Below are positions 1 to 64,000 of a stretch of DNA of 64,000 bases, one piece after another; positions within the stretch are counted from its first letter, which is position 1; each line of letters opens with the position of its first letter. The stretch is from a virus. A model generated the notes under the pieces. That model was not told the DNA's origin. It saw only the letters and a program-made list of their open reading frames with translations, and searched no databases. Position numbers and translations under genes: made by a program. Location: IMG/VR virus record IMGVR_UViG_3300025671_000044, positions 1 to 64,000 of that record; one strand, 5' to 3'.

Positions 1-2
1 GC

Positions 3-110
3 AAGTATCCTACACAGAACATAGATACACTAGAAGCTGGTGCTAGAGCAGCAGCAGAAGTGTTCCGCAAGTATGGCTTCACAGCTTACGCAGGTTCAAG
101 ACTGGACTAA
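3..110 (+). CDS. C-terminal end of an unidentified + strand protein (cut by window edge)
   Basis: A reading frame enters from the left edge and ends at TAA 108-110, giving 35 residues that end in YAGSRLD. The segment is alanine-rich and helical in look (EAGARAAAEVF). The other two forward frames stop early, and a strong + strand terminator follows 40 bases later, so this is very probably the 3' end of a real gene. I do not recognise the family from this fragment. Confidence 0.6.
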   Translation, partial: KYPTQNIDTLEAGARAAAEVFRKYGFTAYAGSRLD

Positions 111-145
111 GGTCATACATAATTCGCACAAGACGGCGTATGACC
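111..145. repeat. 8-bp inverted repeat after the partial gene
   Basis: GGTCATAC at 111-118 and GTATGACC at 138-145 are perfect reverse complements separated by 19 bases. They lie between the stop codon at 110 and the terminator at 151. It may be an outer part of the 3' RNA structure or a protein-binding site; nothing further can be said. Confidence 0.5.
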
Positions 146-150
146 GTAGG

Positions 151-182
151 AGGCAATCAGAAATGGTTGCCTTTTTTCTTTT
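151..182 (+). terminator. Rho-independent terminator with GAAA tetraloop
   Basis: The nine-base arms 151-159 and 164-172 pair completely (one T-G wobble) around a GAAA loop at 160-163. The 3' arm runs directly into TTTTTCTTTT. This is a textbook intrinsic terminator on the + strand and closes the unit that ends at 110. The rest of 183-310 holds A/T runs and GGTCGG repeats but no gene that I can support. Confidence 0.85.
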
Positions 183-310
183 GGTCGGTCGGTAAGAAAA
201 AAAATTTTTTGGTCGGGGGGTCGCTTAGTAAATTATAAAATAAAATCAAGCACTTAGCGTAGTAGTGGGGTTGCAAAATCACCACCGTGAAACTGTAAGT
301 AACTCCCTAT

Positions 311-332
311 AAAAAATTGCGCAGCAAAATTT
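311..332 (-). terminator. Probable terminator of the leftmost - strand genes
   Basis: Read on the - strand, TTGC-TGC-GCAA forms a short hairpin flanked by further A/T pairing with two mismatches and followed by TTTTTT. It starts just after the TAA at 333-335 of the small - strand gene. The stem is weak in G/C, so the call is moderate. Confidence 0.4.
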
Positions 333-524
333 TTACCCTGTAGGACCCTTTTCGGGAAAAAACTCTTTGGTAGGTCCATCATACCATGAATCAATCCAAT
401 CAGGTGGATTCTGCATTATATCACATATTGCACAATCCCAACTTATTGTAACAATCACACCCAACATGATCACTATCAGTGCTACTACTGCTTTATAGTG
501 TTTTGCGTCTTCATTATACATCAC
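333..524 (-). CDS. Small single-pass membrane protein, unknown function
   Basis: The 63-residue product has a hydrophilic start (about 1-10), one strongly hydrophobic segment of about 20 residues (near 11-30, AVVALIVIMLGVIVTI) and a polar, proline-rich tail. That is the look of a small inner-membrane peptide such as phages often carry. The frame opens with GTG at 522-524, with an ATG immediately after it at 519-521. The start overlaps the end of the gene upstream (514-642), which suggests translational coupling. I do not recognise a family. Confidence 0.5.
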   Translation of the reverse strand: MMYNEDAKHYKAVVALIVIMLGVIVTISWDCAICDIMQNPPDWIDSWYDGPTKEFFPEKGPTG

Positions 525-642
525 ACTGTATATATACTCTAGGTCTACCTTTCATCCTATTACGTGGACGCAACTGTTCGTCTATGAGTATAACACTAGG
601 TATATAGAACATCAGTAATATAGGAATTACGGTGTATTTCAT
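514..642 (-). CDS. Small hydrophobic/basic peptide, unknown function
   Basis: An ATG at 640-642 opens a 42-residue frame ending with TAA at 514-516. Residues 1-20 are hydrophobic (signal-anchor-like) and residues 21-36 are basic (arginine- and lysine-rich), which suits a tiny membrane protein with an inward positive tail. Its stop overlaps the start of the next gene (333-524), as in other phage gene pairs of this window. There is no good ribosome binding site, so the call is tentative. Confidence 0.4.
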   Translation of the reverse strand: MKYTVIPILLMFYIPSVILIDEQLRPRNRMKGRPRVYIQCDV

Positions 643-718
643 ATTGTATATATAAAAAATCTCACATATAACGAGTGACGTAGTCTAACGAAGTTATCGA
701 GCTTGCGAGATATTCAAG

Positions 719-726
719 GTTAAATA
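719..726 (+). promoter_or_regulatory. Possible late-type promoter (GTTAAATA)
   Basis: GTTAAATA lies four bases before the ATG at 731. It resembles the T4 late element TATAAATA, and the same octamer occurs on the + strand at 24130-24137 before another + strand gene. With so little spacing the transcript would be nearly leaderless. This is inferred from resemblance only. Confidence 0.25.
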
Positions 727-730
727 TTGT

Positions 731-985
731 ATGACACATTGGTTTATACGTGTAATACGTTCTAGCACTGATCCATTCAATTATCCTTATTTGGGTAAAG
801 TTCAGTATTTCCGTATAGAACTCAAATATCATGATTTCGCAATAGTGGAGCATCCTGATTATCCTGGTCCATATCGTGCTAGGTTTATAGTAGCACATCC
901 TTTAGAATCACGTATAAGCTATATGGCTATGAAATATCACGATCGTATACCATTCTTATATGATAAAATAGAGTCTTTTGCATAA
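731..985 (+). CDS. Small protein of unknown function
   Basis: The 84-residue frame is rich in aromatic and charged residues, with no membrane segment. It is preferred over the antisense frame across 662-898 because its composition looks like a soluble protein. The ATG at 731 follows AAGGTTAAATATTGT. I do not recognise a family. It stands alone on the + strand between a - strand pair and the direct repeat at 989-1030. Confidence 0.45.
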   Translation: MTHWFIRVIRSSTDPFNYPYLGKVQYFRIELKYHDFAIVEHPDYPGPYRARFIVAHPLESRISYMAMKYHDRIPFLYDKIESFA

Positions 986-988
986 CCT

Positions 989-1030
989 TGTCGTTAGCTA
1001 CCGTATGACATGTCGTTAGGCACCGTATGA
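989..1030. repeat. Tandem 20-bp direct repeat
   Basis: TGTCGTTAG..ACCGTATGA occurs at 989-1008 and 1011-1030. The two copies agree at 18 of 20 positions, with a period of 22 bases, directly after the stop at 985. The following 1031-1160 has no gene that I can support, only short GC-rich inverted stretches such as ACCGCTTCGCGGC near 1149-1161. These could cap the 3' end of the - strand gene that stops at 1161. Confidence 0.6.
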
Positions 1031-1160
1031 GCCGGTGTGTGTAGAATTTATTTTGTATATTGGTATAGTAGTGTGGCTTGTGATTGCGTATTACCGCAAG
1101 CTGCTGTGCAGATTTTTTGCTTAACCGTAAACGGCTTTTGGCGGCTGCACCGCTTCGCGG

Positions 1161-2276
1161 CTATTCGGGACCATACACACTCCAAGTTTTGCGCAACTGT
1201 CGTAATTCTCTGGGCAGTGGATTTGCACTCACACGATTCCGCAGTGTCTGTTGTGCTCCTGGTATGTCAATAAGGCGGTCTTGTGATTCCACACTACGCA
1301 TAAAACGGTTGAGTCTCAGTGGGATCTGATCTTCCAAATCCCAGTGTGGCGGGTCTACAGGATAGCCCATTTCCACCAACTGATGATAGTAACCAACCTG
1401 TCCAAACGCAATGGTGTGTTGTCCTGCACATATACTGCGCCACAGTTTTTCTGTGTGGATCATGTGTGCATGTGTTTTGGTAGCAGCACTGTCTGCTACT
1501 ATGTTTACTCTAGTTGCTTGATGCACACCTAGCAAACCTTCAGCACCGTATATGTCACCTGCATCTGAATGACAATACTGTTGTTCAAAACAATCGGGCA
1601 GTTTTTCAAAACAGTCCAAACTGTTCATCTCAGCTTGATTGTCAAACCAACGGATAGCAGCTTCTGGTTCTGGATACCAATGCAGTCTTTGTTCTACCCA
1701 TCTAGCATAATCAGGACCTGTATTTTCATCTCCCCAATAGTTTCTCCAACCAACACTGCACATTGCATCAAGACCTCTGTTGCGGATTGTGTAGTATAGC
1801 CACATTCTGTCGTGTGTGGTTCTTCTGGCCAAATACAGGTATTCATTCATAAACCTCTGTTTGGGACGAGGCTGTGTGGTCCAGTGTCCACACATTTTCC
1901 ATGTTTCATGTTCCCAGTGATTGTGTATCCAGTATGCACCAGGATAGGTATCCACTGCTAGTCTTCCTTGTGCAGGTGATAGCACTGCAAAGAATCGATC
2001 ACCACGTATGCTTTGCACCAAGCGATGCAGATCTGGTTGATCGTGTCGCCATTTATTCCAACTCACAGCTTCTGTGCCTGCATACAGTATCACAGGTGCA
2101 CCACTCTCAGCAATAGAATATAGTTCTGGTTCGATATGGTCAAACATGTGTTCAACATCAAGTATATACACACCCAACCCTGAGGTGTCTGTGCTTGGTT
2201 CAATTGCCAAGTATTCAATTCCGTTTATGTAAGGTAGATGTTGGGGTGGTATTTTAACAGGTAGCATGAGGTTCAC
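1161..2276 (-). CDS. Conserved-type phage protein with a TEK...G motif, possibly glycan-related
   Basis: The 371-residue product is soluble, with many Trp, His and Tyr. The clearest motif is in the last third: HTEKLWRSICAGQ, then a glycine-rich GQVGYYHQLVEMGYP stretch. This recalls the TEK/SEK...G...G pattern of the C-terminal donor site of some fucosyltransferase- and exostosin-like enzymes and of unnamed marine phage proteins. That link is my inference; no catalytic set is proven. It overlaps the radical SAM gene upstream by 23 bases and is the last gene of the unit, so the two probably act together. Confidence 0.75.
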   Translation of the reverse strand: MNLMLPVKIPPQHLPYINGIEYLAIEPSTDTSGLGVYILDVEHMFDHIEPELYSIAESGAPVILYAGTEAVSWNKWRHDQPDLHRLVQSIRGDRFFAVLSPAQGRLAVDTYPGAYWIHNHWEHETWKMCGHWTTQPRPKQRFMNEYLYLARRTTHDRMWLYYTIRNRGLDAMCSVGWRNYWGDENTGPDYARWVEQRLHWYPEPEAAIRWFDNQAEMNSLDCFEKLPDCFEQQYCHSDAGDIYGAEGLLGVHQATRVNIVADSAATKTHAHMIHTEKLWRSICAGQHTIAFGQVGYYHQLVEMGYPVDPPHWDLEDQIPLRLNRFMRSVESQDRLIDIPGAQQTLRNRVSANPLPRELRQLRKTWSVYGPE

Positions 2277-3330
2277 AGTATTGTTTCAGTATGTTATTTA
2301 CAGGCTCAAGATCCAATTGGTATTCATTTTGGAGCCAAGCATGGAATTGGAGAAATTGTTCAAATCGATTTTCTCCAGTTTGCCACATGTGATCCAATAT
2401 TTTTTGATTGAGTATATGAGGCGCATACAGTTGTTTTAGATCCTCAGGCATACAACTGAGATTTTGCCATTCTGGTGATTGTATCATTTCGTAGTGTATT
2501 TGCCACGTGGGATAGTGCTGTGCAAACCAAGATTCCATTGGTTGTTGATCCAATGCATTGTATATACCCACTGCACTGTTTATAGCCAAATCAACTGCGG
2601 GTCTAGTTTGTGCAAGATCGGTCCACCAATCAAAGTGCGGTCTTTCTTGAGCTAGTGTGGGTGCACCTGGTCGCTGATACTGATTCACACAATCCAATCC
2701 ATCTCTGCTAACAGTAACATGCAGTTGTTTGCAGCTGGTGAATATAGACTGTAGATAATCAGGAACTGGCACACTGTTGTTGGTATTGATTTCAACAGCA
2801 ATTGTTTGCCAATCCACATCAACCCATTCAACAAATTCTCGCAATCCGGGTGATATAAGAGGCTCACCTCCAAAGAATTTCACACGTTCTACTTGAGACC
2901 AATTGATGTTTTTGTAGTTCTCGTTGCGTAGTATGCGTTCTCCTGTAACACTGTATCCTAGGTATTTGATTTCACGTCTACTGCAACGATTGCTGTATTC
3001 GCTGCTGCACATCAAACATTCGTAATTGCACACATTGTCTACGCTGAGATCCACACTGGTTATTGCACCAGTAGCAGGTAGCTTTTGATTGAACCAATCA
3101 CGCAATCCAGGTTGATTGCTACACACTGCACAGCCTGTAGGTGTTTCACCACGTAGCATTTGATCTTTGGTAGATTGTCTGTCAAACTCAAGAGTATTAG
3201 GCCATGCACAGCAAGGAGTAAATGCACCCTCGGGTGTTATATGCACATTACTCCAAACTGCACTGCAAAATGTTTTACTCTTCTCCATATATATGTCTAC
3301 GCCATTGTGAGAACGTGTAGAGTTTTGCAT
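2254..3330 (-). CDS. Radical SAM protein with extra Cys-rich N-terminal segment
   Basis: The 358-residue product has the radical SAM signature CNYECLMC (C101, C105, C108), which binds the 4Fe-4S cluster and S-adenosylmethionine, followed by FFGGEPLI (GGE at 154-156). Before it is a second cysteine group (C22, C40, C41, C67, C70) in a PEGAFTPCC context, as in SPASM/twitch-type proteins that hold auxiliary clusters. The substrate is unknown; such enzymes often modify peptides or sugars. The first Met is used here, although Met15 (start at 3288) gives the usual beginning of the family and a shorter overlap with the upstream polymerase gene. It overlaps the TEK-motif gene downstream. Confidence 0.85.
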   Translation of the reverse strand: MQNSTRSHNGVDIYMEKSKTFCSAVWSNVHITPEGAFTPCCAWPNTLEFDRQSTKDQMLRGETPTGCAVCSNQPGLRDWFNQKLPATGAITSVDLSVDNVCNYECLMCSSEYSNRCSRREIKYLGYSVTGERILRNENYKNINWSQVERVKFFGGEPLISPGLREFVEWVDVDWQTIAVEINTNNSVPVPDYLQSIFTSCKQLHVTVSRDGLDCVNQYQRPGAPTLAQERPHFDWWTDLAQTRPAVDLAINSAVGIYNALDQQPMESWFAQHYPTWQIHYEMIQSPEWQNLSCMPEDLKQLYAPHILNQKILDHMWQTGENRFEQFLQFHAWLQNEYQLDLEPVNNILKQYCEPHATC

Positions 3331-4921
3331 CTACACAATTTATATAGTCACTGTTGTTTTGATGACGTATCACACCTGACCCTGAAACAATATCACCGTC
3401 TCTATACTTGAAAGGCTTTTGCACAGTAACGTCCACATACTCACCATAGTTGGTGCCCAGTGTAAGAAACGTAACATAGCGTCCGTTGCGTCCACGGAAG
3501 GTTCTACCATTGGCTATAACGCCTGCGAAGTTTACTCTTTCAAGAAACTTTTGTTTTACACCCATGCCAGGAGGAAAGCCTCTATGCCACCATCCTGGGT
3601 TTGAGTCTAGTCCACGTCTATGTGCTTCGCACTGATATACCCATGGCTTGTATGAACCTTGGCAGTGTTTGAGATTGGCTCTCCAAAATGCTTCTGGGTT
3701 GTGTGCTTTTTGATATGCAAGTGCCCAGATGAGTCTTCCGAGATTAACAGCATGAGCCCTGCAAAGTCCGAATCCACTAAGTTCTTGAAGGGCTGCCATT
3801 GCTTCTGCTTTTCTAGGATTGTTACCCAAACGTTCCACAAATTCAAGTATCTTTTCATCATTCTTTTTAGCAAATGCTCTCCTATACATATCGGCTTCAT
3901 ACATGTCTACACCGATGATGTTACTTATGATGTCAATGGCATCGTCCTCAAACACTATTGAATCCTGTATAACTTCTTGTGACCAGTCTTGAAACATAGC
4001 TGCTTTCTGTCTGCCCGACATAGCAACAGGTCTTACCATTGCTGTAGCAAACACACAATCCTGCACACAGGTGGGTTGTATAGCTCTAAACAGTCTACGC
4101 ATAGCAGGCGATTCTCCTTGTGTAACACCTAGCACATCGCCTCTAGCAAGCAATTGACTGGTTGCTTTGTCAGTTTCTGGATAGTCTTCCAATGCTGTGT
4201 GCGGGTCTATCTCTAGTAGTTGTGATAGTCCTCTATTTGCTAGTATGTCTACCTTGAGATGTTCAAGGTCTTCTACTTCGTATTTGTCTAGTAGTATTTG
4301 ATTGTCTTGTGATATTAATGATTTTGGTAATTGTCTAGTGAACATAACGATGCCTCCACAGTGTTTTGATATTGCTCTTTTCTTGCCTAGTAGTTTTCTT
4401 TCAATACGTTTTGCTTCAGTAGGATCAACGCCTACTGATTCATATGTAAAACCTCTAGGAAGATTACCTGTGGCGCCCAAGCGTTTGGCCGCTTCGCGTC
4501 TGGCACTCTTTGTTTTATACGTGACATAGTTGCTTAACCTAGCCGTTCTGCCGGGCCACTTTTTGAATATGCGATTCATAACTTCACCTTGTCGCCAATG
4601 TTCAAAGTCGATATCAACATCAGGTAGGTCGTCACGGAGTGGGTTCATAAACCTCGCCACAGGAATCTTCCACTTGATGGGATCCACGTCTGTAATCCCA
4701 AGCAAGTAACACACAAGACTGCTGCCTGCCGATCCACGTGTCATGTGCGTGAGATCCTCAGTTAGGTCTATGATATCACAAATTTGTAGGAAATAATCAG
4801 TGAAGCGTTGGTTTATTATTAATTCAAACTCTTCTACTATTCTTAATTTATATTCTGGATCATTTGGTATGGGCCTTTTAAATCTGTCCAGAAGCCTTTG
4901 CACGTTTTCTAAATCTGTCAT
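3275..4921 (-). CDS. DnaE-like (C-family) DNA polymerase without PHP domain
   Basis: The 548-residue product aligns by eye with bacterial PolIII alpha from just before the palm. RGSAGSSLVCYLLGITDVDP (from 62) is the phosphate-binding loop, PDVDIDF (100-106) carries the two metal-binding Asp, and LKVDILANRGL (222-232) the third. GVTQGESPAMRRL, FGLCRAHAVNLG (about 384-395) and a C-terminal OB-like domain (about 455-535) follow. The N-terminal PHP domain of about 270 residues is absent, as are the tau-binding tail and the usual length of 1,000 or more. It probably polymerises DNA in repair or replication beside gp41 and gp61; the main T4-type family B polymerase is not in this window. Confidence 0.85.
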   Translation of the reverse strand: MTDLENVQRLLDRFKRPIPNDPEYKLRIVEEFELIINQRFTDYFLQICDIIDLTEDLTHMTRGSAGSSLVCYLLGITDVDPIKWKIPVARFMNPLRDDLPDVDIDFEHWRQGEVMNRIFKKWPGRTARLSNYVTYKTKSARREAAKRLGATGNLPRGFTYESVGVDPTEAKRIERKLLGKKRAISKHCGGIVMFTRQLPKSLISQDNQILLDKYEVEDLEHLKVDILANRGLSQLLEIDPHTALEDYPETDKATSQLLARGDVLGVTQGESPAMRRLFRAIQPTCVQDCVFATAMVRPVAMSGRQKAAMFQDWSQEVIQDSIVFEDDAIDIISNIIGVDMYEADMYRRAFAKKNDEKILEFVERLGNNPRKAEAMAALQELSGFGLCRAHAVNLGRLIWALAYQKAHNPEAFWRANLKHCQGSYKPWVYQCEAHRRGLDSNPGWWHRGFPPGMGVKQKFLERVNFAGVIANGRTFRGRNGRYVTFLTLGTNYGEYVDVTVQKPFKYRDGDIVSGSGVIRHQNNSDYINCVDAKLYTFSQWRRHIYGEE

Positions 4922-4968
4922 CGTTGCCTCTTTTGTGTCTTGTAATGCCTAGCGTTTTTAAACGCAAG

Positions 4969-5202
4969 TTATTTAGCTTCGACAAGACTAGGATATTTGA
5001 TTTTTAGAAAAGTTAAATGCTTTTTTTCTACATCGCAATAAAATGTGATGTTGTCTTTACTATATTCTTTCCATACACGACTACTATATTTTACTACATC
5101 ATCAACAAGAGCATCACCAACTTCATCTCTTAATGCATAAACATCTGTAGATTGATAATCAAAACAATGATTCATATCAATTCTTGCAACTAGTAATTTC
5201 AA
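4969..5202 (-). CDS. Small conserved-type protein of unknown function
   Basis: The 77-residue soluble product has acidic and basic residues evenly mixed and no motif that I recognise. Its ATG overlaps the TGA of the gp41 helicase gene (ATGA), so it is translated with the replication genes. A 47-base gap to the polymerase gene downstream holds a short GCGTTT/AAACGC hairpin without a T tract. Confidence 0.6.
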   Translation of the reverse strand: MKLLVARIDMNHCFDYQSTDVYALRDEVGDALVDDVVKYSSRVWKEYSKDNITFYCDVEKKHLTFLKIKYPSLVEAK

Positions 5203-6611
5203 ACTTCGGTGCCCAAGTTGTTTATAAAAGCTCTCAACTGTGTGCTATCAGTATCTGCTTTGATTTTGCCTACTGTATCACCTTCACTTGGATCTTCAGT
5301 TAATGTTTCGTTTGTGCGTTTGAGTTGATCAAATACAGTTGACTTGCGCTTGTTAAATTCTTGATATTCTTCATCCTCGCCCAAATCACGTATACGCAAG
5401 CTGTCTACATCAAACTCCAAATCAATCTTTTGTCCTACACCCGAACTACTACGTGTTTTCATCAACTGTATTTGATAGCGTCCACGTTCACGCATAGCTC
5501 TACTTGTAAAAATACCAATCAAGTTATCTGCTGTATTGATCTTTGAAATACCACCGGATATGTGGCTGTGATCAAATTCAATCTCTTCTACACTACTACG
5601 ATTCAACTGCGATGCTGTTACAAATAATGTATTAAGTTCCATAGCCAAGTTACGCAGTTCTTCAGACACATACTTGTCTTTGACAAACAAATTCTCTGCA
5701 CTAATCTTAGCTGCAATAGGATGCATCAAATCCAAATAGTCAACAAGCAATACGTCTACCTTCTTGCCTGTTTTAATCTCATATTCTTTTAAATAACTTC
5801 TAATGTCATTTGCGTTCTTGCCAGTTGGCATATACTTGACTTGGAATGCACCTGCTTTCTTTCCAATCATTTTAACTTTCATTTCAACATCATCAATTGT
5901 TTTAAAGATGTCTCTACTTGGAATATCTGTAGTCATACTATCTACACGCATACTAACCAAGTTTTCACTAAGCTCAAATGTCAAATAGATTACATTCAAT
6001 CCTGCCAATGCCCAGTTCACACCTAAGTTAGCTAAGAACAAACTCTTACCTGAACCCGAGCCGCCTGCAAAGATGTTAAGTTCGCCTCTGTTGAATCCAC
6101 CAAATAATTTCTTATCCAGTGCTGGCCAGCCTGTGCTTACCTGTCCGTTTTTGTCTTTAATTGCTTCTAGTCGTGCTCTTGGATCTTCCCAGTAATCTGT
6201 GCCTAAATCTTTTTGCAAACCAATTTGCACAGCCTTCTTAACTAAATCTTCAACTGGACCATATTCTCCTTTTTCCAACAAGTCTGCACTCTTAAGTATT
6301 GCTGCTTCTAGTGCCTTGTGCCTACTAAAAGTTTCAAACTCTTGTAGCAGCCAGTCATAATGATTCTCTGCTAAAGCGCCTGGATTTTTTAAGTCACTTT
6401 TAGTTGCAGCATTAACCATATCAAATGTTGGAAGTGCATTGTGTTCAACTACATAATCGTTGATAAACTTTGCGGGCTCTACTAAACGTCTGTCAAATGT
6501 GTTTGCATCAAACACAGATTGTGCCCGCACAAAACTTTCTGCATCTGTTAAAAACATTTCAAGATATACTTTTTGTATATCATATCCATAATCTGTGTTT
6601 TGTCTTGTCAT
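5199..6611 (-). CDS. gp41: Replicative DNA helicase, T4 gp41/DnaB family
   Basis: The 470-residue product has the DnaB-family layout. An N-terminal helical domain (1-150) is followed by a RecA-type ATPase with Walker A GGSGSGKS (183-190), Walker B LLVDYLDL (about 288-295) and ASQLNRSS (about 333-340), which acts as the sensor/H3 motif. In T4, gp41 is the hexameric 5'-3' helicase that unwinds ahead of the fork and pairs with primase gp61, whose gene lies 2.3 kb upstream in the same unit. Length is close to T4 gp41. It overlaps both neighbours by ATGA. Confidence 0.95.
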   Translation of the reverse strand: MTRQNTDYGYDIQKVYLEMFLTDAESFVRAQSVFDANTFDRRLVEPAKFINDYVVEHNALPTFDMVNAATKSDLKNPGALAENHYDWLLQEFETFSRHKALEAAILKSADLLEKGEYGPVEDLVKKAVQIGLQKDLGTDYWEDPRARLEAIKDKNGQVSTGWPALDKKLFGGFNRGELNIFAGGSGSGKSLFLANLGVNWALAGLNVIYLTFELSENLVSMRVDSMTTDIPSRDIFKTIDDVEMKVKMIGKKAGAFQVKYMPTGKNANDIRSYLKEYEIKTGKKVDVLLVDYLDLMHPIAAKISAENLFVKDKYVSEELRNLAMELNTLFVTASQLNRSSVEEIEFDHSHISGGISKINTADNLIGIFTSRAMRERGRYQIQLMKTRSSSGVGQKIDLEFDVDSLRIRDLGEDEEYQEFNKRKSTVFDQLKRTNETLTEDPSEGDTVGKIKADTDSTQLRAFINNLGTEV

Positions 6612-8062
6612 GAAAATACCTTTACGTTATACATATTAGCAAAGTCTTTTGCGTCTGTCAAGTCGTTAACAATTGGTTTTCCTTTGATATTAAGTGATGT
6701 ATTTAATAATATCGGACACCCTGTTTCCTCATACCAACGTTCTAGCAGTTTTCGTATTCCGCTGTCATCTGGTCCAACCGTTTGGACTCTGGATGTTCCG
6801 TCTGCGTGACAGATGGCAGGATACAGGTCTGGATAGGAGCAACTGGAGGTAAACTGCATATATGGATTTGCATATCCTTTAAAGTTATCATGATAGTGTT
6901 CTGCGAGCACAACGGGAGCAAAAGGTCTAAATTTTTGTCTTCGCTTGATTTCGTTGACTCGGTCTTTGATATCGCTGCCTCTAGGGTCAGCAAGTAAACT
7001 CCTATTGCCAAGAGCCCTAGGACCAAACTCTGCCCGGCCATTAGCCACACCAACAATCCCTGTGCTTTTAAGTTCCTGTATAAGTTTTTCAACTGGATAT
7101 TCTCCCTCTATGTTATATCCTGTGTATACATGATCCATAGACATATGTTGTTGTTTGTGTGCTAATACACACCCTATGGCTGATCCAGCATCACCTGGGT
7201 TAGGCATTATCCATACGTTGTCAAAAAACTTGTATGCCAACTGGTTAGCTGAACAATTTAGTGCGCACCCTCCCATGAGAACAAGATTAGAACTCCAACC
7301 TTGACTTTTGGCCGAGTGTAAAATACCGCAAAATAGTTCTTCATACAGCTTCTGGGTAGCAGCAGCAATGTCAAAATAGTCCTGCTCTGTAGTTAGATCA
7401 GGTCGCCACCACATACACCCTCTATGTAAATTGTCTTTGAATGTTATAGGGTCGCCGTTGACGTTGATAAAATCTTCTTTTATTCCGGCGTATAATCTAT
7501 CAGGGTCACCATAGGCTGCCATACCCATGAGAATATATTCGTCTTCCTGTGGCTTTAAGCCAATACGCTGTGTCATAGCACTATACCATAATCCTACACT
7601 GTGTGGATAGGTTTGTGAATATTTCTTTTCTAATTTATCACCCTTGCCATGCCACATAGTAAGTGTGTCAAATTCTCCTATGCTATCAATACAAATAACA
7701 GTAGCATCATTAAAATCGCTAGTATAGTAGCCGGCAGCAGCGTGGCTGAGATGATGATCAATATAAGTAATAGGACAAACAATTCCATAATTTTTCAAAT
7801 ACCTCTTGATATTGTTTTCACGTAGATTAATTCCTTGCCCTGCTCTAAATTGTCTCCATGTTTTCACCAGTGGACGTTCATACCAATACACACGGTCTGG
7901 TTCACCCCAACGTTTAGCATAGTCAATTAATTGACTGTTCAAATGCGCATCATTCTTTACACCACTGAAGCGTTCGCTGTGGCTGGCAAATTCTAATCCG
8001 TCTTTTGTAAATACAGCTAAAGCAGCATCATGGCTGTTAGCACTAATACCCCATTCAATCAT
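6608..8062 (-). CDS. NodU/CmcH-family carbamoyltransferase
   Basis: The 484-residue product has the family's signatures. DHHLSHAAAGYYTS (102-115) is the His-rich metal site of the ASKHA-type domain, with GGCALNCSAN (264-273), EFGPRALGNRS (345-355) and NTSLNIKGKPIV near the end. The family transfers a carbamoyl group from carbamoyl phosphate, via carbamoyl-AMP, to a hydroxyl of a sugar or related acceptor. It is slightly shorter than cellular members. It is embedded by ATGA overlaps between the helicase gene and a small gene, so it is expressed with replication, but its role fits the glycan genes further right. The acceptor is unknown. Confidence 0.92.
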   Translation of the reverse strand: MIEWGISANSHDAALAVFTKDGLEFASHSERFSGVKNDAHLNSQLIDYAKRWGEPDRVYWYERPLVKTWRQFRAGQGINLRENNIKRYLKNYGIVCPITYIDHHLSHAAAGYYTSDFNDATVICIDSIGEFDTLTMWHGKGDKLEKKYSQTYPHSVGLWYSAMTQRIGLKPQEDEYILMGMAAYGDPDRLYAGIKEDFINVNGDPITFKDNLHRGCMWWRPDLTTEQDYFDIAAATQKLYEELFCGILHSAKSQGWSSNLVLMGGCALNCSANQLAYKFFDNVWIMPNPGDAGSAIGCVLAHKQQHMSMDHVYTGYNIEGEYPVEKLIQELKSTGIVGVANGRAEFGPRALGNRSLLADPRGSDIKDRVNEIKRRQKFRPFAPVVLAEHYHDNFKGYANPYMQFTSSCSYPDLYPAICHADGTSRVQTVGPDDSGIRKLLERWYEETGCPILLNTSLNIKGKPIVNDLTDAKDFANMYNVKVFS

Positions 8063-8364
8063 ACTTCTATATCTATAATTTGTCCTTGGACTTCTAATTC
8101 GCTGACTGTGCTTAGATCTCTGTTGTATCTAAGAGCGGCCTGCTGTCTAAGATCAGCAATTTCTTGCATACGATCTTCTATTGCTTTTTGCCAAGCTAGT
8201 TTTACTTCTGTCCTGCTTGCTGCTTCAACTACACGTCTACGATCTTTTTCTATAGGAGGTGTAATGTTTTCGCTGTTTGCGTAAACTTGTTGATGTCCGT
8301 ATAGTTGTGCTTGTATTTGTTGTTGCACATTAAACGGTGCCCCGTTTGTAGGTAGTGCTTTCAT
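8059..8364 (-). CDS. Unknown soluble protein, helical and Gln/Arg-rich
   Basis: The 101-residue product starts with a Gln-rich stretch and continues with a long amphipathic helix (about 38-85) rich in Arg, Glu and Ala, so a coiled coil is plausible. A good ribosome binding site (AGGAG) lies before its ATG. It overlaps the carbamoyltransferase by ATGA. No family is recognised. Confidence 0.65.
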   Translation of the reverse strand: MKALPTNGAPFNVQQQIQAQLYGHQQVYANSENITPPIEKDRRRVVEAASRTEVKLAWQKAIEDRMQEIADLRQQAALRYNRDLSTVSELEVQGQIIDIEV

Positions 8365-8365
8365 A

Positions 8366-8467
8366 TCAACTCCTGTCTATTGCCATCTGCATTAATTTTT
8401 CTGGTAAACTACATAACCAAATATATGGCACCCAGAATAGAATGTTATAGATTATTAGTTCTGTCAT
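8366..8467 (-). CDS. 33-residue membrane peptide
   Basis: An ATG at 8465-8467 preceded by GGAGAAAG opens a 33-residue frame. Residues 4-20 are hydrophobic and aromatic (LIIYNILFWVPYIWLC), a likely single membrane helix. Its TGA at 8366-8368 falls two bases before the next ATG, and its 5' end overlaps the preceding small gene by 23 bases. The good ribosome site and tight fit to both neighbours support a real gene; its function is unknown. Confidence 0.5.
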   Translation of the reverse strand: MTELIIYNILFWVPYIWLCSLPEKLMQMAIDRS

Positions 8468-8603
8468 TGTGAACTTTCTCCCAATACTCGTCATTTGTCA
8501 TCAGTGGACGTTTTGCTATTTCAGCTTCATGTGCTATTCTACGTTTACGTGCTTGACGTATACCCCACCAGAAATATAATCGCCAAAATAACTTTGTATC
8601 CAT
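8445..8603 (-). CDS. Small basic protein, unknown
   Basis: The 52-residue product has an aromatic N-terminus (LFWRLYFWWG) followed by a strongly basic stretch (RQARKRRIAHEAEIAKR). Its ATG at 8601-8603 overlaps the TAA of the DUF2061-like gene (TAATG), a classic coupling arrangement. It may be membrane-associated. No family is recognised. Confidence 0.5.
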   Translation of the reverse strand: MDTKLFWRLYFWWGIRQARKRRIAHEAEIAKRPLMTNDEYWEKVHNDRTNNL

Positions 8604-8818
8604 TATGCGTTTTTTGATATCCATAACCTATCCAATACAAAAAACCATACAGCATTTAACAAAGGTTCTACTACTGCATCTGTTAATGCAATATAAAAAG
8701 GTGCACCTGTAAAATACATAACACATCCAGCAGCAATAAGAAAGTGTCCTATTGTGTATACTATAGTGCGTAACAGTGTGCCTTTTAGTGCTTGATATGA
8801 CCTTGTAAATTCACTCAT
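8603..8818 (-). CDS. DUF2061-like small membrane protein
   Basis: The 71-residue product has two hydrophobic segments (about 18-38 and 43-62) joined by a short loop, with the ending VVEPLLNAVWFFVLDRLW typical of DUF2061 proteins. These are two-helix inner-membrane proteins of unknown role, also found in marine phages. The start overlaps the stop of the gene upstream (ATGA). Confidence 0.7.
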   Translation of the reverse strand: MSEFTRSYQALKGTLLRTIVYTIGHFLIAAGCVMYFTGAPFYIALTDAVVEPLLNAVWFFVLDRLWISKNA

Positions 8819-8937
8819 TTGTAAATAAACGGATCTCTTTTTCTTAATTCTTTTAGACGTTTTCTATATCTACGTTCTTCTTGTATTTTTGTATAAGGCC
8901 AAATAAGTATTTGCCAAATTTTCTTTAAGTAAACCAT
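8815..8937 (-). CDS. 40-residue basic peptide, unknown
   Basis: An ATG at 8935-8937, inside the last codons of the primase gene, opens a 40-residue frame that ends in TGA at 8815-8817 overlapping the next ATG. The product has a short hydrophobic start (IWQILIWPY) and a very basic body (EERRYRKRLKELRKR). It keeps the chain of overlapping frames unbroken between primase and the DUF2061-like gene, the main reason to accept it. Confidence 0.5.
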   Translation of the reverse strand: MVYLKKIWQILIWPYTKIQEERRYRKRLKELRKRDPFIYK

Positions 8938-9917
8938 TTTTTAGCTCTCAATCTAATTTTAAGTGGCGAACTCTCTGCTGAATTCGCAATACTGTATAAT
9001 GTATATAGCCTTCCATATTTTGCTACTGCATCACCTATGTCATTTATTCCTATATCCCAATCTGGCATACTAACATGCCAACCTCGATCAATAGCTTGTT
9101 CAACTAGTTTAGCACCGGCACGATCTCTGTCGGGCACAACATATATATCCTTGCCCAGTCTGTTGAGTAGCAGTGCTTGAGCATCATTTATATCACTGCC
9201 TGTAAGTGCGCAACCGTCAACATGTAGCGCATCAATAGGACCTTCGCATAGTATAGTAAACACCTTGTTGTGCCCTTGTTCGTCTAAATTAAACACAAAA
9301 CCTGGCTGTGAGTCAGTAAGATACTTTACTCTATTATCCCCTACTGTGCGGGCTGTATAACCCACTACACGCCCCTCGTAGTAGAAGGGTATAATAAGTC
9401 TATCTCTATAAGCAAGTGTTGGCGACCAGTGATAATCTATGTCCTCAATATTTAAATCACGTTCTAACATATACTGAAAGCAACGTGCGATTCTTTCATC
9501 TAAATGACCAGCCTCTGCCCACATGTGTTTGGACAATGGCTCTGCACCTTCTGGTAGTTGTGTTGTAGCAAATTCAGGTAGTTCAACTCTGTGCTGCTGG
9601 ACTTCTACACCTTCGTTTTCACGCATAACATCTAGTGCTAGTTTTGTAATATCAGCATCAGGTGCGTTTAACCATTCTAACAGTTTCTTAAACTTGTAAC
9701 TTAGATTACGTCCTGGTTGCCAACTTGCTTTGAAGCCACAGTTGAAGCAATGATAACTTACCAAGTCACCTTCATATATTACACCGCCACGTCCTCTTGT
9801 GTCTGCATTTTCATTGTTATGCACACAACAAGGCGCATTAAAACTAGTCCACCCACTGGGTGTTGTTTTGCGCTTTGCAGGCAGATATAAAGTCAAGGTG
9901 TCAGATACGATGCTCAT
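8925..9917 (-). CDS. gp61: DNA primase, T4 gp61-like
   Basis: The 330-residue product combines an N-terminal zinc-binding module (C30, C31/H33, then CFNC at 57-60) with a Toprim catalytic core. CEGPIDAL (224-231) supplies the metal-binding Glu, and PDRDRAG (262-268) the Asp pair. Such primases make the RNA primers for lagging-strand synthesis and work with the gp41 helicase of the same unit. Length fits T4 gp61. The ATG lies six bases after a perfect -10 hexamer, so the message may be leaderless. It is the first gene of the replication unit running left to 1161. Confidence 0.92.
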   Translation of the reverse strand: MSIVSDTLTLYLPAKRKTTPSGWTSFNAPCCVHNNENADTRGRGGVIYEGDLVSYHCFNCGFKASWQPGRNLSYKFKKLLEWLNAPDADITKLALDVMRENEGVEVQQHRVELPEFATTQLPEGAEPLSKHMWAEAGHLDERIARCFQYMLERDLNIEDIDYHWSPTLAYRDRLIIPFYYEGRVVGYTARTVGDNRVKYLTDSQPGFVFNLDEQGHNKVFTILCEGPIDALHVDGCALTGSDINDAQALLLNRLGKDIYVVPDRDRAGAKLVEQAIDRGWHVSMPDWDIGINDIGDAVAKYGRLYTLYSIANSAESSPLKIRLRAKKWFT

Positions 9918-9923
9918 AATATA

Positions 9924-9952
9924 ATTATAGCATCATGTAATTACAATGTCAA
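9924..9952 (-). promoter_or_regulatory. Consensus sigma70 promoter of the primase-helicase unit
   Basis: On the - strand TTGACA (9952-9947), a 17-base spacer and TATAAT (9929-9924) match the bacterial consensus at all 12 positions. The -35 overlaps the stop region of the structural gene ending at 9949. The expected transcription start, about seven bases beyond the -10, coincides with the primase ATG at 9917. It should be read early by unmodified host RNA polymerase. Confidence 0.88.
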
Positions 9953-10317
9953 TGATTAAGTTTTATACTTGCGATATTGCCGTCAGTCCAATTTTCTACA
10001 TAAGCTCTTACCCAAACGTAATTACCTGTAAAGTTATAGATAAAACTGCCACTGCTACCGGTATATGTTTGGTCCGTGGCACTTACATCAAACCAGTCAC
10101 CTGTATCTGGAGTGGTTGCCAAACTTGCTTGAATTACAATACGGCCTCTAAAAGTATTGCTCTTACCGTCGCCACTTAGATTGTATTGTATTGTGTGCAA
10201 CCCATCTGCTCTACTGTAATATCCATCGCCTTTGTATTTGTCACCGGTCACTGTTTGCGCACTGCTGTCGCCTGGATGAGATTGTAAAGATAATATTGTT
10301 TCACTATTTGCGGCCAT
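9949..10317 (-). CDS. Probable small virion structural protein
   Basis: The 122-residue product is rich in Gly, Ser, Thr and Asn with alternating beta-like segments (FRGRIVIQASLA, YVWVRAYVENW). This is the composition of a beta-sandwich decoration, fibre-tip or baseplate-appended domain. It follows the 262-residue structural protein at 12 bases and shares its late promoter. AAGG before the ATG can serve as ribosome site. No named family is recognised. Confidence 0.65.
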   Translation of the reverse strand: MAANSETILSLQSHPGDSSAQTVTGDKYKGDGYYSRADGLHTIQYNLSGDGKSNTFRGRIVIQASLATTPDTGDWFDVSATDQTYTGSSGSFIYNFTGNYVWVRAYVENWTDGNIASIKLNH

Positions 10318-10329
10318 ACTGTATTTACC

Positions 10330-11118
10330 TTAATTTCTAATTAGCACCTTAGTGACTTTGTTTGTAGGATCTGCTGTTGCTTTTAGACGTAGGTAACTGA
10401 ACACACCGTTTAGATTAGCAGGAACAGGTTGAGTTTCAGTGCCTGTAAATGTTAATGTATTCAATGTTGTCCAATTATTATTACCTGTGATTTGGTTATC
10501 TAACGTGCCTTGTATTTCAATATCGCCTATATATGCATTAGTGTATACAGCAATTGTATGTAAAGCATCATTTCCGTTTAATCCTGGTTGTGCATCAATT
10601 TTGTTAACATCATCGCTGCCCGCATACCAAGCACTATTTTCTTCGTAGAAATTAGTAATTTCAATACTACTCTTAGGGCCAGGATATGCAGCACCGTCAA
10701 GATAAATTATTCCAGCACTTTCAAAATTTCTATCAGCGTATGTAACTGTGTTTGTTGTTCCGTCTGACATATAGATGTTGTAATGTAGATATTGTTGATT
10801 CAAATTTAATAAATCATTTTCAGTAATAGTTATAGCAAACATTCCTTTTAAACTGGCAGAGCTTCCATCGTCTTGAATTGTGCAAGCACGTTCTAATATT
10901 TTGCTATTGTTTTCATCAAACACTACAATATATGGTGTGTTGGTTACTCTTACTGGTTTTTGGTCTGCGTTTAAATATCTAAACTGAATTGTATTATCTA
11001 TACCTCTATAAATTTTTAATTGTCTACTATACACTGGTCTATACTCCACGGTGAACCCAGAATCGTTAGCGATTACATCTACTTTGTTTTCGACTAAATA
11101 TCTAGGAATAAGTTGCAT
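10330..11118 (-). CDS. Virion structural protein, beta-rich
   Basis: The 262-residue product begins with a segment typical of conserved marine T4-like phage structural proteins (VEYRPVYSRQLKIYRGIDN). It reads as two beta-sandwich domains, about 25-130 and 170-262. The first half resembles the Ig-like N-terminal domains of baseplate or fibre-attachment proteins. A late-type promoter GATAAATA lies 22 bases upstream. The function is inferred from composition and expression context. Confidence 0.65.
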   Translation of the reverse strand: MQLIPRYLVENKVDVIANDSGFTVEYRPVYSRQLKIYRGIDNTIQFRYLNADQKPVRVTNTPYIVVFDENNSKILERACTIQDDGSSASLKGMFAITITENDLLNLNQQYLHYNIYMSDGTTNTVTYADRNFESAGIIYLDGAAYPGPKSSIEITNFYEENSAWYAGSDDVNKIDAQPGLNGNDALHTIAVYTNAYIGDIEIQGTLDNQITGNNNWTTLNTLTFTGTETQPVPANLNGVFSYLRLKATADPTNKVTKVLIRN

Positions 11119-11140
11119 TGGGGATCCTTTTTTGTATAAG

Positions 11141-11148
11141 TATTTATC
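11141..11148 (-). promoter_or_regulatory. Late promoter GATAAATA
   Basis: GATAAATA reads on the - strand (11148-11141), 22 bases before the ATG of the structural gene at 11118, and matches the T4 late element TATAAATA at seven of eight positions. The complementary strand reads TATAAGTA, which may serve the divergent gene at 11152. Confidence 0.6.
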
Positions 11149-11151
11149 GGC

Positions 11152-11526
11152 ATGTTATTAAAAGAAATAGAAGATCAGTATCCGTATATTAGTGTAGTCG
11201 CATATGGCGGACAAGAATACGTGGGCATAATTTCAAATCAAGATCAATTTGTTACAAGTATGTTTGTATATACAGTTTTAAAAACTGAGTATGATAAAAA
11301 ATTACTTTTAGATTTAGGTGATGTCTGGTGGTGGGAATCCAACAGAATGATTCCAATTAATATATTTTTGAAAAAAGAAATTGAAAACTTAAATTATTCT
11401 TTATTAACTATGAACAGTAAAAATGTTAAAATTGTTATTGGACCATGTGTAAATGTAAACAATTTAGCAATAAAAAGAATAAAACGTAAAAGTGTGCAAC
11501 TAATTAAAAAAACTGTTAAGCAGTAA
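11152..11526 (+). CDS. Conserved phage protein of unknown function
   Basis: The 124-residue product begins LLKEIEDQYPYISVVAYGGQ, a beginning I associate with conserved proteins of marine T4-like phages. It has a mixed alpha/beta N-terminal half and a very basic tail (AIKRIKRKSVQLIKK), suggesting nucleic-acid or acidic-partner binding. It is one of the few + strand genes, divergent from the structural gene at 11118 and converging on the mini-DnaE gene, which it overlaps by 11 bases at the 3' end. Confidence 0.7.
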   Translation: MLLKEIEDQYPYISVVAYGGQEYVGIISNQDQFVTSMFVYTVLKTEYDKKLLLDLGDVWWWESNRMIPINIFLKKEIENLNYSLLTMNSKNVKIVIGPCVNVNNLAIKRIKRKSVQLIKKTVKQ

Positions 11527-12076
11527 ATTGTTCACAAATTAAATTCATATGAACTACAACACTTACAGCATATGCAACTGCATGTGCTTTTTTAAAGTAG
11601 TAACTATTATCCTCTGGCTTTTTCCATACTTCTGTTTCGATCGTTTGCCATGTTTCGTTGACAAGATGCCTCTTCGCAGGCCGTATTATCGCTAACACTG
11701 CTGCTAGTTGTTCCACCGATATCGGCTTGAGCTTTCTTAGTATCTCCCCATGTCCGCTGACGTGAAACAGCAAGTTGGTAAAATCGTCGTGCTCCAGTAA
11801 GTCCCATTGTGGTTCCTTTTCCATTAGTTTGGTTAGGTGTTGTTCATCTTTAACATCATTGTAGATACTTACATTCAAAAAGTCAAGTTTGAAATAGCCT
11901 CTGTCTTCTGCTGTTTTGTAATCAATAGTAGCTAAATTGTCCACAGGATTATGAGGACACTCTGTGACATATACACCAGTGTTGTGTTTTTTACCTGTAT
12001 CTAGTTTTGCTACACGATGAGGTATTTTTTCTAATATAACACTGCGATCAGCAAAGTCTATATCAATATCTGGCAT
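11516..12076 (-). CDS. Drastically reduced DnaE-like protein (mini-DnaE)
   Basis: The 186-residue product opens directly with the C-family palm motif PDIDIDF (2-8). It keeps FKLDFLNV (62-69, third catalytic Asp as D65), a VEQLAAVLAIIRP segment and FKKAHAVAYAV (161-171) matching the conserved FNKSHAAAYA of DnaE. So it retains small pieces of palm and fingers in the right order but lacks the GSAGS loop, the PHP domain, most of the fingers and the OB fold. It is not a fragment of the 548-residue polymerase, which has its own copies of these motifs. It may be an inactive or accessory paralogue, or work in trans with another subunit; activity is unproven. Confidence 0.75.
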   Translation of the reverse strand: MPDIDIDFADRSVILEKIPHRVAKLDTGKKHNTGVYVTECPHNPVDNLATIDYKTAEDRGYFKLDFLNVSIYNDVKDEQHLTKLMEKEPQWDLLEHDDFTNLLFHVSGHGEILRKLKPISVEQLAAVLAIIRPAKRHLVNETWQTIETEVWKKPEDNSYYFKKAHAVAYAVSVVVHMNLICEQFTA

Positions 12077-12083
12077 ATCATTC

Positions 12084-12374
12084 CTAAATTAAAAATAACT
12101 GTATCATTGCAATACTGTTCATAACAACAAACCAAGCACACAATACTATTGCAAATGCTGCTTTACGAATCACAGTGCTAATAACTCCAAGTATACTTCC
12201 TAACAAATACATTGGAATAAAAATCTCAGTAGCAGGATCTAAAACTGTAAATGTTAAAACAGCACTTGCTGCAATTAATATTGTTGTTTCTGCCATTTCA
12301 CAATAAAATGCAACAGGTGATAGTCTATAACTTTCTTTACAAAAGTTTACAATATATTTAATCCAATTCTCCAT
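12084..12374 (-). CDS. Small multi-pass membrane protein, unknown
   Basis: The 96-residue product has about three hydrophobic segments (near 25-45, 50-67 and 70-95). A short amphipathic N-terminus containing WIKYIVNFCKE precedes them. It overlaps the nucleotidyltransferase gene upstream by 17 bases. Similar short membrane proteins are common in T4-like marine phages; I cannot assign a function. Confidence 0.65.
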   Translation of the reverse strand: MENWIKYIVNFCKESYRLSPVAFYCEMAETTILIAASAVLTFTVLDPATEIFIPMYLLGSILGVISTVIRKAAFAIVLCAWFVVMNSIAMIQLFLI

Positions 12375-12765
12375 TGCGCCTCATTTCTGCACGGATTTTT
12401 GTTGCACTTATGTTGTGTATTTCTTGGCCTAAGTTATGTTCGGTAAAAGTATAACCAACACCTCTACCATAACTGATATCAACAATATTGGGCACTATCA
12501 TAATAACATATTCTTTGCCGTATGTAAAGCCCTCTTTTTGTAATTCTTTTTTGATATTTTCTTCGACATCTGTAACAATAAATGGGTTATCGTCTTGTAT
12601 CATAGTTCGTCCACCTGAGGCATCTTGATCTTGTGGAACAGTTCTAATCATAATACAAACTTGTCCTGTTTCTGCTAGAGCACGTTTGAATAGTTCTGTA
12701 TGACCTGGATGCCAAGGTTGCCAACGTCCAAGCATTTGTGTAGTAGGTTTAAATCTATCAAACAT
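12358..12765 (-). CDS. Nucleotidyltransferase (NMNAT/NadM-like)
   Basis: The 135-residue product has GRWQPWHPGH (13-22), the H-x-G-H signature of the cytidylyltransferase fold in the GRFQPFHxGH context of NadM-type NMN adenylyltransferases. It also has ISATKIR (about 120-126), the second nucleotide-binding motif. The expected reaction joins AMP from ATP to a phosphate acceptor such as NMN, yielding NAD. It is somewhat shorter than cellular NadM. It overlaps the kinase-like gene by 8 bases. An NAD role is likely but another acceptor cannot be excluded. Confidence 0.8.
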   Translation of the reverse strand: MFDRFKPTTQMLGRWQPWHPGHTELFKRALAETGQVCIMIRTVPQDQDASGGRTMIQDDNPFIVTDVEENIKKELQKEGFTYGKEYVIMIVPNIVDISYGRGVGYTFTEHNLGQEIHNISATKIRAEMRRNGELD

Positions 12766-13183
12766 TATTTCTTTCCATCCATCTTTTCACAACAGGCAAA
12801 AGTTGTTCGTGTGTATCGTTAAACCAATCTTCTACGTGATAATCACAATGAGCAGGTGCTACAAACATTTTGTTTGTATCTTCAAATCTACCTTCTTTGA
12901 TTGTGTCCATCCATACAGTAAAGTCAGCATTGAATTCCATACGTGCTTGATCTGTGGGCGCAACAAAATCAGCAACAGCAATCTTTCCTGCCCGCACAAC
13001 ACCGTCTGCTAGGTAACGCATACGCCACGCTTGGCGCATCCGTCCTTCTGGTGTAAAATCCCAGTCTGCATAATGACTGCGTATTTCATCGGCATTGATA
13101 TGCACACCGCCTATAAGTTCTGCAAACGGTTTAGCAAGGGTAGTTTTACCACTCCCTGGTAAACCAAAAACTAATATTTTCAT
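12758..13183 (-). CDS. APS-kinase-like P-loop kinase
   Basis: The 141-residue product starts with the P-loop GLPGSGKTT (7-15). It continues with INADEIRSH, RMRQAWRMRYLADGVVRAG and a VADFVAPTDQAR segment, the order and spacing of adenylylsulfate kinases (CysC: DGDxxR, then IxPxxxxR). CysC makes PAPS from APS, but the C-terminal part is short and no ATP sulfurylase is seen here. The substrate could be another phosphate acceptor. It forms a tight pair with the NadM-like gene. Confidence 0.75.
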   Translation of the reverse strand: MKILVFGLPGSGKTTLAKPFAELIGGVHINADEIRSHYADWDFTPEGRMRQAWRMRYLADGVVRAGKIAVADFVAPTDQARMEFNADFTVWMDTIKEGRFEDTNKMFVAPAHCDYHVEDWFNDTHEQLLPVVKRWMERNNV

Positions 13184-13782
13184 TTTTCCTCCATCAAGTT
13201 AGGCAAACATATTTTCCATTGATCTTGTATTAAAGCAAAAGTTTTTCGACCATTTATATATACACCGTCTTTTATTTTTTCAACACGAACACTTTTATTT
13301 TCATACAAACTTTGACAACGAGATGCATAGTATTTGTTTTTAAAATGCGCTGGTATATTTTCATTTACTAATATTTGCAATTCCACATCATAGCTTAACC
13401 ATAACAGTTGATTTTCTACTCTGTTGTCTTTAAAAATAACGTAATTAAGTTTTTGTTCTGGCATATAAGGAATACATAATAGTCTTTTTATTCCAGGTTC
13501 CAGTTGCATATAATTTTCTTTTCTAAACAAACATATAGGATCCTCTATTTTTTTATCTACGTAAAGCATCAAAAATAAATCAACCCAAGACTTGTGATGG
13601 GTATCTACAATAATTGCATCTGTGTTATTAAAGGTTTTTTCGATCAGATTGTTCCATCTATTTTGAACTACTAAATGATGAAACTTTTTATAAAAATTGT
13701 ATGAGCTTATTCTGTAAAAATTAAACCAAATTTGTTTTTTAGCTTCTAATATTTCTTGACGAGTTGTGATAGGTAAATTCAT
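13180..13782 (-). CDS. Unknown protein
   Basis: The 200-residue product is rich in Tyr, Phe, Asn and Lys, with no membrane segment or motif that I recognise. A VDTHHKSWVDLFLMLY stretch near residue 60-75 may be a core helix. It overlaps both neighbours by ATGA (APS-kinase-like downstream, zinc-finger gene upstream), so it is an integral part of this unit. Confidence 0.6.
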   Translation of the reverse strand: MNLPITTRQEILEAKKQIWFNFYRISSYNFYKKFHHLVVQNRWNNLIEKTFNNTDAIIVDTHHKSWVDLFLMLYVDKKIEDPICLFRKENYMQLEPGIKRLLCIPYMPEQKLNYVIFKDNRVENQLLWLSYDVELQILVNENIPAHFKNKYYASRCQSLYENKSVRVEKIKDGVYINGRKTFALIQDQWKICLPNLMEEK

Positions 13783-14474
13783 AGCTGTGCCTTCGCAGCT
13801 ATTGTTTTTACAAGTTCTACATCTTTAGATTGTCTTTTAAAACGCATAGCCCAATGACTTGGATCTAACACACTTCCAAGCATGGTTAATTGTTCTTCAT
13901 TTAAATTAGAAAGTGCTTGTTTTCCGCTTTTACAATTTAAAACAAGCCACGGTGATATTTTTCCATCTTTAATATCCCATGTTAATCTATTACTACTTAC
14001 ATATGAAAAATAATGATTGTATACACTTGACTTTTCTTTAGCCCAAGATTCCATTGTGCTAATACTACGTTCTAGTGCTGTTTCAACTCCTTCTTTGCGT
14101 ATTAAATTTATTGCATAAGATTCATACAACTCGTTTCGACACCAGTGATCGAGTTTAACATTACTTGTAACTACGTAATCAATATACTTGTCAGGATACA
14201 GAGGACGCACATTATTAACAAAACTACCAAACTTAACAAAGGCATTGTAGAAGGATGATTTAACAAAGTCTTCATATGTTTTTTCATTTTTGTGTCCTGC
14301 ACTTAATTTATAAAATCTTTGGAATGCATAAAAACCTACCTGTGTTGGTTTTTCATCTTTTTGCAGCCAACGTCTCTTAGGCTCACATACGTGAGCTAAC
14401 AGTGTGCTTTCTTTTACATAACTTTTTCCACAGTATTCGCATGTGTGTTTAGATGTCGACTTTGTCAAATCCAT
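13779..14474 (-). CDS. Zinc-finger protein of unknown function
   Basis: From the ATG at 14472-14474 the product has 231 residues. Right after the start comes a C2H2-like finger, CEYCGKSY followed by LLAHVCEPKRRW. The rest is helical and may recognise nucleic acid or protein. The frame runs on upstream to a TTG at 14522, but the ATG start puts the finger near the N-terminus and shortens the overlap with the previous gene to 26 bases, so I prefer it. It is found beside the 156-residue gene, and the two probably work together. No named T4 homologue is recognised. Confidence 0.7.
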   Translation of the reverse strand: MDLTKSTSKHTCEYCGKSYVKESTLLAHVCEPKRRWLQKDEKPTQVGFYAFQRFYKLSAGHKNEKTYEDFVKSSFYNAFVKFGSFVNNVRPLYPDKYIDYVVTSNVKLDHWCRNELYESYAINLIRKEGVETALERSISTMESWAKEKSSVYNHYFSYVSSNRLTWDIKDGKISPWLVLNCKSGKQALSNLNEEQLTMLGSVLDPSHWAMRFKRQSKDVELVKTIAAKAQL

Positions 14475-14919
14475 GTTGCTCAGCAAGCTCTTTGATTTCT
14501 TTTTTTGTAGATATTCTAGCAAGTGTTTCTACCTCATCCATTTTCATTTCTGGATATATTTGTGCCAACAGTTTTACGGCTTTACTGCTGTCGTCTTTCT
14601 TTTTCTTCAACCCTATCCAAGGATGGAATTGTTTCTTTCCTGTTTTGCCAGCAACACATAATAGTTGCCATTGCAGTTTAACATGATTGGTGCCGCCTAG
14701 CACATTCCAATTTTTATTGTAGTATTCATTAATCTTAAACACTGCAAGTGCAGTTTTTTCATAGTTGCCTTTAACACTGCTGATATAACGATTGAGATTC
14801 CACAAATCGCCTTTGATATCTTTCTTGCCATCTTCGCCGGCAGCATCATACAGTTCTTTGAAGCCCATGTCAATGCTTGGGATAAGTTCTTTGAATAAGT
14901 CTAATTCTTTGTTAGGCAT
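14449..14919 (-). CDS. Conserved-type phage protein of unknown function
   Basis: The 156-residue product has the segments LIPSIDMGFKELYDA, WNLNRYISSVKG and FHPWIGLKKKK, which I associate with a conserved protein of marine T4-like phages without a known role. It is basic in the middle and helical at the C-terminus (KKEIKELAEQHGFD). It overlaps kdsB by 8 bases and the zinc-finger gene by 26. Confidence 0.65.
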   Translation of the reverse strand: MPNKELDLFKELIPSIDMGFKELYDAAGEDGKKDIKGDLWNLNRYISSVKGNYEKTALAVFKINEYYNKNWNVLGGTNHVKLQWQLLCVAGKTGKKQFHPWIGLKKKKDDSSKAVKLLAQIYPEMKMDEVETLARISTKKEIKELAEQHGFDKVDI

Positions 14920-15580
14920 TTTGTTTGTGCCACTTCACTACATCTTCTGGAGAGTTGATTTCGATGCCATCAAACTCTACTTCTACTACACCAATTTTTT
15001 GTCCGTTTTGTATCCAACGCAATTGTTCTAGTTTTTCAATATCTTCTTCTGGAAACTTTGTGCTTGTTGTATAAACAATCTTTGACTCTCTGTTATATCC
15101 GTATACACCCAAATGATGATCTCCATATTCTAAACTAGCACGTAAGAACCAATGCGCTCTACCTCTGCTGTGTATCATTTTAACACTGTTTGGATCATTT
15201 CGCAAGTTAAAATCCATTGGTGTATAAGCAGTTGCTACATCGCTGTGCTGTAATGCGCCTTCTACAGCACGGATAATTTCAGGTGTAATGTCAGGCATAT
15301 CGCCTTGCACATTTATATATCTATCATATTGTAAAACTTCATCAATAACACTCATACACCTGTCGGTGCCATTTGCCAGTCTGTAGTCTGTCATTATAGC
15401 ACGATCACCAAACAATGCCATTACTTCTTCGCTGTCAGCCAATACATATGTATCCAATCCAGTCTCAACACATCTGTCATACACCCGTTGAATCAATGGC
15501 ACACCGTTGAGTGGGCAAAGCATTTTACGTGGTAATCTTGTGGCATTAAGTCTAGCGGGTATTAGTATTGCTGTGGTCAC
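14912..15580 (-). CDS. kdsB: CMP-KDO synthetase (KdsB-like)
   Basis: The 222-residue product has the family pattern IPARLNATRLPRKML (7-21) for CTP binding, then TDYRLANGTDR and VQGDMPDI (metal and sugar site). Later come SLEYGDHHLGVYGY and EKLEQLRWIQNG, all typical of 3-deoxy-manno-octulosonate cytidylyltransferase. The enzyme activates KDO with CTP to CMP-KDO, the donor for KDO transferases. It is about 25 residues shorter than E. coli KdsB. It overlaps kdsA by ATGA, so the two sequential enzymes are coupled. Putative KpsC/KpsS-like transferases lie at 23-27 kb. Confidence 0.88.
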   Translation of the reverse strand: MTTAILIPARLNATRLPRKMLCPLNGVPLIQRVYDRCVETGLDTYVLADSEEVMALFGDRAIMTDYRLANGTDRCMSVIDEVLQYDRYINVQGDMPDITPEIIRAVEGALQHSDVATAYTPMDFNLRNDPNSVKMIHSRGRAHWFLRASLEYGDHHLGVYGYNRESKIVYTTSTKFPEEDIEKLEQLRWIQNGQKIGVVEVEFDGIEINSPEDVVKWHKQNA

Positions 15581-16347
15581 CGAAAACTCCTTACAGTTAG
15601 ATTTATTTGATATAGTTGACGAACTGTTTCGGCAAAGTCTTCTAGTCGTAGCATGTTAGGTCCATCACTAGGTGCGTTATCTGGATCAGGATGAACTTCT
15701 AAGAAAAAGTTATCAACGCCCATGCCAGCAGCAGCACGAGCAAGAGCTGGAACATAATCCCTATTCCCACCACTACTGTCACCTTGGCCTCCTGGCTTCT
15801 GGACTGAGTGTGTGACGTCAAATACCACAGGAACAGGAAAATTGTCACGCATATACTGGATGCCAGTAAAATCAGTGACCAAAGTATTATATCCAAAACT
15901 AGTTCCTCTCTCTGTGATCCAAACTTCTCGAGCGCCTTCAGTTTTACTTAGTATGCCTTTGACATCCCAAGGTGCTAGGAATTGTCCTTTTTTAATGTTG
16001 ACAATACAATTGGACTTACATGCTTCTACAATTAAATCAGTTTGTCTACACAAGAAAGCAGGTATCTGTAATACATCTACTACGCCTTTACATCTACTTA
16101 TTTGTCCTACAGTGTGAACATCGGTTAATATTTTAAAACCAGCGTCTCTAATCTTTTGAAAGTCAGGCAGTGTGTCATCAATACCTACACCACGCTTACC
16201 AGACATACTGGTGCGATTTGCTTTGTCATAACTTGCTTTGAAATAATATTCAATATCAAACAAATCACATACACGTTTACACTCTGTGGCAATTTCTAAA
16301 CTTTGTTCTAGTGACTCGTGTTGACACGGTCCAGCAATAATTCTCAT
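15577..16347 (-). CDS. kdsA: KDO-8-phosphate synthase (KdsA-like)
   Basis: The product of about 256 residues carries the KdsA signatures: IAGPCQHES near the start, FKASYDKANRTS, GFKILTDVHT, LQIPAFLCRQTDL, the GQFLAPWD loop, ERGTSFGYNTL and a late HPDPDNAPSDGPN. The enzyme condenses phosphoenolpyruvate with arabinose-5-phosphate to KDO-8-phosphate. The start chosen is the ATG at 16345-16347, because GGAG precedes it at the right distance; an in-frame ATG at 16359 would lie on the transcription start itself. No KdsC phosphatase or KdsD isomerase is seen, so the host must supply them. A sigma70 promoter lies directly upstream. Confidence 0.92.
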   Translation of the reverse strand: MRIIAGPCQHESLEQSLEIATECKRVCDLFDIEYYFKASYDKANRTSMSGKRGVGIDDTLPDFQKIRDAGFKILTDVHTVGQISRCKGVVDVLQIPAFLCRQTDLIVEACKSNCIVNIKKGQFLAPWDVKGILSKTEGAREVWITERGTSFGYNTLVTDFTGIQYMRDNFPVPVVFDVTHSVQKPGGQGDSSGGNRDYVPALARAAAGMGVDNFFLEVHPDPDNAPSDGPNMLRLEDFAETVRQLYQINLTVRSFR

Positions 16348-16348
16348 G

Positions 16349-16633
16349 TTAGTCTCCATCCTTTATAATATAATAGAGATTTAATGTTTTGTCAAGTTGT
16401 TTTCTTAGTGTAGGATATTCATCTGCTAAAGCAAATAAATGTTTCCATTGATCATAACTTACTATGCCTAGAGCCTCGTTTACTGCTTCTGGATCTCCGC
16501 CTATTACCCAACGCCCGTTGTATGTGGTCTTTTTGGGCTCGTCTCTAAATCTAGCATATACAACACCATTGGCACGTTCGTATATTAAACTTTCGTGTGC
16601 TAGATCTTGTTTGGGCGGACATTCTATTATCAT
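16349..16633 (-). CDS. Small conserved-type protein of unknown function
   Basis: The 94-residue soluble product reads as a beta-rich N-terminal half (GVVYARFRDEP, GRWVIGG) and a helical C-terminal half. It resembles a small conserved protein of marine T4-like phages in feel, but I cannot name it. It overlaps the dehydrogenase gene upstream by ATGA, and its 3' end contains the kdsA promoter. Confidence 0.65.
   Translation of the reverse strand: MIIECPPKQDLAHESLIYERANGVVYARFRDEPKKTTYNGRWVIGGDPEAVNEALGIVSYDQWKHLFALADEYPTLRKQLDKTLNLYYIIKDGD
16367..16395 (-). promoter_or_regulatory. Sigma70 promoter of the kdsA-kdsB unit
   Basis: On the - strand TTGACA (16395-16390), 17 bases and TATATT (16372-16367) match the consensus at 11 of 12 positions. 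It lies inside the last codons of the 94-residue gene and about 20 bases before the kdsA ATG. The KDO genes can therefore be transcribed early and separately from the genes upstream. Confidence 0.8.
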
Positions 16634-17421
16634 TTGCGCATACCTGAAAATGTTGTGGTTTTTAATTTTTCGTTGTCATTCTTGATGCTGTCAATAAGAT
16701 CAAATTCAAGTCCGTTTTGTTTTAGAGTGTGCGCCAGTGCTGCTACATCTTTGGGCAAGCACATTCCTCCGTAGCCACGCAATCTATTGTTTACATCCAA
16801 GTATATGTTTTTGGTTTTGCCTGTTTGAACATACGCATCTTTGACTTGTGAATAATCACAATCAAACTTTTCACACAATTCGTAAAACACATTGGCAAAC
16901 ACAATACGCAATGCCGCATAAGAGTTGTTGAAGTATTTTAATATTTCAGCTTCTGTTGGTGCTAGTTGTTTAACTGCTTTGGGTAGGTGTCCGTGTGCTT
17001 CTACAATTTTTTTATACACATACGGATCATCTGTTCCAATTGCTAATAATTCGTGATTGTTGATAAAGTCATCTGCTGCTGCTCTTTCACGCAAAAACTC
17101 TGGAGCACAACAGATTGTTAGTGACGGATATTCATCAATCATGCGTTCTGTAAACCCTGGCTCAACTGTGCTGCGAATACACACAACACCACCATAGTTG
17201 ATTTGTATCAGATCTTGTAGCACACTTTCAATTACCGTAGTATCACAAGCACCGTTTGCCTCTGGAGTAGGCAAGCACAAGAACACCACTTCTGTATCTG
17301 CTAGGTCTTTTATCTCAGTATCAAACTTGATGTCGTGTTCAACAACATCATGCTCTAACAATCTAAAGCCTGTTGCGTTTGCGTTTCCTACAACGCCCAT
17401 TCCAATAATACCTAGTTTCAT
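16630..17421 (-). CDS. Short UDP-glucose/GDP-mannose dehydrogenase-like enzyme
   Basis: The 263-residue product has the NAD-binding GIIGMGVVG (4-12), APEFLRERAA (106-115), the central-helix motif KYFNNSYAALRI and the active-site loop GYGGMCLPKD with nucleophile C221. Cellular Ugd-type enzymes of about 390-450 residues oxidise a UDP-sugar to the uronic acid. Here the C-terminal UDP-binding domain is missing although all catalytic residues remain. It overlaps the epimerase gene by ATGA; the pair would suit a uronate or pentose branch. Confidence 0.85.
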   Translation of the reverse strand: MKLGIIGMGVVGNANATGFRLLEHDVVEHDIKFDTEIKDLADTEVVFLCLPTPEANGACDTTVIESVLQDLIQINYGGVVCIRSTVEPGFTERMIDEYPSLTICCAPEFLRERAAADDFINNHELLAIGTDDPYVYKKIVEAHGHLPKAVKQLAPTEAEILKYFNNSYAALRIVFANVFYELCEKFDCDYSQVKDAYVQTGKTKNIYLDVNNRLRGYGGMCLPKDVAALAHTLKQNGLEFDLIDSIKNDNEKLKTTTFSGMRK

Positions 17422-18281
17422 AATAAACTTTCCACTGTCTTTTTAAGCCCTACTTCCAAAGGCGTATAATCTGTAAATCCTGTAAGTGTTTGCACTAGTG
17501 TTGTGTCAGGACATCTACGAGTAGCACTGCCTTTTGGTCCAGGCAATATTTCTAACCTGTCTGGATTAATGCCTATATAACCCATTATCATTTTTGCAAC
17601 TACCGAAATACTGATTTCGTTGTCGTTGCCTACATTCACAGTTTGATTACTTCCTGTTTTAATTAACACGTCTGTCATACGCACAGCATCATCTACATAA
17701 CAAAAACTTCTTGTGTCATTGCCGTTGATGTAATACTCGCCTTGCTTACAGCGTTCTACAAATTCATTTACAAAGTGATCAATCTGTCCTGGTCCATACA
17801 CGTTAAAGTAGCGTATGATGAGATATTCTAAACCACTGTTTGCTACCAAATTTTCACCTAGAGCTTTCGGAATGCTATAACTCCAACGTGGGTTTGTAAT
17901 GTCATTATACATCACAGGCACTGATTCGTCTGTGGGCACATGATAGTATCCGTTGTCAATTGTGCTGTTGAATATTTCACAAGTGCTGGCAAATATGAAC
18001 TTAGTTTTTGTGCTGTGATAGCGTTTTATTAAGTTTATAGTTGGCAGTGTGTTGTTGATACAAACATCTGTTGGATGTTGATAGAATAATTTAGTGCCGT
18101 TGGTTGCTGCTAGATGAACAACTACATCAGTGTCAGGCAATTGGTTAGCCACGTCAGAACATTTTAAATCACTTTCAAAACCATCTTTTTGATCGTAACC
18201 AATTACATCATATGTATCCTTTACATAGTTGTAATAATGACTGCCTATGAATCCTTTATGTCCGGTGACTAATATTTTCAT
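17418..18281 (-). CDS. NAD-dependent nucleotide-sugar epimerase/dehydratase (SDR)
   Basis: The 287-residue product has TGHKGFIGSH (Rossmann glycine motif, 6-15), HLAA, STCEIF, the catalytic YSIPK (135-139) and RYFNVYGPGQ. RSFCYVDDAV follows, typical of extended SDR enzymes of the GalE/UXS/RmlB group. It uses NAD to epimerise, dehydrate or decarboxylate a nucleotide sugar. The ATG at 18279-18281 overlaps the TGA of the upstream gene (ATGA), which decides the start over a TTG six bases further out. Beside a UDP-sugar dehydrogenase, a UXS-like step is possible but unproven. Confidence 0.88.
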   Translation of the reverse strand: MKILVTGHKGFIGSHYYNYVKDTYDVIGYDQKDGFESDLKCSDVANQLPDTDVVVHLAATNGTKLFYQHPTDVCINNTLPTINLIKRYHSTKTKFIFASTCEIFNSTIDNGYYHVPTDESVPVMYNDITNPRWSYSIPKALGENLVANSGLEYLIIRYFNVYGPGQIDHFVNEFVERCKQGEYYINGNDTRSFCYVDDAVRMTDVLIKTGSNQTVNVGNDNEISISVVAKMIMGYIGINPDRLEILPGPKGSATRRCPDTTLVQTLTGFTDYTPLEVGLKKTVESLL

Positions 18282-18964
18282 ACCCAATTTGCCTCTTCTA
18301 ATGTTTGACTAATAGTATAATGATCTTTTGCATTTTTGAATGTATGGTGGATGTCAATATTTCCATTCATATGCTGTATCATATAATTAGCAAATTCTCT
18401 GTTTTGAGTATCACTCATATGGCAACATCTAAAGTCATTGTGTTCTGATAATTTTAGATGATTCCAATCAAGTCTACTAATGTTTATCATTCCTACATCA
18501 CTACGATTAGGAAAAGGAAATGCATATACTATATGCGCATCAGGCCGACGATATAATATACTATCTATATAAGCGTTATGATATACAATATTACTATCAT
18601 AATTTTTTATTTTGTTAATTTCGTTTTCTATAAAAGGCCAGATTTTTTTATTGTATTTTTTAAAACTTTTTAATTCTGTTCTGTCCATTTTATCTATATT
18701 TGAAAATTTTATATCTTCTATATCTGCATCTTGGTAAAAAGCTATATGCACAGATTTATTATTTTCTAAAGTAAAAATACTGCCTCTGTGAAAACTACTA
18801 ACAATAAAAATAATTTTGTCAAACTGTTTGTGTGTTTCTAAAAATTTATAATAGGAATAATCAATACTACTGCCGCCTTTATTAAAACAACGAAAATCAC
18901 TGTTTATATAATCAACCCACGAATCACCTGGCTCTGCATAACTATCTCCGTATATTCCTATCAT
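18278..18964 (-). CDS. SGNH-hydrolase-like protein
   Basis: The 228-residue product opens with IGIYGDSYAEPGDSW, resembling the catalytic GDS block I of SGNH/GDSL esterases. NKGGSSIDY (block II) follows, and a late HMSDTQNREFANYM could be block V. Such enzymes add or remove acyl groups on sugars, and phages carry many uncharacterised versions. Catalytic competence is not certain because block III is unclear. It overlaps the glycosyltransferase upstream by ATGA. Confidence 0.65.
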   Translation of the reverse strand: MIGIYGDSYAEPGDSWVDYINSDFRCFNKGGSSIDYSYYKFLETHKQFDKIIFIVSSFHRGSIFTLENNKSVHIAFYQDADIEDIKFSNIDKMDRTELKSFKKYNKKIWPFIENEINKIKNYDSNIVYHNAYIDSILYRRPDAHIVYAFPFPNRSDVGMINISRLDWNHLKLSEHNDFRCCHMSDTQNREFANYMIQHMNGNIDIHHTFKNAKDHYTISQTLEEANWV

Positions 18965-19737
18965 TCAATTAACCTTTCAAAATACCCTGACACTAAATTT
19001 TTTTTAGTTGGACCTTTTTCGTGTGTTAAAAATTCATTCATTGGACAATGATTTAAAGGAGTATGTGTGTCTACATCATACATTGTAAATGATAAATCAT
19101 TTACATTTTTAAATTTTTTTGCTGCATACATGCATACTTGTCCGTCATACCATCTTTCAATTTCTTTTGGTTTTTGTTCATATGATACCTTATATTGTTT
19201 AACAAACTCTTTGTAATCTACATGATTCTGGTTTACTACAACAAACCCAGATTCTGCACTTATACCTAAATTTAAATAATCGTGACTAAACAATCCTATT
19301 AGATGTTTTTTTGAACAAGCATAATTTAAAAAACTAGTATCAATTTTTTGTTTAAAAAATATATCAGCATCTACCCAGATAATATAATCGCCTTTTATAT
19401 TTTCTAATGCATGTAAAAAAGCAAAACCTTTTTTTGCAAATTTGACTTCTTTTTTATTTTCTGTTTTGTTGCAAAAATCTTTCCAATTTTTTAAGCATAC
19501 ATGATTCCAGTCATATACTTTTAGTTTGTCTGTTTTTGTAAACTTTGAGTTTATTTTTTCAGCATATAAATGTAACACAAAATTGTCAGGTGTATTTTTT
19601 AAAAAACTGTCAATCATAAAACAACCAAACCTATCAAAATAGTATTGGTCCATAGTAGACACAAATTCACATTTGAGTCTTGGATTATTACCTTTTAGTT
19701 CAATTGGTAAACTTCGTTTTTTAAATTTCTGAACCAA
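18961..19737 (-). CDS. GT-A glycosyltransferase-like protein
   Basis: The 258-residue product has YIIWVDADIFF (D123-A-D125), the metal-binding DxD of GT-A glycosyltransferases. An FLHALENIKGDY helix precedes it and a DGQVCMYAAKKF acceptor-side segment follows. The + strand gene at 24163 encodes a protein of the same general build. It overlaps the cupin gene's extended frame and lies in the sugar operon, so it probably transfers one of the sugars made here. Donor and acceptor are unknown. Confidence 0.8.
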   Translation of the reverse strand: MVQKFKKRSLPIELKGNNPRLKCEFVSTMDQYYFDRFGCFMIDSFLKNTPDNFVLHLYAEKINSKFTKTDKLKVYDWNHVCLKNWKDFCNKTENKKEVKFAKKGFAFLHALENIKGDYIIWVDADIFFKQKIDTSFLNYACSKKHLIGLFSHDYLNLGISAESGFVVVNQNHVDYKEFVKQYKVSYEQKPKEIERWYDGQVCMYAAKKFKNVNDLSFTMYDVDTHTPLNHCPMNEFLTHEKGPTKKNLVSGYFERLIE

Positions 19738-20068
19738 CTGTTCGTCTCACAATATCATTGTGATTAAATTCTGCCCAGTATAATTCAAAAGCTACACCGT
19801 CTTCTAGTCCTTCAAACTGATGAATAACACCCGGCTTTACCTGTGTAAAATCGCCTGGACCTAAAATAGTTTCATCAATTAAATTATAATCTTTTTGCCA
19901 TACACGAACAAGCATTTTGCCGGACTCTACAAAAAATCCATTCCATTTAAATCTATGTTCATGCTCACTACACTTGTAGCCGCCTTTGAACTCAATTCGG
20001 TGAAACTCTAACACACCGTTGGCGTGAATAAGTTCAGTTTGTCCCCAAACTTTACCTGCAATCATTTT
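19721..20068 (-). CDS. Cupin-domain protein
   Basis: The product of about 115 residues is one cupin barrel. GYKCSEHEHRFKWNGFFVESG is the first metal motif, and LGPGDFTQVKPGVIHQFEG the second, with His residues that can bind a metal. Such small cupins act as sugar epimerases or isomerases, or as partners of nucleotidyltransferases. The start is set at the ATG 20066-20068 because AAGGAG lies just before it; the frame runs on to 20092. A related cupin is fused to a nucleotidyltransferase at 27558. Confidence 0.82.
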   Translation of the reverse strand, partial: KMIAGKVWGQTELIHANGVLEFHRIEFKGGYKCSEHEHRFKWNGFFVESGKMLVRVWQKDYNLIDETILGPGDFTQVKPGVIHQFEGLEDGVAFELYWAEFNHNDIVRRTVGSEI

Positions 20069-20075
20069 ACTCTCC

Positions 20076-20582
20076 TTATAATAGTAGACCAAAGTCTATA
20101 ATTTCACTTTGCCTATTGATATCTTTTACAAAATACACACAGTCTGGATTCTTACTATCTGTAATTGGAACACATAACAAATGTCCATTACGCATCTTAG
20201 GAAAATACCATTTTACGTCATTGTAAAAGTTTGTTATTTCAATTTTAGCAAATCTTGGATGTGTTCCAGTTAAAGGATTAAATAAAAATGCTTCAAATCC
20301 TCTTTCGTTTAAACTAGTTAAAGGCAAAACTTCTAAGTCACTACCTGATTCGCTACAACCTACAGCAACACACCAATCTAATGGCATTGTGATTTCATTT
20401 CCTGCTATATTCAAAACTACAGCAGGTGCATTAAATGATTCTAAAAAAATCAAAGGATTAAAAAAGAAATCAGGATCTTCAGGATTACTATTATCCAATA
20501 CCGAAAATCTTAAATCATCTTCAATCACTTCTGGTAATGAATTTAATGAAAAACTATGGTTTTCAAGTGTTAATATTCTCAT
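20076..20582 (-). CDS. Conserved-type phage protein of unknown function
   Basis: The 168-residue product has no membrane segment and contains MPLDWCVAVGCSESGSDLEVLPL, NVKWYFPKMRNGHLL in sense if not exactly, and a late VYFVKDINRQSEIIDF. I associate this pattern with a conserved protein next to uvsW in marine T4-like phages. Its role is not known. It begins directly after the stop of uvsW. Confidence 0.65.
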   Translation of the reverse strand: MRILTLENHSFSLNSLPEVIEDDLRFSVLDNSNPEDPDFFFNPLIFLESFNAPAVVLNIAGNEITMPLDWCVAVGCSESGSDLEVLPLTSLNERGFEAFLFNPLTGTHPRFAKIEITNFYNDVKWYFPKMRNGHLLCVPITDSKNPDCVYFVKDINRQSEIIDFGLLL

Positions 20583-22046
20583 TTATTTCCAATCCACTTT
20601 CTCAATTGTGAATGGGTATTCTGCTTCCTTATAAAACTTTTTACGTTGGGTAAGGTGCCGCTTCGCAAACTTACAAGTGCTTGTAAGATCCCATATTTGC
20701 ACGAAGTCTTTGTCCTTTGCCTTTCTAACGCCTCTACCTATACTTTGAATAACTCTAACAAAACTTTTTCCGGGCTCAATAAGAACAAGGTTAAAAATGC
20801 GAGGAATATTAATACCAACAGCAGCGACACCATAAGTGGCAATAACCACGTGATTAGTTCCTTCGTTGATTTCGTCATACGCATCTTTTCTATCCTTTAG
20901 TTTTACGTCTCCTTTTACAAAGACTGATCCTGGAATAAGTTCTTGTAGCATTTCGCCTGCACTAATTCTATCTACAAGTATTAGAGTGTTGCCTGATTCT
21001 TTTACTGTGTTTAATAATTTGCCTAAGTAATTTATTCTGTCTTGATTTGTAACTAGATATTTTAATTCTTCTTGATAGCCTCTATGTGCCACTGTATCAA
21101 TAAGTTGCACAATGTTTACGTGACACTGTGATAGCACACCTTTGTCTTGTAATTCTTTTGCTGTAATCTCACCAATAACTGGACCTAAACTTGCATGTAT
21201 TGATTCAAACTCAAACTTCTCTTTAGGAATAGTTCCTGTTAGTCCCCAACGTATTGGAGCATTTTTTAAGTTGCGTGTAAGCAAGTTTTTCAACACTTCT
21301 GCTTTTGCTTGGTGAACTTCGTCTACAATAATTGTGCTCACACCATCTAAGAACTCTGCTAGTGATAATACTGCTGATCCGTCCTTGTGCTTCTTGTCCA
21401 GTATGTTTAATGACTGCCAAGTGCAGATGGTGTGAGTCTTACCTAACTCTTTTCTGTCTCCAAAATAAACGCCAACATCAAGTCCGCAATTTATATAGTC
21501 TTCTTCTGTTTGTGTTACAAGTGACTTGTTAGGCACAATAACTAAACTGCGTCCATACTTTTCACTCATATGTGATAGTGTAGCAGTTGTAATAGTTTTA
21601 CCTGCGCCAGTTGCAATCTGTTGCAAGCTCTGGGGATTGTTTGCAAAGTTGTTGATTGCTTCTACTTGATAGTCACGCAGAATGATTTCTTCACCTTCTG
21701 CAGGATGCCCTTTGGGCCAACGCACACCTTGATCAGCCCAGTAACGTTCTGTAACTTGTGGAAAATTTAATTTTATTGGATGTCGTCGGTCTTCAATGTC
21801 AACAATTTGGACATGATTTTTTTCCAATACAGAAGTAATAACATCAAGATGATTAACGTAGCCTGTGCCGCCAATACCAAAGAAAGCAACTTTACCGTCC
21901 CATCGTCCCAATTTATACTGGGGCATGTATCGAGCATAAGGCACTTCAAATTTAAGAGCATTGGAGAGCTTTCGTCTGACATCTACGTCTAGTCCTTCTA
22001 GTTTAATATTAACTTCGTCTTCTATAATTAATTTGCAACTAGCCAC
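20583..22046 (-). CDS. uvsW: UvsW-type helicase
   Basis: The 487-residue superfamily 2 helicase has a small N-terminal domain (1-95), Walker A ATGAGKT (145-151), DEVH box (242-245), LTGTIPK, and the C-terminal motifs LILVDR and IQSIGRGVRK. In T4, UvsW branch-migrates recombination intermediates, unwinds R-loops and moves replication from origin-dependent to recombination-dependent mode. Length fits T4 UvsW. It abuts its neighbours on both sides and is transcribed after the 402-residue gene from the promoter at 23260. Confidence 0.93.
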   Translation of the reverse strand: MASCKLIIEDEVNIKLEGLDVDVRRKLSNALKFEVPYARYMPQYKLGRWDGKVAFFGIGGTGYVNHLDVITSVLEKNHVQIVDIEDRRHPIKLNFPQVTERYWADQGVRWPKGHPAEGEEIILRDYQVEAINNFANNPQSLQQIATGAGKTITTATLSHMSEKYGRSLVIVPNKSLVTQTEEDYINCGLDVGVYFGDRKELGKTHTICTWQSLNILDKKHKDGSAVLSLAEFLDGVSTIIVDEVHQAKAEVLKNLLTRNLKNAPIRWGLTGTIPKEKFEFESIHASLGPVIGEITAKELQDKGVLSQCHVNIVQLIDTVAHRGYQEELKYLVTNQDRINYLGKLLNTVKESGNTLILVDRISAGEMLQELIPGSVFVKGDVKLKDRKDAYDEINEGTNHVVIATYGVAAVGINIPRIFNLVLIEPGKSFVRVIQSIGRGVRKAKDKDFVQIWDLTSTCKFAKRHLTQRKKFYKEAEYPFTIEKVDWK

Positions 22047-23254
22047 TAGCTAAATACTCCTGCATAAGTTGGAAAATAGCTAGGACTATCATCATGATAT
22101 ATATGTAAATCACAAACATCATTAACGTATATTCCTAACTGAGTCATCATTCTTGTGCTTGATAATGACAATACACATTGTGGCTTCCAGTCTACAGTAA
22201 GTAATAGTTTTGGAAGTTTAGACTTACTTATATATACAATTTTTGTTGATTTGTCAACCCAATTGTTAAGTTTTTTCTTGTGAATATATTCGTTAAAATT
22301 TTTATCTTTTTCTCTTGTGTTTTCTTTTCTATATAATACTGATTGATTTTTGTTTTCTACTATATTTCTAAATGCAGTATGTAATGTAACCAGTTGATCA
22401 TATTCTTCTTCTTTGTCTAATAAACAAAGAATAGGAAATCTTTCTAACACCAGTAAACTTTCTACAATACTGTCAATTGTGTGGTTTTTAGGATCTATAC
22501 AAATTGCTGTCTTACTACGATGCGCAATATAGTTAGCAAGTGTTGCATCTTTATCGCATGTTATATAATTTAATCCATACTGTCTTTTTCTGTCTAACAG
22601 ATGTAATCTTTCTTTTTTGTCAATAAAGTTTATACCTTTTTTTGGAATATTTTTTAGTTGATTATTCCATAGTCCTGCAATGTGTTTGCCAGGTTCTTGT
22701 TTTATTTCTAAAATTTGTTTGTAATATTCTATTAGTTTTTTATCTATTTCAAAATCTTTTTTGACAAATATTTCACACACATCAAATACTGTAGATTCAT
22801 TTAATTTAAAATAGTGTTCATGTGAACCTTTTTCATGCCAATATTGTTTACGGTTTTTGGTTGCTACAGCATCAATTTTTAAAATATCTTTTTTGCTAAA
22901 AGGAAATCTAATTTTGATCCATTCTCCTTGTGAATCTGGTTTGGGAGAACCTTCAATAATTTTTACATATTTGCTACGGTCAATTTTACGTAGTGGCATA
23001 CGTAAACTAGAAATTGCTGGTTGAAAATTGTTATATCCGTTACCAACAAACTGTGATTCATACATAGATAGTTTGGTTTGCATCAATGAAAATTGTCTGT
23101 CTGTTAATGCTTTACCTTTAAAAACTTGTCGGGCAATACTGTTTATAATAGTTTTATCATCACTGTCTATATTAAATTTGCATAGAGCATGAGTCCGCAC
23201 TAAGCCAGTAATTATTTCTAAACAATCTTCGATAGTTTCTAATTTTGTATTCAT
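22046..23254 (-). CDS. Unknown protein coupled to uvsW
   Basis: The 402-residue product is basic and helical at the N-terminus, with alpha/beta segments in the second half (NYITCDKDATLANYIAHRSK, ILCLLDKEEEYDQL, KIVYISKSKLPKLLL). These could be a degenerate nucleotide-binding fold, but I find no complete Walker motif. It shares one base with uvsW and has its own sigma70 promoter. A nucleic-acid role is a guess from position only. Confidence 0.7.
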   Translation of the reverse strand: MNTKLETIEDCLEIITGLVRTHALCKFNIDSDDKTIINSIARQVFKGKALTDRQFSLMQTKLSMYESQFVGNGYNNFQPAISSLRMPLRKIDRSKYVKIIEGSPKPDSQGEWIKIRFPFSKKDILKIDAVATKNRKQYWHEKGSHEHYFKLNESTVFDVCEIFVKKDFEIDKKLIEYYKQILEIKQEPGKHIAGLWNNQLKNIPKKGINFIDKKERLHLLDRKRQYGLNYITCDKDATLANYIAHRSKTAICIDPKNHTIDSIVESLLVLERFPILCLLDKEEEYDQLVTLHTAFRNIVENKNQSVLYRKENTREKDKNFNEYIHKKKLNNWVDKSTKIVYISKSKLPKLLLTVDWKPQCVLSLSSTRMMTQLGIYVNDVCDLHIYHDDSPSYFPTYAGVFS

Positions 23255-23259
23255 AATAT

Positions 23260-23288
23260 ACTATAACACTTTATAAACATTTAGTCAA
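23260..23288 (-). promoter_or_regulatory. Sigma70 promoter of the unknown gene-uvsW unit
   Basis: On the - strand TTGACT (23288-23283), 17 bases and TATAGT (23265-23260) match the consensus at 10 of 12. Only five bases separate the -10 from the ATG at 23254, so transcription is expected to start at or inside the start codon. Confidence 0.75.
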
Positions 23289-24128
23289 TCTTTTCAATGG
23301 CATACCAGCAGCTATTTCATCTACTGTGTATTCTGTCCAAGCATAATCATTTAACCATTGTGTTCTATCAGGCATCAAAGGATTTTCAATATCATGTAAA
23401 AAATCTATATCATTGCCTACATCATAAGCAAGAGAAGAAGGACTAACAAAAGCAGGAACGCCTTGGATGATACTATGACACCCAGGATTGCTACTGTAAC
23501 TAACAGTAGCAAATATATTACTAAACCCCATATCAAAATCATCATAAGTGCCTGCAATATGTCTTGGCTCCTGTCTTTCAACATAACGCAATCCACGTTC
23601 TATGTGTTCTAGCCTACAACGTGGATGTGGTCTAAACAAAATAGGACGGTCAGTATACTTGCGTATTTCGTCATATGTATTTAAGAACCAATTGCTCATG
23701 CGTGGCATGCCTTGCCATTGTAGACTTTTATCATGCTGTCCGCATATAAGAATATATTCGCCATTTCTACGCCAAGGCTGTAATTCAAGTCCTAACGCTT
23801 TTGCTCTCGACTCATCATTTCCTCTATCACCGAAGTAGGCATCACGGTTGATTCCATTGATTCCAACCTTCCACGTTTTGCCTCTTTTGATTCCTCCGAC
23901 TTCAAGGACGATAATCGGTCTGTTATGGGAAACACAATAGGACCAAACACTTTGGTTCCTAGCCATTCTGCCATGAAAAAGAACGCTCCAAATAACATGA
24001 ACATCGGCATGCCCAAGATTATCACTGTTGCTAATACTCCAGCCATTGCGAACAATAGAATCGCCAAAAGCCCGAAAAATATCTTTGGAATTAAGTGCAC
24101 CGTATTCTGTCCATAATCTAAATTTCAT
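23271..24128 (-). CDS. KpsC/KpsS-like capsule polysaccharide (KDO) transferase-like protein
   Basis: The 285-residue product has the GT-B-like features of the capsule polysaccharide family. GEYILICGQHDKS is a nucleotide-domain strand, PILFRPHPR the conserved His-Pro motif, and TVSYSSNPGCHSIIQGVPAFV (about 209-229, shown to its length limit by key residues S, N, G, P) the donor-site helix. KpsC and KpsS transfer KDO from CMP-KDO onto lipid-linked glycan. With kdsA and kdsB in the same genome a KDO transferase role is reasonable, but the sugar is inferred. A composite early/late promoter precedes it. Confidence 0.75.
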   Translation of the reverse strand: MKFRLWTEYGALNSKDIFRAFGDSIVRNGWSISNSDNLGHADVHVIWSVLFHGRMARNQSVWSYCVSHNRPIIVLEVGGIKRGKTWKVGINGINRDAYFGDRGNDESRAKALGLELQPWRRNGEYILICGQHDKSLQWQGMPRMSNWFLNTYDEIRKYTDRPILFRPHPRCRLEHIERGLRYVERQEPRHIAGTYDDFDMGFSNIFATVSYSSNPGCHSIIQGVPAFVSPSSLAYDVGNDIDFLHDIENPLMPDRTQWLNDYAWTEYTVDEIAAGMPLKRLTKCL

Positions 24129-24134
24129 AGTTAA

Positions 24135-24163
24135 ATAGTAGCATATTTATCAAGGATTGTCAA
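24135..24163 (-). promoter_or_regulatory. Composite sigma70/late promoter
   Basis: On the - strand TTGACA (24163-24158), 17 bases and TACTAT (24140-24135) form a sigma70-type promoter. The spacer contains the late element GATAAATA (24151-24144). The -10 is six bases from the ATG at 24128. The same design occurs before gp32. The region also holds the ribosome site AAGGA (24152-24156) of the divergent + strand gene. Confidence 0.65.
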
Positions 24164-24987
24164 TGTCAATTACAGTGGTTTCAACATTTCATCAACCAGT
24201 TTATGAATTATACGGAAAAAGATTTTTAGAAAGTTTTAGTCAAAACATTGACAAAGATATAAATCTAATCCTATACGCAGAAGATTGCGATCCTAAAATC
24301 AAAGACTCTCGTATACAAATATTAGATCAAAAACAAAGTTTGCCAAAACTAGTTGCCTTTAAAGAACGTTGGAAAAATGAACCTAAAGCAAACGGAAAAT
24401 GTCCGCCTGAAATAAAAGCACGTAGACCTAAAGACTGGCACAAAGAATTTAAATGGGATGCAATACGTTTTGCAAATAAGGTATATGCTGTTTTTGATGC
24501 TGCTGAACGTTGTAACACAAATTGGATTGTGTGGATGGATGCTGATACTTTTGTGCATAGTCCATTTCCTTACAAAGCATTTAAAAATTTGTTACCAGAC
24601 AGAGCATGGTTAGCTTATATGGGCAGAGGTAAAAAATGGCCAGAGTGCGGGTTTTATGGAATAAACTTGCGTAATGAAATTGGTCTTGAATTTTTACAAG
24701 AATTCGAACACGTATATGAACATGCTGAATATGGTATTTTCCGTATGGAAGAATGGCACGATAGTTATGTGTTTGACGAAGTTTTAAAGAAAATAAAAAG
24801 AAAACACCCAAACGGCATCATCAATAATATCAGTGGTAATCTAGTTAATGGTGAAGGTCATCCTATTATTAACAGTGAACTAGGTGCATATCTTGATCAT
24901 CTTAAGGGCGATAGAAAACAAATTGGTAAAAGCAACAAGCCTAGAGATTTAATAGTAAACCGTCAAGAAAGTTATTGGACAAACTGA
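24163..24987 (+). CDS. GT-A glycosyltransferase-like protein
   Basis: The 274-residue product has ITVVSTFHQPVYELYGKRFL at the start, NLILYAED, and WIVWMDADTFVHS with the DxD metal site (D126-A-D128). A WHDSYVFDEV segment follows for acceptor or catalytic contacts. The ATG at 24163 is chosen because AAGGA lies six bases before it; a TTG at 24157 has no such site. It is the only + strand gene among the glycan genes, convergent with the KpsS-like gene at 24972, which it overlaps by 16 bases. It resembles the 258-residue transferase at 18961. Confidence 0.8.
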   Translation: MSITVVSTFHQPVYELYGKRFLESFSQNIDKDINLILYAEDCDPKIKDSRIQILDQKQSLPKLVAFKERWKNEPKANGKCPPEIKARRPKDWHKEFKWDAIRFANKVYAVFDAAERCNTNWIVWMDADTFVHSPFPYKAFKNLLPDRAWLAYMGRGKKWPECGFYGINLRNEIGLEFLQEFEHVYEHAEYGIFRMEEWHDSYVFDEVLKKIKRKHPNGIINNISGNLVNGEGHPIINSELGAYLDHLKGDRKQIGKSNKPRDLIVNRQESYWTN

Positions 24988-25898
24988 CGCATATGACGCC
25001 AACAACTACCGTCTTCTAATTCCCGTAAACTCCAATGAAACATACTAATCCGTTCTAGCCAACGTTCTCTATCAAATTCTTTAGGTGACTCTAAGTTTTC
25101 AAATCCGTGATGTGCAACTTCTGCGCATTGACTTTTACTTGGATCAGTGATAAACGCTGGATACCCTTTTATAATTGGTCCTACAATACTGCTGCTATTA
25201 TGATTAACTACGGCATAGCATTGCACTAGATCAGCTTCTAATGGAGTGCCTTGTCTGCTGATACTTACATTTGGCATTTTTGCAATTGGAGAGTTATGAG
25301 GGTGTAAATAAACTCCAGCTTTCTTATCACCTGGATGTGCTCTTACAATAATATGTCTTGGACTGTGTTTCCTTATTTCTTTTACAACATTTTGAATCCA
25401 AGACACAACATCATATCCTCCCATGCTCCATCCTTTATTACGCTGACAACACAATACAATATGTCTACCTCTTTTAGGATCTTCTAATCTAATTCCTAAA
25501 TCATTTTGTATTTGTTGCCAACGTTTTGGATCAGGGTTAGTATCGCAATAATTTCCTGTGTTTGGAAATACGCCATCAAAGCTATATCTCAAATAACAAT
25601 GTGGTTGATTTGTTTTTGTATGATATAAAAACAAATTGCTGTCTGCTGTAATGACATGTTTGTTTTGTGTTCTGTCAATTACACTTTGACGTAATTTTAA
25701 ATGTGGTGCATTTTTTCCTACTTCGTGCTGCCAGCCTTGTATAACTCCAACATCACAATCGATTAAATTATTACTTTTGTGTAAGATGCCTATATCACCA
25801 GCTGAATTTACGCCATTTACAAACTTTTCTAAAAGTAAATATTTTTCTTTGTTGTTGTTTATTGTAGGAACAACATTGTAATAACTAACGACTTTCAT
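24972..25898 (-). CDS. KpsC/KpsS-like capsule polysaccharide transferase-like protein
   Basis: The 308-residue product has RHIVLCCQRNKGWSMGG, RHIIVRAHPGDKKAG (the conserved HP motif), and VVNHNSSSIVGPIIKGYPAF near residue 232, the Ser-rich donor-site helix of the family. It resembles the 285-residue protein at 23271 in layout. The likely role is transfer of KDO or a related sugar, with CMP-KDO from KdsB as candidate donor. It overlaps the larger fusion gene upstream by 14 bases. Confidence 0.75.
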   Translation of the reverse strand: MKVVSYYNVVPTINNNKEKYLLLEKFVNGVNSAGDIGILHKSNNLIDCDVGVIQGWQHEVGKNAPHLKLRQSVIDRTQNKHVITADSNLFLYHTKTNQPHCYLRYSFDGVFPNTGNYCDTNPDPKRWQQIQNDLGIRLEDPKRGRHIVLCCQRNKGWSMGGYDVVSWIQNVVKEIRKHSPRHIIVRAHPGDKKAGVYLHPHNSPIAKMPNVSISRQGTPLEADLVQCYAVVNHNSSSIVGPIIKGYPAFITDPSKSQCAEVAHHGFENLESPKEFDRERWLERISMFHWSLRELEDGSCWRHMRQFVQ

Positions 25899-27558
25899 TT
25901 AAAATACGCCATGCTGTTCCGTTACGCATTTCTTGTGCCGTGAATTGGCAATATGCTAAGTGAGCTGCGTAAGCATATATTTGATCAGGATCGTGTATAT
26001 TCAGCTTGTTGAGTTCACTGATTTTTGTGTTACACAATACTGTTGCAGCATTAGGTGCTAAAGCAATAGCTGGTCTGTTTGCAAGTATTGCTTCTGTAGC
26101 AGCTATACTATTGTATGTAATTAAACAGTATGCTTTATCAAGTGCTTTCCAAATTGTGTCTGTTGTAACTCTTACACTACGATCAGGTTTTTTTCTAATA
26201 ACTATTTGTCTATCAGTGTGGGCTCTAATCTGGGCAGTAGTTATTCTAATCCAGTCTTCTAAACTTTCTCCGTAAAACTTCATTACTTTTTCGCTCGGAG
26301 GACATACTAAAATGTATTCGCCTTCTCTGTATTTTGGAACTTTATAACGCCATTTTGATATTCTGTCGTGTGGACGAGAAATGATTTCGCCTTGCTGTTG
26401 TAAAGCATTTTTAGTTATACGATGATATTCTTTTTTTGTTGTAGGTTGATAATATCCTGTATCGATAGCATAATAATCTCTATTGTTTTCAATACAATAT
26501 TTCAGTGCTTTTTGGCCACCCCCGCCTAGTCCTCTAATAATTAATGTATTATCAGTTCCTTTTTCTCTAGTAAATTCACTGATATAACCGCCGGCACCGA
26601 TTATAAAATCGCTAATATAAGGATCATATTCTAATCCTTTCTTTTCGTAATTAAATTCGCCCTGTGTTGGTGCTATGCCTGCAACTTTGATTCCCATTTT
26701 ATTTTCCTCAAATGTTTTAATTTCTTCCTTAGATTTAAAATAGTTTTCACTAGGATCAATCCAACTGTTTACTTTTGCTTTAAAGTAATTTATGATATGA
26801 GGAGGATAACTTAAATCATTAACAGTAATTACTTTGTTTATATTAGCTTCTAATTTTTTTTTTGATTCCTCTAGTTCGTATTCTAGATAGTTTGCTTTTC
26901 CTTTATACCATTCTTTTGCGTATTCACAGTCTTGATATTCTTCAAACCACGGACCGCCTTCGGTGTAGTGCAATGCTTTTGGAGTGCCGTCTTCTGGTTC
27001 CTTATACCAACCAACAAGCCAATTCCATTCGTGACTAATTTCTCCAATTTCTTCGTCCTTTAACCAACTAAATCTATGTAAAAACGCACCAGTTTTACGT
27101 TCGTCATTTACAAAATCTTTTGTCACAACAGCATTTGCTGGATGTTCACAATTAATTAGCATCATGCTTGACCAATTTTTTCTTGGATATTGTGTTTGTT
27201 GCTTTCCGTCCATTTTAACACCTTCCTTAGGTGTATAATCGTGCTGGGCACACATTATAGCATACTTGTCGTCTCTTTGGTCGTATAACTTTTTTATATC
27301 ATCTAAAAACACAAAATCACAATCTATAAAAAGTGCCCAACCTTTAAAATTACACAGTTCTGGTATTAAAAATCTTGTAAAGGTAAATTCTGTAGATGCA
27401 AGTGCGTCTACAGGTCTAGTGTATATGCCGGCTTTCCTCAAATCTTTTTGTTTTAATGGTTGTATGTCTACCGGAATGCTAGACTTTTCAATAATAGTTT
27501 GCTTTGCAACTTGATAAGCAATATCTTCTCTGCTGTCCCAGCCTACAAATACTTTCAT
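25885..27558 (-). CDS. Two-domain glycosyltransferase: GT8-like plus KpsS-like
   Basis: The 557-residue product is a fusion. Residues 1-230 form a GT-A domain with KVFVGWDSRED at the start and ALFIDCDFVFL (D79-C-D81) as metal site, near the GT8 group. A coiled linker (about 225-285) follows. Residues 290-557 form a KpsC/KpsS-like domain with EYILVCPPSEK, IVIRKKPDRS and LITYNSIAATEAILANRP. Two transferase activities in one chain would add two sugars in order. It is bounded by a one-base overlap with the nucleotidyltransferase-cupin gene upstream and 14 bases downstream. Confidence 0.8.
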   Translation of the reverse strand: MKVFVGWDSREDIAYQVAKQTIIEKSSIPVDIQPLKQKDLRKAGIYTRPVDALASTEFTFTRFLIPELCNFKGWALFIDCDFVFLDDIKKLYDQRDDKYAIMCAQHDYTPKEGVKMDGKQQTQYPRKNWSSMMLINCEHPANAVVTKDFVNDERKTGAFLHRFSWLKDEEIGEISHEWNWLVGWYKEPEDGTPKALHYTEGGPWFEEYQDCEYAKEWYKGKANYLEYELEESKKKLEANINKVITVNDLSYPPHIINYFKAKVNSWIDPSENYFKSKEEIKTFEENKMGIKVAGIAPTQGEFNYEKKGLEYDPYISDFIIGAGGYISEFTREKGTDNTLIIRGLGGGGQKALKYCIENNRDYYAIDTGYYQPTTKKEYHRITKNALQQQGEIISRPHDRISKWRYKVPKYREGEYILVCPPSEKVMKFYGESLEDWIRITTAQIRAHTDRQIVIRKKPDRSVRVTTDTIWKALDKAYCLITYNSIAATEAILANRPAIALAPNAATVLCNTKISELNKLNIHDPDQIYAYAAHLAYCQFTAQEMRNGTAWRILNESR

Positions 27559-28322
27559 TAATCTCTTCTTTCTATATCATCTTCAGTCAGCTCTTTGCCT
27601 AGCCAAACTTCAATTACTTTAGCATCTTTGTTATCTATGTTTACTGCTTTATGCCACCAACCTACAGGTATATCAATACTGTCTCCTGGGACTAGCAAGG
27701 TGCTAGTTTTGTTACCTCGTTTGTCTTGTAAAAACATATTAATAACACCGTCTACAACGTGCCAGTGTTCACTGCGTTTAAAGTGTCGTTGATCGCTAAG
27801 AGATTTGCCCTGGTAAAATGTAAGTTCTTTGACTTGCCATTCGCCGTTGCGATCTAATACCTTGTATTCACCCCAAGCACGTTTAGTTATAGGCTTGTCC
27901 CAGTTTTTTAGAATCCAACTACTGCTGTTCTTTTTATCTTCTCCACCTACACCAAAAACAAACTCAACATCAGGATGATTACCGTATACTTTTTGTTCCG
28001 GTATGTCTCCGTTGATTCTATCTCCACCGTTAGCAACAATTATTTTTCCAGTAGTTGTTTGTAGTAAATATCCAATAGCTTTGCTAGTTCCTCCTGTATC
28101 ATCGTCAGAAACTAGCATTACGTTGTCAACCATTTCTAAATTTTCAATAATTTTAGCACGTTCTTCAAAGGGCATAAATGCTTGCCCTTTTTTACGAACC
28201 AACCATGGATCGCTATTCACTCCAACTACGAGAGTGTCTCCTAATTGTTTTGCTGCTTTAAAATATTCAATATGTCCGCTATGAAGTGGATCAAATCCGC
28301 CAGATACAAATACTGTTGTCAT
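27558..28322 (-). CDS. Nucleotidyltransferase-cupin fusion
   Basis: The 254-residue product begins with a cytidylyltransferase-fold domain (1-135): FVSGGFDPLHSGH with the HxGH motif, GVNSDPWLVRKKG and MPFEERAKII, close to heptose-1-phosphate adenylyltransferase (HldE C-domain/GmhD) and glycerol-3-phosphate cytidylyltransferase. Residues about 150-240 are a cupin with the spacing of the mannose-6-phosphate isomerase domain of AlgA/ManC: KRSEHWHVVDG and LVPGDSIDIPVGWWHKA. The chain may isomerise and activate a sugar phosphate. This combination is not one I know as standard. It sits directly upstream of the two-domain transferase. Confidence 0.82.
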   Translation of the reverse strand: MTTVFVSGGFDPLHSGHIEYFKAAKQLGDTLVVGVNSDPWLVRKKGQAFMPFEERAKIIENLEMVDNVMLVSDDDTGGTSKAIGYLLQTTTGKIIVANGGDRINGDIPEQKVYGNHPDVEFVFGVGGEDKKNSSSWILKNWDKPITKRAWGEYKVLDRNGEWQVKELTFYQGKSLSDQRHFKRSEHWHVVDGVINMFLQDKRGNKTSTLLVPGDSIDIPVGWWHKAVNIDNKDAKVIEVWLGKELTEDDIERRD

Positions 28323-28334
28323 AAAGATATTTAA

Positions 28335-28958
28335 TCAACGCCACCCAAAGATATAGTCTTTTCTGACATTGGTAATTTCGTATGCACCATATGATTTTAA
28401 AAACATACCTGCACATTCATTTGTGTCGGCTTGTTGTTCACAAACTATAATTGGTTTGTATTTAAGTATTGTGTTCATTGCACCTTTTAAAACTTCAAGT
28501 TCATGTCGTTCACAATCTATTTTAAGTAATCCAAATTTTGGCAGATTTAAATCGTCTAATCTTTTTATTTGTATACTACCAGTGCCAACTTCACTTACAA
28601 AACTACCACCTGTGTTTTCTGCATCGTATACCATTTCAACTGTGCTGTTTACACTGCCTAATGCAAATCTATTGATATCGACTGGCAATCCGTTTACATT
28701 ACGCTCAAGACAAGTATATACTTGTTCGAGTGGTTCAAATGCAATTACACGATCAAATTTTCTAGTTAAAGGTTTTGCCCATAAGCCTACATTTGCGCCA
28801 ACATCAATTGCTAAACTAAAATCATCAACGTATCTATACGCTACATCTCTTACATCGTCTTGATATTCAGGCGGCCCACCTTTTTTGATACGCTTTGCAA
28901 TCAAGCGTTCGAAATGATTATCTGAATTAGGCATCCAATAGTTATAAACTAATTTCAT
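28335..28958 (-). CDS. FkbM-family methyltransferase
   Basis: The 207-residue product has SLAIDVGANVGLWAKPL (SAM-binding motif I), VIAFEPLEQVYTCLERNV (motif II, acidic ribose contact), and LLKIDCERHELEVLKGA with KIDCEGxE-type motif IV/V, here with R for G. FkbM enzymes O-methylate sugars and related hydroxyls. It lies between the nucleotidyltransferase-cupin gene and another methyltransferase, and overlaps the latter by ATGA, which supports glycan methylation. Confidence 0.85.
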   Translation of the reverse strand: MKLVYNYWMPNSDNHFERLIAKRIKKGGPPEYQDDVRDVAYRYVDDFSLAIDVGANVGLWAKPLTRKFDRVIAFEPLEQVYTCLERNVNGLPVDINRFALGSVNSTVEMVYDAENTGGSFVSEVGTGSIQIKRLDDLNLPKFGLLKIDCERHELEVLKGAMNTILKYKPIIVCEQQADTNECAGMFLKSYGAYEITNVRKDYIFGWR

Positions 28959-29497
28959 TTTTTTAACACTGTAATATACTTTTGAACATAGATTCCAAAT
29001 TTTTCTACAAGTTTTTTCTTTGTAGTTTTTTCATACTGTGTATTCCATTTATACTCAGAAAGTTTATGTTTCCACCATGTAGGTTCTTCAATAATTAAGT
29101 GTGCATTTCTACCATCACTTAATTTCTTCTTAGCTGGATGACAAGCAATTAGATGATATTGATATTTTTGTGCTCTTGCAAAAAGATCTTTTAATGTAGC
29201 TTCTAATAAGTCGGGTTCTATATGCTCTAAAACATCGCTACTATATATTAAATCAACTTGATCTGGCAACTGTATAGGACTTGTTACTGGATCATATGTG
29301 TATAATTTAATATGTGGATATTTTTCTTTTATTGTTAATGATGTTAGACCTTTACCACTACCAAAGTCTAACATACTTTGTATTTCGCCTGAGTCAAGTA
29401 ATTCTACAACAGGTTTTGGTATTTCTTTACCACTTCCAAATGCAGACTTACTATGTAACTTTTCAAGTTCTTTTAAATATTCTTTACTATGTGCCAT
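28955..29497 (-). CDS. Class I SAM-dependent methyltransferase
   Basis: The 180-residue product has MLDFGSGKGLTSLTI (motif I), LYTYDP (motif II) and VDLIYSSDVLEHIEP (motif IV with the conserved LEHI). These are the marks of class I methyltransferases of the UbiE/Methyltransf_11 or Methyltransf_23 kind. The substrate is unknown; position between FkbM and uvsY makes a sugar or small molecule more likely than DNA, since no DPPY/NPPY motif is present. Confidence 0.82.
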   Translation of the reverse strand: MAHSKEYLKELEKLHSKSAFGSGKEIPKPVVELLDSGEIQSMLDFGSGKGLTSLTIKEKYPHIKLYTYDPVTSPIQLPDQVDLIYSSDVLEHIEPDLLEATLKDLFARAQKYQYHLIACHPAKKKLSDGRNAHLIIEEPTWWKHKLSEYKWNTQYEKTTKKKLVEKFGIYVQKYITVLKK

Positions 29498-29952
29498 TAT
29501 AATGTCGCGTCTTCCATTCCTGCTACACGTAATTTTACAACATTAGTTATCTGCCATTGCTTTTGATCGAGAGCTTTTAAAACGCCTAACCATTTGTTAC
29601 GTAATAATGCAAATTCGTTTATAATCTTTTCATAATCAACAACGTCAGCTTCTCCGTCTACGTAGCGTTCTACATCGCGACTGCTTAATGCACGTTGATA
29701 GTTTTCAAGATATTTTTTAAAATAAGAGCTACGCAATCTGCGTAGCTCTATATTTAAATAGTTTAGAATTGCTTCAATTTCTTGAAGTTGATTGAAACGA
29801 TGTTCAACAATACCTGGCATTTCAGCTGCTGCTTTTTCAACATTACCTACTAACTTACATTCTTTTCTTGCTAAATCTAATTCAGTTTCAAAGTGTTGTA
29901 TTGCAGAAGGAATTTTGCCAATGTTTCTTGATACTTCAGAATACCATCCCAT
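29497..29952 (-). CDS. uvsY: UvsY-like recombination mediator
   Basis: The 151-residue, almost fully helical product has a basic middle (LNIELRRLRSSYFKKYLENY) and a C-terminal NEFALLRNKWLGVLKAL helix. In T4, UvsY (137 residues) loads UvsX onto gp32-covered single strands. The match rests on size, helical build and position in the uvsX-uvsY-gp32 cluster as in other marine T4-like phages. It overlaps neighbours by one base. Confidence 0.78.
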   Translation of the reverse strand: MGWYSEVSRNIGKIPSAIQHFETELDLARKECKLVGNVEKAAAEMPGIVEHRFNQLQEIEAILNYLNIELRRLRSSYFKKYLENYQRALSSRDVERYVDGEADVVDYEKIINEFALLRNKWLGVLKALDQKQWQITNVVKLRVAGMEDATL

Positions 29953-30185
29953 TATTCATCCCATTCGTAGTCATCATCGTAGTCAACATCGCTGTCATCT
30001 TCTAAATAGTATTGTATTGCGGCATCTAAAATTTTATCTGTGCCTAAGCATTCTTTTAATGTTAAATCATCAACACCATAGTCTGCTAACATATCAATAA
30101 ATTTTTCTGCTACAATATCGATTTGTTTTTTGTCTAAATAATTTTTAAACAAGTTCCAAACATCAACTATTTGATCTTCATTCAT
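29952..30185 (-). CDS. Small acidic protein between uvsX and uvsY
   Basis: The 77-residue product is helical (DQIVDVWNLFKNYLDKKQ) and ends in a very acidic tail (DDSDVDYDDDYEWDE). Acidic tails often mimic DNA or bind single-strand binding proteins, so a regulatory role in recombination is possible. It overlaps uvsX by 8 bases and uvsY by one base. I know no function for it. Confidence 0.7.
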   Translation of the reverse strand: MNEDQIVDVWNLFKNYLDKKQIDIVAEKFIDMLADYGVDDLTLKECLGTDKILDAAIQYYLEDDSDVDYDDDYEWDE

Positions 30186-31266
30186 TGACTACAGGCTCCT
30201 CGTCATGGTCTACAACTTCTTCGATTGCATTGTCGGTATTTACCATCTGTGCTTCTTTTTGCGGCATATCTGCCATGACCATTTCGAGTAGTTCACCTGT
30301 CCAGTTCTTGCGATATTCTAGTGTTTCTTCTCCGGCGCTATCAATATACTTGTAGCGATTACCTTGTTTTTCTAATAGACCTTTTGCTTCAAACAAATCA
30401 AAAAGTCCACTATATGGATCCATTCCTGTTTCATAAGGAATTTTTACTTGCACACCTTCAAACGGTTTAGCGTAACGTGTTTTCATAACTTTACACCCTG
30501 CACGAATACCGTTGACTGTGCTAGTTTTATTACCATCTGCATCTTCTTTTAATTTTAGCTTCTTCATGGCAACAACAATACTAGAAGCATAGATAAAGCC
30601 TTGACCGCCTGAAATCTTATCATCCGGATCAAACATATCTTGCGATGCATATGTATGGTTAGTTGCAACTAGTCCAACGTTGTGTGAACCAAACATGTTT
30701 ACACAATTACGGACCAATGCAGTAAGTGCCTTGGGCTTTCTACCCATGTCACCTTTCATGTCACCTTTGCTAAACTGATCAACATCAGTAGGTGTCAACA
30801 ACATACCTAAACTATCAATAACAAATAATACTTTAGGACGATCGTCTTCATCCATGCTTTTGTAATCTGCCATAAATGTTGATACTGTTTTAGCAACGTC
30901 ATCGATCATTGACATGTTTAGTTTAAGTAGTTTGCTCTCAGATGTATCTACATCAAGAGCTTGCAACCATGCTTCGTCTAATGCATTTTCGCTGTCAATA
31001 AGAACAACAAAAATACCTTGATCTTGTGCATGTTTTACAATATTTCCAGAACAAAAGTAACTTTTACCTGCGCCACTTTCTCCTGCAAAAACAGACACTT
31101 TACCTAGTGGAATACCTTTTTTAAAGTCTCCACTAATTAAATAGTTAAGTGCATAAGAACCTGTGCTGATCCAATCTGTTGGATCATTAAAGCCTGCACT
31201 CATACCAGTGATACTCTTTGTAAGTTGTGTCCTAAACTTACTAGGATCAAAAGATTTTGTAGCCAT
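30178..31266 (-). CDS. uvsX: UvsX recombinase (RecA-like)
   Basis: The 362-residue product has the RecA fold: SVFAGESGAGKSYF (Walker A GESGAGKS 62-69), VLLIDSENALD-type strand (VVLIDSENALDE), VLFVIDSLGML (Walker B) and LVATNHTYASQ (sensor loop), then GGQGFIYASS. UvsX pairs and exchanges homologous strands, starting recombination-dependent replication. Length fits T4 UvsX (391) with a short tail. AGGAGGT lies before the ATG. A 15-bp hairpin separates it from gp32 upstream. Confidence 0.95.
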   Translation of the reverse strand: MATKSFDPSKFRTQLTKSITGMSAGFNDPTDWISTGSYALNYLISGDFKKGIPLGKVSVFAGESGAGKSYFCSGNIVKHAQDQGIFVVLIDSENALDEAWLQALDVDTSESKLLKLNMSMIDDVAKTVSTFMADYKSMDEDDRPKVLFVIDSLGMLLTPTDVDQFSKGDMKGDMGRKPKALTALVRNCVNMFGSHNVGLVATNHTYASQDMFDPDDKISGGQGFIYASSIVVAMKKLKLKEDADGNKTSTVNGIRAGCKVMKTRYAKPFEGVQVKIPYETGMDPYSGLFDLFEAKGLLEKQGNRYKYIDSAGEETLEYRKNWTGELLEMVMADMPQKEAQMVNTDNAIEEVVDHDEEPVVNE

Positions 31267-31290
31267 ACATACCTCCTAAAAAGCGTAAAG

Positions 31291-31326
31291 GCTGTAGACT
31301 TGTTTACTAAAAAACAAGCCTACAGC
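31291..31326 (-). terminator. Long intercistronic hairpin between gp32 and uvsX
   Basis: GCTGTAG... at 31291-31305 pairs with 31312-31326 over 15 base pairs (one G-T wobble) around a six-base loop. Neither side is followed at once by a long T run on the - strand, so it may be an RNA-processing or stability element or an attenuator rather than a full terminator. It would separate high gp32 from lower uvsX expression. Confidence 0.6.
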
Positions 31327-31333
31327 GTTGTTT

Positions 31334-32314
31334 TTACTGATTTTGACGTGCTCTGATCATTGCAAGAATGTCGCTTGCGCCGCCTGCAGATTCAGCAGGT
31401 GCTGCTGCTGGAGCAGGTGCTGCTTCTGCTGCTGCTTCTTCAGTTGACTTAAAAGGAATGTCATCTTCTACTGGAGAAGGTGTTGGTGCTGCTGGTGCTT
31501 GTGCTACTGGGTCACCTGTTCGTGCAGCCATTCCGCTAGGACGGAAATAATTGCTCCAACGATCTGGATCATATACTTCACCGTCTACACTTGCTTCAAA
31601 CATTTCAGTAAGAACTTTAAGCTCAACTTCGCCTGGTTTTTTAGGAAGGAAGTCGTTTAGATTAAACAGACCGTGTGTGTTTACTGCTGCCATCTCTGCA
31701 TCACCTAGTGGACGCTCTCTACGTGCCCAATTACTTGCGCCATAATCTGCATAACCGCCTTTGGTTCCTTTTGACAAACGGAAATCTACACCAGCAGTAT
31801 AATCTGTTGGTAGTTCTTCCATATCAGGATCCATTAGTGCTGCTTTGATTAATTGGAAAATTTGTGGACCAATGATGAATCTACGAATGGGATTCTCTGG
31901 TTGAGAATCTTCTTTTAATGGATCATCTACAACAAAACCTTGGAAGATGTAAGAACGCTTTTTCCAATACTTACGACCCATGTCTTCAAGACTTGGATCT
32001 TTGAACCAACCACGCACCTCTTGTAGGATTGGGCAAGATTCACCATACATTTCCATACATGGAACTTGCACTTGAACTGGGCGTGAACTTGTATCGCCTT
32101 TTACACCCGCAAATGGAAGTTTGATCATCAAACGTTCTTTCCAGAAGAAAGTGTTTGATGCATCGCCATCAGGCAAGAAACGCAACGTTGCAGTGTCGCC
32201 TTCTTTCATATTCCAAAATGGGTAAATTGCGTTGTCGCCGCCGCTTGAACTTGTGCCTGATGCACGGTTCTCTTGTTCTTTTAGTTTTGCTCTAATTTCA
32301 GCTAATGATGCCAT
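31334..32314 (-). CDS. gp32: Single-stranded DNA-binding protein, T4 gp32-like
   Basis: The 326-residue product has a basic N-terminal region (SLAEIRAKLKEQE), the OB core (IYPFWNMKEGDTATLRFLPDG, RSYIFQGFVV) and a long Ala/Pro/Glu tail ending in ASDILAMIRARQNQ. A VPCMEMYGESCPI loop holds two Cys where T4 gp32 has a Cys3His zinc site; a His and third Cys are not apparent, so zinc binding may be lost. It covers single strands in replication and recombination with UvsX and UvsY. A composite promoter lies upstream. Confidence 0.93.
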   Translation of the reverse strand: MASLAEIRAKLKEQENRASGTSSSGGDNAIYPFWNMKEGDTATLRFLPDGDASNTFFWKERLMIKLPFAGVKGDTSSRPVQVQVPCMEMYGESCPILQEVRGWFKDPSLEDMGRKYWKKRSYIFQGFVVDDPLKEDSQPENPIRRFIIGPQIFQLIKAALMDPDMEELPTDYTAGVDFRLSKGTKGGYADYGASNWARRERPLGDAEMAAVNTHGLFNLNDFLPKKPGEVELKVLTEMFEASVDGEVYDPDRWSNYFRPSGMAARTGDPVAQAPAAPTPSPVEDDIPFKSTEEAAAEAAPAPAAAPAESAGGASDILAMIRARQNQ

Positions 32315-32374
32315 AGTTATGCCTCCTTATAATTGCCTATGCATTTGTGCCTAAGTGTGTAGCACATAATAGTT

Positions 32375-32403
32375 ATACTACACAATCTATTTATCATTGT
32401 CAA
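32375..32403 (-). promoter_or_regulatory. Composite sigma70/late promoter of gp32
   Basis: On the - strand TTGACA (32403-32398), 17 bases and TAGTAT (32380-32375) form a sigma70 promoter. The spacer contains GATAAATA (32395-32388), the late element. gp32 is needed early and late, so the overlap makes functional sense. TTGTCAA/TTGACAA also form a small inverted repeat at 32397-32417. Confidence 0.7.
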
Positions 32404-32425
32404 GTGTTTTTTTGACAATAATATC

Positions 32426-32458
32426 AAAAAGTTAGCCGATTAACTTAAACCGGCTAAC
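32426..32458 (-). terminator. Rho-independent terminator overlapping the end of the structural gene
   Basis: GTTAGCCG (32431-32438) and CGGCTAAC (32451-32458) pair over 8 bp with a 12-base loop. On the - strand the hairpin runs into TTTTT. The upstream arm lies within the last codons of the 648-residue gene and its stop falls in the loop. It isolates gp32 from the structural unit. Confidence 0.8.
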
Positions 32459-34386
32459 GATTTTAATCTATCTAGTGCGCCTGGTTTTTTTGGTTCTTGT
32501 GCTTTTGGTAGCTCTGCTGATTTTTCAGTGTCTTGTGCTGCCATACGTTTTTTGTCTCTGACAAGTTCCATATACTTAGCACCGTCAGTAGCAATTAAGT
32601 CTAATTTTTCTGCGTCTGCGCTTGCTCGTTTACCATGACCTAATGGATATGTTCTTTTCACTTCCATTGTAGTTGGATCATACAATACGATGCTATTTCT
32701 GTATAATTCAAATTGTGAACGTTCGCCAATTTCGCCTTGTTTAGCCAGTTCAGTTTCTGGATAGCGGCTGTTTGCCGTTTCTTCAGCCTTTTTGTGTGCT
32801 ATAGTAGTTTCTACTTTTTTCATAAATTTAGCAGCCGGTTCAACATATTGCTCGCCGTATTGCTTTTCTACCATGGTTAATACTGCTGTTTCGCCTTTAG
32901 GAAATGTTCCGTTTTCTCTATCAAAGTAAGATAGAATGAACTCTCCAATTGGTAATTCTGGTTGTTGAGGTTGATCCATTGGTTCCATGCCTTGTGGGCC
33001 TACTTTGACATCCATTGTATCATCGTCTGATTCTTTTTTATCTTTATTACAATCACAGTGTTCGCATGTTGGAGCACATGTGCAATCTTCTGCTTTTACG
33101 TCTGCACCACAGCAATCGTCTGAGCAATACCCTGGTTTTGCTTTTGCTTCGTTTACTTCTTCAGCAAACTGACCCATTAGTTTATCAATTGCTAATTCTA
33201 CAATTCTATTGTAGTCAACTTTGTTTGTTGATTCAAATGCATCAGGAACACCATTGCCGTCTGCGTCTCTCCACCACGAACCAGTTTCGTCATGAGAATC
33301 ATGTGAACAATCACATCCTGGTTTACAGTTGTGCATTTGGCATCCGCAGTCTTTACAATGATATTCTTTATAGCCTTTCATATAGCCTTCGTCTAATATA
33401 TCATCTAAGTCAATTGTTTCTACTACGCTTGTGCCTACTAAATTATAAATGTATGGAAACACATCTTTTAATTCTTCGTTAAACTGCTTGATAGTAAGTT
33501 GATCAACCCATGCATCAGATACATTGGTTGGAACTTCTTCCATGACAGCAACTTCATAGTTTTCACTTGCTTCTTTGTAATAGCCTGGTTTTTGTAAGTT
33601 TTGTATTTCTTGTCTTACTTCTTTGATACGCCCTTTTACAATATCTGTGTAGCCTTCTAATGTTTCTGCCATTACACTACTGCGATTCATGTATTGGCTA
33701 AACTTGCGCAATTTAGACATTTCTTCTGACAAACCGGAGATGTATTTGCCAAAGTCGTCATACATATGACCGCCTTCGTTTACATGTAATGCCATTGCTC
33801 TTGCACCAGCTAAATGCTTGTATGGATATTTAAATCTTTCACCTGTTGGTGATTCAATATAAATTGAGCCAATTTTGCTGGTTCTGCTATTAGAACTTTC
33901 TACATTGATTGGAGCAGAATGCTTGATTGCTATTCTTGCCTTTCCAATTTTTTGATAACTTCTTGTTTCGTTACCATACATTTTAGATTCTGACATTGTA
34001 TTTTCTCCGGGGCGATTTTGCGCTAAGTATTCATAATCTCTTTTGTCTAGGTTTGATTTGTTAATATCTCTAACGTCAAATTTAAGCATACGTTTTTTGG
34101 CAAAATATCTTAATTCTTTTAAAAAATTATACCAATCATCTTGTATTGCTTCTACTTGATTTAACACTAAATCTTTTGCAACAATTACTGTTACGCCATT
34201 TTCTTCGTCTAACGATACACTTACTTTGCCCAATTCATTGCCTTGAGCGTTGTAACTGAACTCAAAAAACCTTGCATCCTCAGGTATATTTGTTACATTA
34301 CCATTTTCGTCACCAATGGTAACGTCGGTAAAACGTCCTCTAATTTTATTGAACATATCAGATGCAAATGTTTTAAACTTATTCAT
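32440..34386 (-). CDS. Large structural-type protein with Cys-rich and Ca-binding-like insert
   Basis: The 648-residue product has an ordinary alpha/beta N-terminal part (1-340) with FKYPYKHLAGARAMALHVNEGG (residues about 185-206), which I associate with conserved virion or prohead proteins of marine T4-like phages. The middle is unusual. C344, C347, C349, C354, C358 and C360 form one cluster, RDADGNGVPDAFE (373-385) looks like a thrombospondin/dockerin Ca loop, and C421-C446 hold eight more Cys. The C-terminal part is helical and charged. It lies between gp17 and gp32. I cannot name it; it does not look like the gp20 portal. Confidence 0.75.
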   Translation of the reverse strand: MNKFKTFASDMFNKIRGRFTDVTIGDENGNVTNIPEDARFFEFSYNAQGNELGKVSVSLDEENGVTVIVAKDLVLNQVEAIQDDWYNFLKELRYFAKKRMLKFDVRDINKSNLDKRDYEYLAQNRPGENTMSESKMYGNETRSYQKIGKARIAIKHSAPINVESSNSRTSKIGSIYIESPTGERFKYPYKHLAGARAMALHVNEGGHMYDDFGKYISGLSEEMSKLRKFSQYMNRSSVMAETLEGYTDIVKGRIKEVRQEIQNLQKPGYYKEASENYEVAVMEEVPTNVSDAWVDQLTIKQFNEELKDVFPYIYNLVGTSVVETIDLDDILDEGYMKGYKEYHCKDCGCQMHNCKPGCDCSHDSHDETGSWWRDADGNGVPDAFESTNKVDYNRIVELAIDKLMGQFAEEVNEAKAKPGYCSDDCCGADVKAEDCTCAPTCEHCDCNKDKKESDDDTMDVKVGPQGMEPMDQPQQPELPIGEFILSYFDRENGTFPKGETAVLTMVEKQYGEQYVEPAAKFMKKVETTIAHKKAEETANSRYPETELAKQGEIGERSQFELYRNSIVLYDPTTMEVKRTYPLGHGKRASADAEKLDLIATDGAKYMELVRDKKRMAAQDTEKSAELPKAQEPKKPGALDRLKSLAGLS

Positions 34387-34393
34387 AGTAAAG

Positions 34394-34401
34394 TATTTAT
34401 C
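34394..34401 (-). promoter_or_regulatory. Late promoter-like GATAAATA at the gp17 stop
   Basis: GATAAATA (34401-34394) overlaps the TGA of gp17 (TGATAAATA) and ends seven bases before the ATG at 34386. If used, the message would start at or near the start codon. Confidence 0.45.
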
Positions 34402-35986
34402 AATAGTTGCTGCTAACGAAGATAGGCATTGGCATTTCGTAATCTTCGTCTATAGAGGATTCCATTTGTGTGAAACTATTATAGATTGATGGATCCCAAT
34501 CTTTCATCACTCCAATCATACGTAATGCAAGTAACATACTGCTAATCAAATCGTCAGTTGCACCCGGTTTTGCTTGATAGCTACTTCCTGTTGCAACAAA
34601 TGTTTTGAGTTCACTTATAAATGGCTTGCTATGTATTTTTAATTTTTCATTTTCAATCATAGTTTTCATTCTTGCACATGCAGTGACTTTTGCACTATGA
34701 GTTGTATTAAACCCTTTACGAAACTTGCGCACATGACCTTTGCGTATAGGTTCGCTTATAAACAGTCCTGGAATATTTTCTTCGCCTAAATCTTGAATGA
34801 CAAGTAGTGCAGCTTCTCCAAGACCGTTGTTTTCAACGCTCCAATAAATTCCATTATCGTCATGTCTTTCTGTTTCTAAGTATGTGCATATGTCTTTAAG
34901 CACACGAATTTGTCCTGGTATACTGGTTGTATTATGCTGCCATTCAGCTACTTGTTCATAACTTGGTAACTCTACAACTTGTATAGCGGCATTATCTCCT
35001 CCAGTGCCCATACTTGGATCTAGTGCTACAGCGTAATTTTTTCCTGGTTCTGGTTTTTTATACCAACGTGTTTGTCCCATGTTTATTACAGGAGAAACAC
35101 CTTCCATTACAGTAAGGTGCAAACTACTAATTAAAGTTTCATCAAATACTAAAAATTCACAGCCATATTCACGTCTAAATTTTTCTTCACCAATACGCCC
35201 AATTTCTTCTGCTTTCCATTTATCGTCACGATCAGGATGTTCCCACCAGTCTGCCCTAAATGCATGAAATCCGTTTATACCAACATTATTTTCATTACCG
35301 TATTCGTCAAATTTATCTTCTGCTTGTTTCCAAATAGTAGCAAAAGTATCTTCGTCTGAGTTAGGTGTGCTAGTAATAATAGCACGACCACCTGTTGCTA
35401 GAGTAGGAGATATTGAAGTCCAAAACTCTTCCGCAATGTTAGGTTGCACAAACGCAAACTCGTCACAGTATAGTAAGGAAATAGATAAACCACGTCCTGT
35501 ATTACCTGTAGTGGTTTGGCTAATAATACGTGATCCGTTTTCAAATTCTATGCTGCCTTTGTTATAACTTGTAACACCTGCACGGATGTAGTTTGGACAG
35601 GTTTCGTATACATATCTAATACGTTGCATGATTTCTTGAGCACCTGTGTATTTGTGTGCTGCAATAAGAATAGTTTGATCTGGATTAAACATAGCATACC
35701 AACACAAATAGATACTTGCACATGTAGTCTTTCCTGTTTGTCTAGGCATCATATTAATATTAAATCTAAAATTATGATAACTTTCTAATAATCCTAATTG
35801 ATACTCATATGGGTCAAAAAGTAATTGTCCTTTTACAGGATGTTGTATATGAGCAAAGTGTTCTGCAAAATACAAATATCCATCATCAGGATCCATACAC
35901 TTTAGTAAGTGTTCTACTTGTGCTTCTGTAAATGTTTCTTGTTTGTTGGCTTTTTTAATTAATACGCCGTCTAATGATGTTGCCAT
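34400..35986 (-). CDS. gp17: Large terminase subunit, T4 gp17
   Basis: The 528-residue product has an N-terminal ATPase with MPRQTGKTT (Walker A, 80-88), LLYCDEFAF (Walker B with catalytic Glu, 171-179) and the coupling motif TSTPN. The C-terminal RNase H-type nuclease carries VALDPSMG (320-327) as metal-binding strand. It cuts concatemeric DNA and pumps it through the portal. Slightly shorter than T4 gp17 (610). It starts after a terminator and a late promoter, so it is expressed separately from gp16. Confidence 0.96.
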   Translation of the reverse strand: MATSLDGVLIKKANKQETFTEAQVEHLLKCMDPDDGYLYFAEHFAHIQHPVKGQLLFDPYEYQLGLLESYHNFRFNINMMPRQTGKTTCASIYLCWYAMFNPDQTILIAAHKYTGAQEIMQRIRYVYETCPNYIRAGVTSYNKGSIEFENGSRIISQTTTGNTGRGLSISLLYCDEFAFVQPNIAEEFWTSISPTLATGGRAIITSTPNSDEDTFATIWKQAEDKFDEYGNENNVGINGFHAFRADWWEHPDRDDKWKAEEIGRIGEEKFRREYGCEFLVFDETLISSLHLTVMEGVSPVINMGQTRWYKKPEPGKNYAVALDPSMGTGGDNAAIQVVELPSYEQVAEWQHNTTSIPGQIRVLKDICTYLETERHDDNGIYWSVENNGLGEAALLVIQDLGEENIPGLFISEPIRKGHVRKFRKGFNTTHSAKVTACARMKTMIENEKLKIHSKPFISELKTFVATGSSYQAKPGATDDLISSMLLALRMIGVMKDWDPSIYNSFTQMESSIDEDYEMPMPIFVSSNY

Positions 35987-35991
35987 AGCAA

Positions 35992-35999
35992 TATTTATT
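35992..35999 (-). promoter_or_regulatory. Late promoter-like AATAAATA before gp17
   Basis: AATAAATA (35999-35992) lies between the terminator at 36001-36026 and the gp17 ATG (35986), ending five bases before the ATG. It is placed to restart transcription after the terminator, with an almost leaderless message. Confidence 0.5.
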
Positions 36000-36000
36000 C

Positions 36001-36026
36001 AAAAAAATAGCGCCAACAGGCGCTAT
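36001..36026 (-). terminator. Rho-independent terminator before gp17
   Basis: ATAGCGCC (36007-36014) and GGCGCTAT (36019-36026) form a perfect 8-bp stem with an AACA loop. On the - strand it is followed by seven T. It ends the unit that comes from 36536-37622. Confidence 0.88.
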
Positions 36027-36047
36027 TGAAGTATCTGGGGGGATGAG

Positions 36048-36533
36048 TTATTTCTTAAACTGCGGAGGCATTTTGCCTTTTTTTGCTTTTTTATCTTTGA
36101 TGGCTTTTTTCATTGGTTCTTTTTTATCGCCATCTTTGTCCATATCTAAGAAGTCTGGTTTTGCTTTTTTTTCTTCTAATGCTTGCCATAAACGATCTTT
36201 GATTGATTCCATTGCCATTGGATTATCGCCTTGGCTTGCTGGTGGATACATAGTTTTCTTTTTATGCAAGTCATCACCGCTTGGTAGCACATCGTCAAGA
36301 TCCATATATTCTTCTTCTGGCTCGTTGTCATATTCTTCAACTTCTTCTTCTTGTGCTTCAGCATTTTGCACCATTTGTAGTGCTTGAAGTAGTTGTGCCA
36401 TTTGTTCTGCATCGTTTAATGCAATGTTAATACTTGGTTGTTGACCCATTTGTCCATCAGCTTCCGGAGGACATTCTGCAACTGATTTTTCAACTGCATC
36501 AAAGTTTCTTAAGATATCTAACATATTGCTCAT
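36048..36533 (-). CDS. Acidic/basic prohead-type protein with EF-hand-like loop
   Basis: The 161-residue product is highly charged: an acidic middle (EEEVEEYDNEPEEEYMD) and a lysine-rich C-terminus (MKKAIKDKKAKKGK). LDMDKDGDKKE near residues 129-139 matches the DxDxDG pattern of EF-hand or dockerin Ca loops. Such proteins in T4-like phages are often scaffold or core components, but this is inference. GGGAG lies before the ATG. Confidence 0.65.
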   Translation of the reverse strand: MSNMLDILRNFDAVEKSVAECPPEADGQMGQQPSINIALNDAEQMAQLLQALQMVQNAEAQEEEVEEYDNEPEEEYMDLDDVLPSGDDLHKKKTMYPPASQGDNPMAMESIKDRLWQALEEKKAKPDFLDMDKDGDKKEPMKKAIKDKKAKKGKMPPQFKK

Positions 36534-36535
36534 AA

Positions 36536-37084
36536 TTAGCTCCCTATTGTGCTTTTGTTATTTTGTGGATCTTCTTTTGTTGTTTCCATTTTAAATCCAT
36601 CTTGTGCATCTGCTCTTTCTTTACGTGCAGTTTCTAATTCTTTTAGCAAATCCATAATACGTGATTCGCCTGCTTGGTCCTGTGCAGAAACGCCTTCTAA
36701 CTCTTCTTTGGTTAACATAGGCTCATACGGACCATCATCTTTTTTCTCTTGATATTCTTCTCTTGGATCGGTAGGACTTCTTACAATGATATGACTTTGT
36801 TCAATACCGCAACAGTTTCCAATATATTCTTGAATATAGTCTGGGGTGCTTGGATACTGTAATTCTGCTTCATAGTAATACACTTCGCAGTTTTCCAATT
36901 GTGGAAAGTCTAGTGGACGCTCTTGAATCGGAGTTTTCTTTGGCGCTGACAAACTTTTTACAGCATATTTTTCAAGGCATTTTTTAAGATTTTCTTCACA
37001 CTTGTCAGGAAGTTCTCCTGCAATGCCAATTTTAAATGGATACACTTTATGTGTTTCTGTTAGATATTCTGTAAAACTTTTCAT
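36536..37084 (-). CDS. Conserved-type protein of the packaging region
   Basis: The 182-residue product begins MKSFTEYLTETHKVYPF, the N-terminal style of several prohead and structural proteins of marine T4-like phages. It contains KTPIQERPLDFPQLENCEVYYYE and an acidic, Lys-rich tail. It is between gp16 and gp17 and under a late promoter, so a virion or assembly role is likely. Function unknown. AGGAAAA precedes the ATG. Confidence 0.7.
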   Translation of the reverse strand: MKSFTEYLTETHKVYPFKIGIAGELPDKCEENLKKCLEKYAVKSLSAPKKTPIQERPLDFPQLENCEVYYYEAELQYPSTPDYIQEYIGNCCGIEQSHIIVRSPTDPREEYQEKKDDGPYEPMLTKEELEGVSAQDQAGESRIMDLLKELETARKERADAQDGFKMETTKEDPQNNKSTIGS

Positions 37085-37103
37085 TGTAATTTTCCTATAT
37101 AAC

Positions 37104-37589
37104 TTATTTATCTTTATCTAGCCCTTTAAGACGTTCTAACAAGCTATTTCTGTCTGTGACTACATAGCCTTCGCCTTCGGTCATTCCGGTAGGACTAGCA
37201 AAATTATCTCTATCCATTTTTTCTTTTTTAAGTTGTAGTTCTACCATTTTAAGTTTTTTATCTAATTTTGCAACTTTAGCATCAAGGTTTGTTTTAAGCA
37301 TAGTGCCTGCAACTTCAAATACTCTACCACTGTAACGGCTTTCAACATTCATACCGAGGTCCATTAAATCTTCATATGCTTGCATTGCTTTTTCAGATAC
37401 TTCGTTGAGTTCTGCATCTGCTAATTCGCCTAAACCTTTTACCTGCGGTAGTGCAGCTTCAATTTTATCTAAGTCAGCAATATCTCTCACAGTATCTTGA
37501 TGTGCTGCAGGCACAGATTGTGTTTTTTCTTCTTCAATTATTTCTTTAGAATCAGGTAAATTTAACAAATCTTCAAGTTTTTTAGTCAT
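37104..37589 (-). CDS. gp16: Small terminase subunit, T4 gp16-like
   Basis: The 161-residue product, from the second in-frame ATG, is helical with a central coiled coil (about 75-130: AYEDLMDLGMNVESRY, then KVAKLDKKLKMVELQLKKEK). This matches the oligomerisation core of T4 gp16. The small terminase recognises DNA and stimulates gp17. GGAAAC precedes the ATG at 37587-37589 at good distance, so it is preferred over the ATG at 37601. It lies two genes upstream of gp17, which fits. Confidence 0.78.
   Translation of the reverse strand: MTKKLEDLLNLPDSKEIIEEEKTQSVPAAHQDTVRDIADLDKIEAALPQVKGLGELADAELNEVSEKAMQAYEDLMDLGMNVESRYSGRVFEVAGTMLKTNLDAKVAKLDKKLKMVELQLKKEKMDRDNFASPTGMTEGEGYVVTDRNSLLERLKGLDKDK
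37105..37112 (-). promoter_or_regulatory. Late promoter GATAAATA
   Basis: GATAAATA (37112-37105) lies at the end of the gp16 gene, 20 bases before the ATG at 37084, with a ribosome site between. Spacing is that of a normal late promoter. Confidence 0.65.
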
Positions 37590-37614
37590 AATAGTTTCCA
37601 TTAAATACTACTAT

Positions 37615-37622
37615 TATTTAGT
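37615..37622 (-). promoter_or_regulatory. Late promoter-like ACTAAATA before gp16
   Basis: ACTAAATA (37622-37615) lies in the gap upstream of gp16, 25 bases before the preferred ATG. It differs from the GATAAATA form seen elsewhere but matches the CTAAATA on the + strand before gp14. Confidence 0.4.
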
Positions 37623-37630
37623 ATAAAATA

Positions 37631-38065
37631 TTATCCTCTTCTTCCTGTATGAAAGATATCATTTTCAGTAACTACTCTAAAGCGTATTTTATTTTGTTTA
37701 CAATATGCATTTGCAGCTGACCATTTTGCTTGATTTAACAAATAATGTGCTCTATTATTTTTGCTTGTAGCTTTTTCTTGAACTGTTTGATTAAACGGTT
37801 TGACTTCTATTAATTCAACATGCTTTTTACTGTTTGCATCTGTGTATACAATAAAAAAGTCAGGCACATATATAGTTTGTTTTCCAGTAAATGGATTTCG
37901 ATAAGGTATTTTTACTGCTTCACTTGCCCATTTTTCTACACTTGGATGTTCATCGCAAAAACGCATGAATGCAAACTCCCAACTACTACGATAAGTTGGT
38001 GTTCTATTTGACATATATTTTTCAGGGTTTTTTAGATTATATTTTCCTTGAGCATATTTGGCCAT
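37631..38065 (-). CDS. gp4: Head completion protein, T4 gp4-like (nuclease fold)
   Basis: The 144-residue product has TYRSSWEFAFMRFCD, EAVKIPYRNPFTGKQTIYVPDFFI and VELIEVKPF. This E...PD...ExK arrangement is that of a TnsA/PD-(D/E)xK-like fold and of T4 gp4 (also called gp50/65). gp4 joins full heads before tail attachment and may trim DNA ends. Length fits. It overlaps the upstream gene by one base. Confidence 0.82.
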   Translation of the reverse strand: MAKYAQGKYNLKNPEKYMSNRTPTYRSSWEFAFMRFCDEHPSVEKWASEAVKIPYRNPFTGKQTIYVPDFFIVYTDANSKKHVELIEVKPFNQTVQEKATSKNNRAHYLLNQAKWSAANAYCKQNKIRFRVVTENDIFHTGRRG

Positions 38066-38430
38066 TATACTATGATGTTTCTTGCTGTTAAATTCTCTGC
38101 ACTGTTATTGATTTTTTTCACACCAATTTTGCTAATTTTTGATCTATTAGCATTTAGTATAGCTGTAATTAAATCAGTAAGTTTAATTCTGTCAAGTGTT
38201 TTAATATCTTCTAAAAGTTCCATAATATTTACACCATCAACTTTAGCTTGTGTCAACAACACACTTGCAACACTTTGAGCAGCAGTAGTTTCAAATCCAC
38301 GTGATTGAAAAAATCCAACAACAGCATCTACTGAATTACTTGGAAAACTTATTGATTTTTTGTTTTGATTACTGAAAACTTCTCTAGTTTCTACTAAAGA
38401 GTCTTGTAGTATTTGTTGAATTTCTGTCAT
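38065..38430 (-). CDS. Unknown helical protein in tail/packaging region
   Basis: The 121-residue product is helical, with SVASVLLTQAKVDGVNIMELLEDI in the middle and a Lys/Asn-rich end. It lies one base before gp4 and after the tube-like gene, a context that suggests a small tail or head-assembly factor. No family is recognised. Confidence 0.65.
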   Translation of the reverse strand: MTEIQQILQDSLVETREVFSNQNKKSISFPSNSVDAVVGFFQSRGFETTAAQSVASVLLTQAKVDGVNIMELLEDIKTLDRIKLTDLITAILNANRSKISKIGVKKINNSAENLTARNIIV

Positions 38431-38432
38431 AA

Positions 38433-39518
38433 TTAAAATACCTTAGGTCGTGCGTTTGTAACACCTCTAGAGGATGCTGCACTTGTAAAATTTGCATTGC
38501 CAACAGCATCAACTAATAAATTTTCTCCCCCAGCAATTACTTCAGACACAAGACTACTAAAACTTAAATTCCTTGCGTTTCTAAAAGTATTAGCACCAGT
38601 AATTAGAGCACCTAAAACATTACCTTGCTGGAGATTGTTAATGGTAGCAGTTGTTCCTGCTAACACACCTCCAGTTCCAAAAAAACTACTTGAGCCGCCG
38701 CCGTTTATACTCAAAGGACTAGGTGAGGTGTCGTATCTTGAATCTCCAAATCCTGCCGGCACTACACCTACATCAGTGAAGTTTCTGTCCATAATGACTG
38801 CTTCATAACTGAATCTCATTGAGTTTGAACTAAACGCTGTAGATGCTGTATCAGCTTGCTGATGATCCCAACTGTCTACTAGAGGATTAATATATGTAAA
38901 ACTTGTGTTTGTTGGTTTGCCATCTTGTGGGTGCAATTGAAAAACTTGTATGCTTGTAAAAAAATTATTAACTTTACCAGGTCTATCCAAACCAAATTTA
39001 TAGTTTTGAAAAACACTTCCTGTTCCATAGCCGGTGTTTCTGCCTGCTTCTCTTAGATATGCAGGATCTCCTATTTCGGGACTAGTTCCATTTGATGTTG
39101 TATGAGTAGCATCACTGAAATAATAATTAAAATAACTTTGCCATAAAAAATTACTTATACCAGCATTATCATCATGCCATTCCATGCTAACTGGAGAGTA
39201 TTCAACTCCTGTTTGCGTGACTTTTTTCCTATTATACTGGTTTAGTGTTGTTGTAGAAATATTATAGGTTGGTAAGTCGATTCTTTTACAAAGTAAATTT
39301 ATTTCTCTTTTTACTGAATTGTTAAATGTTCCAAAATTACTTAGAGTTATTTGTGGATTAATATTTAAAACTACATGAAATAAGTTTTCGTTTTTTGGAG
39401 CAAGACGCATGTTTCCGTCTACAAAAACATTAGATGCGTGAGAATAGTCTCCTAAATTACCTTTAGGACTTAACGCACCTTTAATTAAATTATCAAAAAA
39501 ACCACTGAATATTGCCAT
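38433..39518 (-). CDS. Baseplate/tail-tube-like protein (gp19/gp54-like N-terminal domain)
   Basis: The 361-residue product has a gp19-like part (about 40-260): LCKRIDLPTYNIST, NQYNRKKVTQTG, SPVSMEWHDD and RFSYEAVIMD, the pattern of tube-fold proteins. A Gly/Ser-rich C-terminus follows (260-361). In T4, gp48 and gp54 share the tube fold and start tube assembly on the baseplate. gp54 has 320 residues, so this could be its counterpart, but the assignment between gp48, gp54 and another tube paralogue is open. Confidence 0.7.
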   Translation of the reverse strand: MAIFSGFFDNLIKGALSPKGNLGDYSHASNVFVDGNMRLAPKNENLFHVVLNINPQITLSNFGTFNNSVKREINLLCKRIDLPTYNISTTTLNQYNRKKVTQTGVEYSPVSMEWHDDNAGISNFLWQSYFNYYFSDATHTTSNGTSPEIGDPAYLREAGRNTGYGTGSVFQNYKFGLDRPGKVNNFFTSIQVFQLHPQDGKPTNTSFTYINPLVDSWDHQQADTASTAFSSNSMRFSYEAVIMDRNFTDVGVVPAGFGDSRYDTSPSPLSINGGGSSSFFGTGGVLAGTTATINNLQQGNVLGALITGANTFRNARNLSFSSLVSEVIAGGENLLVDAVGNANFTSAASSRGVTNARPKVF

Positions 39519-39522
39519 ATTG

Positions 39523-39530
39523 TATTTATC
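39523..39530 (-). promoter_or_regulatory. Late promoter GATAAATA directly before an ATG
   Basis: GATAAATA (39530-39523) ends four bases before the ATG at 39518 and follows the gp19 terminator. No ribosome site fits between, so a leaderless late message is predicted. Confidence 0.5.
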
Positions 39531-39549
39531 ACTTATTTAAACTGCGTAT

Positions 39550-39586
39550 AAAATAAAAAGGAGTATATATTTCTATATACTCCTTT
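39550..39586 (-). terminator. Rho-independent terminator after gp19
   Basis: AGGAGTATATA (39559-39569) and TATATACTCCT (39574-39584) pair perfectly over 11 bp around TTTC. On the - strand the stem is followed by TTTTTATTTTAT. It lies between gp19 and the tube-like gene. Confidence 0.88.
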
Positions 39587-39614
39587 ATTATAATAGCAAT
39601 CTGTATTTTAAGTA

Positions 39615-40238
39615 TCAGCCACCGCCTGTGACGTTTGTGCCTAACGATCTGCCTACTAATGTTCCAACACCTGTGTTTTCAGGAGTTTGAATTGCATTGT
39701 CGTATTGAATACTTAATGTAATATTTACTGGTTCGTTGTTTGCATAAGCAAGTGAGTTATAGTTTGCTTCAGTAATAAAACAACCATAACATTCCCAAGT
39801 CTCTAAAACATTCACGCCAAGTGCACCATTTCCGCCATCTAATATTTCGATGCGAGTGACGAATTTGTAATCCTGTCCTGAGTTTGCACTTGCTTGTTCC
39901 ATAAAGTCAAACTGTTTCTGTAATTGTTCACCAACTAGTTTTTGCACATTGTTGTTTACGTCTTCACGTAGATTTAAACTCAATGGACTCCATGTGTGTT
40001 TACCAGCTAGATAAACTTTACTGTTATAGATTGGTATTTCCATGTTTTCAAATGTTAGCGTAGGACGAGTTATATCCATAACTTGTTTTGTTAACTCTGT
40101 AGTTGGAGTTGATACGCCAAAATTTTCAAGTGTAACACGGAAACGATATTGCAGTTTTGGCATTAACAAACCTTGACTGCTTGCGCTGTCATTTGTTGCT
40201 AATGGAACTGTTAATTTTGATAATGATGAGATTGCCAT
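39615..40238 (-). CDS. gp19: Tail tube protein, T4 gp19
   Basis: The 207-residue product has the tube fold: LQYRFRVTLENFG-type strand (MPKLQYRFRVTLENFG), DITRPTLTFENMEIPIYNS, WSPLSLNLRED, then a late ETWECYGCFITEANY and NITLSIQYDNA. The length is near T4 gp19 (163) plus small insertions. Many hexamers stack to form the inner tube inside the gp18 sheath. AGGAGTAATAA precedes the ATG and a late promoter lies 21 bases upstream. Confidence 0.92.
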   Translation of the reverse strand: MAISSLSKLTVPLATNDSASSQGLLMPKLQYRFRVTLENFGVSTPTTELTKQVMDITRPTLTFENMEIPIYNSKVYLAGKHTWSPLSLNLREDVNNNVQKLVGEQLQKQFDFMEQASANSGQDYKFVTRIEILDGGNGALGVNVLETWECYGCFITEANYNSLAYANNEPVNITLSIQYDNAIQTPENTGVGTLVGRSLGTNVTGGG

Positions 40239-40258
40239 TTATTACTCCTATTCACAAG

Positions 40259-40266
40259 TATTTATC
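40259..40266 (-). promoter_or_regulatory. Late promoter GATAAATA of gp19
   Basis: GATAAATA (40266-40259) is 20 bases upstream of the gp19 ATG, with AGGAG between. Textbook late spacing. Confidence 0.7.
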
Positions 40267-40270
40267 ATTT

Positions 40271-40296
40271 GTAGGGGATTATCAAAAACCCCCTAC
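40271..40296 (-). terminator. Hairpin between gp18 and gp19
   Basis: GTAGGGG (40271-40277) and CCCCTAC (40290-40296) form a 7-bp GC-rich stem with a 12-base loop just after the gp18 stop. There is no T run on the - strand, so full termination is uncertain. Confidence 0.5.
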
Positions 40297-40305
40297 TTTA
40301 TGATA

Positions 40306-43300
40306 TTATAGACTTGCAATTTCTCCTGTGTTTTTAAGACGTAGTGGAATGTAGATAAATTCTACTGCTTTCACTGGTTCAATAGCAATATCTACATAAA
40401 GCTCGTTTCTGTCAATTCTTGCAGGTGTGTTGTTTGTTTCGTCACACACTACCAAGTAGTCAAAAATTGCTCTAAGTCCTACAAGTTCTACCATCAAACT
40501 TTCAACCTGTTGTTTAATTTCATCACGTGTGATTTTGTCATTTGGTTCAAAGATATATGGTTTTGCAAGTTTCTTAAGTTGGCTGCGTAGATATACTGTT
40601 AGACGTGCAACATTGATTCTGTCTAATGCACTTGCATTAGCAGCTCTTGTTTTCTGTCCAAATACAACTAACCCAGCACCATTAATAAATGTAATTGGGT
40701 TTACTGCATTACTGTATAGTGTATCTCTTTGTCCTTCATTAAGTGCTACACTTACAAATTCGCCTTCGCTATTAACATAACCACTTGCTGTTGCGTTAGT
40801 AACACTACCACGTCTTGTGCCTGCTGGTGCAAACCATGGATACGCAACTTGGTCGTTAAGTGCAATAGTTCTTAGTGCCATGTGTGATGGTGGAACTACA
40901 ACGTTGTTTCCTGCATTGTCACTTGTAAATCCACTTGGATAGTATACACCCAAATATTCATTTCTTGTAACAAGTCCGTTGTCATTGTCTTCTACTGCAA
41001 GGTTAACATTAGAACTCCAGTTTTGTAAATCGGTTGTTGAAGATGCAAGTCTAAATGGTGAGTCACCAACAACAAATGCTGTTAAGCCTCTGTCAGTGTT
41101 AAGTGAGTTCATTTCACCAATTAGTTCTGGATATCCTGGTGCAGCAATCAAGTTAAAGTTTCTTGATTCATCATCGCGGATGTCTTCGTTGCTGTTTACA
41201 CTTGCTTGTAATGCTTGCACTACAACTTTACGCTGTGCATTGCGTCCAAAGCTACCTGAACCGTCTGCATTATTTGCACTTTCTGTAACCCAACGATTTG
41301 CATGATAACCGCTCATTGAGGCATCACTTTGTCTTGGGTTTGTGCCGTTTACATCAATGTAATCACGCTCATAACGTTTTACATTGAATCCACTTCTACG
41401 TGTGTTCCAAAGTAGCATGCCTTTTGGATATAATGCTGGATCTGGAGCATCTGGATCTAAGAAGTTGTTGTCAATCAAATCTGCAATAGCACCTGCTTCG
41501 TTGCTGTTAGCACCTGTAGTGTTGTAACGTGCATCAGCAAAAAGCACACCTGCTTCTGTTGTTTGATCAGTTTTGTCAACTAATACCCATTTACTTGTAT
41601 CACCGTTATACTTGTAAATTGTAGGATAGTTTTCAAGATCTGCTGTGCTAATCCACAAGTCTCCGTTCTGTAATGCAGTTGTTCCGTCACTTTGTGTTGT
41701 TGGTTCGCTTGCACTTACAATTGGACCGTTATCGTCAATTGCACTTGATGCTCCTGTGTTTCCGTCGCCGGCATGATCAAAGTTTCTATAACCTACCCAA
41801 GTAGTTCCGTTATGAATCATCATATCTACTTCATCAATTACGCTGCTATACCAAAGTTGTCCTGTAGCTGGTGTTGCTGTAGGAGCAGTTGCTTTGGCTG
41901 TGTATGTAAGCACATTCCAATTACTTGCATTGAATTGTCTTGGTGATGTATTAGTATCTGTGCCTGGTGTAAAATAGAAATTGTTGGTTGAATTTGGATT
42001 TGTTGAATCATACACTGTAAACATAGTGTTTAATGGTGTGTTTGTTCCGTCAACAAATCTAATTTCGCCGCCATTTGCATGTGAAACAATAACTTGGTTT
42101 TTGCTATTTACACTTGCACTTACATTAGCAACTCCTGCGCCGTTGATTGCTCCTGCAATTTCGTCAGCGTCTGTTGTTGCGCCAGTAAATGTCATGCTAA
42201 CAGTAGTAAGTGAACTTAGACTTGCACTTCCTGTTGAAGTTGCTTGCATTTGGAAGTTTGCAGCGCCTGCTGGGAATGTAGATCCTGTGATTGCAGCACT
42301 TGTGATGCTTGTTGCACCTGATGCTGCTCTTACCATAATTTGGAAAGTTGCTTTGCCTCCTAACACATCTTCTGCAACGTTTGATCTTACATATACGCTA
42401 CCTGCTGCAATTCCTGAGCCGCCGTTGCTTGAATCTAAAGCTGCAATAGCAGCATGGCTTGTTGCATACATTGGAGCACTTACTGTAGTCCATGCGTCTG
42501 CTGAAGCACTATACTGTTTTACACTCCATTTTGCACCCAAATTTGGATCGGTTGATTTAAGCCATACGCTACCTGTTGGTGCTGGACTTGAATCACGTGT
42601 TTTCCATTCTGGAACACTTGTATGTGGTGCATTTGCAAAACTTGTATATCTGTAAGTGCCTACAGCAATACCGCAATCAGTTAATACGTCACTTGTGGTT
42701 GACATTACAATTGTATCTACTGCTGTTGTACGCCCATCATAAAACAAATTCAATTTGTTTCCTGTTGAACTTGCACTAATACCTACTCCTGCACCGGCTG
42801 TGTTAATATCTGAAACAATTTGTGTCACAGTTGTGCCAGTTGTTGTTACTGCTGTTGCAACACCGTTAATTGTAAATGTAATTGTGCCTGTGCTAGAAGC
42901 ACTTGCTCCTGCTGTTCCGCTTGCAAATGGCCAGCTTGCTCTCCAAGCATCAGAACCTACCTCTACCCAAGCACCTGAGCTATTTTTATACCATAGACGG
43001 TTTACATTGGATACTGCAACAACAGCGTAGTCTCCAATTGCACCTACGCTTGTTTTTGGAGTGTAAGGAGCACTGCCGCTTGTTTGTGACGAATCTGTAA
43101 TAATTGTTGGAACTTTATTTGAGAAAGTTTGTCCGTTTGTTGTGGTCGCTGCTGCGCCGTTCCATTCAAACACGCCATATCTTGTATCATCTGTATCATA
43201 CCACCATGCACCATCTGCTGGTTTGCCTGCTGCCTCGGTCGCACTTCCTGAGATTTCATTTAAATCTAAATCTGCTCTAACTACATACGCTCTGTTTGCT

Positions 43301-43608
43301 ACTCCTAAGAATGAGTATGCTGCCTGTAGTCCGTATTCGTTTTGTTCTCCGGCATGCACTGGGTTGTTACTTGCATCAGTTATGAAAACTGGATCCCCAA
43401 ATGTTTCTGATAGTTCACGTTGTGAACTCATCAAGTAAACTTTACCTGCATTTGCTTTTGTTGTGCCCGGGGCTACACCTGTGCCTCCTGGGTTTGTCTT
43501 ATCTTGTGCAGTTGCTACAAAGATAAGAGGTGTTGTGCCTGGTTCTGCTGGAGTGTAAAAACTCTCGTCTATAACGCTAACCTGAACACCTGGTGATGTT
43601 AATGCCAT
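40306..43608 (-). CDS. gp18: Tail sheath protein, T4 gp18, enlarged
   Basis: The 1,100-residue product has the gp18 start (SPGVQVSVIDES, TPLIFVATAQDK) and the conserved C-terminal sheath core (SALDRINVARLTVYLRSQLKKLAKPYIFEPND, read by its key residues R, L and PYxFEPND; IDRNELYVDIAIEPVKAVEFIYIPL). Subunits form the contractile sheath. T4 gp18 has 659 residues. Here about 400 extra residues, rich in Thr, Ser, Ala and Asn (roughly 150-640), form outward beta domains with two WYxxxxxxWV-like repeats. GAGGAG lies before the ATG. Confidence 0.93.
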   Translation of the reverse strand: MALTSPGVQVSVIDESFYTPAEPGTTPLIFVATAQDKTNPGGTGVAPGTTKANAGKVYLMSSQRELSETFGDPVFITDASNNPVHAGEQNEYGLQAAYSFLGVANRAYVVRADLDLNEISGSATEAAGKPADGAWWYDTDDTRYGVFEWNGAAATTTNGQTFSNKVPTIITDSSQTSGSAPYTPKTSVGAIGDYAVVAVSNVNRLWYKNSSGAWVEVGSDAWRASWPFASGTAGASASSTGTITFTINGVATAVTTTGTTVTQIVSDINTAGAGVGISASSTGNKLNLFYDGRTTAVDTIVMSTTSDVLTDCGIAVGTYRYTSFANAPHTSVPEWKTRDSSPAPTGSVWLKSTDPNLGAKWSVKQYSASADAWTTVSAPMYATSHAAIAALDSSNGGSGIAAGSVYVRSNVAEDVLGGKATFQIMVRAASGATSITSAAITGSTFPAGAANFQMQATSTGSASLSSLTTVSMTFTGATTDADEIAGAINGAGVANVSASVNSKNQVIVSHANGGEIRFVDGTNTPLNTMFTVYDSTNPNSTNNFYFTPGTDTNTSPRQFNASNWNVLTYTAKATAPTATPATGQLWYSSVIDEVDMMIHNGTTWVGYRNFDHAGDGNTGASSAIDDNGPIVSASEPTTQSDGTTALQNGDLWISTADLENYPTIYKYNGDTSKWVLVDKTDQTTEAGVLFADARYNTTGANSNEAGAIADLIDNNFLDPDAPDPALYPKGMLLWNTRRSGFNVKRYERDYIDVNGTNPRQSDASMSGYHANRWVTESANNADGSGSFGRNAQRKVVVQALQASVNSNEDIRDDESRNFNLIAAPGYPELIGEMNSLNTDRGLTAFVVGDSPFRLASSTTDLQNWSSNVNLAVEDNDNGLVTRNEYLGVYYPSGFTSDNAGNNVVVPPSHMALRTIALNDQVAYPWFAPAGTRRGSVTNATASGYVNSEGEFVSVALNEGQRDTLYSNAVNPITFINGAGLVVFGQKTRAANASALDRINVARLTVYLRSQLKKLAKPYIFEPNDKITRDEIKQQVESLMVELVGLRAIFDYLVVCDETNNTPARIDRNELYVDIAIEPVKAVEFIYIPLRLKNTGEIASL

Positions 43609-43644
43609 TTTAATTTCTCCTCGTGGATATGTTGTTGCTATTAA

Positions 43645-43652
43645 TATTTATC
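43645..43652 (-). promoter_or_regulatory. Late promoter GATAAATA of gp18
   Basis: GATAAATA (43652-43645) lies 36 bases before the gp18 ATG, followed by a GAGGAG ribosome site. It is divergent from the sigma70 promoter at 43704. Confidence 0.68.
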
Positions 43653-43657
43653 AGTAT

Positions 43658-43685
43658 GCGGTGAAAATACCGCGATTTTAGCGGT
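43658..43685. repeat. Alternating GCGGT/ACCGC inverted repeats
   Basis: GCGGT (43658-43662), ACCGC (43669-43673) and GCGGT (43681-43685) can form two mutually exclusive 5-bp hairpins. They lie between divergent late and early promoters, where they could bind a regulator. The stems are short. Confidence 0.4.
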
Positions 43686-43703
43686 TATATGCGTAGTTTA
43701 TGC

Positions 43704-43732
43704 TTGACAATTGTAAAAAACTCTGTTATATT
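43704..43732 (+). promoter_or_regulatory. Sigma70 promoter of the DUF3310-like gene
   Basis: TTGACA (43704-43709), 17 bases and TATATT (43727-43732) match the consensus at 11 of 12. The ATG is 24 bases further, with AAGAGGAG before it, so this message has a normal leader. It gives early + strand expression inside a late - strand module. Confidence 0.82.
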
Positions 43733-43756
43733 AAATGATACTAAGAGGAGCATTAT

Positions 43757-44032
43757 ATGAACATTGATTATAAGTTTGACGAAAACAAATACATTGAAGA
43801 ATTTTCAAAATATATTGATAAAACATACGATGGGCATTACAGCAGTAATAAATTTCAGTCAACAGAAGTAATCATTGATAGAGGTCACGGAACTGGCTTT
43901 TGTATGGGGAATGTTGACAAATATGCAAACCGTTATGGAAAAAAAGGAACCCGTGATGATGCTCGTAAAGATTTGTTAAAAATTTTACATTACGCACTAA
44001 TACAACTTTATGTGCATGATAATGATCTTTAA
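43757..44032 (+). CDS. DUF3310-like small protein
   Basis: The 91-residue product has CMGNVDKYANRYGKKGTRDDARKD followed by LLKILHYALIQLY, the motif order of DUF3310 (GNxxKYxxRxxxK, then DLxKAxxYL), read by key residues G, N, K, Y, R and K. The family is common in phages and often called nucleotide-kinase-like; its function is not established. It is on the + strand between gp13 and gp18. Its TAA overlaps the reverse-complement stop of gp13 in the palindrome TTAA. Confidence 0.8.
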   Translation: MNIDYKFDENKYIEEFSKYIDKTYDGHYSSNKFQSTEVIIDRGHGTGFCMGNVDKYANRYGKKGTRDDARKDLLKILHYALIQLYVHDNDL

Positions 44033-44787
44033 CCTATAAGAAATCCGTAGCCTGTTCCACCAGCTAATGCTAGTGCAGCTTCAGCTTCTAGTTTTTCCAT
44101 TTCACTTTGTGCTTCTGCTTTAAGACTCGCTCCATTAAGGCTAGTGCCGCCTTGAGGACCTGCGATAGTCGCAAACTTTTCACGTGCCTCTCCTAGCATA
44201 TATTTACAACCAGCAAGTGTATAATCTTTGATCCATTGTTTGGCTCTATAATCGGTTAGCAATTGACTATCTGGTCTATAATTATAGCACCATAGTAACA
44301 CTTCTTCGTTTGCTCTAGGACGTTGTAAAATTGTTAACAACTTTGTTGAGCTATTCCATGTAAATTCAATAAAACTACCAAACATACGTCCAACTAATTC
44401 TTGACGTTGAGCAAACAATTCATACGAAGCTAGTCCTCCTACTCCGCTGGCTGCTAACAAATAAGTGTTAGTGTAAGCTAAATTGAATGGCTCAAATAAG
44501 GAACCTCCGTCACCACCGCCAGTGCGTGAGCCTACACTACGTCTATATATTTGTCTAACTTCTTCAACTTCGTGTGGCAATGTATAGTTGTTTTTATCTT
44601 CTTCTAATTTTAGAGAAATATAACTTTCTTCTACGCTGTGTTCTGTGCGTTGTCTATATTTTGAAAGTGCCTTAATCAAAGCACTTTCGTAATGTATAGG
44701 ATCAAGTTCCACATCGACCATGCCTCCGCCTAAGAACGCATTTACATAATCAAATATTTCTTGTTTTTGTGTTACTAAATCGGCCAT
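44029..44787 (-). CDS. gp13: Neck protein, T4 gp13-like
   Basis: The 252-residue product has an N-terminal helical part with ALIKALSKYRQRTEHSVEES, then LPHEVEEVRQIYRRS, and a C-terminal region with FTWNSSTKLLTILQRPRANEEVLLWCY, read by its key segments LLTILQRP and LLWCYNYRP. This matches the head-tail neck protein gp13 (309 residues in T4). gp13 and gp14 close the portal after packaging. The C-terminus is Ala/Gly-rich. It diverges from gp14, and a bidirectional late promoter region lies between them. Confidence 0.82.
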   Translation of the reverse strand: MADLVTQKQEIFDYVNAFLGGGMVDVELDPIHYESALIKALSKYRQRTEHSVEESYISLKLEEDKNNYTLPHEVEEVRQIYRRSVGSRTGGGDGGSLFEPFNLAYTNTYLLAASGVGGLASYELFAQRQELVGRMFGSFIEFTWNSSTKLLTILQRPRANEEVLLWCYNYRPDSQLLTDYRAKQWIKDYTLAGCKYMLGEAREKFATIAGPQGGTSLNGASLKAEAQSEMEKLEAEAALALAGGTGYGFLIG

Positions 44788-44803
44788 TGATCTTCTCCAA
44801 TAG

Positions 44804-44818
44804 TATTTATGCTAAATA
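44804..44818. promoter_or_regulatory. Divergent late promoters between gp13 and gp14
   Basis: On the - strand CATAAATA (44811-44804) serves gp13 (ATG at 44787). On the + strand CTAAATA (44812-44818) lies six bases before the gp14 ATG at 44824. Together they form a compact back-to-back late promoter. Confidence 0.5.
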
Positions 44819-44823
44819 TACAT

Positions 44824-45981
44824 ATGCCACGTTTATCATTATATAGACCAAATAAAACAAATGACTACGAATTCTTAGATAAAATTATCTATGAACAGTT
44901 TAGTATTGGCGGCACTGATATTAATATTCACAAATATTTAGGGTCAGTCAATCCAAGCGATGTAGATGCAACTGCAACAACACCACAATACGATGCTGTA
45001 AAAGAAACAAATATACAGGATTTGCTATTTTTAGAAAATCGTGATAGAAAATATGACACTGATGTTTATACTATGCGAGCAATTTATAATGTTGCAGACA
45101 CTGATTTTAATTTAAGTCAATTTGGACTATTTTTACAAAATGATACATTGTTTATGACAATACATATTAATAGCAGCGTGAAGACTCTTGGTAGAAAAAT
45201 TTTAAGTGGTGATGTTATAGAATTTCCTCATTTAAAGGATGAATATGCACTTAATGATTATAGTGTTGCTTTAAAAAGATATTATGTAGTAGAAGATGTA
45301 AATCGTGCAGCAGAAGGTTTTTCACAAACTTGGTATCCTCATTTATATAGAGTAAAATTAAAACAAATTTATGACGGACAAGAATTTAGCGAAATTCTTG
45401 ATTTGCCTGCAGGTGACGAAGAAGGAAACACATTACGTGATGTGTTAAGCACGTTTGAAACGGAAATGAATATCAATAATGCTATTGTTCAACAAGCAGA
45501 TGCAGATTCAGCAAAAAGTGGATATGATACAAGTAATTTATATACATTACAAGTAGACAACACTGGAGTTCCTGAGCTTGTTACAGCAGATATTAATACG
45601 CTTGATGTATCTCAAAAAAATATACTAGCTGATAGAATAAATCAAACACCTGCTCGAGAAGGATATAAAGGTTATCTCATAGGAGATAATATTGCTCCTA
45701 ATGGTGAAGCATTTGGTAGTGGTATAACTTTTCCGACATCTAGTTTTTCAGGAGACTATTTTTTAAGAACAGATATGTTTCCAAACAGACTATTTAGATA
45801 TGACGGAAGTAGATGGGTGAAAATGGAAGACGGCGTCAGAATGACATTAAGTAACACAGACGATCGTAGAACACAAAAGACCTCTTTTGTAAACAATACA
45901 ACTACATCGACAATAGGTGGTGAAAGTGTTACAGAAAGACAAAGTATAAGTAAAGCGTTAAAGCCAAAGGCAGATAACTAA
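44824..45981 (+). CDS. gp14: Neck protein, T4 gp14-like
   Basis: The product of 385 residues starts PRLSLYRPNKTNDYEFLDK and includes ETNIQDLLFLENRDRKY, FGLFLQNDTLFMTIHI, SGDVIEFPHLKDEY and YVVEDVNRAAEGFS. These align in order with T4 gp14 (FGMQVQDEVTLSIN, EGDLIYFPMDN, FEINWVEP). gp14 sits on top of the gp13 ring at the head-tail joint. It is longer than T4 gp14 (256) by a C-terminal extension (about 200-385). The ATG at 44824 is preferred over 44809, which overlaps the late promoter. It is coupled to gp15 by TAATG. Confidence 0.82.
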   Translation: MPRLSLYRPNKTNDYEFLDKIIYEQFSIGGTDINIHKYLGSVNPSDVDATATTPQYDAVKETNIQDLLFLENRDRKYDTDVYTMRAIYNVADTDFNLSQFGLFLQNDTLFMTIHINSSVKTLGRKILSGDVIEFPHLKDEYALNDYSVALKRYYVVEDVNRAAEGFSQTWYPHLYRVKLKQIYDGQEFSEILDLPAGDEEGNTLRDVLSTFETEMNINNAIVQQADADSAKSGYDTSNLYTLQVDNTGVPELVTADINTLDVSQKNILADRINQTPAREGYKGYLIGDNIAPNGEAFGSGITFPTSSFSGDYFLRTDMFPNRLFRYDGSRWVKMEDGVRMTLSNTDDRRTQKTSFVNNTTTSTIGGESVTERQSISKALKPKADN

Positions 45982-47471
45982 TGCAACATTTTTATGACGG
46001 ACAAATTAGAAGATATATTACACAAATTATTAGATTGTGTAGTAACTTTACATATAAAGATGGCAATGGAACAATTAAAAGTATTCCTGTCACCTACGGT
46101 GATTTAACAAGACAAGTTGCAAATATTATTAGAGACAACAGTGAAAATAAACTGCCTAGTGTTCCACGTATGGCTGTATATATCACTAACTTAGAATTAG
46201 ATAGAGAACGTTTAGCAGATGCTAGTTATGTAGAAAAAGTTAATATCAGAGAACGTGCATACGACGAAAACGGTAATGAGTATTTAAACACACAAGGCAA
46301 AAATTATACAGTTGAACGTATTATGCCTACACCTTATATGTTGAGAGTTAACTTAGATATTTGGAGCAGCAACACTGATCAAAAATTACAAATTATGGAA
46401 CAAATATTAATGATGTTTAATCCAAGTTTGGAAATACAGACAACTGATAATTATGTAGATTGGACAAGTTTGACTGCTGTATATTTAGAACAAATTAGTT
46501 TTTCTAACAGAACACAACCGATTGGCGTAGACAGTGAAATTGATGTAGGCACACTTTCTTTTAGCACACCTATCTTTATTTCACCACCGGCTAAAGTTAA
46601 AAAACTTGGTGTTATTACTCAAATTGTTACAAATATATTTGACGAAACTAGAGGCACAATTAACTTAGGTGACTCATTTCCAGAACTTAGTGCATATGCA
46701 GATACTCCTGTGCCTATTAAGAAAACCACTTCAATAAATAGCGATCCAGCAACTAAAACAGATATTACAGCGACAGTATCACAAAGGTCAACAGTGGCAC
46801 ACAATTATAGAAATTATGGTGTTTATATTTTAGGAACCACAGCTAGATTAATTGATAAAAATGTAGTTGGTAAAACCAATTGGAGAACAGTAATTGAATC
46901 TTATCCTGGAACATATACAGCCGGATTAAGCCAGATACGTTTGCAGACAGCAAGTGGTAGTTTTGTAATAGGAGATATTACACTAAACAGTTTAGACGAA
47001 ACGCAATTGGTTGTCAACTGGGATACAGACACTTTACCTACAGGAGATATTATTGAAGGACCTGCAAGAAATTCAAACAGCTACACAAGTTTTGATAAAA
47101 TTGTTGAACCTTCGATATACAATCCAACTAATGATAAAACACCTGGACTCAGACTGCTATTGTTAGAACCATTAAATCCAAGCGAAAATGTAGGAGGAGA
47201 CGTAGGTGATACTCCATATAACTATCTATATGATGGTCCAGACGCTTGGAAAAATTCCAACGGCACAGATTTTGTAGCAAATGCAAATGATGTTATTGAA
47301 TGGGACGGAAGCCGTTGGCACATTGTAATTGATAGCACAGATAGCACAAATGGTATTAATCAAAGAAATTTAGCCACTAATGTTATGTATACATGGACAG
47401 GCGAAGAATGGATACAAAGCTACGAAGGTGAATATTCAGTAGGAACATGGGAAATATACCTTGATCCATAA
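45981..47471 (+). CDS. gp15: Tail completion / sheath terminator protein, T4 gp15-like, extended
   Basis: The 496-residue product begins MQHFYDGQIRRYITQIIRL, matching T4 gp15 (YFYNSSFRRYATLM). IPVTYGDLTR, VPRMAVYITNLELDRERL, TPYMLRVNLDIWSSN and MEQILMMFNPSL continue the alignment, the last matching VEQILPYFQPH. gp15 caps the tail tube and sheath and binds the neck. T4 gp15 has 272 residues; here a C-terminal part of about 220 residues is added, with VYILGTTARLIDKN and a WDGSRWHIV beta motif like those in gp18 and gp14. It overlaps gp14 by one base. Confidence 0.87.
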   Translation: MQHFYDGQIRRYITQIIRLCSNFTYKDGNGTIKSIPVTYGDLTRQVANIIRDNSENKLPSVPRMAVYITNLELDRERLADASYVEKVNIRERAYDENGNEYLNTQGKNYTVERIMPTPYMLRVNLDIWSSNTDQKLQIMEQILMMFNPSLEIQTTDNYVDWTSLTAVYLEQISFSNRTQPIGVDSEIDVGTLSFSTPIFISPPAKVKKLGVITQIVTNIFDETRGTINLGDSFPELSAYADTPVPIKKTTSINSDPATKTDITATVSQRSTVAHNYRNYGVYILGTTARLIDKNVVGKTNWRTVIESYPGTYTAGLSQIRLQTASGSFVIGDITLNSLDETQLVVNWDTDTLPTGDIIEGPARNSNSYTSFDKIVEPSIYNPTNDKTPGLRLLLLEPLNPSENVGGDVGDTPYNYLYDGPDAWKNSNGTDFVANANDVIEWDGSRWHIVIDSTDSTNGINQRNLATNVMYTWTGEEWIQSYEGEYSVGTWEIYLDP

Positions 47472-47479
47472 TTATATAT

Positions 47480-47914
47480 ATGAGTCAAATTATTTGTAGT
47501 GGTGCACTATTTTATACATTAGATACACAAAGATTTTTATTCCTACATAGAACACAAAGTAAGAATAAAAACGTGTGGGGTCTTGTTGGTGGAACCAACG
47601 AAGACAAAGAAACTGCTTGGGAAGGTTTACGTAGAGAAATCAGAGAAGAAATAGGCAGTATTCCTGAAATCAAAAAAACAATACCATTAGAAACATTTAT
47701 AAGCAAAGACGAAAACTTTTTATTTCATACATATCTTTGTGTAATTGAAAAAGAATTTATCCCAGTTTTAAATAATGAACACAACGGCTATGCTTGGGTA
47801 TCATTTAACAGTTGGCCAAAGCCTCTGCACAACGGATTAGCAAATACATTACGCAGTAAACAAAACCAACAAAAATTACAAACTGTTTTTGAACTTATTG
47901 AATTGTTCGTATAA
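47480..47914 (+). CDS. Nudix hydrolase
   Basis: The 144-residue product has a complete Nudix box at about 38-60: G, five residues, E, seven residues, REIREEIG. It follows CSGALFYTLDTQRFLFLHR and precedes FHTYLCVIE strands. Nudix enzymes split nucleoside diphosphate derivatives such as nucleotide sugars, ADP-ribose or oxidised nucleotides. In this genome a nucleotide-sugar or NAD-related role is plausible. It is the last of three + strand genes and overlaps the repeat protein's 3' end by 39 bases, tail to tail. Confidence 0.9.
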   Translation: MSQIICSGALFYTLDTQRFLFLHRTQSKNKNVWGLVGGTNEDKETAWEGLRREIREEIGSIPEIKKTIPLETFISKDENFLFHTYLCVIEKEFIPVLNNEHNGYAWVSFNSWPKPLHNGLANTLRSKQNQQKLQTVFELIELFV

Positions 47915-50900
47915 CCAATCAAAGTCATTAATTTTATTTAAATAATCTAAGTTTTTCGCAGCATATTCACCGTATTTTTTGCCTTGATTAGCACCGTTAA
48001 TCGCCGCATTACCAAACGGTTTATCTTTACCTCTTGTGCACCAAGCATTCAATCTAAATTCAGTTTCTTCATCTAGTTGTCCGTCAATTGCACGTGAACT
48101 TAACTTTACACATTCTCTAAAGGCACTGCGCCATGTGCTGAATTCGTCTGTATCAAATTTTGTAATATTAGAAATCTTGTTTACTACTTTGAACAATGGA
48201 CTTATACTTGTTGTCATATCAGGTTTGTTAGTATCCATATTCAATGTTAACTCTCTAGGCAATAGTTTTACAGCACCATAACCATAAATTAGTCCATTTA
48301 TTGGATTTTTAGATTTCCAAACGTGAACGGTGCGTTTGCTATCAGGATCGTAATTAGGAATGTAGTAATCAAAGTTAAAATCATCTACAATTTGTGCATC
48401 AGCATCTACTACATAAAACATCTCAGTTTCAGCAGTTTTTGCAGCCATGATATGTGCTTGATGAATGCCTTCAATGCCATGAACTCTGTGTATTGTTTTG
48501 TCTGGAAATTGATTTAATAATCTTTCAAAGTTTTCATCTGCACTTTTTTCATCTTTGCTAATAAACACAATATCATAAGGTTTTGGTTGACTAGCTGTAA
48601 TATTGTATTCTTTTTTGTTTGCAAAAAACCGCATTTGAATTTCTCGTTCTGTAATATTAGATTTTTTGCTTACTAGTGCTACACCATCCCAAGCATTGCC
48701 ATTTTTAAACACATGATTTGTAGATCTTTCAAAATCTTGGTCATGTGAAAAATACAAGTCAAAATCAAAATTAGGTTCTATATTGACTTCTCTTGGTATA
48801 ATCCAAAACATTTCTGTCTTTGACATGTTATATGCTTTTTTGTAATCGTTATATGTGTTAATTGTAAACCTATCATACACTACAGGGCCACTAGCAACAA
48901 TATCCCATTCTTTACGTCTACCTATAGTTCTATACTCAATTTCTTTTTGTGTTAACGGTGCATGTTTTGTAAACAAAAATAATCCGTTGTATTTTTCTTT
49001 ACCGTTCACGCTATGCTTAAAAGCATGGTTAATTGTTCTATCATAACTGTTGTGTATATCAATATACATGCGCATATCAAAATCTTCACGTATTTTAATA
49101 TTAGGTGTAGTTCCCCAGAACATATTTGACGGTGATTCATCAAATGCATTGAGATAATCATTATATGTTTCAATATTATATACAGGAAAAGGTTTTGGTG
49201 TGCTTGCAACTACATCATGTTTCTTACTGTTAGCATAAAATCTATGCTCAACTTCTTGCTGTGTCACAGGAGCATGTGTTGACATAAGAGCAATGCCATC
49301 CCAAAATTTGCCATTTTTAAACACATGATTTGTATTCCTATCAAAAACATTATCATGAGTAAAATACATTTCAAAATCAAAATCAATATCAACTTCCACA
49401 TCACTAGGTATAGCCCAAAACATTTCAGTTGTTGCACTGTCCATTGCAGACAAGTAGTCAGTGTAGTTGTTTACTACAAATCTTTCGTATTTTACAGGTA
49501 TACTAGCAACCACAGGCCAATTTTTTGCTTTTACTAAATGTCTGTGTTCAATTTCTTTTTCTGTAACAGGTGCGTGTTTGCTGAACAAAAACAAACCGTT
49601 TCTATATCCTTTGTCATTAACTTCATGTAAAAATGTATGGTTAATTTTTCTATCGTATTCATTATCGTGAGAGAAATAATAATCAAAATCAAAAATACTT
49701 GTATCAATGTTATTTGATAATCCCCAGAACATTTCTGTATCGCTTGCTTTTAAAGCATCTAAGTATTGACCATATGTTTCAATAACAAATTCATCATACA
49801 TACATTCTTTACTGGCAACTATATCCCAATGTTTTGCATCAACTATATGTCTATATTCGATTTCTTTTTGTGTTACTGGTTTGTGTTTGCTTAATAAAAA
49901 TACACCATTATACAATTGCATTCCTTTTACTTCATGTATAAATGCATGATTTGTAAATCTATCAAATCTATTGGTATGGTCAAAATGTAAATCAAAATCC
50001 CAGTTATCAGTGTTAATGTTTCTACTTACCGCAAAAAATAATTCAGTAACACTTTTTTCCATTGCTTCTAAATATTCATCGTATGTATCTATAAAGTGTA
50101 TATCATACTGAGCATATCTGCTTGCAACAACTTTCCATTCTTTTACATTTAAAATGTGTCTGTGTTCAATTTCTTTTTCAGTCACAGGAGATTTTTTACT
50201 AAACAAAAAATATCCATTGTAATTTACACTGTCAAATCCTTGATTGAGAAATGCATGATTTATACTTCTATCATATTTGTTATCGTGTGTAAAACTCAAT
50301 GTAAAATCAAAATCTTCGTCATCTTCTAAATTACTACACACTCCCCAGAACATTTCGGTTTTGCTGTGCGTAAACGCATACAAATAATCGCTGTATGTGT
50401 CAATGATAAATTTATCATACTTTACAGGAAAACTTCCTACAACACTATGCTGTTTGACATTAACAAGATGCCTATGCTCAACTTCTTTTTGTGTTAAAGG
50501 GCTGTGTTTACTACATAAAAATAATCCATTATACAAACAACCAGCATGATCATCTACTTTGTGTAAAAATGCATGATTGATATTCCTGTCATATGTATTG
50601 CTATGTTCTAACACAAAATCAAAATCAAAACCACTTGTATTGATATTTCGACTGCTCATCCAAAACATTTCTGTCCTTGAAGTTTTAAGTGCAGTTACAT
50701 ATTCGTCGTAATCGTCAATTTGAAAATATTCATAAGGTGCAGGCACACTCATAATTGTGTTGTGCTCTTTCCTGTTTACAGGATGTCTATGTGATATTTC
50801 ATTTTCAGTTAATTTTATACTTTTAGGAACTAACATAAGCCCATTAAAATTTGAAATACCATCGTGGTCGTGCTCAAACACATGAACTTGATTTCTGTCT

Positions 50901-52366
50901 ATGATATCATGATGACTGATATAAAATTGATCTCTTGCGCTTTGATAATCGTTTATTTGTGGACTAGAAAGCCAAAACATATCTGTTGTAGCAGAACTTT
51001 TTGCATGTATATAATCTTCGTAAGTTTCTACTTCAAAAACATCAAAAGGTTTTGGTATACTATAAACTTCTTCCCATTGTTTCTTCTTAGAATAAAATCT
51101 GTGTTCTACTTCTTTTTTTGATAACTTTGTATTAACATTGTATAATACAACGCCGTCGTAGGTTTTTTTATTTAGAAAAACATGTGTAATATTTCTGTCG
51201 TATTGATTGTGATGTGAAAAATATAAATCTAATTCTTTCACTACATCTACATCACTTGGTATACCCCAAAACATTTCTGTGGTTGTATTTTCCATAGCAC
51301 GTTTGTAGTCAGACCAAGAATTAACTACAAACGTATCAAACTTTTTTGGACGGCTTGCTACCACCTCGTGTTCTTTTTTCACTACAATAAATCTGTGTTC
51401 AAATTCTTTTTTTCCTATAGGACAATGTTTACTGAACAGCATAACACCGTCATAACTTTTGTCATTTAAGAACACATGATTTATATGCCTATCGTATTGA
51501 TTCATATGATCTATATAAAAACTTAGATCAAAGTTTTCTTCAAGTTCAACGTCATTAGGTATCCACCAAAACATATCACCCTCGATATTATCTAATACTT
51601 TTCTGTATTCTTCGTATGAATTAAAATTGTATTGTGGGAATTTTTTTGGTTTACTTGCTACAATGCTTACATCTTTTTTCTCAGCGTAAAATCTGTGCTG
51701 TAATTCGTTAGTTGTGGGATTATAATATTTACAGCCTAAAATGATTCCATCTTTACTACGTGCAGAACCATTGCTGAACACATGAATATACTGTTGACTC
51801 CAATCATCGGGCATATATGAAAATTTAAAAAATTCACTGACTTCAACATCATTTGGCACTAACCAAAACATATCAGTATCTGATTTATTTTGTGCATCGT
51901 AATAATCTTGTGCAATTTCAATGTTTGGAAAACGTTTGATTAATTTTTGATATTCATCGTCGGATTCTTTACCAATAAAAAATATGTTGAAACTTTCTTC
52001 GCCACATAAAACGTCATATTTTGCACAAATATGTTTTTGTTCAATTCTGTGTTCTGTATCAATTTTTGTAGGAACCAGTTTAACTTTGTCCCAACTTATT
52101 ATTCTTTTACTACGTTTATACACATACGGAAAACAATGAATTCCAACTTCTGTAGGTCTAAAATGCCAAGGAAAAGTGCGTAATGTTTCTATATTTTTAT
52201 CTACTATCCATACATAATCATGATCTTGATAATCTTTTACAACAGAATAATCCATTGTATCTTTTGTGTAATGTATAGGATATGAATGTAAAAAATGATT
52301 TTTTAGAACATCTTGTCCGTTGTAAATTTTTTGTCCATAGCGTTCAAATCTATCAAATGCTCTCAT
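47876..52366 (-). CDS. Giant tandem-repeat protein of glycosyltransferase-like units
   Basis: The 1,496-residue product consists mostly of about 13 copies of a unit of roughly 100 residues. Each has TEMFW..., a DFDxYFSHDNxYDRxINHxFLH-type segment, YNGLFLFSKHxPVT, KEIEHRH and VVAS. The last copy (about 1310-1400) keeps MFYVVDADAQI, a GT-A-type DxD, and IYGYGAVKLLPRE. A unique C-terminal domain follows (about 1380-1496), with SISPLFKVVNKIS and STWRSAFRECVKLSS. In the inner copies the DxD becomes IPSDVEV, SSRNIN and the like, so they are probably non-catalytic binding units. It follows a GT2 gene at a 4-base overlap. A single working transferase with a long array of glycan-binding units is my best reading. 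Confidence 0.85.
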   Translation of the reverse strand: MRAFDRFERYGQKIYNGQDVLKNHFLHSYPIHYTKDTMDYSVVKDYQDHDYVWIVDKNIETLRTFPWHFRPTEVGIHCFPYVYKRSKRIISWDKVKLVPTKIDTEHRIEQKHICAKYDVLCGEESFNIFFIGKESDDEYQKLIKRFPNIEIAQDYYDAQNKSDTDMFWLVPNDVEVSEFFKFSYMPDDWSQQYIHVFSNGSARSKDGIILGCKYYNPTTNELQHRFYAEKKDVSIVASKPKKFPQYNFNSYEEYRKVLDNIEGDMFWWIPNDVELEENFDLSFYIDHMNQYDRHINHVFLNDKSYDGVMLFSKHCPIGKKEFEHRFIVVKKEHEVVASRPKKFDTFVVNSWSDYKRAMENTTTEMFWGIPSDVDVVKELDLYFSHHNQYDRNITHVFLNKKTYDGVVLYNVNTKLSKKEVEHRFYSKKKQWEEVYSIPKPFDVFEVETYEDYIHAKSSATTDMFWLSSPQINDYQSARDQFYISHHDIIDRNQVHVFEHDHDGISNFNGLMLVPKSIKLTENEISHRHPVNRKEHNTIMSVPAPYEYFQIDDYDEYVTALKTSRTEMFWMSSRNINTSGFDFDFVLEHSNTYDRNINHAFLHKVDDHAGCLYNGLFLCSKHSPLTQKEVEHRHLVNVKQHSVVGSFPVKYDKFIIDTYSDYLYAFTHSKTEMFWGVCSNLEDDEDFDFTLSFTHDNKYDRSINHAFLNQGFDSVNYNGYFLFSKKSPVTEKEIEHRHILNVKEWKVVASRYAQYDIHFIDTYDEYLEAMEKSVTELFFAVSRNINTDNWDFDLHFDHTNRFDRFTNHAFIHEVKGMQLYNGVFLLSKHKPVTQKEIEYRHIVDAKHWDIVASKECMYDEFVIETYGQYLDALKASDTEMFWGLSNNIDTSIFDFDYYFSHDNEYDRKINHTFLHEVNDKGYRNGLFLFSKHAPVTEKEIEHRHLVKAKNWPVVASIPVKYERFVVNNYTDYLSAMDSATTEMFWAIPSDVEVDIDFDFEMYFTHDNVFDRNTNHVFKNGKFWDGIALMSTHAPVTQQEVEHRFYANSKKHDVVASTPKPFPVYNIETYNDYLNAFDESPSNMFWGTTPNIKIREDFDMRMYIDIHNSYDRTINHAFKHSVNGKEKYNGLFLFTKHAPLTQKEIEYRTIGRRKEWDIVASGPVVYDRFTINTYNDYKKAYNMSKTEMFWIIPREVNIEPNFDFDLYFSHDQDFERSTNHVFKNGNAWDGVALVSKKSNITEREIQMRFFANKKEYNITASQPKPYDIVFISKDEKSADENFERLLNQFPDKTIHRVHGIEGIHQAHIMAAKTAETEMFYVVDADAQIVDDFNFDYYIPNYDPDSKRTVHVWKSKNPINGLIYGYGAVKLLPRELTLNMDTNKPDMTTSISPLFKVVNKISNITKFDTDEFSTWRSAFRECVKLSSRAIDGQLDEETEFRLNAWCTRGKDKPFGNAAINGANQGKKYGEYAAKNLDYLNKINDFDWLYEQFNKFKNSL
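48395..51877 (-). repeat. Coding tandem repeat array, about 12 units of about 300 bp
   Basis: Within the 1,496-residue gene the MFW-type motif recurs about every 100-105 codons, from residue 164 to residue 1316; a more divergent copy lies near residue 52. The repeats are clear in protein but much diverged in DNA, which argues for old duplication and selection on the protein. Borders are approximate. Confidence 0.8.
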
Positions 52367-52938
52367 AATGTAAAACTCTTTGTTCCATAATGTGCTACAT
52401 TATTACTTAATGTAGCGTCTACAAAAATGTCAAATCCTGCATCGTTTACATTTTTGCAAAAGTATATATCTTCACCCATCAACGATTGTGTTGCCTTATA
52501 ATCAACATATTGATAATACGGTTGTTCTAAATATTCATATACTTTAGTGTTTACTAACATACAACCCATTCCTACTGCCCAAACTTTATGTAATCCATTT
52601 GTTTCAGTAAGTCTTTTGTTAAAGTCATTAGAATCTACAAATGCTACGCTTTGATGCGGCGGCATACGTGTGCTATAGGTTGCTGCTACTATTTCTTTAT
52701 CATGCGCTAATAATTTTATTGCTGTGCTTTCAGGAACATGCATGTCGCTGTCAAGCCATAATATATGTGTGGCATTTTTTTCTAATGCTTCTTTTACCAA
52801 CTGATTGCGTTGTTGTGGAATGATGGTTCCTAAGTTAATTAAAATTTCACAATCAATTGTTTTAGATATTTTAGCTAGAGAAAGAGCAAATCCTGCATGA
52901 ACAAGATCTCTTGCCGGCACACATATAGCAAGTTTCAT
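52363..52938 (-). CDS. GT2-like glycosyltransferase
   Basis: The 191-residue product has KLAICVPARDLVHAGFALSL, IIPQQRNQLVKEAL, and HILWLDSDMHVP with DxD at D63-S-D65. VWAVGMGCMLVN and SLMGEDIYFC follow, the GED acting as the acceptor-site ED motif. This is the short GT2/GT-A form common in phages. It overlaps the repeat gene downstream by ATGA, so the two proteins may form one glycosylation module. Confidence 0.83.
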   Translation of the reverse strand: MKLAICVPARDLVHAGFALSLAKISKTIDCEILINLGTIIPQQRNQLVKEALEKNATHILWLDSDMHVPESTAIKLLAHDKEIVAATYSTRMPPHQSVAFVDSNDFNKRLTETNGLHKVWAVGMGCMLVNTKVYEYLEQPYYQYVDYKATQSLMGEDIYFCKNVNDAGFDIFVDATLSNNVAHYGTKSFTL

Positions 52939-53315
52939 TAGGTAATTTTTTCAGAAATTGTATCAGTGTTTAGTGTTGCCTCTGCGGCTACTGTTTGATC
53001 GTTGAGTGTTCTTGCTTTTCCAACTGCTAATGCGACTGCTTCTGTAAAATCTTCTTCTGATAGTGCTGCCATTTCTACCATATTTTCTGGTTGCACTTTT
53101 CCTAAAGCAAGTAGGTCTGCTGCTGCTTTATGTGCAATGACATTGATCCAATGATATCTGTCGTCATCTTCTGGAATATCCATTGCATTAACCATAGCAG
53201 TAGCTTCGTCAAATGTAATTTGATCAAGTTCTAATGCTGCTAATTTTGCATGTTTACGTGCTTTAGTATATTCTTGCGCCAAGTCAATATTCATGACTTC
53301 GTATAAACTTTTCAT
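52938..53315 (-). CDS. Unknown helical protein
   Basis: The 125-residue product is helical and acidic, with KARKHAKLAALELDQITFDEA and YHWINVIAHKAAADLLALG. No membrane segment or named family is seen. It shares one base with the GT2 gene and follows the 54-residue gene, so it belongs to the fibre-proximal unit. AGGAGCATATT lies before the ATG. Confidence 0.65.
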   Translation of the reverse strand: MKSLYEVMNIDLAQEYTKARKHAKLAALELDQITFDEATAMVNAMDIPEDDDRYHWINVIAHKAAADLLALGKVQPENMVEMAALSEEDFTEAVALAVGKARTLNDQTVAAEATLNTDTISEKIT

Positions 53316-53329
53316 AATATAATATGCTC

Positions 53330-53494
53330 CTATGTTCCTAGGCCACCAAATGATGCGCTTAAACTAATCGAACCAGAAGAAATACCAATATAAGCACCTA
53401 ACGTGCCTCTTAATAAAATAGGCGTAGCAGTGCCACCAAAGTAATTTCTTACTTGAGACATTGTAATTGTATTTCCTGTGTTCGGTAACGCCAT
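53330..53494 (-). CDS. Small fibre-associated protein (54 residues)
   Basis: An ATG at 53492-53494 opens a frame of 54 residues ending in TAG at 53330-53332. The product reads ALPNTGNTITMSQVRNYFGG and ends in SISLSASFGGLGT. The pattern ISMSxVRxxxG...ISLS..FGG is the style of short tail-tip or appended fibre proteins in phages. It lies right behind the giant fibre gene and after a late promoter, which supports a virion role. AGGAATCTAA precedes the ATG. Confidence 0.65.
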   Translation of the reverse strand: MALPNTGNTITMSQVRNYFGGTATPILLRGTLGAYIGISSGSISLSASFGGLGT

Positions 53495-53542
53495 TTAGAT
53501 TCCTATTTTATAATAATAACATACTATTTAATGTGTGTCAAC

Positions 53543-53571
53543 GGTGTTGCCGGATTATTCCGGCATACACC
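53543..53571 (-). terminator. GC-rich two-part hairpin after the fibre gene
   Basis: GCCGGA (53549-53554) and TCCGGC (53559-53564) pair around TTAT. Outside them GGTGT (53543-53547) pairs with ACACC (53567-53571). The structure starts at the fibre stop codon but has no T run on the - strand. It lies in the leader of the next gene, so it may protect or attenuate that message. Confidence 0.6.
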
Positions 53572-56500
53572 TATTTATCGAGTAGTTTTTTCACCATTTC
53601 TTTCAATTCTGCAATTTCAGCTGCTTGCGCTTCAATCTTAGCATCTTGTTCTTTGATTGCTTCAATAAACAACGGAGCAAGTTTTTCATACTTAACTGTG
53701 ATATAGTTTTCGCCTGATTTACTCTTATACTCTTTTGCTTCGCTATCCCATTCTGTATCAAATGGTGCTTTCGCAATTGCTTGTGGTAACACTGCTTCAA
53801 CTTCTTGTGCAATAACACCAGCATCGTTTTTCATTGTTACTGGATGGAAACCTAAATCATTAACTTCTGCTTTCCAATCAAAGTTTACACCATGTAGAGA
53901 TTTTACTTTATCCAATGCGTTTTCAATTGGAACAATGTTTTCTTTGAGTCGTCTATCAGATGAATAAGCAGTAACTTCGCCTACAGCACTAAGACTACCA
54001 CCCATTTGAGCATTGTTGTTTGTTAAGTTCCAATAAGCTGGCCACTGACTGTTTACCTGTGTCCAACTGGTTGAGTCATCTGCACCACGTAGAATATAGA
54101 ACAAGTCGCTATTGGTATGTAGCATAGCAACATTGTGATCAGTATCACGGAAATATAATGTTGGTGATGTATTTCTGATGTAAATGTTTTGACTTGCTGT
54201 AGCAGTGCTTCGTATAAAGCCTGTGCTGTCAATACCATCGAGTGTATCAGCATCAGAAGCTGTAACACCAGTAATACCACTACCGTCACCTGTAAATGTA
54301 GCGGCTGTTATATTGCCAGTAATGTTGATACTACCTGCGCCGCTGATTGTTCCAGAGAAGCTGTCGTTTGCATCACTGCGTAAGAAACTACCGCTATCTA
54401 CTCCGTCCAATGTATCTGCATCTAGTCCACTTGCAGAGCCATCATTACCAGCATGCCAAACTGTATAATTTGTTCCGCCAACATTGTAAGTTAAACCATT
54501 TACACCACTGTTGATATCAAGATATTCATCAGTTCTATCATTGTAGATACGCATTGCTCCACCATTTACATACTGAATATAACCTCTGCGAGTTCCTGCT
54601 TGATAGAAACTAATGTATGGACTTTGTGTCGAACCTTGTGTTTGCAAACGTAGTTGCTCACTGTTGTTGCGATTTATTGTAAGCAATCCTGTTGTAGTAT
54701 CGTTTTCATCACTGCGTAAGAAACTTGCGCTATCAATGCTGTCTAGGGTAGCAGCATCAACACTAGTTAATCCACTACCATTACCAGTAAATGTGCTTGT
54801 GCCAATGTTGATGTTTCCAAAATTACTGGTAATGCTACCTGCATCAAGTGCACCAGTTCCTGTTAAGTTGCTGTATGTTCCGTCAATACGTGCATTTGGA
54901 ACAGTTCCTGTGCCTAAGTTGCTTGCATTTAGGCTTGTAAGTCCGCTACCGTTACCGTTGATTGTGCCATTTACATATACATCTTTAGCAATGCCAACAC
55001 CACCGTCTACAATAAGAGCACCATTTGTTGAAGCTGTTGATTGTGTTGTATTATCAATGTTAACAACTGTTGAACTGTTAAAGTTAATGCTTACACCATT
55101 GTCTGCACCAATTGTATCCAATGCAATGCTACCAACATTAGTAATGTTATTATCGTTAAAGCTGGTTGCACCTAAACTTACACTACCTGTCGCTGTAAGA
55201 TTATCAGCACCAATATTAATTGAACCAAATCCGCTAGTGATACTACCTGCATCAAGTGCGCCTGTGCCTGTAATATCTAATTGGTGCTGAACAACACTGC
55301 TTGAACTGATTCTACCATCTGGAACAGTTCCGCTTGTCAAATTGCTTGCATTGAGTGCAGTTAAGTTTGTGCCTACACCACTGAAACCATTTGTTCCGCT
55401 ATATGTAAAACTTGTGGTAGTAACAGTTGTGTTAACACCAGGAATACTTAAACTATTGTTTGATGCATTACCAATTTGCATAAAGTTGCTTGTTGTGTTT
55501 GTAGCAGTTTCAATACCTTTACCAATCAAGATATTGTTACTACCCGAAGTAAGTGTTCTACCTGTGCTTGCACCAAGCACTGTGTTATCACTACCTGTAA
55601 CAATCTCAAGAGCTTGATATCCTACACCGGTGTTATCATCACCAGCTGTGCTGTTTGCCATTGTGTCTGCACCAACACTGGTGTTGTTATTACCTGCATT
55701 GGTTCTTTGTTCTTGGCTGTCTGAACCAATAGCAGTGTTATTGTTAGCACTTGTAAGTGCGCTCAGTGCCACATAACCTACAGCAGTGTTTTTATCACCG
55801 CTTAGAGCACCATGTATACTACCACTACCAATACCAGTATTATATTGTGCACCAGTAGTAATACTATCACCATCGCCAAATATTAAGTTGGTTGATTCAG
55901 CTAATGCACCTTGACCAATTCTAAATCCATTTACAGTAATATCGCTTGTAAATGTTTTACCTGCTTGACTAGTTGGCAATCTAGCATCGTTTACAGTTCC
56001 ACTTGACAAGTTAGTTGCATTAAGTGTTGTGAGTCCGCTACCGTTACCGTTAAGTATTCCACCTACGTGTAAGTTTTTAGCAATACCAACACCGCCATCT
56101 ACTATAAGTGCACCATTTGTTGAAGCTGTCGATTGTGTTACATTGTCAATGTTTACAACAGTTGAACTTGCAAAGTTCATACTTGAACCATTGTCTCCGC
56201 TGATTGTATCAAGTGCTATGCTACCTACATTAGTAATATTATTATCACCAAAACTTGTAGCACCTAGTGTAATAGTTCCTGTTGCTGTAAGATTGCTTGT
56301 TCCAATATTAATGTTACCAAAGTTGCTTGTAATACTACCACCGTCAAGTGCGCCAACATTTTGCAAACTACTGTTAATAACATTTGTTCCAAGTGTATTT
56401 GCACTTAGAACTTCTGTGTTATTAATGCGATACACTTTTCCGCTTATGATGTTTACATGCTCACTGAAGTCCCAACTATCGTTAGCATTTGACCATGTAA

Positions 56501-59500
56501 TAGTATGATCTGTTGCGCCTTTAAGTGTAATACCGCCGCCATCTGCTGTAGTATCAGTTGGAGTAGCGACAGTTCCTAATTCAATGTTTTTGTCATCAAT
56601 TTGTAGTGTAGTTGAATTAAGAGTAGTTGTTGTTCCGTTTACAGTTAAGTCACCTGTTACAACAACATCACCAGCTATGTTAGTGTTACCAGTTGCATAT
56701 GCAATAGTAAATTTAGTTAAACTATCTCCAAAACCTAAATCACCAGTTGCACCAATTTGCATACGCTGAGTGCCTGCTGTTAAAAAATCGAGCTCGTCAT
56801 TATCGGCACCAGCACTTGTCTCTGGTCTAATAAGTGTGTCTTGGTCAACGTCTTTAACACCACCTAGTGAACCCCAGTTACTTCCATCGTAACCTTCAAA
56901 TGTGCTGTCGCTTGTATTATAGCGAATTTGACCTTGTGCAGCAGTTACATATATACCTGCTTCACCTGGACGCTGCGCACTTGTTCCTACAGGAACTTTT
57001 ATACCAGTTGTATCTGTGAACTTTGTATATCCAGTTACAGTCATAACACCTTCTGTATCAATACGCATACGCTCTGTAATGGTTTGTAGTGCTTCTCCTG
57101 TAGTGCTTTCTTCGCCAGTTTCAACAATAAAGTCGCCGCCGGTTGCATTACCAGTTCCAATGCCTGGACGTAGCGTCAAAGAACCGCCGCCTATATTTGT
57201 GCCAATGCCGCCTTCGCCTTTAATTAGTGCAGGTAATGGACTTGTTCCGAATTCACCACCACCAATTACAACGTTTTGGTTTTTAATAACAATAGTATTT
57301 TCTTTTGATATTGTTCCAATCTGTGTCACAGCTGGATTAGCGTTTACGTTGTTGTTTGTTCTAATTGTAAAAGAAGTAGCATTTTCAGTTGCACCAATAA
57401 CCGGCCATTGTCCGTCAAGATTTGCAATCCCACTACTTGCAACAATAACTGTATCTCCTACTCTAACACCAAGTGTTAATGGTGTATTTGTAAAAGTAAT
57501 AGTTGTTCCTGTTAAAACACTACCTGTTAAATCTTGGCTTAAAAATACTTCGTCATCTGTGATACCAGTTACAGTTGTGTTAGCTGGAATACTACCACTA
57601 CCGGCCACAGTCATGCCAAATGCAACTTGAGAGGTATCACCAAACAACAATACCTTTTCGCCGTTTGCACTTGCAGAAGAAGTTGATAAATTAATAGCTG
57701 ATAAATTAACAACTACATCTTGAGTGTTAGTTGCTTCATATGTATCAACACTTGTGCTAATATTTCTGCTATCACTGTTTTTACCTATTTTTACATTTTC
57801 AGCATCGCCACCAATTTCGAGTGTAGAAACGTTTTGATTGTAAACTTGGCCTAGTGATGTGCTGCTAGAACTTAGTTTAGCTGATCCAACATCCAAACCT
57901 TCTGCAAGATCAAGTGCTGTGCCCCATTCGGGGGTAACACCATTTGATTTTAAGAATGTGTTAGCTCTACCAATGTTAAGTGTATTCAAACTTGCAGCTG
58001 ATTGTGCATACAAAAGATCACCAATTGCATAAGTTGTGATATTGGTTCCACCTCTATTAACTGGCACAGGACTAGTTAGGTTAGCAGGGTTTAAGAAATA
58101 AGCACTATCCAAGCTGTCCAAGGTTCCTGCATCTACAACACCGTCTTTGATGAAAACTTCACCACTACCGTTTGAGTTAACATCAAATTGGGTTTGTAGG
58201 AATCTACTTGTTCCAAGTGTTGAGAATGTTCCAAGTGGATCGTAGTCAGCGTTAGCTATACCAATGTTTACTGGATCACCGTAGAATTCAGCATTTGAAC
58301 TTGATCCTGTTAAGGTGATTGGGTTATCTGTTGTGTTTGCTTTTTTTAGACTTTGAACAACAGTGTCATATCTGCTATCACCAAATAGAACTGTGTCGCT
58401 ATTAGCAACCCCACTTGAACCAAGTCTACTTGGAGAAATAGTTCCAGAAATAATGTTTTCTGCATCAATATTTGTAGCAGCTAGTGTGTTCCAGTTTGAC
58501 TTAATTCTACTTGAAGTGTTTACAATTTCAGTTACTCTTGTATTACTTGGCGTAATTCTTGCAGCACCTACACCTTTTGTTCCGATGTCTTTTCTGTTTG
58601 TAACAAGTCCGTTAATACTACTCAACGCATCTGAACGTAGTGTGTGTAATGTAAACGAGTTTGTAGTTACTGATCCTACAAAGAATCTTGATCCGTCTAC
58701 AATTTCTTTACCGTCAATGTTTGGAAGAGCGTTAGAAGTAGACCCATCTGTTAATGTGTTAATTCTTATAGCATCAGCTGTTGTAAGTCCGTGGTTTTGA
58801 ACTATAATACTATCGTCTGTTAAGTTAACAGCATGTCTACTAAAATTATGATTGTTGTTTAACGGAGTTGTTAGGAATTCAATTTTATTTAACAAACTGT
58901 AATCTTCGTAGACTTCGATAGTATCGACATCAATGCGTTTAGCATAATACACACTACCATTTAAAAGACCGCCAATAGCAACATTGCCCAATGTATCGTA
59001 TGTAAGCGGATCGCCGTCTAGCAATCCGTGTCCAGCAATAGTAATTCTGTTTGTAGTGTAATCAACACTACCACCACCTGCAGTTGTGCCTGCTAAGAAG
59101 TTCAAGCTAATTACATTGTCAAGTCCTATATCAAATGAATTGTTTACAGCATCAACGTCTTCGATAAAGTCAATACTTGAACTAGATGCAACAAACAATT
59201 CTCCGCCAAGAATATTTACATATATACGTTTTTCTATAGCAGATACATCTATTTCAAAACTACTACCTGTGCCACCTATGTCTGCTGCGTTTGCACTTAA
59301 TCTATCTCCAACAACATACCCTGTGCCACCTCTCCTAAGGTCTACATCGCTTACTGCGCCTGCCGTTACAGTAATATCTGCTTTTGCACCTGATCCAACA
59401 CCTGTTATACTTGTTAAAGAAACATTTTCGTAAATTTTATTACCTTGTGTTGGAGTATACCCGCTACCGCCAGTGATATTTGCGTTGTCTACATTAACAG

Positions 59501-62500
59501 CAACACCGTATCTTTCTTCTGTAACTGCACCTTGTGCATTACCGTCAGCACTTGTTACAACACTGAAAACATTGCCTGTTCTACTAATAGTTGAAACATC
59601 TATACCAATATTAGCAATCGTAAAAGAAGTCGATGTAGGAGTAGATAAAACTTCGCCGTTTACGTTGAATGTCTCGTCTTCAACACATTCGACTCTTACT
59701 TGGTTACCAACATATAATCCATGAGCAGAACTTGTAACAATAGTTTGAATATTACTTGCTCTAGATACACTACTTAGACTTACAATTGTAAAATTATAAT
59801 CAAGAGAAGGATCTAATATCAAATACTGACTGGTGTTGGAACTTTTTAGGAAGTAGTTGTCAATAATAGCAGTTGATGCACCTTTGCTTGTTGGATAAAC
59901 TCCTGAGTCTACACCATCAACAAACAAGTTTAAGTTGTTTGTGATATCCCAAGGATCGCCAACACTGTCGTCTGTTTCGTCCCAAGCAAGTCCTGTTGTT
60001 GCAACTAAAATATTTCCACTGGTGCTAAATGTTCCTTTTGCGTATCCAGTAGCACCAGTTACACCTGGTTGTGTAATAACTGCACCATCTGATGCTGTGA
60101 TATTGCCACTAAGAGTCAATTGGACTTGTTCAAAGTTTTCTGTTCCGATATCACCAGCAGACAAATTAACTGCTGGAATTTCGTCGACTTGTGTTAGTCT
60201 TGAATTATATCCTTCTGTGTTTGTGTTGGTAAACTGACGTGTTGCAGGAATAAGTTCGCCGTTGAGCTGACCATTTGTGTTCAACTGAACAATAGCACCT
60301 GGAACAGCAGCAGTTGACACAGTTTTGTCAACAAAGCCACCTAACCTGTTTGAAATAAAACTTCTTACTGCTAATTGTGTTGAAAGTCTAGCATTACTCG
60401 GGCCGCCAATTTCGTCATCACCCAAGTTCACATCTGTTGAAATTTCTTCAATAGCAACATTAGACAGACTTAGTTTTAGAGCATCTAGTTCGTCCACCTG
60501 AACTTTGTTTCTAAATGTAATGTTACCAGTTCTGTTAAACGCTGTAATAAAGTCACCAACTTTAAAGTCACCAAGTTCGTTTGTTCCTGATGAATAAACT
60601 CGTCCTGGCAATTCTTCGTATTGTTCGTATTCTGCTCTTGTGTTACCACCGTTTTGTGGAAGTGCGTTATAGTCTGTTCCTGAACCAGCATATTCCCAAG
60701 TGTGTGCAGATGAGTTAACAATACTCGGTCTGTGGAACCATATTTGTTTTTCTGGTAGATTGGCAGTATTTGTAACACTGCTACTACCGTCTGTAGCTGT
60801 AATAGAGAATGTTGCTGTGCCTAATCCAGTTTTTGCAGATACTTCATTGATTGCAATAGTTGTATTTGGACTAGGAGAATGGTCTTGTGTAATTGTGCTG
60901 GTTGCATCAAATTGAATTCTCAATACGCTTGATCCTACAGCTACTTCTTCAATACTTACAATAAGTCTACGTTCTTCTGGTTCCCAACTATGCACAAATG
61001 CACTGTTGTTGTTTGCACCTGTTGTTCCTTGAATTGCTCTACCAGGAACAAAATAATAGCTTTCAGATCCTGATTCGAGAATCAATGTTTGATATGTTTG
61101 GTGTGAACTTAAAATTTCTTCAACATAGAATTCTATAATGTCTGTTCTAAAAATATGTGTGCCACTATTTGTAGCATTTGTAAATAGATCTACTGGAAAT
61201 TCTAAGCTGTCATCAAATGTTAAACTGAATGTATTTTCATCTAACACATTAGCATAGTATGTTTGTTCGTCGTTTAAACCACCAATAGACGGATTTCCAT
61301 TGTTATCGTAAATTAATTTTTCGCCGTTTGTAAATCCATGTCCGGTAATAGTAAACACACCTGTGCCTAAATTAATATCTGTGGCCGCATTAAAGTTTGT
61401 TGTAGTAGGAGTTGGAATAAAGCTGTTTGTTATATCGCCTTCACTTGTTACTTCTGCAGGTGATGGAATTTCTTCTGGAGCTCTAATTGCTTCACTTACA
61501 ATATTAAATCTACCTTGGACAAAATCTTCAATAGCAGTTGTAATTCCAGTTTTACCTGTAATCACTGCATTTGTATAAGTAGCAGCTTGTTGGATAGCTG
61601 CAATTGTTTGCAATTCTTCGCCTGCAAATACACTTCTAGTTGAGTCTGCTAGGTTGGCAGTAAAGTAGCTTAAACCTGCACTACGAGAATATCTATTACC
61701 TGTATCCCAAGTGTCTTTTGCTACTGCATCAATAATTAATTTTGTATCACGTAAACATTTGCTTTGATCGTATGTAAAGTTATACCATTTTGCTGCATCA
61801 ATACTTTCGTTAATATAACGTGTGACTCTTTGCGCAATGTTTGCTTGTCCAACTGCGTCTAATCTGATAAAGTCATCTTGTAATGTTTGTGATACACCTA
61901 ATGCATTTAAATCAGGCTCAATTAGAGTTATATCAACTGTGCCATCTTGATCTAAATAGCCAACAATTTCTCCAATTCTTGCTTCAACAAAAGACTCTTC
62001 AGTTACAGTTGCTGGTGTTCCGCTAGTGTCTTGTGTTAAAACGTTTCCTGTTGAAACTGCTACTGCTGTTTCTGTAACAATTTCACCAACAACAATTTTT
62101 AACCTATTGTATGCTGCAATAGTTTCATCTTTTTCACCTGACCCAAATTGTGCATTTGTTCCAACAAAATATTGTATAGCTGCATCTATAGTTTGTAAGT
62201 TACCATTAGTAGATAAGTCATACACAAGTGCATCAATAATCAAACCAACATCATTTTCACATTTTGCTGCGTTGTATGTAAACGTAGTTGAGAATGGAGC
62301 AGTTCCTGCTGAAACTTGACTTGCAATCCATGCAGTAATTTCTTTTTTAATAAATTCTTTGTTTGCAATAAGTTGGTTTCTTGCATTTAATGCATTTGTA
62401 TTAATTGCAGTTGGTAATACTCTAGCGTCTACTAAATCATCTCCAGCAACACTTGCACTACTTCCAGCATCTAATACTTCTACTATTTCGTCCCAAAGTG

Positions 62501-64000
62501 CATCAGATCTTGATTCAAAAGTTGCATCTTGTATAATTTGTGCTGTAAATGTTTTAGCATTTTGGTAAGCATCAATATGTTGCTCTTTTTGAGTAGCAAA
62601 AAGAGTTGGATCAAATCTACCGTTGAAGTAAGTTAATACAGATGAAATAGTTCTAGCATTAGAATTTAATGCAGCGTCATATCTAATAGCATCTACTAAT
62701 AGCCTTGTATCTCTTGCGCATTTTGCTTCGTTATAACTAAATCCTGCGTAGATACTTGGCGAGCCAGCTGCATTAGAAACTTGTAAGTTTACCCAATCAA
62801 CTACATCTTGTGCAATTTCATCTCTTTTATTATCAATTAATAGTTTTGCAAATTTATAACCAGGATCTCTAAAACGCAAAACAAATTCTTCAACTGGAGC
62901 ATCTCGATTTATACCCGTAATAGTAATAGTTTGTTTACCTTCACTAGCACCAGTTGACACAACATGAGCACGGTCAAATTCAAATGCTTTAGGCGAATAG
63001 CCTGAACTTCGTAGCGCATATAAACCAAAGTTTGTAGCAGAGTTGGTAATAGAACAATATCCGCCTGATTGTGTATAAACACCATTGAGTAGGAAAATTT
63101 GGAAACAAGACACGATCTGTGCATAAGCATCGTTAAGTAGTCGCCAACCTGTGCCTCCAAATGAAAGCATGGTATATGCGTTAGCAACCATTGATTTACC
63201 TTGTTCAGGTATAGAACCAATGACTGGATTCTCAGCCTCAATATTGTAACGTGGAACGTTTGGAGATTCAACTAATGCACCGTCAATTTTAGCACCACTA
63301 CCTCCTAAGAACGAAATAATTGAACAGTTCTGTGTATATGGAGAAGTAACAATTGTTGGTTTTGTATTTGGCAAGTTTGTATATTCAGCACGGTCAGTTA
63401 CATCAGTAGCATTTGGATCGTCAAACACTGTAGCGTAATCCCATGTAATCAACGGAACTTGGTTATCATCAACCCCGTCTCTAAATGTAAATTCACCAAA
63501 GTAACATGCGTTACGAACACGTAGCATGTCCAAGTTAGCATTTGCAGGACGGATAATACAACCACGCAAACCGTCACCTTTGATAACAACGTTATCAGGA
63601 ACAATAACTGGGTTATCTTCTGTGTAGTCACCAACAGCAACTTTAATGTTTACTCTAGTTCCGTTGACTAAGCCGCTAGGGTTATAAACTAATGCGGAAG
63701 CAAGTTTACATGCTCTTTTAACAGTTTTTACCGGAGCACTCTGTCCGTCATTAGCGTCATCACCTTGTTCAGCAGAAACGTAGATAACGTTACCACCAAA
63801 TACGTCAGCATCAGCAAATTCTAGTTGTCCGTTACCATCTGTTTTAAGTATTTGTCCAACAGTTCCATTGACAAGAGGCAGAGTCAAATTATAACTATTA
63901 GGCAAGTTGTAAGGTGCTTGAATACTAATACCATCTTCACCAGATGCAATACTTTCACGCCAAGTAATTTTACCAAAATCTTCCATGTCAAGGTCGTCTT
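53571..64000 (-). CDS. Giant tail fibre/baseplate protein with S74 chaperone domain
   Basis: At least 3,471 residues run from a Met at 63986; the frame stays open to the window edge, so the true start may lie outside. The N-terminal part (about 1-400) has VIYVSAEQGDDANDGQSAPV, typical of pectin-lyase-like beta helices. Three copies of KCxxDxxLxIDAxxYD lie near 430-800. Middle domains are Thr/Asn/Gly-rich. About 2500-3200 holds three repeats (LDAGSITSNFGNINIG, FNDNNITNVGSIALDT, GALIVDGGVGIAK) and a YadA-like head (NNTAIGSDS, DNTGVGYQALE). The C-terminus (from about 3330) is an S74 intramolecular chaperone: SSDRRLKENI with Ser-Lys dyad, then GVIAQEVEAVLPQA and a coiled coil. Confidence 0.9.
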   Translation of the reverse strand, partial: DDLDMEDFGKITWRESIASGEDGISIQAPYNLPNSYNLTLPLVNGTVGQILKTDGNGQLEFADADVFGGNVIYVSAEQGDDANDGQSAPVKTVKRACKLASALVYNPSGLVNGTRVNIKVAVGDYTEDNPVIVPDNVVIKGDGLRGCIIRPANANLDMLRVRNACYFGEFTFRDGVDDNQVPLITWDYATVFDDPNATDVTDRAEYTNLPNTKPTIVTSPYTQNCSIISFLGGSGAKIDGALVESPNVPRYNIEAENPVIGSIPEQGKSMVANAYTMLSFGGTGWRLLNDAYAQIVSCFQIFLLNGVYTQSGGYCSITNSATNFGLYALRSSGYSPKAFEFDRAHVVSTGASEGKQTITITGINRDAPVEEFVLRFRDPGYKFAKLLIDNKRDEIAQDVVDWVNLQVSNAAGSPSIYAGFSYNEAKCARDTRLLVDAIRYDAALNSNARTISSVLTYFNGRFDPTLFATQKEQHIDAYQNAKTFTAQIIQDATFESRSDALWDEIVEVLDAGSSASVAGDDLVDARVLPTAINTNALNARNQLIANKEFIKKEITAWIASQVSAGTAPFSTTFTYNAAKCENDVGLIIDALVYDLSTNGNLQTIDAAIQYFVGTNAQFGSGEKDETIAAYNRLKIVVGEIVTETAVAVSTGNVLTQDTSGTPATVTEESFVEARIGEIVGYLDQDGTVDITLIEPDLNALGVSQTLQDDFIRLDAVGQANIAQRVTRYINESIDAAKWYNFTYDQSKCLRDTKLIIDAVAKDTWDTGNRYSRSAGLSYFTANLADSTRSVFAGEELQTIAAIQQAATYTNAVITGKTGITTAIEDFVQGRFNIVSEAIRAPEEIPSPAEVTSEGDITNSFIPTPTTTNFNAATDINLGTGVFTITGHGFTNGEKLIYDNNGNPSIGGLNDEQTYYANVLDENTFSLTFDDSLEFPVDLFTNATNSGTHIFRTDIIEFYVEEILSSHQTYQTLILESGSESYYFVPGRAIQGTTGANNNSAFVHSWEPEERRLIVSIEEVAVGSSVLRIQFDATSTITQDHSPSPNTTIAINEVSAKTGLGTATFSITATDGSSSVTNTANLPEKQIWFHRPSIVNSSAHTWEYAGSGTDYNALPQNGGNTRAEYEQYEELPGRVYSSGTNELGDFKVGDFITAFNRTGNITFRNKVQVDELDALKLSLSNVAIEEISTDVNLGDDEIGGPSNARLSTQLAVRSFISNRLGGFVDKTVSTAAVPGAIVQLNTNGQLNGELIPATRQFTNTNTEGYNSRLTQVDEIPAVNLSAGDIGTENFEQVQLTLSGNITASDGAVITQPGVTGATGYAKGTFSTSGNILVATTGLAWDETDDSVGDPWDITNNLNLFVDGVDSGVYPTSKGASTAIIDNYFLKSSNTSQYLILDPSLDYNFTIVSLSSVSRASNIQTIVTSSAHGLYVGNQVRVECVEDETFNVNGEVLSTPTSTSFTIANIGIDVSTISRTGNVFSVVTSADGNAQGAVTEERYGVAVNVDNANITGGSGYTPTQGNKIYENVSLTSITGVGSGAKADITVTAGAVSDVDLRRGGTGYVVGDRLSANAADIGGTGSSFEIDVSAIEKRIYVNILGGELFVASSSSIDFIEDVDAVNNSFDIGLDNVISLNFLAGTTAGGGSVDYTTNRITIAGHGLLDGDPLTYDTLGNVAIGGLLNGSVYYAKRIDVDTIEVYEDYSLLNKIEFLTTPLNNNHNFSRHAVNLTDDSIIVQNHGLTTADAIRINTLTDGSTSNALPNIDGKEIVDGSRFFVGSVTTNSFTLHTLRSDALSSINGLVTNRKDIGTKGVGAARITPSNTRVTEIVNTSSRIKSNWNTLAATNIDAENIISGTISPSRLGSSGVANSDTVLFGDSRYDTVVQSLKKANTTDNPITLTGSSSNAEFYGDPVNIGIANADYDPLGTFSTLGTSRFLQTQFDVNSNGSGEVFIKDGVVDAGTLDSLDSAYFLNPANLTSPVPVNRGGTNITTYAIGDLLYAQSAASLNTLNIGRANTFLKSNGVTPEWGTALDLAEGLDVGSAKLSSSSTSLGQVYNQNVSTLEIGGDAENVKIGKNSDSRNISTSVDTYEATNTQDVVVNLSAINLSTSSASANGEKVLLFGDTSQVAFGMTVAGSGSIPANTTVTGITDDEVFLSQDLTGSVLTGTTITFTNTPLTLGVRVGDTVIVASSGIANLDGQWPVIGATENATSFTIRTNNNVNANPAVTQIGTISKENTIVIKNQNVVIGGGEFGTSPLPALIKGEGGIGTNIGGGSLTLRPGIGTGNATGGDFIVETGEESTTGEALQTITERMRIDTEGVMTVTGYTKFTDTTGIKVPVGTSAQRPGEAGIYVTAAQGQIRYNTSDSTFEGYDGSNWGSLGGVKDVDQDTLIRPETSAGADNDELDFLTAGTQRMQIGATGDLGFGDSLTKFTIAYATGNTNIAGDVVVTGDLTVNGTTTTLNSTTLQIDDKNIELGTVATPTDTTADGGGITLKGATDHTITWSNANDSWDFSEHVNIISGKVYRINNTEVLSANTLGTNVINSSLQNVGALDGGSITSNFGNINIGTSNLTATGTITLGATSFGDNNITNVGSIALDTISGDNGSSMNFASSTVVNIDNVTQSTASTNGALIVDGGVGIAKNLHVGGILNGNGSGLTTLNATNLSSGTVNDARLPTSQAGKTFTSDITVNGFRIGQGALAESTNLIFGDGDSITTGAQYNTGIGSGSIHGALSGDKNTAVGYVALSALTSANNNTAIGSDSQEQRTNAGNNNTSVGADTMANSTAGDDNTGVGYQALEIVTGSDNTVLGASTGRTLTSGSNNILIGKGIETATNTTSNFMQIGNASNNSLSIPGVNTTVTTTSFTYSGTNGFSGVGTNLTALNASNLTSGTVPDGRISSSSVVQHQLDITGTGALDAGSITSGFGSINIGADNLTATGSVSLGATSFNDNNITNVGSIALDTIGADNGVSINFNSSTVVNIDNTTQSTASTNGALIVDGGVGIAKDVYVNGTINGNGSGLTSLNASNLGTGTVPNARIDGTYSNLTGTGALDAGSITSNFGNINIGTSTFTGNGSGLTSVDAATLDSIDSASFLRSDENDTTTGLLTINRNNSEQLRLQTQGSTQSPYISFYQAGTRRGYIQYVNGGAMRIYNDRTDEYLDINSGVNGLTYNVGGTNYTVWHAGNDGSASGLDADTLDGVDSGSFLRSDANDSFSGTISGAGSINITGNITAATFTGDGSGITGVTASDADTLDGIDSTGFIRSTATASQNIYIRNTSPTLYFRDTDHNVAMLHTNSDLFYILRGADDSTSWTQVNSQWPAYWNLTNNNAQMGGSLSAVGEVTAYSSDRRLKENIVPIENALDKVKSLHGVNFDWKAEVNDLGFHPVTMKNDAGVIAQEVEAVLPQAIAKAPFDTEWDSEAKEYKSKSGENYITVKYEKLAPLFIEAIKEQDAKIEAQAAEIAELKEMVKKLLDK
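53572..53579 (-). promoter_or_regulatory. Late promoter-like GATAAATA inside the fibre stop
   Basis: The last codons GAT AAA TAG of the fibre gene spell GATAAATA (53579-53572). It would serve the 54-residue gene 77 bases away, placing the hairpin 53543-53571 at the very 5' end of its message. Confidence 0.45.

Follow-up and report, generated by a model that had tools for sequence, protein, structure and literature searches.

A 186-residue jumbo-phage protein that begins at the DnaE palm motif: a candidate half of a split DNA polymerase III α

The window analysed here, 64,000 nucleotides from IMG/VR record IMGVR_UViG_3300025671_000044 (a 97.8-kb fragment), contains a 186-codon open reading frame (ORF) whose product starts exactly at the catalytic palm motif of the bacterial replicative polymerase PolIII-α (DnaE). 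The same window encodes an intact 548-residue PHP-less DnaE (Table 1). We consider it probable, at roughly three in four, that the ORF encodes the metal-binding, C-terminal half of a thumb-reduced PolIII-α (C-family, Pol-β-like nucleotidyltransferase) that jumbo myoviruses make as two chains.

Table 1. Features of the window around the C-half gene
Feature	Position	Strand	Remarks
Intact PHP-less DnaE, 548 aa	3275..4921	(-)	RGS at 62, PDVDIDF 100, KVDIL 223, RRAFAKK 347, AHAVN 389
DnaB/gp41-type replicative helicase	5199..6611	(-)	Downstream neighbour, conserved 31/31
DnaG-type primase	8925..9917	(-)	Downstream neighbour, conserved 55/56
Convergent gene, phrog_11637, 124 aa	11152..11526	(+)	11-nt overlap with C-half 3' end; adjoins C half in 76/76 loci with room
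Candidate C half of split minimal PolIII-α, 186 aa	11516..12076	(-)	Catalytic palm segment and short fingers; D3/D5/D65, K63, H31, R132, H165, Y169
C2H2 zinc-finger-like protein, phrog_11058, 247 aa	13779..14522	(-)	Upstream neighbour, conserved 61/61
phrog_11758 protein, 156 aa	14449..14919	(-)	Upstream neighbour, conserved 60/60

Identity, conservation and fold of the 186-residue protein

The ORF opens with an ATG preceded by an AGGAA stretch, with an in-frame TAA four codons upstream. Over residues 3–183 its product matches the profile of phrog_11778 (DNA polymerase, 197 positions) with E = 3.9e-63, a score so far from chance that the gene must be real. The motifs listed in the preliminary description lie where it had placed them (PDIDIDF at residues 2–8, FKLDFLNV at 62–69 and FKKAHAVAYAV at 161–171), and the abrupt start at MPDIDIDF proved to be a property of the family: a stop codon abuts the initiating Met in seven relatives, and C halves of the RaK2/121Q type carry only a short additional leader, in which case Pro2 is replaced by Thr. 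The family is represented in 63 annotated phage records, almost exclusively of jumbo myoviruses (such as RaK2, 121Q, PA5oct, CBB and Atu_ph07), and 554 or more viral contigs also encode a member; many phage records label its members hypothetical or membrane proteins. Profiles were needed to place the family, because Pfam alone missed it (sole match DNA_pol3_finger at 0.12) and a phmmer search against the PDB was marginal. The C-half profile gave collinear matches that begin at the catalytic motif.

Residues D3, D5 and D65 correspond to D401, D403 and D555, the active-site aspartates of E. coli PolIII, in which H760 is the presumed steric gate (PMC8485763). Retention of all three aspartates had been noted from the single sequence, and a survey of homologues bears it out: the equivalents of E. 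coli D401, D403, D405, H511, G514, K553, D555, R639, P640, H760 and Y764, with D3, D5, D65, K63 and H165 among the corresponding positions, do not vary across 115 diverse homologues. The palm motif and the equivalents of D401/D403/D555, K553, H511, R639, H760 and Y764 are shared with bacterial PolIII-α (E. coli and Taq DnaE, Geobacillus PolC). Where dS was finite, the dN/dS ratio of the C half (Nei–Gojobori) was ~0.06–0.19. These values include comparisons among contigs that bear the 548-residue DnaE, and the C half is therefore not decaying in them. A possible in-frame stop in the C half of relative G034 was rejected, as that ORF is intact at 190 residues.

Predicted alone with AlphaFold, the protein adopts a confident PolIII palm/fingers fold (mean pLDDT 94.2) and not the unrelated fold that would have spoken against a polymerase origin. 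VIA-align placed model residues 1–186 on E. coli 400–781, Taq 461–838 and PolC 971–1296 with Z up to 9.6; the best 15 matches were all C-family (Z 6.3–9.6), and Foldseek agreed (E 6e-4). Of the parts of a canonical single-chain DnaE (PHP, palm, thumb, fingers, HhH/clamp region), the 186 residues hold half the palm and short fingers. The thumb is mostly lost, with ~22 instead of ~104 residues between the equivalents of D405 and H511, and the equivalents of P640 and F756 are 27 rather than ~115 residues apart, the finger stretch with R709/R710 being gone by sequence.

The complementary N half and the family-B polymerase

A stand-alone N-terminal piece was suspected because the window's 548-residue DnaE gave a match at the end of the 171-position profile of phrog_11127, a family that carries the GRGS motif; the C half lacks this N-terminal palm segment. 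N halves were found as ORFs of ~170–200 residues in two 236-kb marine relatives, in 10 of 10 complete named phages tested and, by means of a more closely related query, in C-half-bearing contigs of 256 kb and 275 kb. Among 60 listed phage records that include a C half, 59 contain the N half, the exception being a 109.5-kb partial record. The two genes lie 11–230 kb apart. Scans with SCTP-2 and Phosso queries found no more divergent N halves.

The two families are complementary. N halves end in GVGRGSSVASYVLYLIGVHRINSIQYGLDWREFLR and a stop codon, and C halves begin with MPDIDIDF; wherever the end of an N ORF was read, it lies 0–3 residues past EFL or EFF, just ahead of the DnaE loop RFLNPER-VSM-PDFDVDF, at whose last motif the C ORFs begin. 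The N profile matches Taq PolIII-α 380–454. Modelled alone, the N half was poor (pLDDT 56), and the above-noise matches of model residues 76–185 were polymerases only, with Z of 6–7 (PolC 824–964; E. coli 278–393, Z 6.1 by VIA-align). With models that match E. coli DnaE 278–393 and 400–781, the N and C halves thus represent adjacent parts of one enzyme. In place of PHP the N half has an N-terminal stretch of ~75 residues in which DnaE similarity is undetectable. The pair, ~186 + 185 residues on two chains compared to 1160 in bacterial PolIII-α, is without PHP, most of the thumb, the R709/R710 segment, the HhH/clamp-binding region, the OB and the CTD, and has nothing past ~781.

A family-B polymerase (PolB) was present in all 10 genomes with both halves that were tested for it. 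In relatives, the N and PolB genes lie within ~30 kb of one another, and in relative G001 they are ~120 kb from the C half. Neither the N half nor PolB was found in the window's 97.8-kb record, in which the segment from 63 to 97.8 kb holds structural and recombination genes and yielded none of the N half, PolB or the N-neighbour genes when searched for them. Likewise, neither was found in fragments bearing the 548-residue DnaE (all such contigs ≤101 kb), and large fragments without N are also without PolB. The missing N half is thus likely a consequence of truncation of the record.

A split of this kind is already known. Group 2.2 jumbo phages were described as having PolB together with a phage-specific minimal PolIII-α divided over distant genes, the N-terminal piece being an NTP-binding protein and the C-terminal piece a Mg/template-binding protein (Iyer et al., 2021; PMC7824862), and the ORF fits the latter. 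The group 2.2 enzyme (phrog_11127 + phrog_11778) and the pair seen in the relatives share the same two pieces, the distant genes and the PolB companion; the present lineage differs in being marine, in that some members, including the window, add an intact PHP-less DnaE, and in that the fragmentary record of the window yielded no N gene. The preliminary description had called the protein far smaller than any known replicative polymerase of the family; its small size is real, but a two-gene minimal PolIII-α had been published in 2021. Phage CBB, a jumbo phage with PolB, was reported to encode a 'truncated' PolIII-α of 172 residues, CBB_328 (PMC5259590). By size and position, CBB_328 probably corresponds to the N half located at 242974 in the CBB genome, and would be the complement of the C half rather than its counterpart. 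Our literature search found no biochemical study of the split PolIII-α, although such a search does not prove that none exists.

Gene neighbourhood and the 548-residue DnaE

The C half lies among replication genes in a fixed order: the phrog_11758 gene, the zinc-finger gene, the C half, the phrog_11637 gene, a gene for a 262-residue protein (70/70), primase and DnaB. The phrog_11758 protein is possibly a clamp-loader small subunit; phage Slicko01 encodes an RFC small subunit just upstream. The phrog_11637 gene is next in the 76 marine loci with room and in most named jumbo phages, usually with an overlap of 4–26 nt. Between the primase and helicase genes, 36 of 42 relatives have a gene for a 484-residue carbamoyltransferase-like protein (by sequence; 6608–8062, minus strand, in the window), which may possibly act in base modification. 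At 12358–13183 (minus strand), adjacent ORFs for a 141-residue P-loop kinase-like and a 135-residue nucleotidyltransferase-like protein match the two halves of phrog_10255 (230 aa), apparently another split or fusion pair. The replication genes adjoin sugar-nucleotide/glycosyltransferase-like genes at 14912–28958, which by eye include KdsB/KdsA-like, UDP-sugar dehydrogenase-like and NAD-epimerase-like genes. Elsewhere in the window, a glycosyltransferase-like gene adjoins the gene for a 1496-residue protein (47876–52366, minus strand) with ~12 repeats of 'MFW...D...F.FDLYF.H.N.YDR..NH.F'.

The 548-residue DnaE gene directly follows the DnaB gene and is present in 5 of the 19 relatives with enough downstream sequence. 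No full DnaE was found in the ten complete named phages examined. Each of seven contigs selected for the 548-residue DnaE gene also holds the C half. Derivation of the C half from this protein was considered and rejected, as the two are weakly similar (E 0.002) and the C-half family occurs in many phages without the larger gene. The 548-residue DnaE is a variable companion, from which the C half is not derived and on which it does not depend; its distribution suggests that some of the C-half phages gained it. PHP-less phage DnaEs, including the 548-residue protein, that of LR756508 and the DnaE-like proteins of Streptomyces phages, resemble the C half in being phage-encoded, C-family and without PHP, but are single chains with all motifs, RRAFAKK included. 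LR756508, a 484-kb phage, has an intact PHP-less DnaE and PolB and neither N nor C; its weak matches to the N and C families fall inside its DnaE ORF. The C-family companion is thus a single chain in some phages and a split pair in others, with perhaps both in the present lineage.

A proposed two-chain enzyme and its alternatives

In the model that we favour, the N half, which covers roughly E. coli DnaE 278–393 and includes the GRGS motif, would be the product of a distant gene, and the two chains would meet at the loop that joins RFLNPER to MPDFDVDF in DnaE, rebuilding one active site. In this site, D3, D5 and D65 would bind two metal ions, and H165 would serve as the steric gate that selects the sugar. 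The triphosphate would be held by K63 and the GRGS segment, an assignment that we presume from general knowledge of the C-family site. The assembled enzyme would probably extend primer ends, assisting the phage's family-B replicase in tasks such as primer extension, gap filling or repair. Ordinary processive synthesis by the N + C pair seems doubtful because little of the thumb remains and, by sequence, the R709/R710 finger segment is absent.

The main rival is that the two chains assemble on a C-family core into some other nucleotidyltransferase, such as a terminal transferase, a primer maker or a modifier of protein or RNA, because the thumb and the R709/R710 segment are missing; genomes with N and C, moreover, already have a PolB replicase. 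We regard this alternative as unlikely, as the His that gates dNTPs (for its role in E. coli, see PMC8485763) is invariant and the neighbours are replication genes. Far less credible is a polymerase made of the 186-residue protein on its own, even though that chain has all three aspartates, K63 and H165 and folds confidently alone, since the GRGS palm segment that completes the C-family nucleotide site is missing from it and exists as a separate, co-inherited protein. The first proposal of a minimal or helper C-family polymerase module pointed in the right direction, but the protein holds half of an active site.

The other option raised initially, a repurposed inactive paralogue, is disfavoured by the invariant catalytic Asp, Lys and His residues and by the low dN/dS values. 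As a structural replisome scaffold or an aid to the neighbouring 548-residue DnaE, such a paralogue would account for the co-occurrence of the two genes in the window and in all tested contigs that carry the larger gene, but the 548-residue DnaE is missing from 14 of the 19 loci with room and from 10 of 10 named phages tested, and we give this explanation very little credence. Intein-split DnaE is known from cyanobacteria, and by that precedent the halves could be joined by protein trans-splicing. A split intein was nonetheless rejected as exceedingly improbable: N ORFs stop 0–3 residues past EFL and C ORFs start at Met, often right after a stop codon, leaving no coding room for an intein.

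If the two chains of the proposed enzyme do reconstitute an active polymerase, they would form a minimal C-family polymerase core of ~370 residues, against 1160 in E. coli, and two widely separated genes would each encode part of its active site. This would be the smallest functional catalytic core of the C family and a simple system in which to probe the contributions of thumb and fingers, and it would bear on the view, put forward by Iyer et al., that modules of this kind resemble ancestral PolIII. More tentatively, the DNA polymerases of the lineage may number three: a family-B replicase, a thumb-reduced C-family enzyme of two chains that has a task of its own and an intact PHP-less DnaE, acquired later and inserted after DnaB. 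The locus also raises the question of why another polymerase, of bacterial type, is kept under strong selection in a phage that has a family-B replicase.

Follow-up and report, generated by a model that had tools for sequence, protein, structure and literature searches.

A phage glycan cassette combines kdsA and kdsB with Kdo-transferase-fold proteins that lack the nucleophilic aspartate

Kdo is known chiefly from LPS and capsules. Among its retaining beta-transferases, represented by KpsC (GT107), WbbB (GT99), and KrkA (GT140), an Asp nucleophile is needed by every characterised bacterial relative and has been called "absolutely conserved." These enzymes work through a covalent intermediate reported to have no parallel so far in other glycosyltransferases, and the related GT118 family uses a different CMP-sugar, transferring pseudaminic acid (PMC12887879). 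The origin of the retaining beta-Kdo transferases has been called unclear (PMC10148158). In phages, a KdsA/KdsB pair is already known in one cultured isolate, the cyanophage Synechococcus phage S-SCSM2R, in which annotated kdsA and kdsB genes are adjacent. We found no relevant report on phage Kdo genes in the literature and no published account of a KpsA/KpsB-type transferase family in phages; Kdo is also absent from the paper on moraphages (PMC12619734). Here, we describe a glycan locus in a 64,000-nucleotide stretch of viral DNA (IMG/VR record IMGVR_UViG_3300025671_000044; the window), which comes from an uncultured T4-like, probably jumbo, phage lineage, apparently of marine origin. Its genes are listed in Table 1.

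Table 1. Genes of the glycan locus (14912 to 29497); fractions give occurrence among 71 spanning loci
Product	Position	Strand	Features
KdsB-like CMP-Kdo synthetase, short (222 aa)	14912..15580	-	Equivalents of R10, R15, K19, D100, R164, H185, and E210-Q211 kept; D235 equivalent is Asn209
KdsA, Kdo-8-phosphate synthase	15577..16347	-	Cys of metal-dependent class; longest ORF from 16359
Conserved 94-aa protein, upstream of kdsA	16349..16633	-	64/71
Short nucleotide-sugar dehydrogenase	16630..17421	-	N and central domains only; variable cassette part, 5/71
SDR nucleotide-sugar epimerase/dehydratase	17418..18287	-	Profile match; variable cassette part, 6/71
Protein with N-terminal GDSY motif	18278..18964	-	Earlier label SGNH-like; profile searches gave no match
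GT-A-like glycosyltransferase	18961..19737	-	DAD motif; weak PF00535
Cupin	19721..20092	-	Profile match; 68/71
KpsA, retaining-Kdo-transferase fold	23271..24128	-	Q131-H-D-K-S135 replaces QxxxD; R166-P-H168-P; E76
GT-A-like glycosyltransferase	24157..24987	+	DAD motif; strand opposite to neighbours
KpsB, retaining-Kdo-transferase fold	24972..25898	-	Q152-R-N-K-G156 replaces QxxxD; R186-A-H188-P; D86
Fusion: N-terminal GT8-like domain, C-terminal KpsA/B-like domain	25885..27558	-	DCD motif; PPS and RxKP replace QxxxD and RxHP; D366
HldE-C/TagD-like nucleotidyltransferase fused to mannose-6-phosphate isomerase-type cupin	27558..28322	-	Profile matches
FkbM-family methyltransferase	28335..28958	-	Profile match
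Class I methyltransferase	28955..29497	-	Profile match

The kdsA-kdsB pair and the surrounding sugar genes

The kdsA and kdsB genes named in a preliminary description of this DNA are real. KdsA scored 333.3 bits against TIGR01362 (equivalog cut-off, 314), and the phage KdsA proteins grouped together, separate from 15 cellular sequences (support, 100/99). KdsB passed the family threshold of PF02348 with 82.7 bits; the NCBIfam kdsB models also matched it, all under their cut-offs (TIGR00466, 107.3 bits versus 155.2). Loss of the active sites, raised at the outset as a possible objection, was not found in full. In KdsA, 10 of 11 tested positions were invariant in all 75 phage sequences, with R151 present in 74. 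In KdsB, the Mg-binding Asp235, a ligand described as strictly conserved in this enzyme (PMC3149649), was Asn in 64/64 phage sequences, whereas the other tested residues, including the second metal-binding Asp, D100, were all invariant. Asn was likewise present in one of the two KdsB-like genes of one Synergistaceae genome. The S-SCSM2R proteins, at 41% (KdsA) and 31% (KdsB) identity, differ in that KdsB has Asp235 and the two genes are convergent; none of that phage's proteins is matched by KpsA or KpsB.

The reported overlap of the two genes is present as 4 shared nucleotides, but these read GTGA rather than ATGA, with kdsB starting at a GTG at 15580. The predicted start of kdsA is most likely the ATG at 16347, behind GGAG, since in many relatives the match begins only at residue 5. 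A sigma70-like box ahead of kdsA (TTGACA-17-TATATT, 16395 to 16367) exists as described, but such boxes were hardly above chance in number (81 found versus 69.3 ± 8.6 expected), and we therefore rejected it as evidence. KdsC and KdsD, noted before as missing, were found neither in the window's record nor in 13 large related records.

Profile searches also bore out the short UDP-sugar dehydrogenase, the SDR epimerase, the cupin, the nucleotidyltransferase-cupin fusion, and the FkbM and class I methyltransferases. The motifs of three DxD glycosyltransferase domains were visible in the translations; among these domains, only the one with DCD scored above the Pfam cut-off (Glyco_transf_8).

Fold and catalytic motifs of KpsA, KpsB, and the fusion domain

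Three domains of the locus had been called KpsC/KpsS-like. They are mutual homologues (hhalign, 98.4 to 99.9%), and Pfam searches gave no meaningful match for any of them. No relevant family was returned when 36 KpsA members were scanned against Pfam, and a KpsA profile searched against PDB sequences gave one match only (E 0.81). The kinship of KpsA to known Kdo transferases was revealed by structure comparison only. With an AlphaFold model of KpsA (pLDDT, 82.9), the top 21 Foldseek matches in the PDB were all KrkA, WbbB, or KpsC, and the model aligned with E. coli KpsC-N at Z 12.4 and rmsd 4.2 (239 aligned). The KpsB model (pLDDT, 94.0; pTM, 0.89) gave the same three retaining beta-Kdo transferases as its top 25 matches and aligned with T. 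dismutans KpsC (VIA) at Z 14.1 and rmsd 3.9 (239 aligned), whereas the best entry outside the Kdo enzymes reached Z 10.6 with rmsd 9.0. Both models thus have the GT99/GT107/GT140 fold by Foldseek and VIA, at an identity to KpsC, WbbB, and KrkA of only ~11 to 16% in the structural alignments; the fusion domain is tied to this fold only through hhalign to KpsA and KpsB. A bacterial polysialyltransferase (5wcn) resembles KpsB in CMP-sugar use, the HP motif, and the C-terminal domain (Z 10.3, rmsd 3.0, 121 aligned), but it aligns well in that half only and has a different donor. A grouping of the KpsS-like proteins with families that do not use CMP-Kdo was not found in full, and their nearest folds are CMP-Kdo enzymes. 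The fold does not settle the donor of KpsA and KpsB, however, because KpsS1 (GT118), related to KpsC/WbbB and likened here by description only, uses pseudaminic acid (PMC12887879).

KpsA and KpsB share with KpsC, WbbB, and KrkA the CMP-binding (K/R)XHP motif and the Gln of QxxxD. The HP histidine was present in 94 of 95 KpsA sequences (H168) and in all 88 KpsB sequences (H188), and RxHP together with the Gln was invariant or nearly so throughout both sets. In contrast, the position of the nucleophile Asp was occupied by Ser in 93/95 KpsA and by Gly in 88/88 KpsB sequences, and both motifs, the HP histidine included, are gone from the fusion domain. Where a strand of the N domain ends, all three have a conserved acidic residue (E76 in KpsA, D86 in KpsB, D366 in the fusion), a candidate counterpart of the KrkA Glu102 or WbbB Glu158 base. 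Because a PF05159 search of 8 cellular genomes gave a single weak match, the equivalence of the KpsA and KpsC motifs rests on fold, spacing, and a podovirus homologue. The Q-to-H spacing is 37 in KpsA, equal to that of Q228-H265 in WbbB (WbbB residues from PMC9587256). The homologue, from podovirus ct7QV12 (MW202713; no kdsA match), is 34% identical to KpsA over 211 columns, has the same RPHP, and retains QVPQD at the aligned site, which places S135 of KpsA at the nucleophile position. Paralogues with both QxxxD and RxHP occur in 14 of the 71 spanning related loci (20 distinct ORFs in related phages); the window's own record has none. Taken together, the KpsC/KpsS-like assignment is supported for fold and homology but not for the KpsC/KpsS mechanism, since the Asp nucleophile is gone from all three domains.

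Conservation of the cassette

The cassette is conserved around uvsY-uvsW of T4-like phage. KpsA, KpsB, the GT8/fusion gene, and a DxD glycosyltransferase were present in 71/71 loci spanning uvsY-uvsW, and kdsA and kdsB in 65 and 60, respectively, of the 71 loci spanning uvsW-h13779; these loci, on records that are fragments, were collected through their resemblance to proteins of the window and in some cases lie on the same contig, which makes the counts nonindependent. The dN/dS values of ~0.02 to 0.21 indicate purifying selection on the cassette, which is a mosaic of variable sugar enzymes and a core that hardly changes within the lineage. In the record of a 230-kb relative, KpsA, KpsB, and the fusion are present, but KdsA and KdsB were not found. 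In Pelagibacter phage Mosig and Caulobacter phage CcrColossus, a KpsS-like gene lies next to a GT8-like one, corresponding to the two halves of the fusion; there, the genes are separate, the proteins examined are of the RxKP type and lack RxHP, and kdsA has no match. The window also contains a Nol-like carbamoyltransferase.

A proposed pathway and its alternatives

The route from Kdo activation to transfer suggested in the preliminary description stands as far as the KdsA-KdsB pair, with one metal ligand changed, and neighbours with the fold of CMP-Kdo enzymes; it is weakened by the loss of the nucleophile from all three domains and of the HP histidine from one. The genes, their homology, fold, residue pattern, and conservation are observed; donor, mechanism, acceptor, and role we infer as follows, with an even chance for the overall reading. 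CMP-Kdo made by the phage would supply soluble transferases of the CMP-Kdo type, and these would assemble a glycan that contains Kdo, with phage proteins as its probable carriers. Counting against this reading are the KdsB scores below the NCBIfam cut-offs and the lost metal ligand, the pseudaminic acid donor of GT118, the 230-kb relative in whose record KdsA and KdsB were not found, and the RxKP-type relatives in Mosig and CcrColossus, where kdsA has no match. KdsA would convert host arabinose-5-phosphate and PEP to Kdo-8-phosphate, a host phosphatase (KdsC or similar) would yield Kdo, and KdsB would activate it to CMP-Kdo. KpsA and KpsB, both soluble GT-B proteins, would use RxHP and the conserved Gln to hold this donor and would attach the ulosonate to an acceptor made by the GT-A enzymes, and neighbouring enzymes would methylate or otherwise trim the glycan. 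With Ser or Gly in place of Asp, KpsA and KpsB would not use the double displacement of KpsC, WbbB, and KrkA; our leading guess, prompted by the missing residue, is a direct, sialyltransferase-like inverting attack with the conserved acid (E76 or D86) as the base. The KpsC-like domain of the fusion probably uses another donor or is noncatalytic, since its CMP-binding signature is missing. Because the cassette enzymes lack membrane segments and a search of the window's record and the 13 large related records yielded no Wzx flippase, the acceptor is most likely cytoplasmic, with a phage structural protein as the first choice.

CMP-Kdo and the transferases could instead serve to change the infected cell's LPS or capsule, perhaps as a barrier to superinfection or to maintain the Kdo supply during takeover. 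Kdo is a Gram-negative surface sugar, KpsC works in capsule biosynthesis (PMC10148158), and the variable sugar enzymes of the mosaic are in keeping with such a role. We nevertheless consider it rather unlikely, given enzymes without membrane segments, a search for Wzx (the one exporter type covered) that found none, and a core that hardly varies, whereas host surface sugars do.

It is improbable that the donor is a different ulosonate (a variant of Kdo or one resembling pseudaminic acid), with the D235N exchange as a trace of shifted KdsB specificity. The Asn in all 64 phage KdsB sequences, its recurrence in one gene of a Synergistaceae genome, the short KdsB scoring below the kdsB cut-offs, and the donor of GT118 would fit, but KdsA is a clear Kdo-8-phosphate synthase encoded next to kdsB, and the remaining tested KdsB residues are kept. 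We are equally doubtful that KpsA, KpsB, and the fusion domain are dead scaffolds or lectin-like subunits, with transfer left to the QxxxD paralogues or the host. All three do lack the nucleophile and such paralogues exist, but the near-invariance of RxHP and Gln and the rarity of the paralogues argue against it. Glycosylation of modified DNA bases, as by the T4 glucosyltransferases, would fit a cassette lying among the recombination genes uvsX, uvsY, and uvsW and the presence of the carbamoyltransferase, but it is very improbable, as the closest folds are glycan-acting and a thymidylate synthase-like enzyme (the base hydroxymethylase family) was found in just 1 of 14 possibly fragmentary records, not the window's own.

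We tentatively suggest, as a proposal with perhaps one chance in four, that KpsA and KpsB belong to a phage offshoot of the Kdo-transferase fold in which the covalent nucleophile was lost and Kdo is transferred from phage-made CMP-Kdo by an inverting mechanism. Together with the nucleophile-keeping paralogues of sister phages, they would form a natural series from sialyltransferase-like to double-displacement chemistry. In phages, members of one large family that have the nucleophile and members that lack it occur side by side in the same loci, which makes loss or gain of covalent chemistry directly testable. A Kdo-bearing virion, or phage synthesis of Kdo for some other end, would, if true, be a new use of this sugar.

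Fold and catalytic signature of KpsA and KpsB

The preliminary description had labelled KpsA, KpsB and the C-terminal part of the fusion protein as KpsC/KpsS-like transferases. A Pfam search with these three sequences gave no meaningful family, and hhalign showed them to be mutually homologous (KpsA-KpsB, 99.9%; fusion-KpsB, 99.5%; fusion-KpsA, 98.4%). Using AlphaFold models of KpsA (pLDDT 82.9) and KpsB (pLDDT 94.0), we found that the best Foldseek matches, the top 21 and top 25, respectively, were all KrkA, WbbB or KpsC, which upholds the proposed fold for both proteins. Against KpsC, KpsA has a VIA Z score of 12.4 and KpsB one of 14.1. For KpsB, the highest-scoring row outside the Kdo enzymes reaches a Z of 10.6 at an rmsd of 9.0; the margin for KpsA is narrow, in that calG3 (Z 10.3) ties with KrkA (Z 10.2-10.5), at an rmsd of 7.5 versus 4.3-4.4.

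Two motifs are common to the published enzymes: QxxxD, in which the Asp forms the covalent intermediate, and the CMP-binding (K/R)XHP, the first residue of which is Ser in KrkA (PMC12887879, PMC9587256, PMC10148158). KpsA has Q131-H-D-K-S135 and R-P-H168-P, KpsB has Q152-R-N-K-G156 and R-A-H188-P, and the fusion domain has P-P-S-E-K and R-K-K-P at these sites. The Q of the first motif and the H of the second are 37 residues apart in KpsA, 36 in KpsB and, by published numbering, 37 in WbbB and 38 in KrkA. Across loci, position 135 of KpsA is Ser in 93/95 and H168 is kept in 94/95, some of the few exceptions being matches that belong to other paralogues; in KpsB, Gly156 and H188 are both found in 88/88. 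The transferase label holds for the fold and for RxHP in KpsA and KpsB but not for the QxxxD Asp, which is Ser or Gly, nor for the motifs of the fusion domain, which has neither.

A podovirus homologue with 34% identity to KpsA, aligned without gaps at the site, has the Asp (QVPQD). Both QxxxD and RxHP are present in 20 distinct ORFs among the fetched loci, and such a paralogue occurs in 14 of the 71 uvsY-uvsW-spanning loci, frequently in the interval from uvsY to the nucleotidyltransferase-cupin gene; no fourth KpsA/B-type copy was seen in the window's own record. Because the nucleophile Asp is missing, we infer from sequence that KpsA and KpsB may use direct displacement in place of the covalent nucleophile route. 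A possible base would be the conserved acid ending an N-domain strand (E76 in KpsA, D86 in KpsB and D366 in the fusion domain). Alternatively, the two proteins may use another nucleophile or be catalytically dead.

KdsA and KdsB

The identity proposed for KdsA is confirmed. KdsA scores above the curated equivalog cut-off (333.3 bits versus 314). All 75 phage sequences share the metal-dependent-class Cys, two Lys, Asn-Arg and a later Lys, His, Glu, His and Asp, and 74 of them keep Arg151. The phage sequences form a single group separate from 15 cellular KdsA proteins (support 100/99); because similarity guided the choice of sequences and the branches are long, the tree does not demonstrate a single capture.

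KdsB matches PF02348 well (82.7 bits) but scores under all NCBIfam kdsB cut-offs. The 64 distinct phage sequences agree in keeping every tested active-site residue but one: all of them have Asn at the position that corresponds to E. coli Asp235. In Aquifex KdsB, the D95/D219 pair, the counterpart of the Asp sites, has been called strictly conserved and binds Mg-A (PMC3149649). The Asp is retained by KdsB of Synechococcus phage S-SCSM2R and in 11/12 rows of an alignment with cellular genomes (one gene occupying two of the rows), and one Synergistaceae genome has a KdsB-like gene with Asn (L223) and a second with Asp (L228). GlmU and some other sugar nucleotidyltransferases bind the catalytic metal by Asn, so by analogy the phage KdsB could still be active.

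Cassette conservation and phage background

Each of the 71 loci spanning uvsY-uvsW has the GT8/fusion gene and the DxD glycosyltransferase (24157-24987) as well as KpsA and KpsB. Loci spanning uvsW-h13779 contain kdsA (65/71), kdsB (60/71) and, rarely, the dehydrogenase (5/71) and epimerase (6/71); as the loci share contigs and were fetched by window proteins, all these counts are non-independent frequencies. The dN/dS versus relatives was about 0.02-0.21 for every gene tested. The DxD glycosyltransferase lies on the strand opposite to kpsA here and in 97/147 loci and on the same strand in the others, a pattern of recurrent inversion or gene replacement. The fast-evolving 402-aa protein is found in 69/71 loci, and a family search with it gave no meaningful match.

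Among 14 records (the window's own and 13 large related ones, possibly fragments), KdsA is found in 13, KdsB in 12 and KpsA/B-type genes in 12; one (G013) has Kps but not Kds genes, and two (G015 and G016) have KdsA and no Kps match. The reported lack of KdsC and KdsD extends to this whole set, in which KdsD (PF01380), KdsC (TIGR01670) and Wzx (PF01943) gave no match.

The window is part of a record of 97,759 bases and has T4-like genes for UvsX, UvsY, UvsW, large terminase, tail sheath and, by position and sequence, a gp32-like protein. The phage likely has a jumbo genome, because the nearest relatives of its UvsX are from 340-490 kb phages (e.g., Phosso, Atu_ph07 and Vibrio phage 2.275.O) and related contigs are up to 330 kb long. 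Matches to Pelagibacter and Synechococcus phages, rather than sample data, suggest a marine origin.

Features of the window and of related sequences
Feature	Coordinates	Description
Carbamoyltransferase	6608-8062	Nol-like (phrog_1601, E 6.4e-99); possibly a further sugar- or base-modifying enzyme
Gene pair	12358-13183	Adjacent genes that match opposite ends (C- and N-terminal parts) of the kinase family phrog_10255; split form of a normally fused kinase/nucleotidyltransferase
402-aa protein	22046-23254	Between uvsW and kpsA
KpsA	23271-24128	KpsC/KpsS-like protein
Glycosyltransferase	24157-24987	DxD
KpsB	24972-25898	KpsC/KpsS-like protein
Fusion	25885-27558	557 aa; C-terminal part KpsC/KpsS-like
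Large ORF	53571-63986	3471 aa
Large ORF, fetched locus L190	381-8243	2620 aa
LR756500 (L230)	~130-132 kb	Uncultured phage of 462 kb; kdsA and kdsB matches near each other
Thymidylate synthase-like match of G016 (L217)		Interrupted by one internal TAA stop

Proposed route and acceptor

S-SCSM2R already has an annotated phage KdsA-KdsB pair, and Pelagibacter phage Mosig and Caulobacter phage CcrColossus have GT8-like and KpsS-like gene pairs, labelled mostly as hypothetical proteins. Three points appear to be new: that this phage family is tied to the Kdo-transferase fold, that the nucleophile is lost while the CMP site is kept, and that Asn is fixed in phage KdsB; none of them turned up in the open-access literature searched.

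Most likely, KdsA would make Kdo-8-phosphate, a host enzyme would take off the phosphate, and KdsB would then form CMP-Kdo for consumption by KpsA and KpsB. DNA is a less likely target of glycosylation, because a thymidylate synthase-like enzyme is found in just 1/14 records. Since no membrane segment was predicted in any cassette enzyme, we weakly prefer an acceptor in the cytoplasm, for instance a phage structural protein, to the host envelope.

Follow-up and report, generated by a model that had tools for sequence, protein, structure and literature searches.

What use does a phage have for a protein in which a glycosyltransferase-like unit recurs about 13 times, with an intact DxD motif in the last copy only? 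The question was raised by an array glycosyltransferase gene at 47876–52366 (minus strand, ATG start; 1,496 aa, 13 units) in a 64,000-nucleotide stretch of viral DNA, here called the window. The source record is a 97.8-kb virus contig. It comes from an uncultured large aquatic phage of the T4 superfamily, whose terminase is 53% identical to that of PA5oct-like jumbo phages. An assembly artefact is ruled out by copies that are 99.9–100% identical in three other metagenome datasets (L002, L006, and L007).

To locate the units, we built a profile from 149 inner units taken from phages outside the window's own clade. This profile found all 13 non-overlapping units, from aa 29–116 to aa 1307–1373, with i-E values between 1.7e-10 and 1.7e-34; 500 shuffled controls scored 5.8 bits at best. 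The original prediction of about 13 units thus becomes exactly 13. The spacing is 98–105 residues for units 2–12 and 130 residues ahead of the last unit. The identity between the window's units is only 11–58%.

All units lie on the minus strand and are given here with the motif at the DxD site. Unit 1 (aa 26–116, 52019–52291; DKN, within VDKN) is a divergent N-terminal cap, which gives the i-E of 1.7e-10 and is conserved in A3. Unit 2 (aa 117–231, 51674–52018; PND) is an inner unit recognized by its profile match; it retains the beta1–alpha1 start and thus helix 1. Units 3–12 were recognized by motif and profile match and units 9–12 also by the AlphaFold model. Units 3 (aa 232–330, 51377–51673; PND), 4 (aa 331–428, 51083–51376; PSD), and 10 (aa 948–1047, 49226–49525; PSD) are of the PxD type. 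Units 6 (aa 533–637, 50456–50770; SRN), 8 (aa 742–844, 49835–50143; SRN), and 9 (aa 845–947, 49526–49834; SNN) are of the SxN type. The remaining motifs are SPQ in unit 5 (aa 429–532, 50771–51082), CSN in unit 7 (aa 638–741, 50144–50455), TPN in unit 11 (aa 1048–1151, 48914–49225), and PRE in unit 12 (aa 1152–1251, 48614–48913). Unit 13 (aa 1252–1385, 48212–48613) alone among the 13 sites reads DAD, within VDADA, as had been claimed. Its DxD motif, D1321-A-D1323 (48398–48406), lies at the end of the predicted strand 1316–1321.

Unit 13 is the first half of a catalytic domain. Together with the last ~111 residues (aa 1386–1496, 47879–48211, minus strand) it makes up one complete GT-A-type domain of ~235 aa. 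These last residues had been taken for a unique C-terminal domain; they are instead the second half of the glycosyltransferase, which is present in every stand-alone ~230-aa member. The stand-alone counterparts in other phages are proteins of 226–250 aa, and they carry the same invariant residues without any array. The catalytic domain can therefore exist without the units that precede it here.

The DxD motif is kept in 88 of 88 distinct terminal units across relatives and in all 45 distinct units of a ~300-aa paralogue. Besides DxD, about 46 further columns of the terminal domain are invariant across divergent phages. In alignment A1, E12, H44, D60/D62 (DxD), NPxNxL, YG.G..KL.P, RECxKL, and LNKINDFDW are invariant; the last two motifs belong to the second half. 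The features of the GT-A core include an xED catalytic base, a G-loop, and a C-His (PMC7185993). The invariant E, D, H, and G in A1 are positions of a sequence alignment and not of a structure-based alignment to known GT-A enzymes. The terminal unit has no sequence match to a named glycosyltransferase family in Pfam, PHROG, NCBIfam, or PDB sequences, and it is thus classed by fold and motif only. On the predicted model, the terminal domain is a GT-A-type glycosyltransferase, and we infer that it is catalytically active.

The inner units have a different anatomy. They are half-domains of ~100 aa without the second half, without donor or catalytic residues, and mostly without helix 1. Units 3–12 correspond to the first half of the domain minus helix 1. 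Their order is a short strand, a helix, the strand leading to the DxD site, two strands, a short helix, and a long strand; this long closing strand runs into the following unit. Across relatives, DxD is found in at most 6 of 259 distinct inner units, an upper figure since a few of these may be partial paralogue units; none of the window's twelve has it. The position of the first Asp is occupied by P, W, S, or T, and the second is mostly D or N. Other invariants of the catalytic domain are also lost from the inner units (the H of the AH pair, NP, YGxG, K, and P). A separate set of residues is conserved in the inner units: His (95%), Glu (95%), Gly (95%), Leu (99%), and Arg (86%).

A profile of inner units only, with catalytic units excluded, matches the catalytic profile with a probability of 98.4 and E of 6e-15, spanning the DxD site. 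The unit-only profile also matches a stand-alone member (L018) with an i-E of 8e-12. By these profile comparisons the inner units are homologous to the catalytic domain. The earlier description of the units as glycosyltransferase-like therefore holds as far as homology and GT-A likeness go; the inner ones are truncated half-domains and not whole glycosyltransferases. Motifs, AlphaFold model, and unit profile all support a single catalytic-type unit at the C-terminus preceded by degenerate relatives. The dN/dS ratio, calculated against L003 and L004, is 0.02–0.22 in every unit, which is of the same order as in the catalytic unit. The inner units are thus maintained by purifying selection and are not decaying, and a decaying pseudogene segment is ruled out.

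Structures were predicted for both ends of the protein. The AlphaFold model of residues 844–1496 (43-row alignment) has a mean pLDDT of 90.2 and a pTM of 0.70. Foldseek against the PDB gave 80 matches at E<=1e-3 for this model of units 9–13. The matches listed are glycosyltransferases, among them WrtF, K4CP, PcManGT, RmlT, ppGalNAc-T, and SunS, with a probability of up to 1.00 and E down to 1.4e-5. The model of residues 1–431, which holds units 1–4 and no catalytic unit, has a pLDDT of 87.3 and a pTM of 0.72. Its top matches are mostly GT-A enzymes, namely K4CP, majastridin, the PBCV-1 capsid glycosyltransferase, and LH3/ColGalT1; they are weak, with a best E of 5e-3 and a probability of up to 0.93. 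The GT-A fold that had been expected of the units is thus predicted for the terminal unit and, by Foldseek, weakly for the inner ones.

The family is found mainly in uncultured viruses, with more than 580 matches in their contigs. The only bacterial matches are two contigs of metagenome-assembled genomes, L116 and L117 (Neomarinimicrobiota, 335 kb, and Neisseriaceae, 13 kb). These members may be prophage, misbinned phage, or host genes. No family match was found in 50,697 phage records with three queries (E limits of 1e-5, 0.1, and 1e-3), nor did the ~300-aa paralogue as a query match named phage records. Control proteins from the same phage do match PA5oct-like and T4-like phages in those records. 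The array protein has no match in Pfam, PHROGs, NCBIfam, or PDB sequences. A literature search for tandem or degenerate glycosyltransferase arrays found nothing relevant.

Variation in copy number between related phages had been proposed as a check, and it is present. Complete proteins carry 1, 2, 3, 4, 5, 6, 7, 9, 11, 13, or 17 units, that is, 0–16 inner units. On a tree of the catalytic domain the unit number changed at least 24 times, an approximate count from a quick tree with many open forks, in which truncated proteins were omitted and the paralogue fusion was treated as its own state. The longest array (L053:4114–9681) has 1,855 aa and 17 units of three types in repeating sets. Its units 4, 11, and 14 are 84–92% identical; judged from these unit sequences, this is a recent block duplication of three-unit sets. 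These units support the proposed origin by duplication, in tandem or in blocks. The window's 13 units pair one-to-one with those of L037 at 60–76% identity, so the unit number is stable between near relatives. A second array lineage (L017 and L132–L138) has 9–13 units, and its inner units are less decayed; some of those in the L017 lineage still have DPD and NPxxxxxYxYGG. One array protein (L058:7297–10644) has an additional C-terminal extension of ~230 aa past the catalytic domain.

The array gene is the last of a series of genes on the minus strand. The gene directly upstream (52363–52938) encodes a 191-aa GT-A-type glycosyltransferase (Pfam Anp1, 4.5e-7; phrog_1574), and the same neighbour is present in 32 loci. 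It overlaps the array gene by 4 nt (ATGA), in agreement with the overlap noted originally. It is preceded by a 125-aa conserved neighbour (52938–53315; cluster c14, assigned by phrog_1409 at 5.7e-9 and synteny) and by a 3,471-aa putative tail fibre in the same direction (53571–63986), with a C-terminal chaperone-like end recognized by eye. One member of fibre cluster c3 matches virion structural families. The order of the window-type slot is a fibre-type gene, a gene of ~125–150 aa, a glycosyltransferase of ~200 aa, and the array. Past the array, on the opposite strand, are genes for NUDIX, a tail sheath stabiliser, and a virion protein. About 40 loci share the NUDIX neighbour; in the window its gene (47480–47914, plus strand) and the array gene have a convergent 3′ overlap of 39 nt (47876–47914).

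The window-type slot carries 2 (L032), 5, 7, 11, or 13 units. Its fibre-type gene encodes about 2,900–3,900 aa in most records and is shorter in L032. We considered the array as a ruler for tail-fibre length, but the few complete cases show no such relation (11 units with 3,924 aa, 7 with 3,577 aa, and 5 with 3,055 aa). Self-BLAST at 1e-5 found no self-repeats matching the unit number in the 3,471-aa fibre. By eye, and below BLAST detection, this protein has three stretches of ~100 aa with a similar YNxxKCxxDxxLxxDA motif.

In a second setting, context B (L009–L016 and many of L053–L117), the ~300-aa DxD paralogue lies directly upstream of an array or a stand-alone gene, and several radical-SAM genes lie downstream. 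In L015, L082, L103, and L117 the paralogue and the catalytic domain form one fused protein. A UDP-glucose dehydrogenase is encoded near some family members. Elsewhere in the window, 6608–8062 encodes a NodU/Nol-like carbamoyltransferase (phrog_1601, 6e-99), a possible sugar-modifying gene of the same phage.

Our best reading is that the array protein represents a glycosyltransferase family not described before. In this family, a single active GT-A-type domain would be joined to an N-terminal acceptor-binding arm of pseudo-glycosyltransferase units, with neighbouring tail-fibre or virion proteins or a host surface glycan as the most likely acceptor. We put the probability of this reading at about 0.5. 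The first half of the domain would have been copied by tandem and block duplication into inner half-domains, which would have lost donor binding and catalysis and been retained as an extended arm. The arm would most likely hold a long or repetitive acceptor close to the sole active site, allowing modification at several places, and units added or lost between phages would retune its length. One active glycosyltransferase with an arm is the simplest account because the active site is invariant in the last unit and absent elsewhere, because all units are strongly constrained, because array-less members exist, and because the length changes often. There is precedent for such an arm in LH3, whose dead GT-A domain AC has a proposed role in substrate recognition (PMC6082870). 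Glycosylated virions are known from mycobacteriophages (cited in PMC12619734). The position of the window-type slot closely downstream of fibre-type genes counts for this reading. Counting against it are the lack of a relation between unit number and fibre length in the small set of complete cases, the weak Foldseek support for the inner units alone, and the radical-SAM neighbours in context B, which suggest other chemistry.

A further point against it is that the loss of DxD need not in itself mean inactivity: GT14 and prokaryotic GT6 lost the motif, and some GT-A families are active despite its loss (PMC7185993). The inner units could then be metal-independent active transferases or donor-binding stores, a reading to which the frequent retention of the second Asp/Asn lends something. 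It is very improbable, however, as ~100 aa compare with a GT-A core of 231 positions (PMC7185993), the C-terminal half is absent, helix 1 is absent from units 3–12, and the remaining invariant site residues are lost. None of units 1–12 has the complete ~231-position core with a DxD. Given the missing half-domain and the loss of other site residues, the inner units are likely inactive. A virion-attached, multivalent glycan-binding (adhesin-like) protein, with the terminal domain as a relic or a lectin-like binding tip that transfers nothing, would explain the gene's place next to giant fibre genes in the tail module, the frequent change of repeat number, as in binding proteins, and the conserved aromatic and polar residues of the inner units. 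We nevertheless regard it as unlikely, for the invariance of DxD and the other ~46 columns, alike in array-less members, speaks more for an enzyme than for a tip.

The acceptor is the other point on which readings differ. Remodelling of a host envelope glycan, for receptor masking or superinfection exclusion, would employ the same arm mechanism, binding a polymeric acceptor chain, and differs from the preferred reading by committing to a host acceptor. Glycosyltransferases do lie beside tail fibres in the host-recognition clusters of marine myophages, and have been proposed to change the surface of the host (PMC7029224), and the UDP-glucose dehydrogenase near some members fits as well. Pfam and PHROGs recognized no envelope or lipid-carrier gene beside the window copy, and a strictly host-directed enzyme seems unlikely. 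Glycosylation of phage DNA at hypermodified bases, with the inner units as a DNA-binding arm, is improbable. DNA-modifying viral glycosyltransferases are known (cited in PMC12619734), and a long arm could track a polymer, but the gene is located in the tail module, away from replication genes, and the 97.8-kb record, possibly a fragment, has no gene of the thymidylate synthase/hydroxymethylase type. Between a fibre and a host-surface acceptor, the present data favour neither. As for the arm in our preferred reading, we suggest tentatively, as a possibility below even odds, that half a GT-A fold was turned into a solenoid-like recognition repeat, whose often-reset length would deliver one active site along acceptors that differ in length or spacing. 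This suggestion takes in both array lineages, the window type and the L017 type, which differ in unit type.

Some known proteins share parts of this design. Human LH3/PLOD3 (PMC6082870) likewise joins an active GT-A domain to a catalytically dead, GT-A-like accessory domain, AC. It has one full-size pseudo-domain, compared with 0–16 truncated units here; its domain order is reversed and it is fused to a hydroxylase. The array ORF has no sequence match to the LH3 type, and Pfam recognized no additional domain in it. The E. coli K4 chondroitin polymerase K4CP (PDB 2z86/2z87) is likewise a chain of GT-A domains. It is the best Foldseek match for the model of units 1–4 and one of the top matches for the model of units 9–13. 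Both of its domains are full-size and active, and unlike the array protein it has no repeat array. Viral structural neighbours are the PBCV-1 capsid glycosyltransferase (PDB 2p72/2p73), whose entry names the major capsid protein as its substrate, and the mycobacteriophage Che8 glycosyltransferase (Q855A2); these have no array and resemble our protein at the level of the fold only. Two proteins of uncultured Caudovirales in BFVD, A0A6J5LK21 (804 aa) and A0A6J5L5L5 (1,076 aa), match the entire 653-aa model with E of 8e-34 and 2e-32, and from this structural match they probably have the same design. They are 17–18% identical to the array protein, and their entries read "uncharacterized protein" with no description of the architecture.

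Pseudoenzyme domains usually occur once or twice beside an active relative. In this family, maintained arrays of pseudo-domains reach 16 inner units. Multidomain glycosyltransferases with pseudo-glycosyltransferase domains are already known, and the new element is the array and its variation in length. With 0–16 inner units in the family, and 2, 5, 7, 11, and 13 units in total in one slot, it offers a natural length series for testing pseudo-glycosyltransferase domains. The finding points to an undescribed sugar modification tied to phage tail-fibre gene clusters. If the solenoid suggestion is true, the array would be a modular, reach-setting arm built from a dead enzyme.
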